From Capitulum mitella (Eukaryota > Arthropoda > Thecostraca > Pollicipedomorpha > Pollicipedidae), in assembly GCA_030062745.1 (NCBI GenBank), contig CP099840.1, positions 9,064,932-9,128,931 on the forward strand: a DNA stretch of 64,000 bases, given 5' to 3'. The notes beneath the pieces were generated by a model. It made no database searches. It saw nothing but the letters and a program-made list of their open reading frames with translations, and had not been told where the DNA came from. Positions 1 through 64,000 of the stretch are shown here, in pieces; position 1 is the stretch's first letter, and each line of letters opens with the position of its first letter. A program made the translations under genes and the position numbers.

Positions 1-460
1 TGGGGGGAAAGCTCTGTCGGATCAACAGCCGACCTTATTTGGGTTACCTTCTTCCCCCATCCCGAAAAAAACTTTCTTTAAATAAGCAAACCCTTTTTCC
101 AGTTTTAGGCGCTGGTGCATACTTGTGTTCTCCAACATGCGTTGATTTTTCTGTTCAGGTCTGTACCCATTGCCATTTTTCTTTGGCTTTGGGCATCCAT
201 CTTCAAAATGGCGAATGACGCAAACTTCTGCTTGTTATTCTGTTTGCGTTTACATCACGAATTCAACATTATTATGAAACACATTTGTAAACTGTTGAAA
301 AGCAGTTTCTTCCAAAACATTAAATTATAACTCGACGCTTAGGAACAAAGCTCTTACAGACTATCATACGAGAACGAAATCATTATCTCAAGCACTTGCC
401 AAAGCAGCTTTGCCTGTCCCCACGCACGTTACGTAACAATGCCAGCGCCAAATCTCCCAC
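1..460. other. No recognisable gene
   Basis: I see no coding similarity, RNA gene or clear repeat in this stretch. Short open frames exist but have no family resemblance and no splice context. Confidence 0.5.
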
Positions 461-463
461 ATA

Positions 464-840
464 ATGGATCAGGGGCGTAGCCAGGATTCCGCCCAGCGGG
501 GCGGGCAAATCGGATCAAGGGGACCCTCGAAACCAATGGGAGCCCTCGCCAAGGGCGGATCCAAGATTTCGCTAAGGCGGGGGAGGGGGGTGGAGGCAAA
601 TGGTCAGCGCGGGGCCCCCATTGTTTGCCCTCCAGATATGAAAAATAATGTAATTCTGCTTTTTATGATATCAGATGACCAAGAAATTGAAACGCGCCAT
701 CTTATTTGGGAAAATTCTGCGTTTTATTTCCGAACACAGTGCCCGAAATATGACAAAAATGGCGAGATTTTAGGCGGCTCCGTCCCTCCCTTCATTTGAA
801 ATGTCGTATCTTTATCTGGTTCAGGAGCCCGTCAAACGCC
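464..840. other. GC-rich repeat with CAGGGGCGTAGCCAGG-type motif
   Basis: The motif CAGGGGCGTAGCCAGG begins near 469 and is followed by purine-rich G tracts. Similar motifs (GGGGCGGAGCCAGG-like) recur in the window, for example near 10210 (reverse), 21470, 22714 and 26513. Such sequences are common near the ends of metazoan DNA transposons. I cannot define both ends here, so this is only a likely transposon-derived repeat. Confidence 0.3.
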
Positions 841-866
841 CTCCCCCCAGTCCCGTAGCTTCTGGA

Positions 867-928
867 TTTTTTTAGTTTAGGTTAGTTTAGTCTAATTTAG
901 TTCAGTTTAGGTCAGCTTAGTTTAGGTT
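867..928. repeat. Short degenerate TTTAG/TTAGG-like tandem repeat
   Basis: About 60 bp of imperfect TTTAGTTTAGG-type units (TTTAG, TTAGG, TTAGT, TCTAA). It looks like simple sequence or a decayed interstitial telomere-like tract. There is no long perfect TTAGG run. Confidence 0.45.
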
Positions 929-939
929 CCGTCTTGCAA

Positions 940-2500
940 TTACTGGGGCACTTTTGGTGGTCTCGGGGAGTCTGCCGTGCGAGGATCCTCTAGTAGTCTC
1001 AGGTTCCTTTTGCAGTTTGACGTGTCCCGCGGGACGTCTCAGGCCCTTCTTTGGCAGTTTCCCATCTAGTAGTTTCAGGGACGCTTAAACCATCTCGGAT
1101 TCCTTCCTGTTGTCCCTGAGACGTTTTTGCCATCTAAGGAGCCCCTCAGGCACTAAAAAGGGCCCTGTGTAAGCCTCTCTCTGCTGTGACAAAGGGGGCC
1201 TCTTACAATCGTCCATGTCCTTTGGCCGTTTCACGAGCAGTCTGGACGTCTCAAGGTCTAGTAGTTTCAGGGGCCCCTCTGGTCGTCTCAGTGGCCCCTA
1301 TTGCTAGAGACTTTTAGGTAGCAGTCTCAAAAGTCCCTCTCTAGCAGTCTCAGTGGACCCCCTGCGGTCCTGGATACCCCTCTTGTCGTCTCTGAGAAAC
1401 ATTTTTGCCATCTCAGGAGCCTTCTGGCAGTTACAAAACACCTTTTGGTAATTTCAGGGCCCCTTTGCAGTGTCATAGACCCTCTGAACGTGTCCGGTGG
1501 TCCCCATGGCTGTATCAGGGGTCTTCCTCTGTTACATGAGGTATATCTGGCAGTCTTTTAGGACCCCTCTAGCCGTGACAACCCTAGCCGTTTTATTGGC
1601 GCTTCATGGGCCTCGCTGGCAGTCTCAGGGGGATCTTGCCCGTGCCAGGAGCCCACTTATTACATTCGGGGACCCTCTGTCCGCCCAGGGCCCCCATAAA
1701 GCCCAAATACCGTCTCAGAGGCACTCTTATCGTCATCGTCTCGCAGGGATCCTGCGACCTTTTTGGCGTTCTCAGGGGTCATCTGCGGTGTACGGGCCCA
1801 TCTTGCCGTCCCAGAAACCACCTCACCTTCCTGAGGACCCCTGACAGCATCAAGAACCCGAAAGGTTTCAAAAAGGCCAATGTAGCCCATTTGTGGCTCC
1901 TCTCGAGACTGAGTAGGTTATGGACGAATCCCCGTTCAGTGGGCCTCTCTGGCTGGCCAGGGTCTCCTTATGCCGTGCCAGGCGCCATCTAAAGTTCTTT
2001 CCGTCTCAGGTGCCTCTCTGGCAATGTTAGCGGTCTCGTGGACCTTTTACCGTGTTGGGGCCCTTGCAGTCCCAGGGGCCCTCGAAGAGTTTCAAGGACC
2101 CTTCTTTCTATCTTAGGGGCCATCTTACCGTGTCAGGGTCTCATTAACCTTCCCGGAGACCCTCTGACTACATCAAGAACCTTCAGCTTTTCACTCACAG
2201 GGGTCCCCTAGGGACTCAGTCCTCATCTTGGCCGTCTCAGGGGCCCTATGAGCCATCTGGCAGTCTCGGGAACAGTCTGCCGTACTGGGACCCTGCTGTG
2301 GTCTCAGAGGCCCTTTGGGAGCTTCAGGGGCCCTCTATGTGCCTCAGAGGTCATCTAGCCCTCCAGGAGGCGTCTCTGACTGCATCAAGAGCATGTCAGG
2401 TTTTTATAGAGACCCCGTGAAGCTCATACGGGGCCCCTTCGGGCCTTCTTTTAAGTCTGACAGGGACCTTTCTCAGTTCTCAGTGAGGACGGGGCGGCCA
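940..2500. repeat. Degenerate tandem repeat of GTCTCAGGGGCCCCTCT type
   Basis: Over about 1.5 kb a loose unit of roughly 35-40 bp recurs, built on GTCTCAGG, GGGGCCC and CCTCTGGCAGT-like pieces. Units are strongly diverged and vary in length. Open frames of 115 and 128 codons here are by-products of the repeat. It may be an old satellite or part of a larger unrecognised element. Confidence 0.55.
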
Positions 2501-2520
2501 CCCTAACTGCTTCCCCTTTG

Positions 2521-3027
2521 GATCCGCGCCTGGCCCTCGTAATGAGCGGGACCCCATGTGGTTAATTGATACTGATTGATATTGGGTTTTGAGGCGTGCC
2601 TCGACCTTTTGGTCATTATGCGCCGCCTGTAAAGTCTGTGTGAGTTACGTTACGTTAGAGTGTATGTGGCGATTTTAAAGATAGCGCAAGTGTTTCATTT
2701 AACGTTACAGGTTGAAAGAGTAATGGACACAAGTGCTTTTTACGTTAAGTTGTGTGTGTGACAAAAATTTGGATGCCGCTGAGAATATCGGCATGGTGTG
2801 GGGCCTCCGTGAAGCGGGGGCAAGACGCGCAGGGGAAAGAGGAAGGGAGTCGCCGCCTCTGTTACTATCAGCTACGTTATTTTGAGCCCTCCTGAAAAAC
2901 TAGGAATTTAGGATTTACGTTTGATTTTGCCAAGGTGCCGGCACGTGGCCTACTCCTCGCGAAAAGCACCGAGGGGTCTTTATCGTGCAGGCTAGGAGGA
3001 GATTGCCCACACCGCCTCTCACGCTGG
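2521..3027 (-). other. Probable 3' flank/3' UTR of the non-LTR element
   Basis: This sequence lies directly downstream (on the minus strand) of the RNase H reading frame and has no coding similarity. An ACGTTACGTTA-type tract near 2646-2656 might mark the retrotransposon tail, but I see no definite poly(A) or target-site duplication. Confidence 0.3.
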
Positions 3028-4305
3028 CTAAGCGTTCACCCTCTCACGCCGGGTGTTGCGGAAGAAAGGAAGGAGTGAGAAGGATTTGCGGTGTTGTGTG
3101 GCGTTAGAGTTTTCTGCTAGGTGTGTGTCATTTAGGTATCTGAATAGCAGCTGTAGTAGGTCTGGGTGCTGGTTACCCAGTAGGGTACACAGGGTGAGCT
3201 GAATTTTCTTTTGTTGGCAGAAGGCCTTAATGGGTCGTCTTTGTGTTTCGAAATCCCTACATTCCAGCAGGAGGTGACTTACGTTAAGTGGTGTGTTGCA
3301 TGTGTGGCATTGTGGTGCTTGATAAGAGCCGTCCTCTAAGAGTGGTTGTGTGCATTGTGTGCGACCCGTTCTAAGTCTGGTGAGGACGACTTCTTGGCGC
3401 CTGTATTTTTGATTTGATGTGTCCCAGGCGCCAAGTGTGGGTTTGATACCGTACAGGTGTGCGTGGTGATGTTGTGTCCAGGTTTTCTGTTGGTGTTTAC
3501 GGATGTGCTGTTGCAGGGCGGCCTTGCAGTCGTCGAGTGAAAATTTGGTATCAAAGCATGTGTCGAATGCTAGTGACTGTTTCGCAATCTGGTCTGCTCG
3601 CTCGTTACCTTTGATGTTAGCGTGTCCCGGTATCCAAAGGAAGGGAATGTCGTTTGCGTTAGGGGACACTTGCTGTTGTATGCAATCAATGATGTAGTGT
3701 GATGGGTCGGCCGTATTGCTGATGGCTTGTAGGACCGATTTTGAGTCAGAGCAGACAACTACGTTAACCATGTTGTGTCTGATTGCCATGCGAATGGCTG
3801 TCAGTATGGCCATGGCCTCTGCAGTGAAGATCGATGTTTGGTCTGGGAGGCGGTTGCCGAGCTCAGAGCCAGGCGATGTGAGTCCAAATCCGACTTTGTC
3901 GTCGATTTTGGACCCGTCTGTGTATATGAATGATTTGTGGTTGTTAACAGTGGTGTATTCGCGGAATTTTGCGAGTATCTCTGTTTGATTTATGTCTGTT
4001 TTAGGTTCCGTGAGAAGATATTCGATAGTGGGTGGTTTGTGAATCCAGAATGGCCTGAGGGGTGGTCTGGGTGCAATGGGCGGTACGGCAAACTGAAGGT
4101 CTGCCAGAGCCGTGCTTATTTGAACGTGAAAAGGTGGGCGTTTGCGTGCTGCACGGCTCTTGTCTAGTCTGTCGTGTTTGAAGCAAGACTGTGCCGGATG
4201 GTTTTCTGTAGTCTGAACTGTCATGTAGTACCGACACAGTTGTTGTGTTCGTCTGGTCTGTAGGGATGGCATATCCGCGTCGGCCAGAAGGCTGATAGTC
4301 GGGTA
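3028..4305 (-). pseudogene. RNase H and C-terminal part of the non-LTR element
   Basis: The frame ending at 3028 encodes, from about 4305, the end of the RT thumb/linker and then an RNase H1-like domain. FIYTDGSK holds the first catalytic Asp, FTAEAMAI the Glu, CSDSKSVL the second Asp, and GHANIKGNERAD the last Asp. All four catalytic acids are present. A Cys-x2-Cys-x7-His-x4-Cys motif (CHTCNTPLNVSHLLLEC) follows, as in many I-group LINEs. The part of this open frame upstream of 4305 is an out-of-frame shadow of the RT. The domain itself looks intact, unlike the RT, so the break with the polymerase may be recent. Confidence 0.85.
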
Positions 4306-6180
4306 CTGTACAATGCTCCAGTGGCTGCTCGAATGCTGTGATTTTGTATGGCTTCCAGTTTTTGTGCTAGGGACGGAGAGATGCTGTTGAAAATAAAGCT
4401 GTTGTATTCCAGAATGGGTCGAATGATGGCCTTGCAGAGCCTGAGTAGTGTTTGTCTGTCTCCGCCCCAGTCTGTTCCTGAGAGGCAGCGGAGGATGTTG
4501 GTGCGTTTTGCGCATCGTTTCGTGGTGTCTTTGATGTGTTGTTGGAATGTCAGTTTTTCGTCGAGGTGGATTCCGAGAAATTTGAAACTTTTAACCTGCT
4601 CTATGGCTTCGCCATGGATGTTCCGGTTGAGGGTGAGTGGTCCGGTGGCGCGAGCGTATGCGACTACTGCTGATTTTTCTGCGGACAGGGTGAAGCCCCA
4701 TTTGTTACACCACTTTGCAATGTGGTCCAGTCCGGTTTGAACGGTGTTTTCGGCTTTGAAGAAGCAGTGGTCAGTGGCCCAAATGGCCACGTCGTCCGCA
4801 AAAAGTGAATAGTGTAGTGTTCTGCAGTGTAAATCGTCAAACATGTCGTTAATCATGATGAGAAAGAGTGTTGGTGAAATGACACTTCCTTGTGGAAGGC
4901 CCTGGTCTTGTGCTCCATAGCTGGAGGTGGTGTTGCCGCATCTGACCTGTACTGTTCTGTCCCGGAGGAAGTTCAGTAGAAAGTGTGCTAGGTGTCCGCG
5001 TAGACCTAGCTTGTAGAGTTTGTGTGCAAGTGCGGACTTGTGGACTCTGTCAAATGCGGCCGTGATCTCTAAGTGTGCTGCTACTGTGGTGCGTTTGTAA
5101 TTCATGCCGTGTTTGATGTCGTGTACTATGCGTATGAGATTGTCTGCGGTGGACTTGTGTTTTCTGAAACCGCACTGGTGTTCGTCGAGCAGCTTTTTGT
5201 TTTCCAGAAAGTGTCGGAGGCGTGTGTTTACCATGCGCTCGACGAGTTTGCTGGCACAGCTGGTGAGAGATATTGGTCTGTATCCTTTTGGCTGAGTGTG
5301 GTCTTTTTGGGGCTTGGGCAAGGGAATGATTATATTTTGTCGCCAATTTGGCGGAAAGGAGTCGTTTAAGAAGAGATTGTTAATGGCCATCAACAGGTAC
5401 GTTAAAGATATTTTGCTTAAGTGTCTGAAGAATTGGTAGTGAATGTCGTCCGGCCCAACCGACGTGTTGCCGCACTTGCTGAGGGCAAGGCGTAATTCAT
5501 ACATGGTGAATGGAGTGTTGTATGTTTCAGTGTTGGTCAACTGAATGTTTGCTTTTGCCGCAAGTGTTAGAAGTGAGGTTGTTAGTGTTGTGCCGTAAGT
5601 GTGGTTTGCGGAGACGTTGGTGTAATGAGTTTTGAAGTGTTCCACGACGTCGCCAGGTTCTGTGATGCGCTGATTGTTTATTGTGAGTTGCGGAAAGGGA
5701 CCTGGCGGAGGGCGTTTGAGGTGGAAGCGTTTCATGAGTGTCCAGATGGTGCTTGTGGGTGTAAATCTATTAAATGTGGCTGCATGTTCCTGCCAAGCTG
5801 TTCTCCTCGCTCCACGTATGGTTGAGCGACAGAGTGCTTTTGCTCGACGGTATTCCAGGAGATGCGCTTCGCACATCACCCTTTTGTACCGCTTCAAAGC
5901 TCAGCGTCGTTTTGCGATGGCTTGTTGGCATTCCGGGGTCCACCAAGGCGCTGATGCCTTATTTCGGGTTTTTTTTTATTTTGGGACGGTGGCCTGTGCT
6001 GCTGAGCTGATGGCTCCTAAGACCTCACTTATGGTGTGGTCCGTTGAATTTACTAGTGCGAGGTCTACCATAGCCTCGTATTTTGGCCAGTCCGCCCTTT
6101 TCAAATTCCATGTGGGTGCGTGGAGTTTGGTATGGTGGATTGCAGCGGAATTACTGTCGGTTTGTAAAGGTACCTTGCTG
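4305..6180 (-). pseudogene. Reverse transcriptase part of the non-LTR element
   Basis: A long open frame (5897-4221) encodes a LINE-type reverse transcriptase. Counting residues from its first Met (5897): the post-endonuclease linker with NRFTPTSTIW is near 42-51, GYRPISLTSC near 205-214, QCGFRKHKST near 241-250, GLPQGSVISP near 333-342, and the catalytic FADD at 366-369. In motif A the first catalytic Asp is replaced by Glu (residue 277, in HLEITAAFDR), expected to harm the polymerase. The same frame continues upstream to about 6180 as diverged linker sequence with two stops. Near 4305 the frame shifts by one base, so the C-terminal part lies in the next frame. Residues after that point in this frame are meaningless. 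Confidence 0.85.
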
Positions 6181-6189
6181 AAGTGTAAA

Positions 6190-6530
6190 CAGGCCCATGC
6201 TCACCTGTAAAGACGTTCATGGCGATCTGGCGGGTGCCTGTTACAGGTCGGCAGGGGCATCTGTACAGGAAAGCAGGGGCTCCTGAACGATCGTTTAGGG
6301 GCACCTGTTGGCCAGGGGGCCACTGGCTATCTGTAGAGAGCATTCTATCTGTCTGTTAAGGGCCCATGTCGACCTCTGGAGGCAGGGGCAGGGCCCTATT
6401 TCCAGACCCTTCAGAGGCTGGCAGGGATCCTTTATGGGTTTACAGGGGGCCCTCTTGAAACAAGCTGTGAATTCCCCTACAAGCTAGCAGGGGCCTCTAA
6501 AAGCTCCTTCAGACCACAGGCCTCTCTTCA
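6190..6530. repeat. Degenerate GGGGC-rich tandem repeat
   Basis: A loose 20-30 bp unit containing CAGGGGC and CACCTGTT/ATCTGTAC pieces recurs across about 340 bp. It resembles the repeat at 940-2500 in base composition and in GGGGC-CCTCT words, but I cannot show they are the same family. Confidence 0.4.
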
Positions 6531-9168
6531 TAGCACAAAGCCTTCTTGTATATTCGGAGTACGTTTTCTTTCGGTTCGTACATCGATTTTTTTCTTTTTT
6601 TAATAGCGTAAGGCTGATTTTTCACGATTTTACTTGGTGCAGTGAACGAAATCTATGGGGGGCAAAAACATAGTTTTGCCCCCCTAGCCTGACGGCTGGG
6701 GGGGGGCGGCCGCCCCTCCTGCCCCCCTTTACCGCCGTCGCTACCTAGATCACAGCAATGACCTGAAAACGCGCTAGGGCAGTATGTCGAAGTTTTCTTG
6801 ACAATATGGTTTCCAAACTTATGGGAATAAATCAGTTTCGTAGGTATCAACGTTTTGGCCGTTGCCTTAGCTACTGCGAAATGCATGGATGTTTTGGGCT
6901 AGATCAATGAGTTCCCTGCCAGGTCACGAAAATGTCATCATAGCTGAAACTGGCAATGGGAAACATCTCACCACACTTTTGTGGGGTCACCGGTCAAAGG
7001 AGCTACGACACGCATATCAAACTTGGTACACTGGTTCGCCTCGGATTGGAAGGATCCGAGTCGCCTATTTGGGCCGAAAAAGTCGCCTATGGGGTTGCGG
7101 TCACCTTAGTTCCCAAGATCGCCGCCAGGGGCGCTCATGTGGTCATATGGAAATCGCTTCTTGACGAAAAGCAGTCGAGCTAGAGCCACCAACTTTGGTG
7201 TGCAGGTAGACGAGCGCACGTTCTGTCTTAGAATACCACTGGGGTTGTCATGATGGTTTCTCAAGATCACCGCCAGGAGCGCAATGGGATTTTGAATTTT
7301 CGAATTTTCAAATGTCTCTGGCCCAGCGTGACCTTGCATGCAAATTGGCTTTGCATTACGCCAAACGATGCTCGTCAAAATAATGTTGACGTGGTGGGGA
7401 ATAATAAAGTATTCTTGCAAGTGCAGGTATCATTTATCCGGTGCACAAAACTGCAATGGCGTTTGATGTCAATGCTTGATATTCACGATCACCAGATTAA
7501 CCTCTGGTGACTTGACCCTTCCCATACACTAACGTGAAGTCATTGTCACCAGCGTTTATAAAAGGAGCATGTAACACAACATTGCATTACTTGGTTTCCA
7601 ACAAATAGAATGTATTACTGTATTTGGTTAAAAGCACAACTGACATGGTCTTAGCAAAAGGTCACAGATGACGACCTATTGCATAAACGAATCTGAAAAT
7701 TTTGCTCATCGTGTGGAGACGTTGAAAACTGAGCTACAGAAAAATCAGCCCTCTATTTTGGATCACTAAAAAGCAATTCAAGAAAAAGTGTGGAGGTTCT
7801 AAAACGACTCCCCGCCGGACGAGGGTAAAAGTTTAGACAAGACAGTTGTACTGACACAACTTAGATCGGTATTCACCTTCCGCTACTTGAGTTGCGCAGA
7901 TTCCGCTGCACTGGCGGATCCAGAGAAGGACCCTTCCGGCTATGACCCCCTCCAATACCAAAGGATGGAAGTCAGCATGTTCTTTGGCCCCCTAAACGCT
8001 CAGCCGTAACCCGGCCCGTCATGGTGATCTTGCCTGCACAGCGCACATCCCGCCAAGGGGAACAGTTTGACCCCATCCTAAAATCCAAAGTAATGGTGAT
8101 TAAGGACTGAAAGTGATACCATTGAACATACTCGTTCTTGTTCTCTGTAAAACCATCCTATTCGGCCTGCTTTGCGCGTTGTAACTTATATCAGGCCAGG
8201 TCAGATGGAAGCATGTTATGACATGTTAAAGCTTTGGCGACCGTTACCTTTTTGGCGGCTTGGTGGCTTTGAGCGTCCTGGAAAGTAGAATAAGGTTTAG
8301 GTATTTTCTTCATTGCCATGCGATGCAATTTCAAGTGGAAGGAACCCAAAAGACATCCGAGGTTATGTCAGGCTACGGTTCTTGCTGACAGTTACCCGCC
8401 TTTCGACGCGCGGCGGGCGGTGACCATTGATTCATACCTTAATATATCAGGAAGTTACTAAACGATTTCAAAGATAAAAATGGAACAGCTTTTAAACTGT
8501 TTATCCTTTTCAAACATGTTCCATGCGTTAAAAACCTTACTTAAATTTCCCAGAAGATACTCAAGAAAAAACAACCGGGGGTTCAAATTGCCTCTATTCC
8601 CAAGGACGACAAGGATAAGCAACGCGTACGATTTTATGGAAATAAAAATTATATGACATGCATGGAACTTTCGCGCTAACGTTTTTGTATCCACGGAATA
8701 GTGTTTTTTTCTTTATTGAGAACAGTTTCATATCAAAGAGATATTTTTGGAAAGCGCGGTTATCATCATCCGTGGCATCTCCTGTACTGTTGGTGTTGCC
8801 AATGCAACATGGTGTCATGATGATGTATGGAACGAGTGGAATTCAAACTGACTCGGGCAATACCAATAATTATCCAAAGCCTTCACCTTCAGGTATCATA
8901 TATGCCACAATGACAGTTTAAAGGACAGTAAATGATAGCATTATAAACTTTACATATAAAGGGGGCTATGGGTGCAACCCTTAGTTTTCAAAGTGCAGCC
9001 CCATCGGAGAAAATGCTGAAATAGTGTCTGGAACCGCACGTAACGTACAGTTGATACTTTTGGCCGATAGCGAGGTTTGTACGTACGGAATCTGGTGAAT
9101 GCTTGAGTTTCAACAGCAGTGTTCAGCGTCTATGGACGCTTCGAGCAGCGATTTTTTCCTTCGTGCGT
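6531..9168. other. No recognisable gene; one strong hairpin
   Basis: No coding similarity was found. At 6657-6684 an 11-bp perfect stem (GGGGGGCAAAA against TTTTGCCCCCC) closes a 6-base loop, followed by more G/C runs to about 6730. It resembles the subterminal hairpins of the TTAA elements below, but I found no matching termini. The remainder is unassigned, probably old transposon sequence. Confidence 0.4.
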
Positions 9169-10376
9169 TTAACCCTATTCCAGGAGGGCTAGACGGTATG
9201 GTCGATTCCCGGCGGGGGGGGGGCGGATTCGGTCCCCCCTGAGATCTCGAGAACTACACATCCGATTTCATCGCAACAAACGGCAATCGGTTTACCATGA
9301 CGTGAACTACATTTTTATAAAAAGAAATTTGCAAAATTTTGAAACTTGTGGATACAGAAGGGCAAAAATGTCAAAATCAAAATCGGACTTCTTATAACTC
9401 CGTTGTTTATGGACCGGTTTCGATGAAACTGGCACGAATCGAGAGATTATGGATAGGACTTTTACCACTGGTGCACACATTTAAAATTTTGAGAAAATTC
9501 ATGCACGTTCACAGGGTTTCAAAAATAGGAGGATTAGTTTTCTAACAACTGAATGAACAAAAGAGGCAAACACCCTTTTTTGGCTTCTGCTAGTCATGTT
9601 ATACTAAAGAAGTACAAATCGCATTACAATGTTTGTATAATGTTAGCATAGGCGGTACCAGGGACATGAAAAAGAGGGAACTGTCATGGTCACACGTTCT
9701 GCAGATCAACTTGTGACCTTCGACCTTCAGTGACCTCCAGTGGCCTTGGAGTCACTCGGAATGATCTTGTGTGCATTAAATATTATCTGTAAACGTTTTC
9801 AATCATTTGAATTCACTCCATTTCAAAAATTTCATTTAATGGCTATTGCGATATAGGGCACGCGCACTGACATTTTAGGTCATAGCTCCGTGACCCGACC
9901 TGATATCAAGCTCAAACTTGATACACAAGTAGGGGGCACCTTTCTACGTCATATGTACTCTGGGTTTGGCATCTGAAAAAATGGCGCCGGAATTATTCCA
10001 ATAAAACCAAATTTTGACTTTGGACCTTGACCTGACCTTGTAAAGTGACATCAGACGAACAAAATTGTATATGCGCATTGCCCAACTATTTAGCTACACA
10101 TTCATATAAAGTTTGAAGTTCTATCTTAAAACCCTGTTTTTGGCAGCCATTTTCCTTTTACCCTCAACATGGCCAAAAATGTATTGAGGTGCCTCCCAAA
10201 AAAATTGCCTGGCTCCGCCCCTGAGCAAAATAAAATTTGGAAAATTTGTCATGGCACGTAGAAAGAATAGTTAGGAAAAGTCAACAAGTTTCGTGAAGCT
10301 GGGTTAAAAAGCCTGCAATTGGCAAGCAAAAAACCCGAGGGGGCGGATTTAGCCCCCCTGCCGGGAATAGGGTTAA
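9169..10376 (-). mobile_element. TTAA-target non-autonomous DNA transposon, family A copy 1
   Basis: The copy is bounded by TTAA at 9169-9172 and 10373-10376. Its ends are inverted: CCCTATTCC on the left and GGAATAGGG on the right, followed by G/C-rich subterminal palindromes. TTAA target duplication and CCCT-starting termini are hallmarks of the piggyBac superfamily. About 1.2 kb, no transposase frame. It runs opposite to the copies at 21316 and 26358 and matches them along its length, including the block with GGCGGAGCCAGG and the strings of TGACCT/AGGTCA near 9715-10050. Confidence 0.8.
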
Positions 10377-13300
10377 AGCGTTTTCCCATTTACCTATATA
10401 TCTGCGCATTGATGTGCACCATAACGATACTTTTTGGTCGAATATCAAAACCGCATCTTAAAGGTGATGTTTAACCATGAATACCATGAACACGTGAGCT
10501 GAGAAAGGTGTAATACCTTAAACGTCAACTTTTTATATACATCATGTCTGAAAACTCCAAAGTTATGAAGTCTCAAAGCGTTTTCTAGCGAATTTCCCCT
10601 TTGCCCTATTAAACTATGTCCTGTTGTCAGCTAACTTGTGTAATTTTTGAGTGGGCCCGGGCTAATGAGCGTTAGGAGAAGGCCCATGGGTGTGGTTTTC
10701 GGAAAATGATTCTGGGTGTCCAAAACGCATTTGGGGACATCCATTCATTGGAAATCGGAGGGGCAGGGGTTTATGCCTAAAGTTCAGAGAAATGAAGTTA
10801 AAAAGGTATTATGGAAAGTAAATTACGGAAGGATGGCTTCCGTAAACCATAGACGGCTTTATGGCGGCGACATCCTTAAAGGGAATATATCCGGTTTTTC
10901 CGGCATCCCAGAAACACATTCAGGGGAATATTTAAGATCGGTAACATTTGTGCATTTTGGTCATCTTAGACCAATATTTCATGCATTTTAGTTATTGTGT
11001 TTGTCGACAGTGATATCGGTATGCAAAGTGCAATACAAAATATTACAGAAAGGAGCCAACCGGCGAGCGGAAAATACGAAGGTAAACCTTCGATGCACCC
11101 GATGCTTACCCAACACACTGCCTTGATGTACCAGACGCAGTTACAAACGGCAGCGACAATTGTTTTGACAAACAACACTAACGTATTTCGACTCATTCAC
11201 ATAATACATATCTGTGAGGGGGATTCGAGGAACAGCACAAGTACTGGCCTGAACCTATGATGGCCGCCGTCATAATTTTGATGTTCGTCAACTGATGTTA
11301 GCTTCGACATCGCTGAGGTTAACGATACGCTAACCCGATTCATCGGCGATTTTAGTGTTGAAAAGAAATGGGGCAAATAAATTAAACTTGGGCTGGCTTA
11401 TATTTTACTTTCATAAAATATTTCATTGGGGTACTCACGCACCCCAGTAAAATATGGGCAAACGAGAGTGACTTAGCAAGAATCAATGGTACCTACGTCT
11501 TGACTCATCAAAATGTCCTGTTCATTCGTACGTGCACAGTTAAAGAATCACGATTTGAGCAGATACACTCCCTTTAATGGAGGACCTTTCTTCAGGACCC
11601 GCCTTGACACAATGTTTCTTGGAGGATGGTGGGGAAAAGAAATTGGTGGGTGGCAATGAAGTGAATGAGTTCCGATTATTGTTTACAAAGCTGATTTTAG
11701 GTGGTTAACGTCATGGGACTGAGAATATAAGTATATTTCAATATTTAAACATAATTAAATTTGTGGGTGCCCAAATCGTATTGTGGGTGCCCATTTCAAC
11801 TTTGTGGGTGACGGGGCACCCACAAAGAGATTGGGAACCACACCCCTGAGAAGGCCAGTACTTTGGCTCACCAGCGAATCATGTCAGAAAACAGTTTTTG
11901 GTTATTTATTATTATTTAAGGTGCTTTTGGCTATTCATCAGAAAATAAATGCTGAGGATGTTATCAGCAACACGTTTTGCACCATGCTAGGAGATTCTGG
12001 TTGGGTGTTCAAAGTTTTCGGGTTTCGGAAATTCTTCGGACCTGGGCAGAATTTTGTCCCCAGGTTTATGTTGTACTCACCTATAATCAACGTTGCAAAT
12101 GCTGCTCTTAGTAAAATCTAATGTCAAACAAAAAAAAAAGATGCGTGAAAGTCAAATCGCATCGCATCACAAGTCAAATCGCAGCGGACGACATCTGCGT
12201 TATACATAAGACTTGTCTTCACTTGCAATGAAACGCAGTTTGCGGTTTCAAGAAATCCTTGCAGTAACGACTACAGAGCTCAAAAAACGAACGCTTGGTA
12301 GGAACATTTAGACGCAAATGCAAATGATCTAAGTGCAAGAGAAAAAACCAGGACACACCAGGCAAGGTCCTGTAACCAGTAAAACACATCGCCTCTTCCC
12401 TCATTGGTAAGCCCGGGTAACGACGTACTCAACGGGACACGTTTTGAGTCATTGGAATGCGTCTCGTATTAGATGAGGGAAAAACGCTCCGGTATGATGA
12501 ATTGAGTGCTCAACTTATTCGATATTTCCATGTTGTACGTACTGAGATGCTACTAATCCGTCTGTAGTAGATACCGGTTATTAACACTAACTTCCGCCGT
12601 TACTTTTAGGACTTTGAACGGCACTAGATCTTTACCGGCGACTGGTCCTTCGTCTATGGCCGCCGTCAATAGTGATGCTTCTGGCGCCCTCTGCTGCTAA
12701 TTTATTGGGCCCTTCAGAAGACTGACCAGATTCTGATGCTCTCAGTCCAGGCTACACTGGACTGGAGGTTTGTACGCGGCTCCTAATTCTAAGCATGTGA
12801 CTCGACGGTGCGAACGAGAACTGTCGTACAGCGCATCAGACGGAGTTGCGGCAGCCCAACGTGGTGAACAGGAGCGGTAAGAGGGACGTTATTGATACTC
12901 GAACAGTTTTTGTGGATTACCTGTCCCTAATTATGATCATCATTATTATCAGCATAGCATCATTATCGCAGCAGAAGCAACCGAGACCGTGCCATATTGC
13001 AGAAGCAATATGGTAATGGTATGCACTTTGAACAGTTTTACCTCTAAGACAATTACGTTCTAATGACTGCGCAAGAATACCGCTGTCCTGTTATCACTGT
13101 CATAATTATTCGAACTACCTACAGAATTTGCTATTTCTTTCATTGTACGATTGTTCGCGATTAACACACTTTGTCATTTGCCTGTAAAACATGCCCAATT
13201 ACAGTGTATTTTTACCTCATGCCTTTCCCAGTACGATCGCGTTTTTTGTTGCTGATGGTGAAAAATAAACAAACAACGGTTCATCCCAACCTTATCATGT

Positions 13301-13606
13301 TATCCTCGCACCGAAATCCCGAAATATATGGCGCAATTACGAACATGTGACGTCATCTACGCGGCAGACTTCTTAATGCGTAGAATAGAAGACATGCGTA
13401 TCGTGCGTCGTATTCATGACTCCATGCGACGTTGTAAAACGCGTTCATTGCGTCGTAGCGACTTCTAACTATGGAACAGTACCGCACATTTGAGAACGAG
13501 TTTTACAGTTCTTAAGTCTGCACTTTGATTACGAGTTTCCCATGACCTTAGCACACCATGCATCTTCGTAGCGATGTCCAGGCGACGTCGGTACAACTTC
13601 CACTTC
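10377..13606. other. No recognisable gene; likely old repeats
   Basis: Short open frames (for example 10716-10991, 10997-11260, 11783-12121) have no family resemblance. Near 11829-11850 the text TTGGGAACCACACCCCTG, read in reverse, resembles a hAT-type terminus (CAGGGGTGTGGTTCCCAA), with repeats of TTGTGGGTGCCCA just before it at 11760-11792. I could not find the partner end. Confidence 0.35.
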
Positions 13607-14926
13607 TTAATCTTATTTCCGTATGGGGGAGCTTCTGAAACTCGTTCGGGTTTTGCTTGCCATTTCCAGGGTTTCTCGAGCAACTTCACGAAACTTAATA
13701 AAGTTTCATATCTATTCTTTCTACGTATTATAGCTAATGTTCACAGTTTCACTTTGCCCAGGGTCTAAGCCCAGTCAAGTTTTTGGGAGGTACCTCAGAC
13801 GTTTTTTGGCACTTTTTAATGTAAAAGAAAAGAACCCGTGAAAAACAGAGCTTTAAAGGAAAATCTTTAAACGTGTATGGCTGCACAGGACAAACGCCCA
13901 AAATAATTTGCAGACCTGAGATCATTTCGCAAGGTCAGGTTGAGAACGAAAGTTAAAATTGCTAGTAGTTCTTGTGATGGTTTCTCACGTTTAAGTTTTG
14001 GAAAAACTCATTAATTACCAGTGTGCACCGTTTGCGTTGCTTTATTCGCTAGAGCTTTTCTTTTTCCAAAATATGCGATTTTTAAGGCTTTTCGAACTGA
14101 TTGGTATTACTTGCAGCTGTGCGAGCCAGCTCTGCCATTTTCTAACCGTTCTGAGTAATTCATCGCTGATTTTCATGGTGACGCATTTGGGCCCATAACA
14201 GTTGTTCGTGATCTGACCTTACGTCAATGGCTGGAAGTCATTGATACTTTGTCCTCTGACGGCAACTGGATGTCTGCATCACCCACACTAAAAATGTTAC
14301 AAAAAATTCTGTCACATTCCGAAAAAACGACGACACGTGTTGAAAATGGCTTTACCTTAGGTCAATGACCCGGAAAATCCCAAAAATCTAAGATGGCAGA
14401 TTCGTTTCATCTATCAGTATGTCTAATCTCTGAAAAATTTATTGTCACATCATGTTTTCCGAAAAGTTACAGGGCACGAATTGTTTGGACATAGGTTCAC
14501 TTGACTTAACTTAGGTCAGACGCTTGACTTGACCTGAGGTCTAAATATTGACACAAGGCGTAAAAATGACAAAGCAAAAGGTACATAAAGTTTCGTGGCG
14601 CTGCGTTTGTTCGTTCTCTCGTAATATTTGAAAAACCTTGGTAGGACGATCAACCGCCACCCCATACCCACTCGAGGACGGATTTAAAAAAACAAATGTA
14701 GTCAACTTTTTCGTTACTTTTGTTTTCAAATTATTAATATCTTTTTCTAGTCCTATTTTCAAAATTTCTCTCCTTTTGTAGTTCACGTAATGTCGAGTCG
14801 ACAGCTGTTTCTCTGCTATCGAATCGGACGAGTAGTTCTCGAGGTCTCAGGAAAGGTGGGACCGCGTAAGTCCCCGCCCCCGTGCCAGAATGCATTCATG
14901 CGTCATGGGTACGAGAATAGGGTTAA
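13607..14926 (+). mobile_element. Family A copy 4, diverged, interrupted by a family B fragment
   Basis: TTAA at 13607-13610 is followed by TCTTATTTCC, a worn version of CCCTATTCC, and by the family A block with TTCGGGTTTTGCTTGCC. The right end AGAATAGGG plus TTAA is at 14914-14926, preceded by the conserved GTAGTTCTCGAGGTCTCAGG block. Between about 13965 and 14692 the sequence is family B instead of A, so B sits inside A. This is the oldest-looking of the four A copies. Confidence 0.65.
13965..14692 (+). mobile_element. Family B fragment nested in family A copy 4
   Basis: From AGTAGTTCTTGTGATGG to GAGGACGGATTTAAA this matches the 3' portion of the family B copy at 29854-31081 (from about 30350 to the right end). 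The 5' half of B is missing. A-type sequence continues on both sides, so this is an insertion or a recombinant. Confidence 0.6.
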
Positions 14927-16217
14927 CGTCGTCACCATGTTGTCAGAGCAACGTCCATACTACGTCGCAACGACGTTCCTACGATGTCCGCCCAATGTTT
15001 GTACGACGCCTAACGTGATTATAACGTCGGCACAACGCCCACACTGCGTCATTGTGACATTTCCAAAACATGCGCGCAGCTTAACCAGCTCATTCCCAGG
15101 TGTCCGAATCGCCCTTCGTTTAACCGGAGGGGGGGGGGCTGGCTAGCTGTCGAGAACCCCGCCATGACTTCGAGGACTAAGAGAGCTACGAAGATGAGAG
15201 TGGCACCAATCGAAAGGTCGTCAATGTTTATGAAGAATGAACGCATATTTATTGGCACTCAGTTATTATTTTCGGGCCAGGAGGTCAAGCAATGACATAA
15301 CGTCCAAAACTTGTGGGCAACAAAAGCAAATATTACCGTACTATAAACTGGTCTTGAGTATTGAACAGTCTCAGAATAACCAAAAATGTTTTATCATTGT
15401 CAGAAAGTAATTTGCTTTTTCTCAGGTCATTTCTCAGGGTTAGGTCAACAGTCCTTGGAACATAACACTGATGTATGTCGAAACTGGCACCAAGCACAGT
15501 TACTTCAAGTATACGTTTTGCAATCACTATTGCAAATGTTTGGTCAGATATGGTAACTTTTATCACGAAAAGATTAATATAGCTCAGCTAAGGTCATACC
15601 AGTCCAACTAAGGCCAGATCTTACAGCTCTTAGGTCTTGTGATCGGCTGAAGGTACAAATGTCAAACAACGCCCTTTTCATTTCATTCATTCATTCATCC
15701 CTATAATCATGCCAATGTCTTGTTGAATGACATGGAAGTCAAGGGCATGGAAGTTAGGCTATGTTGAGGGCGACAGCATGCAAAATGTGTCTGTCTCGTT
15801 CGAAAAATCGCGGTGCCACAAAACAAAACGAAGTACTGAAACACGCCCGAGATCATGCAAACAGCGCGAAGTCTGTATCACAAGAGCTCTTGCGGTCAGT
15901 ACAGTCATGCAAGGTCAGCCTAGGTCCAATGAATAATCGTTTACATCTCAGACACAAATCCACGGAAAGATATGAAACCATCTCAATACGTCGTCTCAAA
16001 ACATTTTCATGAACTTTTACGGCGTCGGAAGCGACAGATGATCTTTAAATGAATCACGGCCGCAGCGATCTTTAAAAAATCCCCCAAAATTTTGGAGTGT
16101 GTTTGTTCCCAAGGTCCTATTTTCGCAATTTTTGGGATCCGGAATTGGAGACCTCGTTGAAACACACTGAATGACATTCGTCCCATCAACAATGGACAAA
16201 TGAATCTCGAGATCTCT
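14927..16217. other. No recognisable gene
   Basis: It contains ACGTCG/ACAACG-rich text at about 14930-15060 and an oligo-G run at 15126-15137. No coding similarity. Open frames here are short and lack splice or family support. Confidence 0.4.
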
Positions 16218-16779
16218 GGGGGGGGGGGGCAGAATTGGTAATCTTTACCTTTCGGCCAATGCATATTTCGAAGGTGCAAAAGTGGCAACGGCTCATAGCA
16301 TGTTTGTGTTTGGGTCCTCACTTCTGCGTAGGCAAAAAATAATGTGTCAGCCGAAAGATGTTTCGGCCAATGAATATTTTTTTTCGGGGACGCAGAAGTG
16401 GTAACTCGAATCGCATGGACAATGCAGCCTGTCCTCCAAGTTAAAAATGACTTATCCTAACCGAACCAAAAACCTACAGTATGGTTGCAGGGGTTGCCCT
16501 AGATGGGCATGTAAATCTGATTTTTGGTTAGGTTGAATGTACCTGTTTTTTGGTTTGGTTAACTCGTATTGGCTGAAGACAAACATGACTCAGCTGAATC
16601 AAAATGCAAGACTTACCTAGCCAGGTCAGTTTACACACCCAGTAAGGGCCAGTGCTTAGAAAAATACCTGAATGGGCGATATTGTCCATGCAATTTGCAC
16701 TTCCACTTCCGCGTCTGCAAAAAATACGCATAAGCGTCGGCCGAAAGGTAAAGATTGCCGCAGATCTGCCCCCCCCCCC
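16218..16779. mobile_element. MITE-like element with about 45-bp terminal inverted repeats
   Basis: The left end is an oligo-G run (16218-16229) followed by CAGA...AATCTTTACCTTTCGGCC. The right end is the inverse: GGCCGAAAGGTAAAGATT...TCTG followed by an oligo-C run (16769-16779). The core TCTTTACCTTTCGGCC is identical in both arms. Length about 560 bp with no coding capacity. I do not see a clear target duplication, so the superfamily is unassigned. Confidence 0.7.
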
Positions 16780-16880
16780 GCAGGCTAATGTAAATCTTAC
16801 TGCTTGCACGGAATATGGTTAACGCAAATAATCCAAGCAATAGTCGACAAGCTTCATAATTATACTTCACTACTGACAAC

Positions 16881-17183
16881 TTATTGTGCACATTCTGTTC
16901 TCACTTGGAAATATTGTAAATAATGTTTCTTCTTGATATGTGCCTTTAGGTCTGAAAGGCTACTCTTGTGACCTTGATTATAACCTCTTTCGGTCGGCAC
17001 AGGACACACGTAAAGATGACGTTTATTTCCCTCCTCCTTCTTAAACTCAAAGTACGTTTCTAGATGTGGCCATGGGTGACACAGACCGGGTTCGTCCTCT
17101 GTCTCCGAAGCTGAGGCACCGTCGGAATCGGAGTCAGGGTTTTCAACCTCCAGTGGCGGCGTAAGGAGGCCTTGATGGGACAT
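16881..17183 (-). pseudogene. BED/hAT-like zinc-finger exon fragment
   Basis: This 100-codon minus-strand frame starts with an acidic serine-rich leader (SDSDGASASETEDE) and then HPWPHLETYFEF...HLYVCPVP...SLSDLKAHIKKKH. The layout (aromatic WPHLETYF, a Cys, then Leu-x2-His-x4-His) resembles the BED finger found at the start of hAT transposases and ZBED proteins. The second zinc-binding Cys of the usual Cys-x2-Cys is not evident. Neither a transposase catalytic region nor termini are visible. It may be a transposon relic or an exon of an unrecognised gene. Confidence 0.35.
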
Positions 17184-17189
17184 TTCAGT

Positions 17190-17730
17190 GTCAAGTAATT
17201 AAAATTTCAGGCCTTTTGGGAGTCAGGAATCAATCACCACTCCATCGCCCCATGGACATCACAGATCCAACGCTATGGCGGCAGTAATCACGTGCTCTAT
17301 AATCTTGTGTGATCTTGGCGGGGAACCGTGTGGCGGCGGTAAGCAAGCCGTGACTGACTTGAGATAACATTGGAAACTGCCGTCAGCTGGCTGTTCCAGC
17401 ATAAATGGAGCTTTGTAGCTTTGTAGTCTTTTAGCCTGAAAACGATGATTGGTTAATTTATCATTGTAAATCACAGCAAACTTACGCATAATTCAATACT
17501 TTGGTCCCAAAAAAAACAAAGTCAGCGGGCCTTTATTCCGAGCCATTGCTGCCAGCTTGCCGTCAACGTTTATCAGCTGACGAATATTGTCAACAAGTCG
17601 ACTCCGCGATTGTCAGCTGAGTGCGTGCCCAGCCCTGTTTGTATCGACGAACGCTATTGGGTGTTGGCTATTAAAGCAGCCAATAGCGTGTGCCGATGCA
17701 AATAAAGCTGGGCGGTGACTGTAAGGAGTT
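17190..17730. other. Unassigned sequence with an inverted CCAAT palindrome
   Basis: No gene is recognised. At 17651-17689 the 10-bp arms ACGCTATTGG and CCAATAGCGT face each other around a 19-base spacer, giving two divergent CCAAT boxes. It could be a promoter for the BED-like frame to the left, but nothing else supports this. Confidence 0.3.
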
Positions 17731-17890
17731 TAAAAAGTAACGGAGTCACGGAGTAACGGACCAAAAAGTAACGGAGTAACGGACCACCAAAGCAACTTCC
17801 GTTACTCGGTCCGTTACAGCAGAATAACAGTAACTGGTCCGTTACTCCGTTACTCAAAAAAGTAACGGAGTAACGGAGTAACGGACCAGT
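17731..17890. repeat. GTAACGGA repeat array in both orientations
   Basis: Units of AGTAACGG(A) recur in direct orientation at 17735-17785 and 17861-17885, and in the opposite orientation (CCGTTACT) at 17803-17850. The inverted blocks could fold into a long imperfect hairpin. It is a cruciform-prone minisatellite, perhaps the end of an element. Confidence 0.65.
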
Positions 17891-17984
17891 GCCCACCTGT
17901 GCTGGTAAAGTGTGTTTAGGCCAAGGTTTGTCAGAAATGACATTAAGAACAGTCACTACGTTTCTTGGATTCATCTTGGAAGGT

Positions 17985-18242
17985 TCAGGATTTCCAGGCA
18001 AAAAAAACACGGAGTGATTCTTCCGCCGTGTTAAACGCCATTGCGCGGTCGGACCGGCGGGCCGCTGGGGGTTTCGTGGCGTCACAACCAATCGCACGCC
18101 GTTTCAGCCGGGTGCCACTTTGAGGACTGAAAAGAGCAATTTCCGTTGCCATTTTTTTCACTTCTGGCGACGAATTTGGAATCAGGGGATCGGAATTAAA
18201 CAGATAGCACGAAAAACAAGACAGTGTATCTAGAGGCCCCAA
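17985..18242 (-). pseudogene. Possible TTF-type zinc-finger fragment of a hAT-like transposon
   Basis: The minus-strand frame contains GPLDTLSCFSCYLF, which resembles the start of TTF-type fingers (x-CF-x-CYLF) found before hAT-like transposases. The following residues do not extend the match convincingly, and no catalytic domain follows. A relic at best. Confidence 0.25.
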
Positions 18243-18615
18243 CTCTATAGGGACGTCCCCACAACGAAGCCTTACCTTGCATACAATGTCGCCTGGCGAC
18301 GCCCTTACAATGTTGTCACGAAGTCATAGACCATATTGCAGTGACAGCGCCGCTGCATTATTCAGTGGCGGGGGCAAACAATGCGTTCAAGTCCTTGCTT
18401 TCCTTGTGCTGCCGTTGGGATAGTGTTAAATTATCTTCGGGGGAGGGGGGTTCTCCCATTGTCCCCATGGCGCTGCCAGTACAACGTTGTGATGAGATAT
18501 GTAGGAGTTTAACTTTTATGTTGTGACGGCGTAATGCAAGAACTTTGCCTGTACTAAAACGGCATCGTGACGACTGTGCCACAACGTCATGTCGTTAACC
18601 AGGATACCCCTATAA
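18243..18615. other. No recognisable gene
   Basis: ACAACGT/ACGTC-rich text similar in style to 14930-15060. No coding similarity. Confidence 0.35.
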
Positions 18616-19852
18616 TTAATCCGCCCCCGACTGGGGGGGGGGGGGCTGTTGACAGCCCCCCCCCTGAGGTTTTTCTGGGATTGCGAGAGCAAAACAAACA
18701 CAGAGCCACGAAACTTTGTGCACCTTTTGCTTCATCATTATCTTGTGTCAAAATTTTGACCTCAGGTCAGGTCAGGTGCCTGACCTAGGTCAGGTCAAAC
18801 GGACCTATGTCGAAAAAAGTTTAGCGCCTTTAACTTCTTCGGAAAACAAGATATCTCAATAATAATACAATAATACAATAATACAGGAATTGGTGACCTG
18901 ACAGGATAGATGCAACAAATCTCCTATCTCAGATTTTTCGGAACTTTCCGGGTCATTGACCAAAGGTCAAACCCATTTTTAAACCATGTCGTTTTCTCGG
19001 GAATTGACGGAATATTTTATAACATTTTTAGTGTGGAGTGAAGCAGACATCTGGTTCCCGTCATTGGGCAAAGTATCAATGACTTCCAACCATTGACCTG
19101 AGGTCAGGTCACGAATAACTGTAGTGAGCCAAAATGCACCACCGTCAAAATCGGCGAGGAACTACTCAGAATGGTTAGAAAATGGCAGAACTGGCTTGCA
19201 CAGACGGAAATAATGCCAGGAACCTCAAAAAATTGAAAAAGTAGCATATTGTGACAATAAACAGGCTCTCGCGAACTAAGCTCCGCCAATTGTGTAGATT
19301 GGTAACTAACGATTTTCCCAAAATTTAAGCATGGAAAACCATCAGAGAACCAATAAGATGAATAAAATTTCCATGGATAGGCTTTTTTCGCTAAAAGAAA
19401 GGAACGCTAAAATTAGTTCCCGTCAATTTGTTACCGCATACGGCAGTGGCGCACGCCGACAGCTGGCGCGAGAAATACCGTGTATTTAACTCGACTTTTC
19501 GGCGTATATATTTAACAAAGCTGAGAAATAAGATGTGTGTCGGCATTTGCAGACCTTTACTTGTGCGCTGGTGCCTTTATTTATGCGTTATTAGTCATAG
19601 TCCTTGAGATTCAGGCCATTTCTCGGTCTCATGCAGTCGACTATGAGAAAAGATATATAGGGCGTAAATTGCTTACATATTATCTAAAACTAAAAATGAG
19701 ACCAGTTTCGAGCTCCACTCGTCACAAGCTTTCCAACGGTGTGCTTATTTTTATTGTGCGACCAACCGTTTGCGAGTTAGAGGGGGCGGCCAACAGCCCC
19801 CCCCCCCCAGTCGCGCACGATCTTAACGGACCGAAGGTTGTGCGCGGGTTAA
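18616..19852 (-). mobile_element. TTAA-target non-autonomous DNA transposon, family B copy 2
   Basis: Bounded by TTAA at 18616-18619 and 19849-19852. Inverted ends: CCGCCCCCGACTGG on the left and CGCGGG before the right TTAA. Just inside each end lies a G/C hairpin (GGGGGGCTG-TTGA-CAGCCCCCC on the left). The body matches the copy at 29854-31081 in opposite orientation, including the TGACCT/AGGTCA string at 18757-18797. No transposase frame. Confidence 0.85.
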
Positions 19853-20552
19853 GCCTATACAAGCGACCAGACCCATAGATAGCAGCAGGGGTGGAACTTG
19901 CTATGCTTTTGGTGGTGCCTTGTCCCCACTATTTTTGATTTGGGCCCCAACGACTTGATTTTGTCCCTAATTCACTGAAAAAGGAAAGTAATTAACGACT
20001 GCAGAACATATATGATATAGTACACGCTTTCGATACCGGAAGGTTAACTTAAATAAAAGACCAGGTATAAATCGCTGAATGTATATCAGGGGTGCTGGAA
20101 CCGGGGTGCAAGGGGGGGGGCAGCTGTTCCCCAGCTTTGGGCAGCATTTAACATTAACCTTACGGCACTGAATGGGAAAAATCAGGTAAAAATCATGTTT
20201 GCTCCCCTCCCCCCTCATCTCCACAGAGTTTCCACCGCTTCTGATATAGACTGCCAAAATCTCACTTCTCGTTGTACGAGGAGTGGACTTGGTCTCGGCC
20301 ATGAAAGCTCTGGCCTTCTTAGAGCCACATTTTGTCAGTGCGCTTTTCGCTGTAAAACTTAGACCAAATAAACGAGTTTTCCGAACCCGAAAATATAGTG
20401 GACGAATACGATAAGTTTTTTCTTATATTTAAAGGTGGTAGAACTTGTAAGGCATAGCTGGGGCCCACCAGCACTCTCAAAAACCCTACTAATGGATAAC
20501 AGCATTAACCTTAAGTGATGTAATTTACTTATGGGTTGCGGAAATGAAGTAA

Positions 20553-20600
<48 letters not shown>

Positions 20601-21315
20601 TGTTTTTTTCTCCGAGATGGTTATTAGTGGTAGGGAAAGGGAAGCACACTTGTCCCACTATGATGATTCCTTATCTCATTATTAAATTGATGTAACAGGA
20701 AGTAATTTTTCGAATCACAACTATCCGATTATACAGATAACTTTTCATCTTCTGAGAAAGGTTGTCAGTAAAAACTCTATGTCAAAAAACGGCCTAATGC
20801 AGTTAAATCCACTGATATTGAATCCACGTTTGACCAAATTGGGCCATAGCAAAGTAATCTGTCCGATCCCCTTAAAATTTAGTGCAGATAATGGGATATC
20901 ACGAAATCGACTATACCGAAACTCCATTTTGGACTTAAGTCCGACTTCGGCTAGATTTAGGGTAGTTTTTGGTCAAGCTGAAAATTCCCGATCTTCTGGA
21001 CAGCATGAAACAGAATATGAAGAATTATTCAATACACTCATGCTTATCACCAGAAAACTTTAAACCGGAGGCACCCTCACCAAAGATGAAGGCACTTTTT
21101 TGGTGAGGGTACTAAAGGAGATACCTTTCTTTGATGGGGGTTTATCTGCTTCTGTCCTGCCGGAAATTCGCACTTAACTCGCGCGCTGGTGAACCTCAGA
21201 ATAACGCGCACTGATGGAGTCGGGGCATATTTTGCTCCCTCGCTATCCTGTGATCTACTTTGTCAGAAGAAAGCTTGCACAGTGAACATACATCATTCGG
21301 CTTAGGTCACGTCTG
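19853..21315. other. No recognisable gene; contains a microsatellite
   Basis: An oligo-G stretch with CAGGGGTGCTGGAACCGGGG lies near 20087-20106 and resembles the end of a DNA transposon, but has no partner. An (AT)n tract is at 20555-20598. No coding similarity elsewhere. Confidence 0.35.
20555..20598. repeat. (AT)n microsatellite
   Basis: About 22 uninterrupted AT units. Confidence 0.95.
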
Positions 21316-22014
21316 TTAACCCTATTCCCGGCAGGGGGGCTGAATCCGCCCCCCTCGGGTTTTTTGCTTGCCAATTCCAGGATTTTTAACGCAGCTTCAC
21401 CAAATTTGGTGCCTTTTTCTAGCTATTCTTCCTACATGCCGTGACAAAATTTCAAAATTTTATTTTGCTCAGGGGCGGAGCCAAGCAACGTTTTTGGGAG
21501 GCACCTCATGCCATTTTTGGCCATGTTGAGGGTATGTATGTATGTATTGAAGGCGTCCACGACGTGGCTATTCTGCCCTCTCGTCAAAATTACAAAAACG
21601 ATGATACACAGTCACTTGTCAGGCGAAGTAAAACGCACTCATTTGAATACGAACGGCAGTCACGGTGTCAGATGTTTCAAATGTTTTAAGAATGATGCGC
21701 GTGAGGCGGCATTCGAGACTGCCGGAGGCAGGCGGTTCCAAGCCACTGCGGCTCGGTAGGAGAAGAGCCGCTGGGTCGCCGCCAGCCGCACGCGAGGCAG
21801 GTGTATGGCACTTGTGCCAATAGCAACCGCGCGGGTGCGGCGGTTGCTAATTTCTTTTTATAAAAATGAAGTTCGCGTCATGGCCAATCGATTGCCGTTT
21901 GTTGCGATGAAATCGGATGTGTAGTTCTCAAGATCTCAGGGGGGGGCCGAATCCGCCCCCCCCCCCTCTGCCGGGAATCGACCATACCGTCTAGCCCTCA
22001 GGGAATAGGGTTAA
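21316..22014 (+). mobile_element. Family A copy 2 with a replaced core
   Basis: TTAA at 21316-21319 and 22011-22014, with CCCTATTCCC on the left and GGGAATAGGG on the right. Both ends match copies 1 and 3 closely, but the middle (about 21533-21845) is unrelated to the roughly 0.8-kb core of those copies. Total length 699 bp. Confidence 0.8.
21533..21845. other. Foreign segment inside family A copy 2
   Basis: The element matches other A copies up to GTTGAGGGTA (about 21533) and again from AATTTCTTTTTATAAAAATG (about 21850). Between them lies about 310 bp of GC-richer sequence not seen in the other copies. It may have been captured from elsewhere in the genome, as some non-autonomous DNA transposons do. 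Its source is not recognisable. Confidence 0.5.
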
Positions 22015-24633
22015 GGCCAAGCGAATGAACTGTCGTATTGAACTGGTATCTTCCTCCAAAGCTATCGGGCCAATAGCAACAAAATTTTCTAGAGCTGTAG
22101 TTCATGTTATGGCCTTGCATTCCGCGAAGCGAGGTTGTCCTAAGTCAGGTCAAGCAAGATCATCCGAAGTCAACATCTGAAAATACTGCATTTCGTCGAA
22201 ATCGATCATAATACAATGCAGTGGGTTGTTAGTGGGTAATATGCCCTTGTATAGACTTGTATGCATTATATAGTTATTTTCCTTATTATACACCTTCGTG
22301 TACGTTAAGTGACTTACATACGTCATCTGAAGCCATCCAAGGCCTTCCGAGGCCATCCGGGGTCAATAACATGCATCATCTCAAAATGCCTTTGAGATCG
22401 TTTGGGTGGATCTGGAGAAAAATAAGTAATTCTTTATTTGCACTAACTGGCCCTGGATACCTCAGTGAACATCACCTAGATACGCAGAATAATGCCCTTC
22501 CCTCGGTCCGACAAGCGTGGCGCCGTTCGCCGCTGAGCAAGGATTGGCCGCGCGACCGGCCTCTCGACTTCGCAGCGCTGTAGTGACAAAAGTTCCCGAA
22601 CAACGTTTAAATTTAAAACGGTAAAAGATTATAAGCTCAGCAGGATACAGGCAAAATTATCATTATATATAATTATATTATTATATTATACGGCCTAGCT
22701 TTATTGCCGCAGACCAGGGGCGCAGGCAGGATGTTCTTAAGGGGGAGGGGGGCGGAGCTAACCGTGAATCGAAATCATACGAAAGCCGCTTGATGAAAAG
22801 ACGATGAAAATGGTTTTCGCAAAAAAATGCGTGCCTAAGTGGGGCCGGGCCCCCGGATCCCCCTTGGCTGCGCCTGTGCCGCGGACATGATCCACAGAGG
22901 AACATGAGGGGTCGGCAGTTCTTGCGCCCATCATTGCCAGGTTAAATCTTTTGATCGGCGGCATCGGCTGCGCGGTCGACAAGTGCGCCTGGGTACAACA
23001 AAGATACGACGAGCAGAGACGGGGACGAACGCAACCGTATCTTCTTCTGAGGGTGTGCTCATTCCACAATGACTGTACCGAGCAACAACGACCTGCTTTA
23101 ATATTGCAGCAGAAAGTTAATATGTTAGATGTAGCTGAGGAAGCGGGTCCTGCGTCAGAGGAAAGCAAAATTGTTGAAGGTTTCAAGAGTCTGACCTCAA
23201 CGTTGTCACCGATACTTGAGAGCATGGGTGACATCAAAAGAAGGCTCTTGCCGTTGTGCTCTGCTTTTCTTGTGACTTCGTAATCCATATCGTTTAATTT
23301 TACCCTTTGTGGGACTGAGAGTCATGACAAATCCCTCCGGTTTTCTGAAGCCAGTCAAAAAATGAAAAGGCGCAGAGATGCAAGACTTTGGACGCCTGTT
23401 CATGCATTACTTTTAAACTTTGTGTCAATTTTAAATCCATGGTCACCTCAGCTGACTGACCTAGAACAGGCCAAGTAAGATCATGCTCCAAAAAAGGAAC
23501 TGATTTAACATGTTATGAAATATTTTATTTTACATGAAACGTGGCATATTGACAGAACATGACAAATGTAACAATTTTGCTATCCCGATTTTGTAAAAAT
23601 TTGCAGTTCATTGATCTAAAGTTAGCTGAACTTTCGGCCTTTTTTGTTTGCCGTTGAGATTGTGGGAATGGTTCGACTTTGAAGGTTTGACTTTGAAGTT
23701 TGGATGTACACTTGGTAGGGGAAGCTGCCGACTTTGCGCTGCCTTTTCGAAAAAGGGGGACTGTGACTATGATATGGCAAACATTCTCCCATTTCTTTCT
23801 CATATATCTTCTCTGGTCTTTTGATCACCGTAATATCTGGTGTTTGAGTACTTCGGTCTTTGTCTACTATTTTTTTTATTTAATATCCAGTAAGGCACTG
23901 CAAAAGGCGCAATTAAGGCAGCCAGCCATATGTGCGCTACATGATGTGCCTAATTGCGCCACCATAGATATGATATGGAGTTCCAGTTACTTCTGCGACA
24001 GCAAAGAAAACAATACACCACTATTTGGTATATTTGGGCAGTTTCACGTATTGTTCCTTCTAATTCCTTCATATGTGTCCTGCATCTTCCCTCTTCTTCC
24101 TTTTGTTCTATATACCGCCATTCGCTCTTTCTCTTCGCTATGCACATGGCTTTAACACCCACCCTAAGTGCACCATCTCTTTACTGCAACACACGCGCGA
24201 CATCGTTGTTCATAAAAGTCAATGGAGCGCAACGTTATGAGGGCGAAATGCCGACAAGGAACAAAAACGAACATGCCTTCTTTGGTTGTGGCTGCCCGGC
24301 CACCCTCCTATGAACATGTTTCTTTGGGAGTGGCTGCCCTGCCGAATTCAGCGACAAAAGTCGCACACGTAGCCCTGAGATGTTCCAGCACCGGCCGTGC
24401 GTTCCCTGTGGCTCCACTTCTTGCACTTGGTGCTACAATGCCTTCGCCACACATCATACACGTGTCGTCTCGCTGTTGGACTCATTTATTTCCTTGCTCT
24501 TCTACTCTTTATTTTTTCCTCGAGGCTTTGCCTTGCCCCTGCTCTTCTCTTTTTCCCTTTTTCATTTTTCAGTACTCTAGCTTTCATGGGCGAACTAGAC
24601 AGCATTTCAGACCTCTAGCAGCAACGTTTACGT
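22015..24633. other. No secure gene
   Basis: Open frames at 22758-23288 (minus) and 22951-23283 (plus) overlap one another and resemble nothing I know. At 22714-22878 a short segment has inverted ends (CAGGGGCGCAGGCAGG and its near-inverse near 22860-22878) and G runs, so it may be a small MITE. TGACCT-type half-sites occur near 22140 and 23455. Pyrimidine-rich text fills 24380-24660. Confidence 0.35.
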
Positions 24634-26100
24634 TTTTTTCTCCATCTCACTTAGTTTCCGCGGTGCCGGGAACTGCTCGATGTCCGCATCTGTTGCAGAC
24701 CTATCCCCATCTGCTGTCGCCTCCATCAGTGTGTCAGTGATGACACTGACCAACTCTGTGTCAAGTGACCAGCTCTGTGTCAGGGCTTCACAGATTTACC
24801 GGGCTCTCCTGAGCGGGCAGCTGGCACGCATGTGGCTGTCTCGAGCCGCAATTAACCTCGCTGCCGGTCGCAGTGCTGTCTGAGCCTATGTTATGAGGGG
24901 CTGGGCTGCGTGAAGTCGGGCCAAGATGTGCGGAGCTGACCTGGTATCGCGCTGTGATGCCTTCAGTTCTGGTGAGATCGCCTGCTCGGCGTCCCTCGGC
25001 ACCCAAACGTTCTCCACATGCCGGAAGTCATAATCCCCAAATGGGCAAATGAAGGGAGGTATGGGCCCCGTAGCCCTGAACGCACTCCCTGCTCTTTCAG
25101 CCGAGGCAACCTTAAGGAAGGCCTGACCGGTGATTTCTGCCATCTCATACTGTGTGATGCGCTGACCGGGGTGGGCCCGCATCCACTGAAGGGACAGCTC
25201 GGCCGTCTCGGCCTGGTATGCGCTGAAGAACCTCACGTCCAGGGGCTGGATCCTGTGGGACGTGTGTGGTGGGATACTGACCATGTGGATTTGGTTAGCT
25301 CTGGCGGACTCCCATATTTCTGCGGAGATGTGGGACTAGTGATTGTCCAGTATTAGGACATCCTGCCCTCACGTGCCCCACTCATGCACTGGAAGTGCCT
25401 TAGCCAGGCCAGGAACGTGTCAGCCGCCCATCCTTTGACTGAGACGGTGAAGATCGTCCCCGGAGCCGCCCCACGCTGGAGCTGCTGACTGAGGCGTTTG
25501 CGCGGGAAGATTATTTGGGGCGAGAGATGCACACCTGACGCTGACATGCAATGAGTGGTGGTTATGTTTATTCCCCTCTCCGCAGAGGCCACTGTTCCAA
25601 TGCGGCGTGCTCCCTTCGGTGACATGACCTTGGGTGGGCGTGGCACCGTGGTGTTTTTAGTTTCGTCGACGTTGTGCACTCGTGGTGCACCGGATTTGTA
25701 CTTGTCGTTATGTTCATAGAGCAGACCGTAGACCCGCTCCACAGGATCCTTTCTGAAGCCAAGAAGGCGATTGATGCTGATGGATTCTGGCGTTCTCGGG
25801 GTGATGTCAGGGTGACGCTTTCGGACCAGCCGCATCCACTTCGTTCCGGCCATTCCTTCACTGTCCTTCAACCCGTGATTCACTCCCTTCATGTTACCAA
25901 CGTTAAACACAATGCTGCGGATCTCAGTCTCGGTAAGTCCGTAGAACCTGGCGCTCATCTCCCAGATGCCGGTAACTATCTGTTCCTCACATTCTTCATC
26001 GACAATCCTGCGCGAGCCCCTCTTCTGGGCACAAGGTGAGCACCCTGATTTACTTCTGATACGATTGGAAACATGATCTTGAAGCGTTTTACTTGGTATT

Positions 26101-26270
26101 CTGGAAGACGAGGGATTGAGGTGCCTATGGGATCATGTGGCGAAAAGAGAAAGGAAACGGGAGACTGGATTCAGTGTGAGAGCGCGTCATGATAGAAAAA
26201 AATAGAAAAAGAATCAGTCGAACAAGTGGAGTCGCTCACTAAAGTAACTGAAACTGCTACATGCACTAAC
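26101..26270 (-). other. Predicted intron in the pogo/Tigger transposase
   Basis: GT at 26270-26269 and AG at 26102-26101 bound 170 bp. Joining the two sides completes a Gly codon and restores the conserved helix-turn-helix text across the junction, so the intron is inferred from family conservation. Confidence 0.65.
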
Positions 26271-26357
26271 CCAAACTTCAGAGATGTTTTCTTGACAGAC
26301 ATTCCACTCGCCACGTTGTTCCTTGCTTCAGTCAAACCTCTTATGGTCCAGGATGGT

Positions 26358-27550
26358 TTAACCCCATTCCCGGCAAGGGGAGGCTGAATCCGCCCCCTCG
26401 GGTTTTTGGTTGCCAATTCCAGGGTTTTTGACGAAGCTCTACGAAACTTGGTGACCTTTCCTAGCTATTCCTTCTACGGATTGTGACAAAATTTCAAAGT
26501 TCTTTTTTGCTCAGGGGCGGAACCAGGCAACGTTTCTGGTCCTGTCGAGGGTAAAAGGAAAATGGCTGCCAAAAGTAGTGTGTTTAAAATAGACCTTAAA
26601 ACTTTATACGGATGTATAGGTGAATAGTTGGGCAACATACGAGTATAATTTTGTTTGTCTGAGGTCATTTTACAAAGTCAGGCCACGGTCAAAAGTCAAA
26701 ATTAGCTTTTAGAGTAATAATTTCAACGCCAGTTTTTCAAATATCAAACACGAAATATTTATGACGTAAAAGGGTGCCCTCTACTCGTGTACCAAGTTTC
26801 AGCTTGATATCAGGTCAGGGCACGGAGCTATGACCTAAAATGTCAGTGCGCTTGCCGTACATCACAATAGCCGTAAAATGGAATTCCTGAAATAGAGTGG
26901 ACTGAAATGATTGAAAACGTTTTCAGATAATGTTAAAGGCACTCGAGATCATTCCAAGTGACTCCAAGGTCACTGGAGATCATTTATGGTCAAAGGCCAT
27001 AAGTTGATCTGAAGAACATGTGACCAGGACAGTTCCCTCCTTCTTCATGTCCCTGATGCCGCCTATGGTGACATTATACAAATATTGTAATACCATTTGT
27101 ACTTCTTCAGCATAACATGACTAGCAGAAACCAAAAAATGCTTTTATCTTTTTTGTTCATTCAGTTGTTGAAAAAATAATCCCTCTATTGTTGAAACACT
27201 GAACGCCTACGAACTTTCTCATAATCTGAAATGTGTGTACCAATGGTAAAAGTCGCACCAATTATCTCTCTATTCATTCCAGTTTCATCGAAATCTGTCA
27301 ATAAACAACGGAGTTATAAAAAGTCCAAAAATACCCCCATTTTGACATTTTTCTCTGTATCCACCCCTTTCATAATTTTGAAAACTTCTTTTTTAAAAGC
27401 GCAGTTTACGTCATGGCAAATCGACTGCCGTTTATTGCGATGAAGTCGGAAGTGTAGTAGTAGTAGATTTCGAGATCTCAGGGGGGGGGGGCGAATCCGC
27501 CCCCTGCCGAGAATCGGCCATACCGTCTATCCCTCCGGGAATAGGGTTAA
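26358..27550 (+). mobile_element. Family A copy 3, inserted in the pogo/Tigger transposase
   Basis: TTAA at 26358-26361 and 27547-27550, CCCCATTCCC at the left end and GGGAATAGGG at the right, G/C palindromes inside both ends. Length 1193 bp; matches copy 1 in opposite orientation throughout. The flanks join across a single TTAA to restore the start of the transposase frame, which proves both the boundaries and the TTAA duplication. Confidence 0.9.
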
Positions 27551-27554
27551 CCAT

Positions 27555-29210
27555 CTTTCGGTGTTGAACCACGCGATCTGTGAGCTCTGGAAGAAGACAA
27601 CATTCGCTGCCTTAGAATGAAAGACTCACAGTTGTAACTAGCCAACACTTATCCATCGTAGACCCAAACCCACTCGTAGCAATGCCAAAATGCATCTTAT
27701 GCGATGTGGGATGGGCTGCCTCACAGAACGGTAAGAGGTCCCTGGAGCCCGGCACGGCGCTGGGCAGACCCGAAGGAGGGGGCTACATTGTCGCGTGCTT
27801 GGTAGACGATATGTTTGGTCTCTTTTGGTCCGAAAACGTTTCGCTCTTGAGCGGCCCCTCTAAATAAATTTGCCGATGTTTGAAACAAAAGTTTTCCCCG
27901 CACGATCCATTGCAGCCCGTGGGTGTCACCATGATTCTCGTCCTGATACTTGACTGACTCTCGTAGTATACTTACCTGACTCTCGTAGATACTTGGGGCT
28001 GCGATTCCATGATGAATGATATAACGCGATATTTTACATAAGTTTGCTCGGTCCGCATTGTCGCAGGATGCTGAACAGGCTCCTTGGGGGTAGGGGCTAC
28101 AGCTCCCTCCCCCCCATGAGGGTTCTGGTGATGTTTCTGCCTCACTCACAAAGAACCCTCTCTACAGCCGAAATCTGCCGCTGGTTCCGTCCTTAAATAC
28201 GCCCCAGACACATACGAAACGCTAGGACAACCATCAGTACATGATTATATGATCCTGCCCCAATTGCGCCACTGGCGCAATAAGGCCCGATAAATAGTGG
28301 CGCTAATAGGACAATAAGCTCCACTGTAACAAAACTCTCCGCAGACAAAAACTGCGCTCTCGTATCATCTCCATTCTGATCACATTTAAATCAGAATTCC
28401 ACGACGGATGCATAGCTTAGGATCACATTTGGTTCACGTCATTGATAACACCGTTATACAAGGATATCACAAGTCAGCAAATTATTTCAAACTTGTATTA
28501 AAACGTCGCGGACCTACAGCACGTCTGCACCACTACCGGGGAGGAAAAAAAGAGGTCAAATCTACAATGATGCCGTCTCTCTAAAAAAATATTGCTGATC
28601 TGGCAATCAGCTGTCGCAACTAGGAGATAATGGGGAGTGCCGCATTTAGGCAGGATGGCGCTCATTGGGCAGTTTCCCCTACTTCTCACGTCATTTGCAC
28701 ACGTAATTATATACCTAGACCGATGACTTCGGATCAGGTCACGTTTCATCCCGACATTAGCGACCCAAAACCGAGTACAGCTATTTGGTTTACAGATTTG
28801 AAACGTGTATTGGTTGTCAATATGAGTTTGAAAAGTACTAATATATGACAATAACTTATTTGACAAGGGTGACCCAACCCCACGTGGCTCAGGCTGACCT
28901 GATCTGATCTTTTGAAATATTATGCTTGTTTTCAGTGCGAGTACACTATTTCCATAAATGATAAGAACTGTACTCATGGATATCTCCTATCCTGCTATGC
29001 AGTTTTCCCTGCCTTGGATACTCTTATTTTTGGTCTCCAACATAAAAACCAGTACGTCGCGAAAATAACTCACCGCCAAATATTGAACTTTTGCATTGCG
29101 GATGTGCCCGCCGCCCGCCATCTGACTTCCGTGAAAGATGCTTTGGACAGCGGGTTTCATGATGTAGAAGGTATATGACATGATGCGATGTTATAACATT
29201 TTATGCCGCA
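27555..29210. other. No recognisable gene
   Basis: Open frames at 27721-28149 and 28498-28977 (both minus) have no family resemblance. The part nearest 27555 is presumably the 5' flank of the pogo/Tigger transposase. No RNA gene seen. Confidence 0.4.
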
Positions 29211-31400
29211 TTGTGTTTCGGCTATGATAATGCGGCACATGATACAACAGACGCCAGAAACGCTCAACGTGTAGGGGAAAAGAGGTCAAAGTTTGGGAGA
29301 ATCCACAGAAATCCATTAGATGACCACAAAAAGCACCTCAACCTGCTTATTGATTCAGCCATCGCCAAGATAGGAGGGCTGAAATTTCCACGAATCACGG
29401 GTGACTCTAACCCAGGATACTTCTACGGTAACATCAAAATGCACAAGGCCGGAAATCCAATAAGACCTATCATGTCCTAGATATCGACACCATCGCCTTG
29501 GCCAAGTATCTAAACACACTGATACCGGATGGGTTTATTCAGATTTTAAAAGTGGACGAGAGGCGTGGACTGACGGCATCCTTGGACGTCCAGAACCTTT
29601 TCACGAACGTTCCCGTCGATCAGACGAAAGACAATCGATGTCATCCTGGATTATGTCTGTCAACATCCAACCCTACCTCGACCCAAAGTTTCAAGAGGGG
29701 CTGCTTGCTGACATGCTCAGGACGTGCACCAAGAAGGCCCCCTTCCGATGCCCTGAAGGCAGTGTTTATTATCAGTTTGATTGGGCTGCAATGGGCTCAC
29801 CTCTTGGCGTGCCCTTTGCAGAAAACTACATGAGCTATGTTGTGCAAAAGGCCTTAACCCGCGCACGACCGTCGGTCCGTCCCGAACACCGGCGACTGGG
29901 GGGGGGGGGCAGTTGACTGCCCCCCTCTAACTCACGAACGGTTGGTCGCACGATAAAAATAAGCATACCGTTGGAAAGCCTGTCACGAGTAGAGCTCGAA
30001 ACTGGTCTCATTTTTAGTTTTAGATAATATGTAAGCCAATTTACGCCCTATATATGTTTTCTCATAGCCGACTGCATGAGACCGAGAAGTGGCCTGAATC
30101 TCAAGGACTGTGACTAACAACGCATAGGTAAAGGCACCAGCGCACAAGTAAATGTCCGCAGATGCCGATACACGTCTAATTTCCTCAGATTTGTTCAATA
30201 TATACGCCGAAACGTTGAGTTAAAGACACCGTCATTCTCCCGTCAGCCGTCAGTGTGCGCCGCGGCCGTATGCGGTACCAAATTGACGGGAACTAATTTT
30301 GTCGTTCCTTTATTTTCGCGAAAAAAGACGATCTTTGCCAATTTTATTGATCTTTGTGGTTCTTGTGATGGTTTCTCATGCTTAAATTTTGGAAAAATTG
30401 ATTAGTTGCCAATCTACAAAGTTGGCGGAGCTTTATTCGCGAGAGCCTGTTTCTTTCCAAAATATGCTACTTTTTCAACCTTTTTGAGGTTCCTGGTATT
30501 AATTACGACTGTGCAAGCTAGTTCTGCCATTTTCTACCCATTCTGAGTAATTCATCGTCGATTTTGACGGTGGTCCATTTTGGCCCACTACAGTTATTCG
30601 TGACCTGACCTCAGGTCAATGGCTGGAAGTCACTGATACTTTGCCCAATGACGGTAACTAGATGTCTGCTCCACTCCACACTAAAAATGCTACGGAATAT
30701 TCCGTCAATTTCCGAAAAAAACGGCGACACAAGTTAAAAATGGGCTTGACCTTAGGTCAATGACCCGGAAAATTCCGAAAAATCTGAGATAGCAGATTTG
30801 TTGCATTCATCACGATAACTAATCCCTGAAAGTATTACTGAGATATCTTGTTTTGCGAAAAAGTTAGAGGGCGCTAAACTTTTTTTGACATAGGTCTGTT
30901 TGACCTGGCCTAGGTCAAACATCTGACCTGACCTGAGGTCAAAATTTTGACACGAGACGTAAAATTGATGGAGCAAAAGGTACACAAAGTTTCGTGTTTC
31001 TGTGTTTGTTGGTTCTCTCTCAATCGCAGAAAAACCTCAGGGGGGGCAGCCAACTGCCCCCCCCGGTCGGGGACGGGTTAAATGACATAACAACTAAACC
31101 CTTGACCTACTGTCGCTACACTGATGACATCTTTGTCGTCATCAAAGACGAAGAAACGCTTCAGACATTGAAAATGAAGTTGGAACAAATGTAATGTCTT
31201 ACTTTCACCGTTGAAAACAGCAAACTCCCATTCTCGGACAAAGACACCGACGCCTCTGAAAGACTATTCACCACCAAGGTCTACGGAAAAGCCACCAACA
31301 GCGGGCATTGTTTGAATGGACGCAGCAAGTGCCCTGACCGCTACAACAGAAGCGTTTTCAAAGCTTATGTTCATCGCGCCTTCAGACATTGCTCTTCTTG
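29211..31400 (+). pseudogene. Penelope-like reverse transcriptase (broken, interrupted)
   Basis: Recognisable pieces: NPGYFYGNIKMHKAGNPIRP (29420-29470), LAKYLNTLIPDGF, motif A ASLDVQNLFTNVPVDQT (about 29575-29626), KAPFRCPEGSVYYQ and motif B AMGSPLGVPFAENYM (about 29730-29835). After the inserted element come motif C CRYTDDIFVVI (about 31108-31140, the catalytic YxDD) and KLPFSD near 31220. Catalytic aspartates are present, but frameshifts near 29490 and 29640 and a stop at 31192 disable it. The host sequence rejoins in frame across one TTAA (29854-29857 with 31082 onward). Confidence 0.85.
29854..31081 (+). mobile_element. TTAA-target non-autonomous DNA transposon, family B copy 1
   Basis: TTAA at 29854-29857 and 31078-31081; ends CCCGCGCACGACC and, inverted, CCCGTCCCCGACC. 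Subterminal hairpins GGGGGGCAG-TTGA-CTGCCCCCC (near 29902-29925) and GGGGGGCAG-CCAA-CTGCCCCCC (near 31041-31062). Length 1228 bp, no transposase frame. The body carries TGACCT/AGGTCA strings at 30600-30625 and 30897-30950. Removing it with one TTAA restores the Penelope RT frame. Confidence 0.92.
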
Positions 31401-31697
31401 GCAACTTGTTCACCAATAGATGCAAAGAGTCCGAAAATACTGGTGAACAACAACTACTCCCTTACAGATATCGACAACGAAATCAGACTCAAGCTGGACC
31501 AGCTGCACTCAGCAGAGAACACGACCGATAACGAACAGAACCCCAACGGCCAAACCTTCCGTCTCTTCTACGAAAACCAGATGTCATCATCGTACTAGAA
31601 AGATGAGAAGGTCATCCGCACCATCATCACTGAAAACTGCCAACCCGTTCACTCAGCAGACAAAATTCAACTGATCATCTTTTACAGAAGCCCCAAG

Positions 31698-32096
31698 GTG
31701 TCTGCTCTAGTCATGAAAAACAACCTCTCCAAGGATAAGTCACCTGTGAATGAAACCAATGTAGTGTACCCATTCAATTGCACAACTGGTGACTGTGCGC
31801 ATCGGCCAAACAGTACCTACATTGGCTATACTACCACGACCCTAGGGAGGAGGATGACAATGCACCTACGAGACGGCGGACCTGAGAGACATCTCAGAGA
31901 TGCCCACCATGTCACCATCACCAGGGAAACCCTCCTAAACCAAACGACCATACTCACTCGCTGCTCAGAAAAACATAAACTGCAAATACTGGAAGTTGTA
32001 TACATCATAGATTGTGGTGCTCTTATCAACAGGCAGGCCAACGCCCAGGGTACCCTCTCTCAGTGTAATGGACCCCCGTTTGGAGACAGGGTATGA
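31698..32096 (+). pseudogene. Penelope-like GIY-YIG endonuclease domain
   Basis: The frame encodes a Cys/His cluster (CTTGDCAHRPNSTYIGYTTT) followed by LGRRMTMHL, REHL-like HLRDAHH, and a C-terminal LINRQANAQGTL. The YIGYT with a downstream Arg and His matches the GIY-YIG domain at the C-terminus of endonuclease-bearing Penelope-like elements, which nicks target DNA. Upstream, from 31389, the same protein continues through SYSLTDIDNEI-like linker text and a stop near 31597. The domain itself is open for its full length to the stop at 32096. Confidence 0.8.
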
Positions 32097-32310
32097 GACT
32101 GTTCAGATTTGTAACGTTATGCTTTTCCACGTAGTCAACCGGAAGTGCCCGAAATTTTAGGGAGCACACGTTGCCAAATAGTTAGCCGAAACACTGTTCA
32201 GGTTATTTCGTGTCATTTCATTAGAAACCAACGATCGCGATAAGAAACAACCCTTACCCAGTCATTCCTCACATTTATGATATTTTAATTACGTTGTTAG
32301 CCAGACATGT

Positions 32311-32332
32311 CATATGTATGTATGTATGTATG
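32311..32332. repeat. (GTAT)n microsatellite
   Basis: Five to six tandem GTAT units, in the 3' flank of the Penelope-like element. Confidence 0.8.
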
Positions 32333-32353
32333 TGTAATGTGTTGAATATTTAC

Positions 32354-32386
32354 CTGACGATGTTTATGAGAAATGAATGAAACGTT
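32354..32386 (+). ncRNA. Possible hammerhead-ribozyme relic
   Basis: CTGACGA (32354-32360) and GAAACGTT (32379-32386) resemble the two conserved core blocks (CUGAUGA and GAAAC) of the hammerhead ribozymes known from Penelope-like elements. The first block differs by one base and the stem between the blocks is weak, so any activity is doubtful. Confidence 0.25.
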
Positions 32387-35300
32387 GCGTGATTTTGAAG
32401 GATTGTTGTTTTGCCTGGAGAAAAAAGAGTGAAAGCTCGCAGGAAGAAAAGAAACTTACGGAAGAAGACAATGACAACCAACTTCGCTGCCGTATTTAAT
32501 CAAACTTACGTATATATATGTTTGTTTTGTGGCTACCGCTGTAGGAAAGTTTGCTTTTAACGAGTTTCCCGGAAGACCCCCACAAAGTCGTTATAATTGC
32601 GAAATTACCTGTCAAGTGCAGCCAACATTTTAACCACCGGCAGTAAGGTGATGCAACCCTCGCGTGAGGGTTTCCGCGAGTTAACCCAGAATGACCGCTT
32701 CGATCATTCTGGAATTTTGCATAGCTGGGTCTTGAACTTTGTAATGTTTTATGTGAAAACATCGACTTATGACCTCTTTCCTCGAGGGCACGTCATGGGG
32801 GAATAACGGTACGGCGAGAGTCCTTATGAGGACCGTTGCCATACTGTTTGGTAAGGGGGGTTTCCAAGCTGAAAAAGGTCTATAGTAAATACTTAATACT
32901 CTTATCATTTTCATTTCAAACGTGTCGAAATGACCCTATGAAGTTGCACGCTTGGATATTTTGAAAACAGAAGCACATTACCCTTTAATCCCAGCAAATT
33001 TTGTCCATATTACAGTTCTTATTCTCCATATATCGCCACTGGAATAAATTTTCCCGAACAAGAGGCCGGTTGCCCAAGCTGCCCCCCCCCCGCTCCCCCT
33101 GCAGCGCACGTGCTGTGTTACATATTGTCGGCCATATTGAAGCCACTGCCAGTCACTGTTGCATACGAAGGACAGGTGCTAGACTAGCCTGTTACGTCAC
33201 CGCCGAAAAGTATACCATGATATACCATCATTTAAAGGATACTGCAAATTAACCTAAAGTAGTATCAATATGTTCCATCCAGGCCAAAGGAGCTAAAAAA
33301 GGTTAGGAACGGGCACTTTTGGTGAGCTTATGAGAAAAACGGCGAAGACTCAGTAAAACAGTGGGGCGATGAGTAAAGGGATTGGGAAACAGGTAAATTC
33401 CGAGAAACCGATAATTACTATCCATTCTATTTTCCATTGCCTCATCGATGCTTTCGAAGTTTACAACCCACTCAATTTGTTCTTCCTTAAAAAGAAGACG
33501 CCTTGGTGTATGCGCATGTTTTGTCTAAATCACTTGTGATAACTGTGATATGTGCGTAGTGCCTGGATCGCGTTATTAGTGAAGCAGACGTTGTCGGAAG
33601 GGGTGGGCCCGCAGCTTGTGGAATGTCATTGGATCATTGAGGTTTATCAGGCTTCTGAATCTCTCCGTTGTGGTTCGTTAACGTTTTTACCGCGGGAAAT
33701 ATTACAGGCATACCCCAGCTGGACTCGACGGAAAAGGTACGCCTTCCTTTGGATCTGGAGGTGCTGTACACATTTCCTGTGTTGAAGTATCCAGGCATTC
33801 ATAAGTAAAACTGGTCAGTTCTGTCCAGGAGAAAGGCATTTATTGGAGGCATTTTCAAGAAATATGATATGTTAATTTGAGAGTTGGGGAACCATTAACT
33901 GTCGTGTACATTTGGAGGCGGGAGCACCACTGAAGTGAGTACATCAGAACAGCCACCCAGAAAATGGTTTTATTTCTAATTGCCACTAATGGACTCATCA
34001 AATTCCTTGATTCTGATCATACCAAAGCTCTGGTACTATATGTTTCTGCCATTGCAACTAACTATGGTCTGAAATGACATTTCCTTTCCTGATTTAAATA
34101 AAAACATCCAAGCTGCTCTTGGTAATGAGACTTATTTTGGAAATGTAAGCTTAAGTGTATTCTTTTCAGCCTTGGCAGCATGGTTCTGTTAATGCTTTGT
34201 AACTTCTGGAATGCATTCACTTGGAATGCACTTTTTCATTATCTGCCCAGAACTTACAACTGTAGATCATCAGTTTTCTGGTGTCCAGTGCAGTGGCCAA
34301 AAAGTTAATGAAATGCTGTCAGAGCAGCACTTGTGGTTCCATTCAGGTAGATTGGCATGTTTCTGAAAGCTTAAAGCTCCTAGTGCACCAGAGGGAATGG
34401 CAGAATGTATGCAAAATAGTTGAGACAAATGTACCATCTTTCAAAGCATATAGAATACAATAGCAGATAGAAAGGCATCATTGTTGCACAGTAAATTTTG
34501 ATGAGAAAGCTGAAGGAAAGGTGGGGGTAAACAGATCTTTGGACATTGAAGCTGATTTTTAACATAAACTTATGAAAGTGTGTTCATGCTGGAGATGGCT
34601 TGGAAAGGTTATGTTAAATTAATTTATCTTTGTGAATGCATTCATGCAAATTTGACATCCATTTTAGCTTGATACAGTCCATTACCTTAGGGCCTAGGAC
34701 CTCATGGATTTGGGAAAAGTAGGCTGCAAGGGCATCCTGTAGACTCTTGCCCTGTAAAGCTTGTTGTTTTTACTCTGCTTCAATATGGATCTTGTATGTC
34801 TGGCCATATTTTCCAGTATATATTCCACTTGGTTTGGCTTTTGAAATTAATTACTGTGTTATTGCTGTTTATACTGAAATGATGTAGCAGATTGTGGAAG
34901 ATGTAGCAGATAACATTTGTACAAGCAACTAATGATCATTTTATGTTTCACTAATTTTATTGTTGTCTTTTGGCATATACATCATTGTTACATTACATTG
35001 AAAAATCAAATAGATATCATTTATCTTATGGTTTAATTGCCTTAATTTGGCTTTGGAAGCCTGCTGCTGTACACTGATAACAAGATTAAGAGCAAAATTC
35101 CACCCAATATGCCATGCAACCATTCATTGAGGAAAACCAATGTCCATCATCTTACATTCTTTTTCTTTTGACAAAATTTGCTGTGCTTGCATGCCAGTTT
35201 CAATCTCAGTTGTGCTAATGGTCATTAAGCTATTGTTCCAAACAACTTACATGTGTATTTTATTATTGTCTTGATCAGAGTTTTGTTAAAACCATTAACT

Positions 35301-35600
35301 ATGACATTAATCTTTGCTCATGCATGGAAGGGTCTTGAATACCATCCTCAGGTCCTTTGGTTTGATCTCATGGTCATAAACCTTAGGGTGTGGAAGTATA
35401 ATTTTAAGCTTGCTTTCCAGATATTGTGCAAAAAGAAGAGGTAACATGGAAATCTCAGTACCTGTTAGTACATAATTTTTGTATCTTGTGACTGTGCTTC
35501 AAAATCTGGTCATGTTATGTCACTGACTTTTTTTGAACTTAAAGCAAGGCATTTCCAAAAATATTTAAGCATGTGCCAGTGATTGTCAGAAAGATATATT
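32387..35600. other. AT-rich sequence without recognisable genes
   Basis: No coding similarity, RNA gene or defined element. A short oligo-C/CGCTCCC stretch is near 33084-33100. From about 33900 the base composition is strongly AT-rich. Confidence 0.4.
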
Positions 35601-35615
35601 GGCAAACAGATCTGA

Positions 35616-35735
35616 TGTTTTTTCTTGGGGGGAGGGGGAACTATTTGACCTGGCCTAAGAACCCAACTTGTTCTTTGCAAATGTTCTTTTCTTGGGGGGG
35701 GGTAGGAATTATTTGACTTGACCTCAGAACAACCA
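35616..35735. repeat. Two-copy direct repeat with G run
   Basis: TTTTCTTGGGGGG...AATTATTTGAC-like text occurs twice with a spacing of about 67 bp (CTTGGGG at 35624 and 35691), each followed by a TTTGACCT/TTGACCT half-site. Confidence 0.6.
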
Positions 35736-36720
35736 TACTGAGAGGCTGTTTTTTGGTCTTTTTGCCCAAAATTACCCTGAACAGAATTCTTTGTTGGGAT
35801 GAAAGATGGATACAAATCATCTGATACACTGTTTGAATGATGAAACTAACCTGAGGTCAGGTGAGATGGTTACAGAATTGAATGTGTGGCAGAATGGGCA
35901 CTAAATGCATTTGCCATTCTTTTCTGGTGAGGCATGATAGGTTACATTTCAGTTAATGCTCATGAAGGCATAATTTCAAAGGTCACGTGCCTCTTGGCAT
36001 GCCATAAAATTTCATGACATGTCTTAAGACAATATGTAGAGTTAGTTTCACATGTTAACTTCTATTTGTTTCTGAGATACAAATAACTATTCATTCGACA
36101 TTGGTTGACCTTTCATGACTATTTGGCTGTAACAGGTCTTGTGTTAATGACTTCAGGCTGTGTTTATGATGCCAGATGTGTTTCAGTACACCATTTACTT
36201 CTGTGGCACCTTTATTGTAAGAGCAGACATACATTTTTTGCCTGCTATCACCCTTGATCTGACCTGACCTGACCCATCCTTAATGTCCACATCATTCAAG
36301 AACACCTTAGCATGATGATAGGGATTAAATGACATTGTTTGACATTCTATCCTTTATTCAGCCATGACATCTGAATTGCAGCATCTGACCTTAATTGGGC
36401 TGATATGACGTGAGTTGACCTACAGTAATCTTTTCCTGATAGGAGTTACTGTGTCTAACCAAACATTTGCGATGGTGATTCCAAAACATATGCTTTCAGT
36501 AACTTTACTTGAGTGCCAGGTTTGACAAATCATTGTTGTATTCCAGTGACTGTTGACCTGACCTGATATGACCTGAGGAGCAGCAAATTACTTTCTGACA
36601 ATGGCAAAACGCCTCTGGTGGTTTTTGGACTGTTCAGCACTCAAGATCAGTTGAAAGGATTGCCATATTTGTTTTTATTCCCTGCAGACTTTGGTCGTCA
36701 TGGCATGACATTCTTTGACC
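35640..36720. other. Region rich in TGACCT/AGGTCA half-sites upstream of the RNF19 gene
   Basis: Clusters of the hexamer TGACCT or its inverse occur near 35645, 35715, 35850-35860, 36254-36275 and 36548-36575. They resemble nuclear-receptor half-sites and also the bodies of the TTAA elements, so this may be an unbounded older relative of those elements rather than a regulatory region. Confidence 0.35.
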
Positions 36721-37977
36721 TCTTGACCCTAAGGTACTAATTTATTGTGAGTAAATGTTAATTTATTCTTTGTAACAGCTTGATGGATTTTCGATTGATG
36801 TCACTTGTTTCTGTAACCCCATTAGTTCTGAAGATCACAGGGCTCATCTTGAGACCCCCCTGCCATAGTAAGCAGAGGGTATTTGGGACACCTGGGAGTG
36901 CACAGGTCAAGTGCTTAATAACTGGTGATGGAATGATATCAGTAGTCTTTTACTGTATGATTTGTCCACTAGCAATATTTATTTTTGCCTTCTTATGCAG
37001 TTTCATTGCACATTATGCTGTTGAACTAGGCATGTTTTTGTTCTTTCGGAATACAATGGTAAAAATGGTTTTGATGCCTGCTGCTGCCTAATATATTTTG
37101 CTGGTAACATGGCAACAGCTACCTCAAATTAAAATTATTCAGGTTCATAACAGTTCGGATTGTCACAAGATAGCCGTATAATAATATATGGTCAGTGCAA
37201 GATGGCATTAAATTTGATGCAGCAGTGTTGTCGCGAAACTGTTAATGTAAGAAATCACTTCAAGGAAAACTTGAAGAAAGAAAAAACTTTAATGTAAAAA
37301 AAGGATGATTCATATCATGCCTATTGTTTGTGTTAAATGTTCATGTTTTTTTCGTTTTTTTAGACAAACTGCTGTGTAAAAAACCTCCAGACCCCCAAAT
37401 TTTCCAAATTTGGAGGCCCTCGTACCTTTCTTCCCACTTGTGGTACTATCTGAAACTTCACTGAAAGCAATGTGTTGAGAGTCATGATACAAAATTGAGA
37501 GATTAAACTCCTTAAGCATTTGTTGATCTTTAATCAAATATTGAGCAACTAGAGCAGCAAGGCGAATGAAAACAAAACCGCATAGTCTGTCGCGACTTTG
37601 GCGTTTACAGCCAGAAAGTCTGCTCCACCTTCTCATTTTCACAACAAGGCAGGTTTTACTTATTTGTCTAAGGTGGCGTGCATGGTTACAAGATGGAGCC
37701 GGAAATGGGCGCTCTGTGGGATGTACTTAAATGTTTGACTGGGCTCTCTGAACTGTGTATGGCGCCGGCTGTCGAGATTCTGAGGGTGTCAGTCGATTTC
37801 CTGCGGGCCCATAACCTGTTAACACATGTACCCTGTGTCCTTTTGCGATCATTCCAGCCACTGACGTTGTTTAGCGAGCCTTCACAATGGAGCAAGCTGA
37901 GCAGGTGGTTGTCATGCGCCATCTTGAACGTGTTTTACATTTCGGATGACTGTATTCCTATTCAGCCACTTACATGA
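36721..37977. other. Unassigned 5' flank
   Basis: AT-rich until about 37650. The 99-codon frame at 37678-37977 has no family resemblance and no donor that would join it in phase to the RNF19 start exon. Untranslated exons could lie here. Confidence 0.35.
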
Positions 37978-38230
37978 GGCCTGCATTTTCGAAGGCCCGT
38001 GTTTTGTGAAGCCAGATAGCCGAGCTGCTGCGGATCTGTTTTGGTGACTCAGCCGCTAGCTCTGTTCCGTTCCCGAGAATTGTGTCGACCCTAGCGCCGG
38101 CCGTGCCGTGTTGTTTGTAGGCCGATGTTGGCCGGTGCTGCGCTGGCGGACGGCTCCGGCGCGCGTCGTCGTCTGGGCGTCACCGGGCGCCGGTCGAGCC
38201 GCTCATTGCAGTGCGTTTTGTCCGCAGGGA
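37978..38230 (+). promoter_or_regulatory. Candidate promoter/5' UTR region of the RNF19 gene
   Basis: Sequence becomes CpG-rich here, immediately before the first coding exon. A good acceptor (TTTTGTCCGCAG, ending 38227) lies four bases before the chosen ATG, suggesting an upstream non-coding exon. No TATA box is obvious. Confidence 0.4.
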
Positions 38231-38372
38231 ATGCACAGCGTGGTGGACATGCCGCGCTCCGACCAGCCCAAGAAGCGGCGCACGCTGCCCCGCTTCTCGC
38301 TGCAGCACCTCATCTTCGGCTCGCCGCGCAAGAGGAAGTCGAGTCGTTCGGCGTCCCGCTCCAGCGCCAATG
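38231..38372 (+). CDS. RNF19-like exon 1 (N-terminal)
   Basis: Encodes 47 residues of basic, serine-rich N-terminus ([30 protein letters not shown]). ATG 38231 is the first Met of this segment; the frame is open upstream to 38108 but lies beyond an acceptor at 38226-38227. Ends in phase 1 at the donor GTGAGT. RNF19 proteins share a similar FSLxxLLxSP-like start, by recollection. Confidence 0.75.
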
Positions 38373-41300
38373 GTGAGTGAGCCCGATTGACACGGTGGTC
38401 GGCCCTGTGGCACGGGGATGGCTGGGTTCGCCCGGCGACCCGTTCGGCAGCCGTCGTTAGGCTGTGCGGGGCCTCATCGGGACCTCGGAACAGTGTCCGT
38501 TCCACTGAATGACGATGCAGTTTCGTTCTGTCACGTGACGCTCTCCACCGCCATCCTGATCGCAGAAACTTGTCAGTGGGGGGGGGGGATGAGAATACGC
38601 GTAATTGTCGATGCATGCTAAGCTCGCATGATATCAGGAGGGCTTTGGGCGTTGCGTTCATTGAATCGCTCGAGGACGGTATGTAGTAGCGATGCCCCCT
38701 TGCTGAGGCGCATCGTTCGCCAGCCCGTTGTCGCGGAGTCGTGGGTCGGCGGCGTGCTGCAAAGCTCTCCGCCGACGACGTGGGACGAAACTCCCCTCAG
38801 GAACGATCGATTGTGCCGCGCGCCCCGTGGCGACCGTCCGACGCTGTGGTCTGGACGTCGGCCCGTCCGGCCTTTGTTCGCTCCGACTGACGTCCAGCAC
38901 TGGCTCGGGAGACTGCGTGGCCGCTGTCTGACGGCAGGCTGGCTTGGTGGCCTGGCTGTGTGTTACCGCTGTCGGACGGTTATCCGGTCTGGTGACCTGC
39001 CTTGCCCGCCGTCTGACTGTTGCCCGATCTGTTGACATTTTCTTGCTCGCCGTCTCGCAGTTGCTCGACCTGGGGCCGTTTCCTTGGGCATCTGACGATT
39101 GCTCATCGGACTGGCCCCTGATTAACCCTGACCTCCTGTTTCGCCAGGTCAGCCGGACAGGGTCATCTCACTGGAGAGCCTGGCCGTGGCCGGGCCGTCC
39201 CACCTGAGCGCCATGGACGCGGTCAGTCAATGGCCGCCCGCCGCCGTCACAACTGGAAACCGCCCCCGACCCCGCCCCCGCCCCCGCCGCCTTCGCGACG
39301 ACCTCAGAATAACTCATCCAGGCGCGGCGGGAGCTTGCCCCAGCCTCCACTTGGCCCTTGGCTCGCCCGCAGCTAAGATTTTGTCAGTTGTAAACTCGTC
39401 CGATCTCCGTGTGGTTGTCGGTTTCAGATAACGTTGATCTGAGGTGCTAAGCATTCTTTGTGTGGACAGATTTTTAAATTATCCTACAGTTTTATTCGGC
39501 TGGCCCCCGTCCGACAGTGTGAGGGCTGCAAGAGAAGGTAACTGTACAGTTTTTGCTTGTTTCGGCCTAGCAGCTCGTTTACGTAACGTCAGCTTGTGTA
39601 AGTCTGGCGACGTTTTTCTAGCGGACGCTCGAGACGACACAAAACTGCCGCGTGCCGAGGCACATTTGGTCTGAGCAATTCTGTTCTGGCCTGCCGGCTC
39701 TGTCGGTTAAACAGTGCGCCCCGTTTGCGGCGCCAGCTGTGGATGACAGGCTGAGGGCCTGGCAGCTCGGCCTTCTGCCCGGGTGTCTGCTGCTGGCTGG
39801 CTGCCGGTGACTCCGCCTCCGCTGCAGCCGGCCGAGCGGCAGCTGGCCCGTCGTACCGCTGGAAACCGTGTCTGTTATCCCCGGACCTGACCCTGAACTG
39901 CGGTCTGCCGCGGCCGGACGACCGGAAACGCGACGGAAGAGTGTCGAACGTTGCCGGCCTCGTGCTCAGTGTGGCTGGCCCTCCGTGTGTCGCCGCGGAT
40001 CAGTCAGGACGGGGATGTGCCCCTGGCGCTATTGATTTTCTGTCTAGCCGGCCATCACCTGTCTGACGGCGTGCTGCTGTTCTCAGATCAGCGAGGACGT
40101 GACGATCGAGTGTCCGGTGTGCCTGGAGACGCTGCCGGCCGCCAGCTTTCCCCGACTGACCTACTGTTCGCACAAGAGCTGCCGCTCCTGCCTCAAGCAG
40201 TACCTGACGATCGAGATCATGGAGTCGCGGGTCCGCATCCTGTGTCCGCAGTGCAATGAGCCGCTCCACCCCACTGGTCAGTGGCGCCCACAGTGGCGGC
40301 AGCACCCTCAGCCCAGCCGGGCCGGGCCCTTGCTCACGGTTGGTCTGCGTGTATCATGGGTCTTCTTGGACTTGTTGTGTCACCATTAGCTAGAGTCGCT
40401 TTTATGACGAGCTGAAACTATTGAATTTTTTTGTCATGGCTGAAGCTATTATGACATTTTTCTCAAGAAGAAGACGTCAGCACAAAACTGTGATTGCGAA
40501 AGCACCGAAGCCGTGTCTTATTAAGTTTCTGTATGGGAAAATGAGGCTCGTTTTAGGGATTGCACAGTTTTGCAGTACGTGAAAAGGACATCAGCCAAAA
40601 CGTTACACCATTAGCACTGTTTTGCTACTGTGTATGATTTGCAGTGTGTTTTAGCAATGGCCGTTCCCTGAAGAGAAGTTGGACGTGTCGCGGAACATGG
40701 GATTAATTTGCGACCGCTCATGTAGGTCATGCTCCGCGCAGATTCTTCTTAGCATTCGAATGACTGCTATGTGCGTACTCTGTCCTTATAACGAATGCTC
40801 ACCTTATCCCGCCGTGGATGCTTTGCATTTGGTGGGGATCAAATGACGCTTTTTGTGTCGCCGACAGACATAAAGCACATTGTGGATGACCCGCTGCTGA
40901 TGAACAAGTACGACGAGTTCATGGTGCGGCGAGCGTTGGCCACGGACGCCGACGCCCGCTGGTGCCCGGCGCCAGACTGCGGGTACGTGGGTTATGGGTA
41001 GCTGGTGTCAGGCGCGAGACTCCAGTCCAGCAGCTCGTGTGGGCTGCGGGACTGGGTACGTGGGTTAGCAGCTGTTGTTGGCGCCAGACTGCGGGTTTGT
41101 GGGTTATGGCTACCTGGCATCTTGTGTCAGGTACGAGCTATACTGGATACTTGTATTATGGGCAGGTCCTGGCCTGTGCTAGGGTTAATGATGACTGCCG
41201 TGGGATGTGGGATACAGGTAGCGTTCTGCATATATCTTTGAGCATATCGGTGGCGCTACAAAACAAACAATGAGTTTAAGTTCATGTCCTTCGGAATTTT

Positions 41301-44300
41301 TTTTCTCCGTTTTCTTTTTGAGAACTTTCAGAGAAGTTGTCTGACTTTGTATGTTTTTTGGCGTCTTTCTCGGAGCGATGCCTTTGGATTCTTATGACGT
41401 ACCTTGACGTGAGCGTCGCCGACGTCTCGCTCATCGCCGGGCCAGGGTCTGTGAGACGACGCTGTCGCATGTTGTTGCCGAGCCTGGATCGCCTCTGTGA
41501 CGACTCTGTTTTTACTGCCGGTCGCTGCTCTTGAGACCGGGCGTCGCCCCAGTGACGGCGTTGTCGCTCTCGACGGGCGTCACATCGCCCCTGCCGCGAT
41601 GGCTGCGCCGTTTATGACGTCAGCGCCCCCTCCCCCGGGTTTTCCCGCTGTGACGACTGATGTCGCTCTCGTCTGTGCCTGCGAATCTGTATAGTCATTT
41701 AATTATGTGTTGCATATATCCGTGGGTTCCAAAACACTTGGCTGTTACCACCGCGCCGTCATACAAGTGCAAAAAATAGAATACAGTGGATAGATAAAAG
41801 AAATGTCAATAAAAATTACTAAACTAAGGGAACCGGGATCACACAGTAAAATATGGCTGACAAGCAAACGAAGTGTAGCCACCTGATTGAAAGAAACAGC
41901 TCTGTGTTGTAGTTTTCCTCGTCGTCGAATTCTCCTCCGCCCATTATTGCAGTTTTCTCGAAAGCATTGGACGGTAAATCACGATTCTAATCCGATTTCT
42001 GCCAGTCAACACCCGCATGCTGCCTGTTAAATAACTCGACCATTGAGTGGGTGACTGCCAATTCACATTCGATTTCAGGGTGGCGCCCATGATGCTGCCT
42101 CGGCCGCGGTCCGTCTCAGAGCTGGTGTCGTGTGCTGGCAGGTACGCCGTGATCGCGGCCGGCTGCGCCAGCTGCCCACGGCTCGAGTGCGGCCGGCCCG
42201 GCTGCAGCGCCTCCTTCTGCTACCACTGCCAGGCCGAGTGGCACCCGAACCAAACCTGCGACACGGCGCGCTCCGAACGGCTGGCGCAGTTCCGCTCCAG
42301 CGCCGGACAGCAGTCCCCCACCAGTTCCCTCAGTGGTACGTCTGTAGGTCACAGCAGTCCCCCACCAGCTCCCTCAGCGGTACGTCTGTAGGTCACAGCA
42401 GTCCTCCACCAGCTCCCCCGTGGTACGTCTGTAGGTCACAGCAGTCCTCCACCAGCTCCCCCAGTGGTATGTCTGTAGGTCACAGCAGTCCTCCACCAGC
42501 TGCCCATTGGTACGTCTGTAGGTCACAGCAGTCCTCCACCAGCTCCCTCAGCGGTACGTCTGTAGGTCACAGCAGTCCTCCACCAGCTCCCCCAGTGGTA
42601 CGTCTGTAGGTCACAGCAGTCCTCCACCAGCTCCCCCAGTGGTACGTCTGTAGGTCACAGCAGTCCCCCACCAGCTCCCCCAGTGGTACGTCGGTAGGTT
42701 ACAACATTCCCACCACCAGCTCCCTCAGCGATACGTCTGTAGGTCACAGCACTCCTCCACCAGCTCCCTCGGCGATACGTCTTTAGGTCACAGCAGTCCC
42801 CCACCAGTTCCTCCAGTGGTACGTCGGTAGCTTACAACATTTCCACCAGCAGCTCCCCAAGTGGCACGTATTTACGTCGCAGCATGTCCCCACGAGATCC
42901 CTGGGTGTTACGCATGAAATCATATCACAGCAACTCCACACGGGCCGTAGAATGGCATGACTTGAACGGGAGAGCTTCCGGAGTATAACGACGCACCTGG
43001 TAGCAGTCATTGTAGACTGATAGGCCATGCTATTCTGACATCTGTTCCGATACCTGGCAGTCTGTTCGCCTCGTACTCTGACATCTGTCTTGACGTGCCG
43101 CTGTCCCAGGTAGGTTGACACGACATTTGATAGGGGAAATTCTGAAGGCACCGTAGCGAATGCTGCACAATGCTCGATCAGACGTCGGCAAGTCAACCTT
43201 CTGGACAGGCCTCGGTCGGCCAACTTTCATTAGCGATTGTGGCGCCCTTCTGTGCTCAATAAGTAGTATATTGTCAGCGGCGATAAAGTCTGTCTGATGG
43301 TCGTATTCTTGCGCCACACAAAGCAGTAGGAAAGGTATATGCTTTTTTAGTTGTATGTGCAAGGCATTGCGTTGCGTGTCTTTTATGGGCTTTGTATTTC
43401 TGTGTTTTATTTACGTAATAGCCTGTTACAAATTTAACAGGCTGCTGTTTTCATGTGGGACTTTCGTCTCACGCTTTGGTAAACATTAAGTCTTCAGAAT
43501 CATGCAGCTGCTGCATCAGTGGAATTTTCGTTTGCACTGTTCATAATTTAGTTTTGCAGCACATGACGCAGTACGACTAATGTAGGCCTATTTACGGTTT
43601 CGTTCGTTTGCCTGTTGCTGTTGTTTCTGGACGACATGTGGTCTGTGACGGTACGCCGTAGATGAAGTGGCGTATTATCCTGTTTTACAAAGTGCTGTCC
43701 ACCTGCCACAAAAACCCCAAACACATGTTATACACGTGTATGCGCTGCCCTAGGAATTCGTACTACCTTGCGACACTCCCTTTTGCGCGGAAGTTTTCCC
43801 AGGGAAGCCTGCTGGCTGGCATGTGTGAGTGCTGTTCAATTTCTGATGTCTTTTCTGAGATGTCTTGGCACCCCCCCCCCCATGTGCTCTTCGATGTTTT
43901 GGCCCAGAGGACGTCTCTCGTACCCAGGTGTGTGCTCGGTTACGTTTTCGTATTAACAAGACAGGAGAGGACGTGCGAACCAAATGGTTCCTTTTTGTGC
44001 AGCCCTTTATGGTTCATGTTATATTTTCGATGGCACGTCGCCAATTGAAATCAGCTTGCGTCGGCGAAGTTACTGAATCTCCCTTCCTGCTGTCCGCTAC
44101 AAGGCTTGTCAACGCGAACATTTTGTTTAGTGATAAATATAGGAGATGCAGTTCCTTCATTGAAATTGGCAGCGTTCGTCCTCCATGGCGCTGCCCGGGT
44201 TGCAAATGCTAGTGGGCTTTGGGTTGGGTATTGTTCACTCTTGGTTGGGTCGTTCCTGTCCTGGGCACCTCGCGAGGTGGCTTGCCGCAGCTGCGACGCC

Positions 44301-47300
44301 GGCTGGTGCTCGGCTCCGAGTTTGAACACCGTCCTGCTTTCCGGATCAGATCAGTTAGTCAGTTGTCGGGTGTGGGTCGCGAAGCGTACCACTAGTGTAA
44401 TGGAAGTTCGCAAGACTGGACGAAAACGGAAATGGACAAAGTAAAGACAGGCGTAGTGCACGCTACGATACGTCTTGCGTTCTGCCTCGCGACGCGTGAG
44501 AAGGGAGGGAGGACAGTTTGGATTTCGCGGGCCGTGCGCGTTTGAGACTGCGCCGGTTTCATCAAATGCCGATGAAATTCCACTGCGTCGTTAAACTGAT
44601 TCCTCTTTTGTTAGGTTGCTAGGGTGCCGTGATATGCCTTTTTTGTTCCCACGCCTCGCCGAAGAATACAAGTGGTTATGTCGGTCGAATATGAGAGCTT
44701 TCTTGGCGCCCTGTGGTATATTGCGCTTGGATAGCTTGGATCATTTTCTCTCAGCGTCAACTCATATTTCGTGATTTAGTGTTCCATCATTCTTTGTATT
44801 TGTCGAGGGTTGGCGATTGTGATTGTATTTTTCCTGACATCCTTGTCTTTGGGATTTGACCGCTGCTACTTAATTCCTTTGCGTTTTTTTGCAATACCTG
44901 GACACGGTGCCTCATTTGATGAGCGCAGTTATGCGTAGAGACGTCTTACCAGTTGGTCGTGCTGATGAATGTATGTGTGCAGTCAAGCACTGCGTGAAAG
45001 CCTTAGGTCCGTTCAGCCCTCTATTTTTACCTGTCACTGTTTGAGATGGGCGATGTGAAGCCGTGACTGACCGGCGCTGCGACACAGCATCACAGTAATC
45101 TGCTGCATTTACCTCGACGGCCCATCTCTCAGTCACAGTGGACCGCACTGGCGTTTCGGGGGTGTTCAGGTGGAGCCACTCACTGCGTTTCTTTGGGCCA
45201 TTACCGTATGTCCGTGGTTTTGGCGTGTCTCAGAGAACTCTTTCGCGAACCAGTTTCCCATTGGCCTGCTTTGAGCGGCGTGAAGCGCACGTGGCGTAGG
45301 AGGCGGGTCGCCGGGCGTCTGTGGAGCTGACACTAACTGCCAGGTCCACTCTTAGGTGACAACATCAAGAACTGCCCGCGGTGCCGGATCGTGATCGTGA
45401 AGATGGACGACGGCTCGTGCAACCACATGACATGCGGACTGTGCGGTGCAGAATTCTGCTGGCTCTGTATGCAGGAGATATCTGACCTCCACTACCTCAG
45501 GTCAGGCCCAACACGCGACACTGTACCTTGTCGAGACCTGCTGGTCCTGCATGCTGCAAATGTTTAACCTCCAGTACTTCGGGTCAGCTCCCTGTTATCA
45601 GTCGCACGCCTGTGTGCGCGTTTGAGGACGCCAGCGCTGTCGGCTCGTTCATCCAGCGCAGCGGGGACCGTCTGACGCTTCCCTCCCCTGGCCGCAGCCC
45701 GTCCGGCTGCACCTTCTGGGGCAAGAAGCCATGGAGCCGCAAGAAGAAGATCCTGTGGCAGCTGGGCACGCTCGTGGGCGCGCCAGTCGGCGTGGCGCTG
45801 CTGGCTGGCATTGCCATGCCAGCGATGATAATCGGTACGGCCTGGGGCGCGGCCACGTCGGCCGAGCGCCGGGCCCCACACGCGCCGGATCCAGCATTCA
45901 TGGCCGTCGGGTGGCCGCCGGTCCGCTGTTCCCCTGCGACGCCCGATCGCCGGGGGTCCCGTGTGGGGCCGCCCACCGTCGCCGGTGCAGGGGCGCCGGC
46001 AGACTTGGCACCACTGTGTTCCGTTTGTTTGTCGTGGGGATGGTCGTCCGGAAAGTTTTGTCGCGAAGATTTACGCTCATGGAAGCTTCCGGGCTTTTAC
46101 AACGGGTGGGCAGGCGGGTGTGTTCTGCTGTAATCATTTGATGTACCTGGTTGTGTTCAGCGGTGCGGCATTGAAAAACACGAATAAAAGCCCTATATGT
46201 TTTTTTTTTTTTTTTTTACCGAATGTTTCGCAGTTTCACGGGCCGTCCGCTTGTGTTTCACGTGTGTTGCGTGCGCGTAACGGCTTGCATTGTATTCCTG
46301 TCTCTGACTCCGTGCCTGTGACTGTGTGGGTAACCCGTCCCCGCTTTTCGCCAGGCATCCCAGTGTGGGTGGGCAAGAAGATTCAGACCCGGTACAGGTC
46401 GAGCAGCCGTCACCGGCGTAACGCGGCCATAGGCGGCGGGGTGCTTCTGGCGGTGAGTACCGACCGGCGGTGGCCCGCCTTGGTGCCTGACGCCCGACAC
46501 CCCTCCCCGGCTCGGAGGACTGACGCGAGCCGGTCCGAGCTGCTGGATGTTCGCTCCGATCGCTGACCCTCACACAGTGTCTCTCACTCACTCACTCACT
46601 TTCAGTCTCACTCTGCTGCGGGTGACGTTGAGCCGCCTCCAGTGGCGGCCAGGCGGTCTGGAATAATTGGCTCTGCGGCGCCGACTCAGCGGTGTCGGCC
46701 TCCGACGGCCCTGGCCGCGCGGCTTTGATCTGATTTACTTCATCGGCCGCTCGGCGCCGGCGGTGACGGCCCTTCAGCGCTGCGGTGTGTGCGAAGCCGG
46801 CGGACGGCGGCGTTCGTTGTGAGCGCCACCTGTTGCGATCGAACAGCAGCCGCTCGGGCGGGGGCGGCCCGCTTCGGCGCTGGGGCCCAGGGATCGAACG
46901 CGATCGGATGGGAACGCTCCACCGCCGACGTGCGGGACTCAATAACTCTGAGTAGCCGAACTCCGGCGAGGCGACGCCCTTCACTCGTTTGAGTGCAGGC
47001 TGAATTACGTCCTCAGTTGGGTTTGGTCCCGGCGGCAGTGTTCAGGTTGAAATGAGAATCTCCTCCAGGAGCCGCTTCGCCCGCTTTTGTGAAGGACAGT
47101 TTTCTCCGAACGGTCGTTCTCGCTCTTCTGCGAATAATTGCTTGTCCGCATTACGTCCAAGGGACAGACCATGAGAGGAATCTGGATGATCTTCGAACTC
47201 TCAAAAGAATGGACGTTAGTGTCGTGCCGGCTGCGATTCGTTATCATTGGGACGTCCCTCAGCTAAGGACAAAACGAAAGGGCCATCGCTGGCCATTAGG

Positions 47301-50300
47301 GTCTCGCCGTATTCTGCCCTGAACAAGCTTCGGCAGGAATATGCTGGAATAAATACACGCCATATTTAGTACGTTATATGGGGGAAAATATTGAGGTTTC
47401 ACTAACCCACAGTATCATGAATTTAACCGCATTTATTATCACTCATTGAAAGAGGACCTGCGTTGAAATATGAGCAGCGTTGTAATTTATTCAAGTGAAT
47501 GAACCATCGTTTAATGCAGACCGAACCAGTTGGTTCAGGACATTTGGACATCTGACAACGACAAGGTTGTAAGGGTCAGTGGCCTGTGACGAACCGTAGG
47601 CTGGCAGACGACATGACAGATTTCCTGCCCTGTAGACCGACGTGACGGTTGACGCTGCGGGTTTCTTCGGTGGTCCTGTCTCGGATTTCTTTCCCCGTAT
47701 TGACATTCGACGTCCTGAGCCCTCATCGTCTTAAGCCCCAGACACGTTTGTTGCTCACCACTGCTGTAACAGTCCCGCGATGCATGGTGCCGTCTGTGCA
47801 GGCGACGCATTTGGCGTTAAACGCTGCCGCATATTGACTGTGTTAGTAAGCATAGCCAGTCTGGGCCGGGCTCCTGTGTGCTGCCAAAGCCCGACCGACA
47901 GTCGGGGGACAACTGCCGCCGGCCACCGTAGGGAGGGCACCGCTGTCAGAGCGGGATCGGCCACCAGGGACGCCCAGGCTGGAGGAAGGGGCCTCGCAGC
48001 CGGACGGCGGCAGGGACACCGCCGTCCTGTCGGGGGCCGCTCGGCTCCAATCGATGTGGCGCGGGGGCCGCACTGATACCTGGCCGTCCGGGCGCTCGTC
48101 CCACGGCCGGCATCGATTTAACAGCGCGCGCCGCCGCTCAATGGCGGCCGACGATGGTCCGGCGGCGCCCACCGGCCGGCGGCGGCGCCGGACACAAGCT
48201 GCCGGCTGATTACGGGGGAGGAGCCGCCTGATGAGCCGCGGCCACGGCTCAAAGGCCGCCAGAATAGGCCTAATGCGCCGTGGGAGCGGTCCCGTCATGA
48301 GGAGCGACTGTGGGGCGGGCCGCAGAAGAGCGGGTAATGATGTTACGGGAGTGAATGGTCAAAGAATTCATGCTGTGATTGCTTCAGGAAAAAATACTCG
48401 TTGGGTTTTTCGATCGTAGAAGGCGTAGTGTCTCCGTGAAGCGCCTCCAGGAGCGGGATGATAATGGCAGGTGGCGGTTGAAGCGTACCGAATCTGGCTG
48501 GTGGTGTCACGGAATGGTGATGTACTAGTAGGGTCATGCAGTATCATTGTTTTATATCCTGCTCGCCGAGGATACCTCTGGTCCACCGTGCCGAAATTAC
48601 AGATCTACTTGCGCATCAGGTCCCTCTGGCGTCGTGACCACCCAGTCGGAGCACCCTTAACCCTCATCCGTATAGGGGAGGGGTTGATGCAACCCCCCTG
48701 AGGTTTTCCGAGGACAACTTCGGAACGGTTTGTTTGATCCATCTGAAACTTGTAACTTCTGGGGCATCCTTTCCGCATCTCATGGTGAAAAATCCTCCTT
48801 CCTTGCCTTGGTGACGAGCTATGACGTCATGACGGCAACCATGTCAGCCGTTTGCGCGCGCCGACGCGGCCGGTTTACAACGGTCTCAGTTTTGTCTCAG
48901 TGTAAGACGGTTGGAGTGCACAAATGCAATGAAATATATATCATTCGACTCCAATTTTATGTTTTTTTAAGACTATACATAGATTTAATTGGCCTTTGCT
49001 TGGTACCGGGATTATCGAGGGCGTAAGCTGAGGTCATGAGCTACGGCGGGAAACACGTTTCTTTTTACGTTTGGGAATGCGATAGGAAATGGGTATCGCA
49101 AAACAACGTGTATATTCGGATAGCTTGGTGTGTACGGAATCGAATGATATAAATTTGGTGCAGTTTATCTGTTTTCATCAAAAGATGGCGCAATGCAGCG
49201 AACACCTCACTTGCTCCGACGGGCGGAACGACGTCGGCCGCGGTGTGATGAGTCTGCAATACCACGGCATGCGTAAAATTAGATTTGGTGTTCGATATCA
49301 ACTCGAAGAACGCTTTCAGGTATCTGAGTTACGATTTTTAGCTAATCAGACGTCATTCTAGGTCATTGGCTCTGTGTAATCCCGAATGACCTAAGATGGC
49401 TGTGGATAAGCTAAGATGACCTTTATGTGTTGTTCGACTATAGTGCTTGTGATTTGAGACGCTACATTTTATTTCATCATCTGTTATTATTTCCAAAAAT
49501 GTTTCTGCAACTTCAGAAAGCATTTAAGCCGACGACCCCGCACGACAGGGATTGACCTAGTATGACCTGGGTCGGACTTATGGGTAAAATACAATCATGT
49601 TGTGTACAAATAGACTCATAATTGATTGACGAACACTAAGATATCCGTTTCGTTTCATCATGGTGTATTCTTTGGCGTGTATTTGCGCTTAAACTCGAAA
49701 AAATAGCCACTTCCTGACATTTTTTTATCTTTGACCCAACCTGGGAGGTCATCCGTTGACCTGAGGCCTTAAAAAGAGATGTCACTCGCGAGATCTGGTC
49801 ACGCGCAACACGCCATTTTTTCCGCGACACTCTAGGACGCACGGCATGGAAATGGCAGGGGGGTCGTACCAACCCCTCCCCTACACGTTCGCGTTATGCA
49901 GAAGATCCTATTTGACCTCGGGTCGGGGGCGTTGTGATACAAGGGCCCCGCCGCGCGGTGGACGTTGGAGCGGGTATGGGCTGCCGCCCAGTGTATTATT
50001 GTTTTTGTTTTTGTTTTTGTTTTCTTCTGGAGTCAGTTCGATGCGCTGTCTGTCCTGCCGGTGGAGCTGGTGTGGGCTGCCAGTCCGTGTGTTTTTATTT
50101 GTTTTTTTTCTGGAGTCAGTTCGACGCGTTATATGTCCTGCCGTCCCCCCCCCCCATTGGACGATACACCAGACGATGATGCGGGTGGGGGGTAGATGTT
50201 GCCGCGAGCAGAGACGAGTTGATAATGCTGCCCCGGAAATCAGCGTACGCCGGTGAGGGAAGTGCCGTGTCTCGTGCTGTAAAGAAGTGTGCACTACCAG

Positions 50301-53300
50301 AAATGCTGAGGGGATCTGGAGTCAAAGAATGTTTGGAAAGTTCGCAGCAGACCGGCAGTTCTTTGGTTTTGTCTTCGTGCTTGTGAATTTGTTCAGCTGC
50401 TGTTGGAACCATTGGGTATTAATATGCTTCTGGAGTCAGTGGATATTAAATGGCAAGGTTGGCAGTTTAACCGGACAAAATTCTTTTCTGCTCCTTGTGG
50501 GTTAAAAGCGGTTAAAAGAGGGCTGAAATGGTGGAAATTGGCACAAATTGATTTAACACATTAAATGTTTCTAGTGCATTAAGATAGCGTTAATTTTGCG
50601 TGTAACTTCTAAATGACTCAATATTGCGCAAAACACAGCAAATAGGGGATCATTTAAATGCAAAACTCACGACATAAAACATCAGTTGGCGTATGGCAGA
50701 CAGCATACTCTGCCACAATTGACTCCCAACCTGTCAATGTAAGTGTTGTGCATAGGAACGGGGACGGGCAGGGTACAACCATGGAGCAGTATACAGCTGA
50801 TTCATAGGCAGAATTGTGGCAAGCGAACTTATACCTAAACCTTAACCTTTCTAGCTTTTCTGTTTTAAACCTTAGGAGTATGTTTGAACACAGTTGTCAA
50901 ACACCAGCCATCACTAAGGTTTAGGGCCGTGTTGCGAAAACGGTCTTCAGTGCCTGTCTCAATGACTAGGTATATGGTTTGCCATATTGCCATGACTGAA
51001 TACTGCATTTATTAGTACGGTTTGGAACAATTTGTATTTTGTGCCGACTTATGAGCAATCTGTTGCTGATCCGCCAACTCAATGGCCATTAAATACTGTC
51101 TTAATGCAGTGTAAAATATGTGTTGAAGTTGTTCTGACGTACCTTTTTTAAGCTAGTTTCAGACGCGTGACTGCACATGTGACACACATCTTGTCTATGA
51201 TGCAGGTCAGCGATTCAATCGAAACACATTGTGTCCTAGTTCTTCAGTCTTAAGTTTATCATCTCTCATTTTTCGTATATTTCACACGCAAACGAGTTGA
51301 AATACTTACCATGCCGTCACTTGTCCTGAAAAAAAACAAAAGGGCTCTTTTTATAATGAAGTTTACGCTGAAATATTTTCTGCCGCTGTTACCATTTCCT
51401 GCCACCCCTGTTGTAGTTGGCGGGTGTAACCGTTTTGAACCGGTGGCAGAAATTAATTTCAGCCGGCTGCTGCGAACCCTGATAAATTGATGCTGACATC
51501 ATTGGGTTAACGTTACCGAATAGAAGGGAAGCGTCACTGAGTAGGTGGAAAATGTTTTTATCCACTCCGTCGTCGCTGAGATTGACTTAAGGTGTACCCA
51601 GTGGCAGCATTCAGACGTTGATATGTGGCTACGTCTGCGCTGAGGTACGTGCAGTTGCTTCAAAACTGCGACGATGTGGTCATTAGCCGGTAATCACACC
51701 ATACCAGTCGTTTGGCGGTATGAATTTCGGCGAAGGACCTCGCCGTTGGGATTTGTACGGATTTGTACGTATTTGTGCGGGTTTGTACGCATTTGTACGC
51801 TTCAATCAGTCCCCGGGCTTGCTTTTTCACAGCCTCTTAGCTTCGAGTCGAAACCGATTGTCACTGGTTGTGTGGATCACCAGGTGTAGTGTTGGCCGGC
51901 TCGTGAAATGACAGCATGTCACCTCATTGACCGCGACGTGAGCGAGTTGGTGCCGCTCCCCCCCTCCCCTCAGAGCGGGAGCGGTACCGCTCGTCCTCCC
52001 GCTGGGATCGGAGGCCGCTGGTAAACGTCGGCCCGTCGCGTCCTGGGCTAATTTGGACGTCACACAAGCGAAGTTATAATGAGCCCGGGCCTGTGGGCTT
52101 CAGGTGCGACTTGGAGAGCTTCATCAGGCGCTGATGATCAGGCTCTGTGGGGAATACTTTAGCGACTGGGATATCGACTCTGGCTCTTCAGACGTCGATC
52201 CGGCCATGCCTTTCCCTGGCTGGTTTTTGCTCGTTGTGAAATGGTTGGTCGGTTTTAGCCACACCCGGCTTCAGATATTTGCAGTGATTGTGTCTGATTG
52301 CCACCTGTGGTCATGTGTTTTGTTAGTCTTGCGCAGAGGTGGATATGTCATTCACTGACCAGTTGTTCCTAATGCTGAGTCCAGGTTTGTTCAGTCTGTT
52401 CTAATAGGTCACGCATGGCTTTGTTTGCGCGTGAGTCGCATTAGGTAAAGCTGTGTAGATGCGTTCAGTACGTTTTTGTTAAGAGGAAAATTCGCCAACT
52501 TCAGTTCGGAAGGTTCACAGGTTGCTGACTGTGTTGTATGCTTGGTTGGTCGGCGGAGGCTGGAAGACTTTAGAACCAGTTTCGGTCGGGGCCCGAGCAG
52601 TACAGAGCGGGCAGTCGTCAGTGTGGTCGCACTGCTCGGCGGCGTTCGGGGTGGCCCGCCGGCAGCAGTTGCCGGTGATCCCGGGCCGGCCGGTGTGGAC
52701 GGGTCGCCGTCGGCGTGTCGGCGGCGCCCTCCGCTCGCGGCCTAGCTCAGCTCGGCTCGACAGGCTGAGCTACACACGACATGCTTCAGTCGCCGCCGGT
52801 CGATCCGCCGGTGCCGTGTATTATCGACGCCATCCCGTGCACGACGCACACGCTCACAGCCGCCGACCGCCAGCGGCGCCTGTGAGCCGGCCGGGCCGGG
52901 CACACGCGTCCACGCGCGCTCGCGATCGCGGCGCGGGTCAATACGAGGGATAAGGAGCCGGTTCGCCGCGACCACGTCTCGCAGTGGGTCGCGTCAGCGG
53001 CGCCTCCGCGCCTCGTCGAGCCGAGCGGCCGCCTCCTCGTCCGGGCGGACGGCGCCGGCCAAGATGGATGCCTTGTCTCGGTTCAGATCGGCTCCGCGCT
53101 GCCTTGAAAACATGATCACTTTGTCCGGGCTGTTTGCCGGAGATGCCGTCCGATGATGTGATGTATTGGTAGCGAAGAAAGTGGATTCCAGAGAGGGTTT
53201 AAAGGAACTGGAACGATAAGTTATGCGCGGATAAGTTGTACGAGCTATATACAGACTTTAGAATGTCAAGCAGATGTTCCGGTTAAAAAGCGTAACGAAA

Positions 53301-56300
53301 GGCGAGAGAGTGGACTGGACGAGGAATGGACTGTTTTGATGGTGATGGGGACGGCTGTGATGGCCGGACGATCATCACGTGCGGGTGACAGTAGCCGCCG
53401 ACTGTCCAGCTGTCCTGCGGGCGCCGAGACGCCCCGCCGGCGTGGTCCGACTGCAGACCGCGCCAGGCCGAGCCGCTCACCCTCCACCTGACGCGACGCT
53501 CGATCTCACACGGGTGCACCAGTATCACAGCCGGCCGGCCGCGCTCCCGCCGCCCCGGGACCGGGACTGTCGCGGTCACGCCGCATCCGAAACAGGACCT
53601 CTGGTCCCGCCGTGTCCGGACCGGCACTGCCGTGGACCCGCCGAGTCCGAACCAGGACCTCTGTGGTCCCGCCGTGTCTGGACCAGGACTGCCTTGGCCC
53701 CGCCGAGTCCGGACCAGGACCTCTGTGGTCCCGCCGTGTCTGGACCAGGCATGCCGTGGTCCCGCCGAGTCTGGACCAGAAGTGCCACTGTCTCACCGTG
53801 TCTGGGTCCGTATTGCCGCGGTTCTGTGGTGTGATGCCATCGTGCAGAGGGCGGCGGCAGAGCGTGGCCAGTCCTCGGCTGTCCTGACGCTGCTTTCGAG
53901 TCCTGTCTTCTGGAGAGCGCTGGACTGGCACTCTCTGGTCACCTGTGCGTCAGCCTCACGTCTGGCTGCAGGAGGCGAGTACTGGGGGCGCCCGGTCGGC
54001 CCGGTGTCAGCGGCAGACGGCGTCGGTCACCGCCGACGGAGCTGTCGGGCGGCGCCCGGTCCGCCGCGCCCGGCGCCGGGCCGCCGCTCGGCCGGCCGCC
54101 GCTAGAACACGCCCTCGGCGTACATGTCTGTGAGCAGCGCCAGCAGCCGCTGCTCGCGCTGCCGGCAGCCCTGCGTGACGTCCACGGAGCCGGCGCAGAG
54201 CAGCAGCGCCAGCTTCCTGCTGCGCCGGAAGTCCTGCTCGAGTCGCTCCAGCGAGTACTCGTACTCGGTCTCCAGGCTGATGCCGAAGCGGCCGGCGGTG
54301 GCGGTCAGCTCGGCCCAGTAGTGCTGCAGCAGGGCGGGCGTGCGCGCGCGCCGCACCTCGGCCGACAGCGACGAGAGCAGCAGCAGCGCCACGTCGTTGG
54401 TGGGCGTGCCGACCTGCGCCAGCTGCCAGTCGACGACTCGGCAGCGCTCTCCGGCGTCGTCGCCGTCGTCGCGGAAGAGCAGGTTGTTGCACCAGAAGTC
54501 GCTGTGCGTCAGCGCCGACAGGTGGCTCTTGGCGGTGACCAGGCTGTGGAAGAGCGGCGTGTTGTCGGTGACGTACGTCTTGAGGCGCGTCACCACGCCG
54601 GCCAGCTCGGGCCGCTGCAGGCTCTTCAGGAAGTCGATCAGGTGCGGCAGGCCGCGCCCCAGGAAGTGGTCGTAGAGCACGGCGGCCTGCTGCGGCCGCA
54701 GCAGGAAGTCATACTTGGCCAGCAGGTCGACGCCGTCGCGCACGCGCATGGCGAATGTGGAGGCGTGCAGGCGGGCGGCCTGCGTCAGCGCGGCGCGCGC
54801 CCGCTTCTCGGTCAAGCACTGCGAGAAGTCGGCCAGCCGGAAGCCGTCGGCGCGCAGGTCCTCCAGCACCAGGATGCTCTCGCAGTCGGGCTTGTGCTCG
54901 GCGTGGTAGCAAACGGGCGCCACGCGCGGCAGCGGCGCGCCCAGACAGCGGCGCTGGAAGGCGCGCACGTCCGGCAGCAGGCGCCGGTAGACTCCGATCT
55001 CGCGCTGGTCGAAGCGCGACTCCTGCACGGTCAGCCTGCTGACGGGGTCCTGCGGCAGCAGCTTGGCCACCAGACGCGCCTGTCGGCTCTCGCCGCCGCC
55101 GCCGCCGCTCCTGAAGCGCACCGTGATGGCCAGCAGGTCGCTGAGCATGCTGTCCCGCGCGTCCAGCGCGTTGATCTCGTAGTCCTCGACGACGGGTGCC
55201 GGCGCGTCGGCGTCGGCGTCGGGGTTGGCGCCGCGCTCTCGCTCCAGGTAGGCGACCAGCACCGTCTCTAGCCACGCGTGGGTGATGCTCTCCTCCCCAG
55301 ACATGGCGCTGATGTCCTCAGCAGGTCCAGCCGACAGTCCAGCGCAGTCTCCGTCCGCTGTTGGCAGAGAACAGATGTCAGCCTCTGAGCACTGCGGTCA
55401 GATGGTACGCTTAATGACTACATCGTCACCTGATTACCGCCGGTACAGTCACGTCGTCACCTCATCACCGCCACCAGCCACGTCACCGGAGTGACGTCAT
55501 CGCGTGATCACCGCCACCAGAGCGGCGTCATCACTCGATCACCCCCACCAGAGCGGCGGCGTCAACTGATCACCGCCACCGGTATCACGTCAGCATCTGA
55601 TCACCGCCACCAGAGTCACGTCACCACCTGATCACCGCCGACAGCGCTCCGCCATCGACTGACTGATTACCGCCAGCGAAACCACATCACCACCTGATCC
55701 CCGCCTCCGTGGGAGGACAGGCTCCGCGGCCGTTGCTAGGTTACAGTGCGGCGGCGGCGGGCGCGCCGGATTGATTCGCGGATGTCCGCTCGGACTTCAG
55801 CGCCGCCCGGCCGCCCGCCGCCACTAATGAGGCCGCCGGCCGGCTCGGCCGCGACGAGGGGCCGTCAGGCGGCTCTCCCCGCGCCGGCCGGACGCGCTCG
55901 GCGGCCGCTCCACGGGCGACGCTGACGGTGCCCACAGCCCGGCGGCCGGACGGCTCGGCCGCGGACCGACGCGTGCTGACGGCGCGGCGGAGCGGTCCGT
56001 CTGCCGCCGGAGACGGTCCGCCTCACGCGCGGCTCGCCTGTCGCTGCGGCCGCCTCAGAGGAGTCGGGCGGCCGGTCGCTGGGGTCCGCCGCCGCCGCGT
56101 CGTTGGAGGGAGGCGGTGTTTGGGTAACGGTGCGGCACGGTCACCGTGGCCGGACGCCATTGCCGGGCTGGCCGGGACGCCATCAGCCGAGTGCGGCGGG
56201 CCGCGGGCAGAGGAGGCGCGGCTCTATTGCCGGACGGAAAACGCCGCCGCCGCCACCGCCGTCGCGGCTGAGGTCCGGCACTCCGCGGCAGGGCTCGACT

Positions 56301-59300
56301 TGTTTCGTTTGTATATGGGACTGTGAAGGAACTTCATCGTCCGAGGCTGCATTGCTTGGAATGTTCCAAGCCATTTGTGGACTCGGCCGCAGGGTTCACC
56401 TCCATTTGCGGCCGTTGTGTCGCATCATTACTTATCCAGTTTCATTAGGTTGAGGCTTTCTGGGGCTATTTCGGACGCGTTTTGGCCCTCTGCCGAGGAG
56501 TGCAGTGAATGAAATGTTTTTTTTTTCATTTGTGCTGTCATGTTCCAGAAAGAATTCCGCCCAGCAAAGGAATCGTATCCCTAGGTTTTCGATTTGTCCG
56601 AAGAGTTGCGACATTGTCATCATTGTAACCTCGCTCCGTAGTATGTCGACTACCTCAAGCTCTCCGAGCGTGCTCACGGCGAGCGTTGTCCGGGCTGCGG
56701 ACCGGAAGGGGCCACATCCGGTGCGCCGGTGCCGCCGGAAGTGGGCTAATGCCGAGTGCGGCCCATCATGGCGGCCGGACGGGCGACTGCCGGGCCGCTG
56801 GCCGGCCGCCGGTGCCCGCCCGGTGAGCGGCGGCGGCGGCGGCGGCGGCGGAGGGGCGCACCAGCCCGTGATCGGTCGGTCGACCGGCGGGGCCGCCCCG
56901 CGTCGATCGGCGCCGGAAGATGGATGGACGGCGGCTGCGGACCGACGACGACGTGTCCTGTGTCGCCGGGCAGAAGCTTTGTCGGGCGCCGGGCGGGGCC
57001 CACAGGCGGTGCCTTGGCAGCAGGCCGTTGTGCGAACCTTCCCGGCGCAGAGGGCCGGGATTCAGATGTGATGGACGTGTGCGCTTCAGATTGCTTGTAG
57101 GACAAAACACGACAGCGGCGTGCAGGTCGCCTAGTCAGCGAGGTTTGCCCCTCTTACGATCCCGAGCCTTGCTGGTCGCAACGAATGAAAGAAATCAGTC
57201 ACGAATGTTAAACGCGTCGCTAACAAGACGCGCAGTGAGACGGCGTGTCTGCGCCGAGGCTAATGAGGCGGCGGCGGCCCAGGGAGCCGGCGAGCGCCTC
57301 CGGTACCGTGCAGTTGCCGCGCTAGCAGGTGGCGGCGGCGCCCGACTCTCTCGCTCTCTCTGTCCCTCTCACTCTCTCTCTCTCTGTCTCTCTCTCACCT
57401 GATGACGCGGACGGACGGGCCGGGGTGACGGGATCGATGGGCCGCGGCCGCTGCCGCCGCCGCCGCACACCTGGCCTCAGGGGCGCTGCCGGGCCACTGC
57501 GGCCGGCGGCGGGCCCCGCGCCGGCCGCCGAGCCGCCACAGTGGCCGAGCCCCGCCCGACACCGCTACCCCACACCGCTGCCCCGTCACGGCCGGTCTGG
57601 ACGCCCCAGCGATTCGGTGCAGCCGCCGTGCGAGATATTTCTTTTGTTTTGTTTTAGGTCACGGCGCTGGGTACTTGCTTTGTTTTAGGCATCAAGCGCA
57701 GGAGGAAATTTGCTACATGGTCGTAGTTCATGCAGTTTTTGGAAGTGACGTATTACACGTTTAAGTTTTCTTTCAGAGAAGGAAATGTGAGCACGGGCAC
57801 ACTGTGTATATAAACCGCTTGTTGTTATGTCGTTCTCTAAAATATCTTCAGTGGAACGAGGGGATGTGATTATGAACGTGGCACTGGAATCTTTGAAAGT
57901 CGGTAAAGCCGTAAACATGTTTGAAGCCGTTTTCATTGGAACGTGATACGCCTGTAACGACTTTCCAGCAGATGCCCGTCCCATACTCGTCAAACGCTTG
58001 CTGATATGACGTTGCCCCTGTAGCACTGTTTTTAAAATTTGCGAAACGTTTCGAATCATACAGTTCCAGACACACTTGTTTCAGAATGGATTTCGTAATT
58101 AAAATATAGGCAAATTGCGTTCAGTTTCAGGTGACATTTTCGAGGTTTTTAAGCTGTTGTGGCGAATTTTCCTCGAACAGCTCCGTAATTCTGGCACTAT
58201 TTTCGGTAAATTCTTGGCGCGTGCATATGGCAGCGCGACGCGGGACACGGCCTGCTAGCCACTGGCTTGGCTTCGCTGCCCACCCCACGCCGGAAGCTGG
58301 CGGAGGTCAAAGCTCCGGCGCCGCCGGCCAACCGTCACGCCGAACCGGCGCGTGACGGCGCCGTGACGTCACGCCGCCCGGTCGGTGTCGTCACGGTGGC
58401 GCGCCGGGAACGTGAGGTGACGTGGAACCGGCCGGCGGCGCGGGCGGGGCCACTGCATGTTTGATGTGGTTCGAGCCGGTTTGGAGCGGCGCCGTTACGG
58501 GCCGGGCTGGGCGGTGTCGGTCGTGGAGTCGGGGCGACCTTCTGCTGGGTCGGCACGGGAGCCGCCACGAAGTGCTGTTGCAGTTAACCGGCGACGGCTG
58601 TTCGTTGTAATCGGTGCCGCCGGGCAGCATTGCCGTGATCGGCCATGCCCCCCCCCCCCCCCCCCTATCGACGGGACGATGGCGACAGATCCACACTGTC
58701 CGGCTCGTGGCGGCTGACCCGGGGCGGCGGCCGGCGGTGGCGTGGACGTCTGTGTACCCAGCCCCGCTCGTCTGAGCCGTTCGGCCCGGCGGCGATCAAA
58801 GCTGGCGTCCGGCGGCGGGCCGGCTGGGGCACGGCGGCGCCGTCACCGCCTCGCCCGACCGGCCACCCGTCAGTCCTGCCGGCGGCGGCGGCGGCGGCCT
58901 GGCCAGCCTGATGTCGGGCCTCTGTCCCCGGCAGCCGACGGCGTGACGAGCCGCCGTCACGCGCCAGGCGGGCGTGACGTGACGGGACGGTGTCTTGTCT
59001 TGTTTGTCGGCGCGATTATCGGTAAGGCCGGATATCATTGCGGTGGCATAGTGAAGTCCGGCTTTCGCGACGTAAAATAGGCTTCCTGAACGGGCCGTCT
59101 GTGGCTCTGCATTACGATGTCTTGTAGCGTTTTAGTTTGTTCATGCTTTGGAAGTGCGTACAGGTACTGTTTACATAGTTTGCATTCGCGCCGCAAACAG
59201 AGAGGGTGTTGGCGAATTTAGGAATAGCGTGACGCCTGGCTGCTGCAGGTTAGGTAGCGTTGCATACGGCGAAGTGCTGGCATAGCCTCATTCTGATACT

Positions 59301-62300
59301 CTTAGTCCGGGTACATCGACACATTGCAAGAAGCAGTGCTCCATCGTCGTCTATTCTCAGAAATAGATTTGGTTGGTCAGAAAGCGTCGCTGGCCGTATT
59401 TTCAGCACCCGGTTCTCCGAAAATATGTGGAAAAATATGAAACGCAGAACATATGATTAGTCAGATATTATGTTTTGACGTCGCCCATTTATGATGACGC
59501 ATTACAAATATTCCGTTAACGTCCACTGGCCGCGCTGGCTCACAAGAGCTGGTTGTTGGACGTGGATGATTAGAATACGGGGAACTTCCCGGAAGTCACT
59601 TTGAATGTCTGTGAAAGTTGTGAGGCGTACTGTTTGTTTGAAATCGATTTCTAAGGCTGCAGGCTATTACTTTTAACTCAGTCCAAAATTTGTGCTGGAA
59701 TTGGGACATTCCTTTCAAGATGCGAAGCGTGGCATTTGCTTCAAGGGTTCTCACTGCTTTTTGCAACAGTGGCTCGGGTGTTCACTAAAGCGTTAAAGTG
59801 CTAAAGGGTTTTCCATGCCCTTATTTTGGGTGACTGTTCTCATCATCTGGTCCTTTCACCAGACGTTTCTATTGCCGGTAGTTTCCATCGGTGTATCAGT
59901 GCAGATGAGCGTCGTTCTAATGAAAGCCTCTAAGCTGCATCTTCTACAGCTAAGATATGTACGTTGTGCGGATCTAATGGAGAATGCGGCCTTGACTGGA
60001 CTGACCTGCCCAGAAGCGGTCACTGCTCGGCGCTGCCTCGTCGCCCTGCCATCTGTCGGATGTTCCCTGCCGGACTCAGTCTCGGCGCTGGGCCGTCCTG
60101 GGTTGTCTGGCCCCAGCACCGGATCGCTGCCGGCCCCGGGTCAGGCAGTGGGCGACCTTCTGTCGCCTGTGCCGACACCCCGCGGACCCCCTGTGGCGCC
60201 GGCCGCCGGCTCGGTCAGCTGATGACCCTCTGTCGTCGGTAGCGGGTCTCGACCGGTTCGAGCCGCCCTCCGGGACAGACCGTCCAGCCGATGACCCCGG
60301 CGCTGGTCCGCGGCGGCGGCGGCGTCCGGTGCGTCCCCTCCGCTTGGCTGCCCCCGCTGGTCTGCCCTTCGCCGCTGGTCTCTCCGCGGCGGCTGGTCTG
60401 TGCGCAGCTGACTGGCCGGCCGCCGCTGTCCGAGGCGGCCTCTGCGCTCTTGGTCGGCGTGCCGCCGGACCGGGCCGACTCGGCGCCGGTCAGGAAGCCC
60501 CAGTGGCGGCGCCAGTGGTCGCTGGCCCGCTGCTCGCGCCGGATGCGCTCGGCCCAGATCAGGTGCTGCCGGTGCAGGCTGCTGTCGAGGCCGCCACGCT
60601 CGGCCCGCGCTCGCCCGGCCGGCTGGCTCATCCGCGGCCGGCGGCGCGCTCGGCGGCGGCCGTTGAGGTCGCCCTGGCCGGCCCGGAGGCGCCGGCGGTC
60701 CTGCGGCGCGCCCTCGGACGCTCACTAGCCGCCTCCTGCAAGACCCAGCCGCGCCGCCGCTGTAAAGTTGGCCTCCAGCTCAGTCAGGCCTGGCATTCCA
60801 CAGACGGACGCGACATCTAACACAGGCCTTTTCCTTGAGTAGGAGCTGTGGCAAATGGTCAAGAAGGTACTCGGCGTCTTGACTCGTCGACTGTAGCCTA
60901 TTGCGGCTGGGTTTTGCGTGTCTGCGAGGACCTGTGCCTGTGCGTGTTGCGTGCTAGGACTACAGCCTTCTTACTGGAAGCCGGCCGTGTGCCTGCTGCC
61001 AGCGCTCAACAGTCGAGACGCTTCTGGCTGGTAGTCACATCACGTGATGTGGCTTTTTCAGCGTCTCGTTTCCTGCCAGACGCGGGATTGCGACAGTGGG
61101 CTTTCTCGTCGTGCTGCTGGAGATTGACTTGGACATGTTTATCGGGGAGGAGTGGACTGGGTTTTCAGGCTGGGATGTTACAGTAGCCGCTTGGTATCTT
61201 TTTTTTGTTTGTTGTACTGGGCTGGTAATGTCATAGTGGCGTTGCGCTGGCTGTGTTGGTGAGACAGTGGGTGAAAGCGCTTCGGATTTGTTGAGCATTA
61301 AATAAAAATCCTCCTGAGAAATTCCCGTCACGTGTCGAGACCACAGTACCAAGTCGTTTTCCGTGGGCCTTGCCGGCCGCGGCTCTTGTTGCGTGGGTCA
61401 AGTGCTCCGACATACCCGCGCGTACCGCTGTGTGTCCACACTGATGCCATGATACTGTCTCAGTAAAGCGACACGATCCAGTAGCCGCGCCCCTTTGTAC
61501 ATCGCTATAGCGGTGGCAGCTTCTCACCTGGGTTCAGCGGGCCCGGTCCGGCAGTCTGGTCCGGTGGTCCGGCGGCCCGGTGGTTCGGCGGTCCGGCGGT
61601 CTGGTCCGGTGACCAGCGGTCCGCTGGTCTGAGGCCGTGTCGTCGGCGCGGCGGTGCCGCCACCACTGACCGGACTCGCTCGGGAGGTCCGGGCCAAGGC
61701 GCCGGCCCAGCCGCCCGCAGACTTCCCGTATCGACCTGGCATCACCCTGCTCCGCCCCTCCCCGCCCCGCCCCGCCCCGCCCCACCCCGCCCTGGCTACC
61801 GGCGACCGCAGGACACTGCCCCTCTGACTGCCGAGTACCAGCAGCGCACACTGAGGCACCCGGGGCACACAGGTGTCGGTCGGCGTAGGACGACCCGTCT
61901 CCGCTGCTGAACACCGATAAAAGGCGTAGTTCCTCCCTTGGTCGCGAGCGACTGTGTTAACCCCGCAGCCGGCTCAGTGCCCCGTCCCAGCTAGTTCAGG
62001 GTACTGGAAACGTCAGATCGTGTTGAGAACATGACGGACTTGAAGTGGCATGCTGGACACGATGCATATGTTATAATAAATGGGTGCTGGCGCTCTCTGT
62101 TGTGTTTATCAGAATATTTCCTATTAAGTTCTTAGTCTGCAGTTACTGGCTCGATTTGCACATTTTCTCTCCGATATAGTCTTAGAAATCGGTCTAATGT
62201 GGTGCGGTGCAAGTTGTAAACAGATCTCGTCCCTTCTCGTCTTGTCCTTGATTGTCTTGGCTCACGTTAAAGTAGTTTACCACCTTGCTGGCCGCTGTGG

Positions 62301-64000
62301 TTATGAGCATTGTTGTGGCGTACGTTCTGGGCCGTAGATATGCCATTGCGTTTGTCGTGTTCATTGCACTCTGCGCTTGCAACCCTCGGTCCAGTCCGCC
62401 ACCTGTCGGTGTGCCTGCACGCCGCAGTTGGCTGCCTCTCACGGGCGCTGACCTGGCCCGCCATTTGTGGGCGTTCCCTCACACTGACACGGCCCGTGTC
62501 GGCCTTCAGGCGCTGACCTCGCCGGCTCTCTCGCTGATGGCCGTCAGTATCGGCGTGCCGATCCTGCTGGCCTACATCTACGGCGTGGTGCCGTTCTCGC
62601 TGTGTCGCGCCGGCGGCTGCGGCCTCTCCACCACCCCGCAGGGCGTGCGCTTCGAGTTTGATGACGAGAACGACGCGCTGGACCTGGCGACCGGCGGCCG
62701 ACCGGCAGGTGAGATGGGCGCCGAATGACCCTGTAGTCGGTGCGCCCCTAAGCCCCAATAACCGACCAACCAACCCGGCAGGTGAGATAGCAGCAGGAGA
62801 AGGGGTGCGGGGGGGGGGCTCAGTCGGCGCCGACGGCGGCCTTTTTTAGAAGGCAGGGGTGAGGGACTGTCGGAGCTTCGGGCCACGGAACGCTCAACAT
62901 TACCGTCGGTGGATAAAAGTTGGTTTGTTTCCCTATGTCTTTGGATCGCGGAACATATGGATGCGCTGTTTTTCTGTACTGTTGCGGTGTGAGTGTTTCA
63001 GGGAAGCTTTTTATACTGGCCATCATTCACATTGGGTGCGTTGTTAAAGCCACTTGCCTGTTTCGTTTGTGTCGCCCGTCGTCACCTGCCACTCAGGACC
63101 GATTTGTGCAAAGGCGTCATTCCGCTGACGTCCTCGGGAGACCCTTCGTTTTTATCATCCCACATACCTTGTTTAAACTGAGGTGTCTTTTCCTCCACTA
63201 GCAGCGTATTTGAGCCTCCATCCAGTGTCTAGTCGGGAACAGTTCGAGACGTCCGCGAGTATGTGACAAACGTCGAATGACGCTGGTACTGACCAACGCT
63301 CTGATGCGTCGATGCGGCTTGCTTCATCAGCACATACGTCTTGCGTCATCAACACAGTCACGTGGCCAGCCGTGCGTCGTTGTATTTTTGACGCGAATCC
63401 CGTCGCTCCTGTGTTGATCGTCACGACGTGCTGAGCTCTGCTTGGAAGGTCCGCCGTCATGTGCCTGCCGTTTGACGCAGTGCGTGTGACCGTTGCAGAC
63501 GCCACCAGCACGGACACGCTGTCGCACCGGCCGAGCACGCCGTACCCGTCGATCGGCGAGGTGTCCGGCCTGTGGTCGTCCGGCTCCCAGCTGGACCGCG
63601 CCATCGCCGGGCCCGGAGAGAGCGACCGCGAGTCGGCCAGCGTCACGGCCGTGGCGCCCGACAGCCTGACGCCGAGCGTCTACAGCGGCGCCAACAGGTA
63701 ACCCCGGGCACAGGGTAGCGGCAGGAGACCGTGGAGACGGTGCCAGACGGCCTGACGCCCGGCGTCTACAGCGGCGCCAAGAGGTAACGCCGGGCACTGA
63801 GCAGCGGCAGGTGGTGTTTAGATGTGGTGGTACCAGGCTGTCCGGTACCCAGTTTTTGCAGTGCTGGCCGTTGTGTCTCTGCAGAGACAGAGGCGCCGAC
63901 TCGTGACGGCCGGTCGCAGCGAACGGAGCGGCACAGACAGTAGCTGTACTGTATTGTATTGTTGCTGTCCACAGCGCAGTGGCTCTGCGACGCAGAGGCT
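38231..64000 (+). CDS. RNF19A/B-like RBR E3 ubiquitin-protein ligase (3' end beyond window)
   Basis: This is the Dorfin/NKLAM orthologue, a membrane-anchored RING-between-RING ligase that takes ubiquitin from an E2 onto a RING2 cysteine and then onto substrates, probably at the ER. Coding exons: 38231-38372, 39148-39221, 40087-40276, 40868-40982, 42142-42335, 45356-45500, 45698-45834, 46355-46452, 62510-62708, 63499-63697 and, tentatively, 63975 onward. All introns are GT-AG and phases agree throughout. About 506 codons are present against about 840 in human RNF19A. RING1 starts at residue 81, IBR near 168-218, RING2 at 245-276 with catalytic Cys 260 in SCNHMTC. Membrane segments lie near 300-325 and 358-390. 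The large intron 46453-62509 hosts two opposite-strand genes. Several exon ends are followed by duplicated exon-intron junctions. Confidence 0.92.
39148..39221 (+). CDS. RNF19-like exon 2
   Basis: A 74-bp exon between TTCGCCAG and GTCAGT encodes a linker ([20 protein letters not shown]) before RING1. Supported by exact phase continuity on both sides. Confidence 0.7.
40087..40276 (+). CDS. RNF19-like exon 3: RING1
   Basis: Encodes the first RING: CPVC (residues 81-84), [15 protein letters not shown], and CPQC. This finger docks the E2 (UBE2L3 class in vertebrate RNF19). The text IEIMESRV and [12 protein letters not shown] is characteristic of the RNF19 family. Acceptor TTCTCAG, donor GTCAGT. 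Confidence 0.9.
40277..40867. other. Intron 3 of the RNF19-like gene
   Basis: Unremarkable intron; no element or RNA recognised. Confidence 0.6.
40868..40982 (+). CDS. RNF19-like exon 4: RING1-IBR linker and IBR start
   Basis: Encodes [20 protein letters not shown] and the start of the [12 protein letters not shown], as in RNF19A/B. It ends in phase 2 at GTACGT. The exon end and donor are partly repeated in the intron just downstream (40968-41130). Confidence 0.9.
40968..41130 (+). repeat. Duplicated exon 4 end with donor region
   Basis: GGCGCCAGACTGCGGGT with a following GTGGGTTATGG occurs at 40968 (exon end plus donor) and at 41080, 112 bp apart. A partial copy (GGGACTGGGTACGTGGGTTA) lies between, near 41048-41067. 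Confidence 0.75.
42142..42335 (+). CDS. RNF19-like exon 5: IBR
   Basis: Encodes [20 protein letters not shown] and then [16 protein letters not shown], the rest of the IBR zinc-binding domain, then a linker ending QQSPTSSLS. Acceptor CTGGCAG, donor GTACGT. The last 28 coding bases and the donor form the first unit of a 44-bp tandem array that fills the start of the intron. Confidence 0.9.
42308..42905 (+). repeat. 44-bp tandem array carrying the exon 5 end and its 5' splice site
   Basis: About 13 units begin at 42335, 42379, 42422, 42466, 42509, 42553, 42597, 42641, 42685, 42730, 42774, 42818 and 42863; later units are more diverged. Each unit equals the exon-end text CAGCAGTCCYCCACCAGCTC plus CCTCAGTG and the donor GGTACGTCTGTAGGTCA. 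At least seven units keep a perfect G|GTACGT donor. The true exon supplies the first half of the first unit. Confidence 0.92.
42906..45355. other. Remainder of intron 5 of the RNF19-like gene
   Basis: Past the tandem array nothing was recognised. Short open frames on both strands lack family resemblance. Confidence 0.5.
45356..45500 (+). CDS. RNF19-like exon 6: RING2 (catalytic)
   Basis: Encodes the RING2/Rcat domain: CPRC at 245-248, [16 protein letters not shown] with the catalytic Cys at about residue 260, then [17 protein letters not shown]. The catalytic Cys forms the ubiquitin thioester in RBR ligases. Ends in phase 2 at GTCAGG. A diverged duplicate of the exon end follows at 45538-45584. 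Confidence 0.92.
45456..45592 (+). repeat. Diverged duplicate of the RING2 exon end
   Basis: The 45 bases before the true donor (45456-45500) and 45538-45582 align without gaps at 33 of 45 positions, and both are followed by GTCAG. The copy, in the corresponding frame, still reads CWSCM...NLQYF against CWLCM...DLHYL. Confidence 0.8.
45698..45834 (+). CDS. RNF19-like exon 7: first membrane segment
   Basis: Encodes [20 protein letters not shown] followed by a glycine/alanine-rich hydrophobic stretch ([20 protein letters not shown]). The basic segment before it and the long hydrophobic run are a signature of RNF19A/B and anchor the ligase. Donor GTACGG. Confidence 0.9.
46199..46219. repeat. Oligo-T tract
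   Basis: About 19 uninterrupted T in the intron after exon 7. Confidence 0.9.
46355..46452 (+). CDS. RNF19-like exon 8: inter-membrane loop
   Basis: Encodes [16 protein letters not shown], a basic loop (SSRHRRN) and the first residues of the second hydrophobic segment ([10 protein letters not shown]). Ends in phase 0 at GTGAGT, followed by the 16-kb intron. Confidence 0.88.
48657..49897 (+). mobile_element. TTAA-target non-autonomous DNA transposon, family C
   Basis: Left end TTAA (48657-48660) then CCCTCATCCGTAT, AGGGGAGGGG and a hairpin GGGGTTG-ATG-CAACCCC. The right end is the inverse: CCAACCCCTCCCCTACACG ending in TTAT at 49894-49897, a worn TTAA. About 1.24 kb, no transposase. It shares with families A and B the TTAA target, CCC start, subterminal G/C hairpin, a following CTGAGGTTTT block (as in B) and TGACCT-rich text near 49380-49765. 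Confidence 0.7.
49985..50150. repeat. Two-copy direct repeat
   Basis: TCTGGAGTCAGTTCGAYGCG with downstream TGTCCTGCCG occurs near 50027 and 50109, each preceded by a T-rich tract (GTTTTTGTTTTT) and GGGCTGCC text. Spacing about 82-83 bp. Confidence 0.75.
50300..52500. other. Intronic sequence without recognisable features
   Basis: Apart from the short ATTTGTACG repeat I see no gene, RNA or bounded element. Confidence 0.45.
51745..51805. repeat. Short ATTTGTACG repeat
   Basis: Five to six imperfect units of about 10-11 bp (GGATTTGTACG, CATTTGTACG). Confidence 0.8.
53590..53829. repeat. 31-bp GC-rich minisatellite
   Basis: About seven units alternating ACCAGGACCTCTGTGGTCCC plus GCCGTGTCTGG with ACCAGGACTGCCTTGGCCCC plus GCCGAGTCCGG. 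The unit of about 31 bp shifts frame each time, which explains overlapping long open frames in several frames. Confidence 0.8.
54102..55304 (-). CDS. EcKinase/CHK-like small-molecule kinase
   Basis: A complete 400-residue, single-exon frame from ATG (55304) to TAG (54102). It belongs to the EcKinase-like (DUF227, CHK kinase-like) family, relatives of choline kinase and aminoglycoside phosphotransferase; insect members phosphorylate ecdysteroids or detoxify compounds. Visible features: LVAKLLP with the likely ATP-binding Lys at 81, [14 protein letters not shown] (Glu near 102), hinge ILVLEDL at 144-150, catalytic loop [13 protein letters not shown] (His 267, Asp 269, Asn 274) and metal-binding [10 protein letters not shown] (Asp 292), then [13 protein letters not shown]. 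Length is normal for the family, and no residue looks lost. A polyglycine run at 67-71 is a local expansion. It lies inside an RNF19 intron on the opposite strand. Substrate unknown. Confidence 0.92.
   Translation of the reverse strand: MSGEESITHAWLETVLVAYLERERGANPDADADAPAPVVEDYEINALDARDSMLSDLLAITVRFRSGGGGGESRQARLVAKLLPQDPVSRLTVQESRFDQREIGVYRRLLPDVRAFQRRCLGAPLPRVAPVCYHAEHKPDCESILVLEDLRADGFRLADFSQCLTEKRARAALTQAARLHASTFAMRVRDGVDLLAKYDFLLRPQQAAVLYDHFLGRGLPHLIDFLKSLQRPELAGVVTRLKTYVTDNTPLFHSLVTAKSHLSALTHSDFWCNNLLFRDDGDDAGERCRVVDWQLAQVGTPTNDVALLLLSSLSAEVRRARTPALLQHYWAELTATAGRFGISLETEYEYSLERLEQDFRRSRKLALLLCAGSVDVTQGCRQREQRLLALLTDMYAEGVF
55424..55710. repeat. Roughly 40-bp minisatellite upstream of the kinase start
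   Basis: Six to seven imperfect units built on GTCACCACCTGATCACCGCC and ACCAGAGC. It starts about 120 bp upstream of the kinase ATG, so it sits in its 5' flank, and carries repeated TGATCA and TGACGTCA-like words. Confidence 0.8.
55740..57640. other. GC-rich island without secure coding
   Basis: CGG/CCG-rich text gives long frames on both strands with no recognisable domain. It could contain an alternative promoter for the kinase or the RNF19 gene, but nothing specific supports this. Confidence 0.4.
57343..57402. repeat. (CT)n-rich microsatellite
   Basis: Imperfect CTCTCT tract with GT and CC interruptions, about 60 bp. Confidence 0.9.
57641..60140. other. Intronic sequence without recognisable genes
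   Basis: A GC-rich patch at 58260-58990 includes an oligo-C run (58648-58665). The remainder is AT-richer. Frames are short or compositional. Confidence 0.4.
60215..60631 (-). CDS. Ciliary microtubule inner protein 1-like (C20orf85/LLC1 family)
   Basis: A 138-residue single-exon frame, ATG 60631 to TGA 60215. The N-terminal block [20 protein letters not shown] with WGFLTG (residues 24-49) and the C-terminal [13 protein letters not shown] (114-126) match the two conserved blocks of the C20orf85/LLC1 family (IW..R...E..A...W...WGFLT and IGW...PG..LE). The family is known as CIMIP1, a protein bound inside axonemal doublet microtubules. Between the blocks lies a Ser/Gly/Thr-rich, poorly conserved segment, also usual. 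Vertebrate genes have several exons; this one has none visible. It lies opposite to and inside the RNF19 intron, about 5 kb from the kinase. The match is from memory of the family motif, so the name is likely rather than certain. Confidence 0.68.
   Translation of the reverse strand: MSQPAGRARAERGGLDSSLHRQHLIWAERIRREQRASDHWRRHWGFLTGAESARSGGTPTKSAEAASDSGGRPVSCAQTSRRGETSGEGQTSGGSQAEGTHRTPPPPRTSAGVIGWTVCPGGRLEPVETRYRRQRVIS
61540..61640. repeat. GGTCCGGCG-type minisatellite
   Basis: About ten imperfect 8-9 bp units (GGTCCGGTG, GGTCCGGCG, GGTCTG). Confidence 0.85.
61747..61795. repeat. CCCCG pentanucleotide repeat
   Basis: Six to eight units of CCCCG with one CCCCA variant. Confidence 0.9.
62510..62708 (+). 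CDS. RNF19-like exon 9: second membrane segment
   Basis: Encodes [20 protein letters not shown] and then [13 protein letters not shown] and [13 protein letters not shown], all family signatures. Phase 0 in, phase 1 out at GTGAGA. The short text CGGCAGGTGAGAT at its donor recurs 75-80 bp downstream. Confidence 0.9.
62695..62790 (+). repeat. Repeated donor text after exon 9
   Basis: ACCGGCAGGTGAGAT at the exon 9 donor is echoed by ACCCGGCAGGTGAGAT near 62775-62790. The match is only about 15 bases and may be chance. Confidence 0.4.
62709..63498. other. Intron 9 of the RNF19-like gene
   Basis: GT-AG intron with no recognisable gene or element apart from the donor echo near 62775. Confidence 0.6.
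63499..63697 (+). CDS. RNF19-like exon 10: cytosolic tail
   Basis: Encodes a serine-rich tail with [20 protein letters not shown] and [10 protein letters not shown], matching the conserved NPSIGEGS-like and SGSHMDRIGA-like blocks of vertebrate RNF19. Acceptor CGTTGCAG, donor GTAACC. The exon end with its donor is duplicated 86 bp downstream. Confidence 0.85.
63650..63812 (+). repeat. 86-bp tandem duplication of the exon 10 end
   Basis: CCTGACGCCGAGCGTCTACAG with GCGGCGCCAACAGGTAAC at the exon 10 end is repeated, slightly changed, from 63751 to about 63812, including the GTAAC donor and the following CCGGGCA. Reading on from the first copy meets TAA at once. Confidence 0.9.
63975..64000 (+). 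CDS. RNF19-like exon 11, partial (tentative)
   Basis: Acceptor TGTCCACAG ends at 63974. Joining in phase gives SAVALRRRG, which could correspond to the SGSAMV-like block of the family. Only 26 bases are in the window. The earlier candidate acceptor at 63884 leads quickly to a stop. Confidence 0.4.

Follow-up and report, generated by a model that had tools for sequence, protein, structure and literature searches.

Minisatellite-like tandem duplications of exon-intron boundaries, termed mirages, have been described in amphioxus, where the reported cases include Adh3, the globin genes BflGb6 and BflGb9, TnC, and PGBD5 (PMC3087553, PMC3902484). Both papers connect mirages to intron gain. A review covers the related model in which new introns come from exon segments with AGGT that have been tandemly duplicated in the genome (PMC3443670), and related reports of intron gain concern potato RdRp (PMC4974935) and near intron pairs in Drosophila (PMC2891723). 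A literature search aimed only partly at crustaceans found no boundary duplications in a crustacean.

The window analyzed here is a 64,000-nucleotide stretch (G000:C2:9064932-9128931) of a Capitulum mitella assembly of 477 Mb in 16 contigs. It contains coding exons 1–10 of an RBR-ligase gene, probably RNF19-like, as the preliminary description also named it. The product is predicted to carry the RING-IBR domains of an RBR ubiquitin ligase: the Pfam IBR profile matches at 5.3e-20, IBR_1 and zf-C3HC4 also exceed their cut-offs, and the top PDB matches are the RBR E3 ligases ARIH1 and ARIH2. When joined, exons 1–10, the first of them taken from its start codon, give 497 codons in one open frame; all ten donors are GT and all nine acceptors AG. 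Exons 11 and 12 lie beyond the window (L002). Their donors are without copies, and among the self-comparison matches listed none spans either of their acceptors. The coordinates of the gene are as follows.

38231..63697, plus strand: coding exons 1–10 of the RNF19-like gene, a single open frame; the gene runs on past the window end
38231-38372, 39148-39221, 40087-40276, 40868-40982, 42142-42335, plus strand: exons 1–5
45356-45500, 45698-45834, 46355-46452, 62510-62708, 63499-63697, plus strand: exons 6–10

Tandem Repeats Finder and self-comparison place direct repeats across four of the ten donors in the window, those of exons 4, 5, 6, and 10, at offsets of 112, 44, 82, and 86 bp, respectively. 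They bear out the preliminary description, which had listed tandem copies of exon ends together with their donors at these four exons. A junction was counted as spanned when an ungapped self-match scored at least 15 and reached at least 4 bp to each side of it; with a 6-bp margin instead, exon 6 is lost and three of ten donors are left. By the same criterion as for donors, none of the nine acceptors in the window is spanned by a copy, as had also been claimed, and the start of exon 1 is likewise without one. Exon 9 had been put forward as a possible further case with a period of about 78 bp. It was left out here, since its score of 14 is too weak. The copied donor lies 73 bp downstream, not 78. 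The repeats are listed in order along the gene.

40968..41005, plus strand: exon 4 end and donor, first copy (self-comparison)
41080..41117, plus strand: copy of the exon 4 donor region in intron 4, offset 112, 89% identity over 38 bp; donor text weakened to GTTTGT
42307..42902, plus strand: exon 5 array, 44 bp x 13.5 copies; unit 1 is the exon 5 end and donor (42335|42336), and the remaining units are intronic
45456..45505, plus strand: exon 6 end and donor, first copy (self-comparison)
45538..45587, plus strand: diverged copy of the exon 6 end in intron 6, offset 82, 76% identity over 50 bp
62702..62715, plus strand: exon 9 donor, identical to 62775-62788 over 14 bp, score 14
63653..63725, plus strand: exon 10 end and donor, first copy (self-comparison)
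63739..63811, plus strand: copy of the exon 10 end and donor in intron 10, offset 86, 86% identity over 73 bp

The copies at exons 4, 6, and 10 are pairs, with a third, partial copy at exon 4 (GTACGTGG text starting at 41056, plus strand), and exon 5 has a multi-unit array. Two neighboring units of this array are identical and most are diverged (72% over the array). Splice-site text is often preserved: G|GT is kept in 10 of 13 exon 5 units, and GT is retained in the copies of the exon 6 and exon 10 donors. This retention would fit secondary donors that function in splicing and yield alternative or unproductive transcripts regulating the gene, but we regard such a role as improbable. The copy donor at exon 4 is weakened, read-through past donors 4, 6, and 10 reaches a stop ahead of the copy donor, and use of the second exon 5 donor, 44 bp on, shifts the reading frame, so only the first donors preserve the RNF19-like protein. 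GT has also been lost in copies at three of the five donors with copies (L081, L106, and L108) in the sample of other genes described below.

The donor copies of the RNF19-like gene are boundary duplications of the amphioxus-mirage kind, in an arthropod genome rich in short tandem duplications. As in the mirages described (PMC3087553, PMC3902484), the tandem unit spans a real junction (here at exons 4, 5, 6, and 10), multiplication can be minisatellite-like (44 bp x 13.5 at exon 5, the other three being pairs), and many copies retain splice-like text. The period ranges are similar, at 10–160 bp in amphioxus and 41–215 bp here (best match per case). Both 5' and 3' boundaries are affected in amphioxus, as they are in the present genome, where copies were found at 7 acceptors and 5 donors of 120 sampled exons, the RNF19-like gene having them at donors only. 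Undisturbed mRNA splicing and array lengths that vary between haplotypes or tissues are further marks of the amphioxus mirages; on the first point, reading frames in the RNF19-like gene call for the first donor. Unlike the amphioxus cases, those reported here belong to a different phylum, were counted over 120 exons with introns, exon cores, and random positions for comparison, and are known from the sequence of one assembly; the RNF19-like gene has four, all on the donor side. The AGGT model of intron gain (PMC3443670) shares with this locus a tandem duplication that takes in exon and splice-site text. It differs in that the present copies come from junctions already in place and sit in introns already in place, with no enrichment of AGGT. 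In that model a duplicated exonic AGGT supplies both ends of a new intron, whereas the copies found here consist of an exon end and an intron start and lie within existing introns.

Tandem copies are not confined to the junctions. Self-comparison of the window gave 91 matches with a score of at least 15, compared with 0.25 per Markov sequence of the same local composition (20 trials), which excludes chance similarity. The 91 matches form 24 clusters spread over the whole window, of which 20 are without simple repeats. Tandem copies span 7.3% of positions in the RNF19-like gene region. Random 10-kb stretches from nine other contigs (18 loci) have between 0 and 15% of their bases in copies, simple repeats included, and in 232 random 760-bp windows 3.9–4.7% of positions are covered.

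Junctions elsewhere in the genome were surveyed in 120 internal exons from profile searches for kinase (67 of 138 matches) and myosin-head (53 of 86 matches) domains, each exon with 190–280 bp of flank per side. Exons were picked by eye from the match tables, with the sequences unread beforehand, as profile-internal matches free of stops. Rows that were terminal, full-length, or interrupted by stops were excluded; some rows in a long shared frame were dropped and others kept, some eligible lower-scoring myosin rows are absent, and the last 20 exons joined after the first 100 had been counted. Paralogues are included, so the exons are partly non-independent. The rule fixed first accepted a copy within 25 bp of the profile-match end at offsets up to 250 bp, and the later count took junction-spanning copies at offsets up to 300 bp.

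Copies span 5 of 120 donors (95% interval 1.4–9.5%) and 7 of 120 acceptors (2.4–11.6%; Fisher P value 0.77). Together these are 12 of 240 junctions (95% interval 2.6–8.6%), and the share of events at donors is 5/12 (95% interval 15–72%). Other score thresholds gave 7 donors versus 8 acceptors (at 12) and 4 versus 6 (at 18), and the looser 25-bp zone rule, applied to the first 100 exons, gave 7 donor zones and 5 acceptor zones. Coverage by tandem copies is 4.2% in the upstream and 6.3% in the downstream flanking introns, and 0.38% in exon cores. Junctions at either exon end thus carry duplications at roughly the rate seen in introns and random DNA, whereas exon interiors hardly ever do.

Acceptor copies occur in L027, L028, L029, L052, L127, and L128, and donor copies in L081, L099, L106, and L124. 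Two of the 12 cases are marginal, the L108 donor (score 15.5) and the L124 acceptor (16.5). At the L027 and L052 acceptors, the repeat upstream in the intron comprises the pyrimidine tract, the AG, and the opening 36 (L027) or 12 (L052) bases of the exon; the L028 acceptor has several repeat units. The donor arrays of L099, L106, and L124 resemble that of RNF19-like exon 5; the L106 donor was placed 24 bp past the end of its protein match. L124 (1-668), a kinase exon, has copies at both ends, its donor lying in a 69-bp array of 98% identity. The same arrangement is therefore present in other genes of the genome, which supports the suggestion of a genome-wide habit of this lineage.

Assembly errors could account for copies that are perfect, such as the L052 copy (100% identical over 68 bp) and the two identical adjacent units at exon 5. 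An artifact of this kind is extremely unlikely as the source of the copies in general: the two members of each pair differ at exons 4, 6, and 10 (89, 76, and 86% identity), most exon 5 units are diverged as well, and similar structures lie on several contigs.

The preliminary description had also proposed a mechanism aimed at donors, in which slippage or repair at AGGT/GGTACGT text duplicates exon 3' ends; a process linked to transcription or splicing would have the same outcome. Within the RNF19-like gene the distribution of copies (four donors and no acceptors) favors such a bias, as does the excess of 4/12 donors over 5/120 in the sample (Fisher P value 0.004), although this gene was chosen post hoc because it was conspicuous. 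Elsewhere acceptors are as frequent as donors (7 versus 5 of 120), with 4–6% of flanking intron positions and 4–5% of random positions covered. Equal rates at acceptors or random positions had been named beforehand as the outcome that would speak against the proposal, and they are what the 120-exon sample and the random windows gave. Nor does AGGT appear to act as a trigger. Among the duplicated units at the 18 random loci, counted by cluster, AGGT/ACCT is present in 13 of 65, compared with 13.6 expected, and GGTACGT is found at no place in copies and at six places outside them. Counted per base at the same loci, AGGT occurs at 4.0 per kb in copies versus 3.3 and its complement ACCT at 8.9 versus 3.4 per kb; we read the ACCT excess as a few arrays counted repeatedly. 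We therefore consider a donor- or AGGT-directed mechanism very improbable. Of the earlier interpretation, the lineage habit is supported and the directed mechanism is not.

The RNF19-like gene is nevertheless unusual. At the sampled rates and at the coverage of the gene region itself, the chance of at least 4 of 12 donors with copies is 0.1–0.9% per gene, so that several genes of this sort would be expected among thousands. At 7.3% coverage alone, the probability of at least 4 of 10 donors is about 0.004. The lack of acceptor copies in this gene, among 11 acceptors examined, has a probability of 0.40–0.60 (computed for 12 acceptors) and is unremarkable. There may still be a local or gene-specific excess of donor copies. 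Exon-core coverage in the gene is 2.3%, because its copies extend into exon ends.

Short tandem duplications very probably arise anywhere in this genome, those that span junctions surviving with the outer splice site in use, and the process is not specific to donors. Duplications (offsets of 20–400 bp were examined) would arise wherever they fall, with slippage, unequal exchange, and repair as candidate mutational sources, and some would expand to minisatellites. Exon interiors lack nearly all of them, presumably through selection. The one retained within coding exon 11 of the RNF19-like gene (L002:3554-3646) is 45 bp long, a multiple of three, and repeats 15 residues in frame. A duplication spanning a junction would persist if splicing kept the site adjoining the exon body, that is, the first donor or the last acceptor. 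The extra exon text would then end up in the intron, leaving the protein unchanged and the copy free to decay. Exon definition would favor the splice site next to the exon body. In the sample AG is kept at all 12 copy sites at acceptors and GT at 14 of 19 at donors. In 27 of 31 cases, use of a copy site would bring in a frameshift, a stop, or both. The remaining four (L052, the L124 acceptor, and two of L099) keep an open frame and, as far as their sequence indicates, might be usable in splicing. Junction choice in the sample prefers the site nearest the protein match, so the intronic position of the copies is in part a product of that choice.

Paralogous exons provide some indication of how long boundary copies last. 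Among nine paralogous kinase exon pairs with at least 70% amino-acid identity, acceptor copies are present in both members of two and in neither member of seven; among 22 paralogous myosin exon pairs, neither member has copies. The two pairs are L127/L128, which we take to be CDK-like, and L027/L029, presumably GSK3-like. The upstream introns of the other seven kinase pairs and the downstream introns of all nine do not align above the shuffled level. L127 and L128 also share the intronic portion of the repeat unit: one of the two L127 units scores 17, compared with 6.2 ± 1.3 for shuffles (0 of 1000 score as high), and the other scores 10, a value attained in 1.5% of shuffles. For the acceptor copies of L027/L029, common ancestry was considered and rejected, because the intronic portion of their unit fails to align (score 5.0, attained in 81% of shuffles). 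Although two pairs are few, they suggest that some boundary copies outlast the rest of the intron or re-form at the same place. A further possibility, which we put forward only tentatively, is that boundary copies are long-lived: they would pass on when genes duplicate, and conversion or unequal exchange with the conserved exon would keep renewing them as the remaining intron becomes unrecognizable. If so, they would amount to a lasting reserve of surplus splice sites that could give rise to new introns or alternative exon ends. An ancient genome duplication has been reported for barnacles, in a source that puts another Capitulum mitella assembly at 512 Mb (PMC11331182). A close paralogue of the RNF19-like gene was sought for dating its copies and none was found; three other places match it at 53–55% over about 36 residues.

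If about one in 20 junctions carries near-copies, the genome would provide a very large number of natural experiments on spliceosomal choice among near-identical sites, as well as a measurable source for intron gain by tandem duplication. Junction copies are also a warning to gene predictors, in which they could produce false exon ends.

Several other features lie in or next to the window. An ecdysteroid-kinase-like (EcKL-like) gene with a single frame is nested on the minus strand at 54102-55397, within the 16-kb intron 8 of the RNF19-like gene and on the opposite strand to it (Pfam EcKL, 2.2e-46). It is flanked by minisatellites with a 31-bp period at 53545-53805, where units alternate, and at 55420-55708. 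Third codon positions are very GC-rich (0.925 over 898 codons) in the coding exons of two genes in the window. Just past the window are two long and nearly uniform arrays, one of 64-bp units at L002:2883-3420, upstream of exon 11, and one of 58-bp units at L002:8828-9464. At 3028-5900 and 24886-25335 on the minus strand are retrotransposon reading frames (reverse transcriptase and RNase H domains) and a weak DDE_1 transposase match that is barely above the cut-off.
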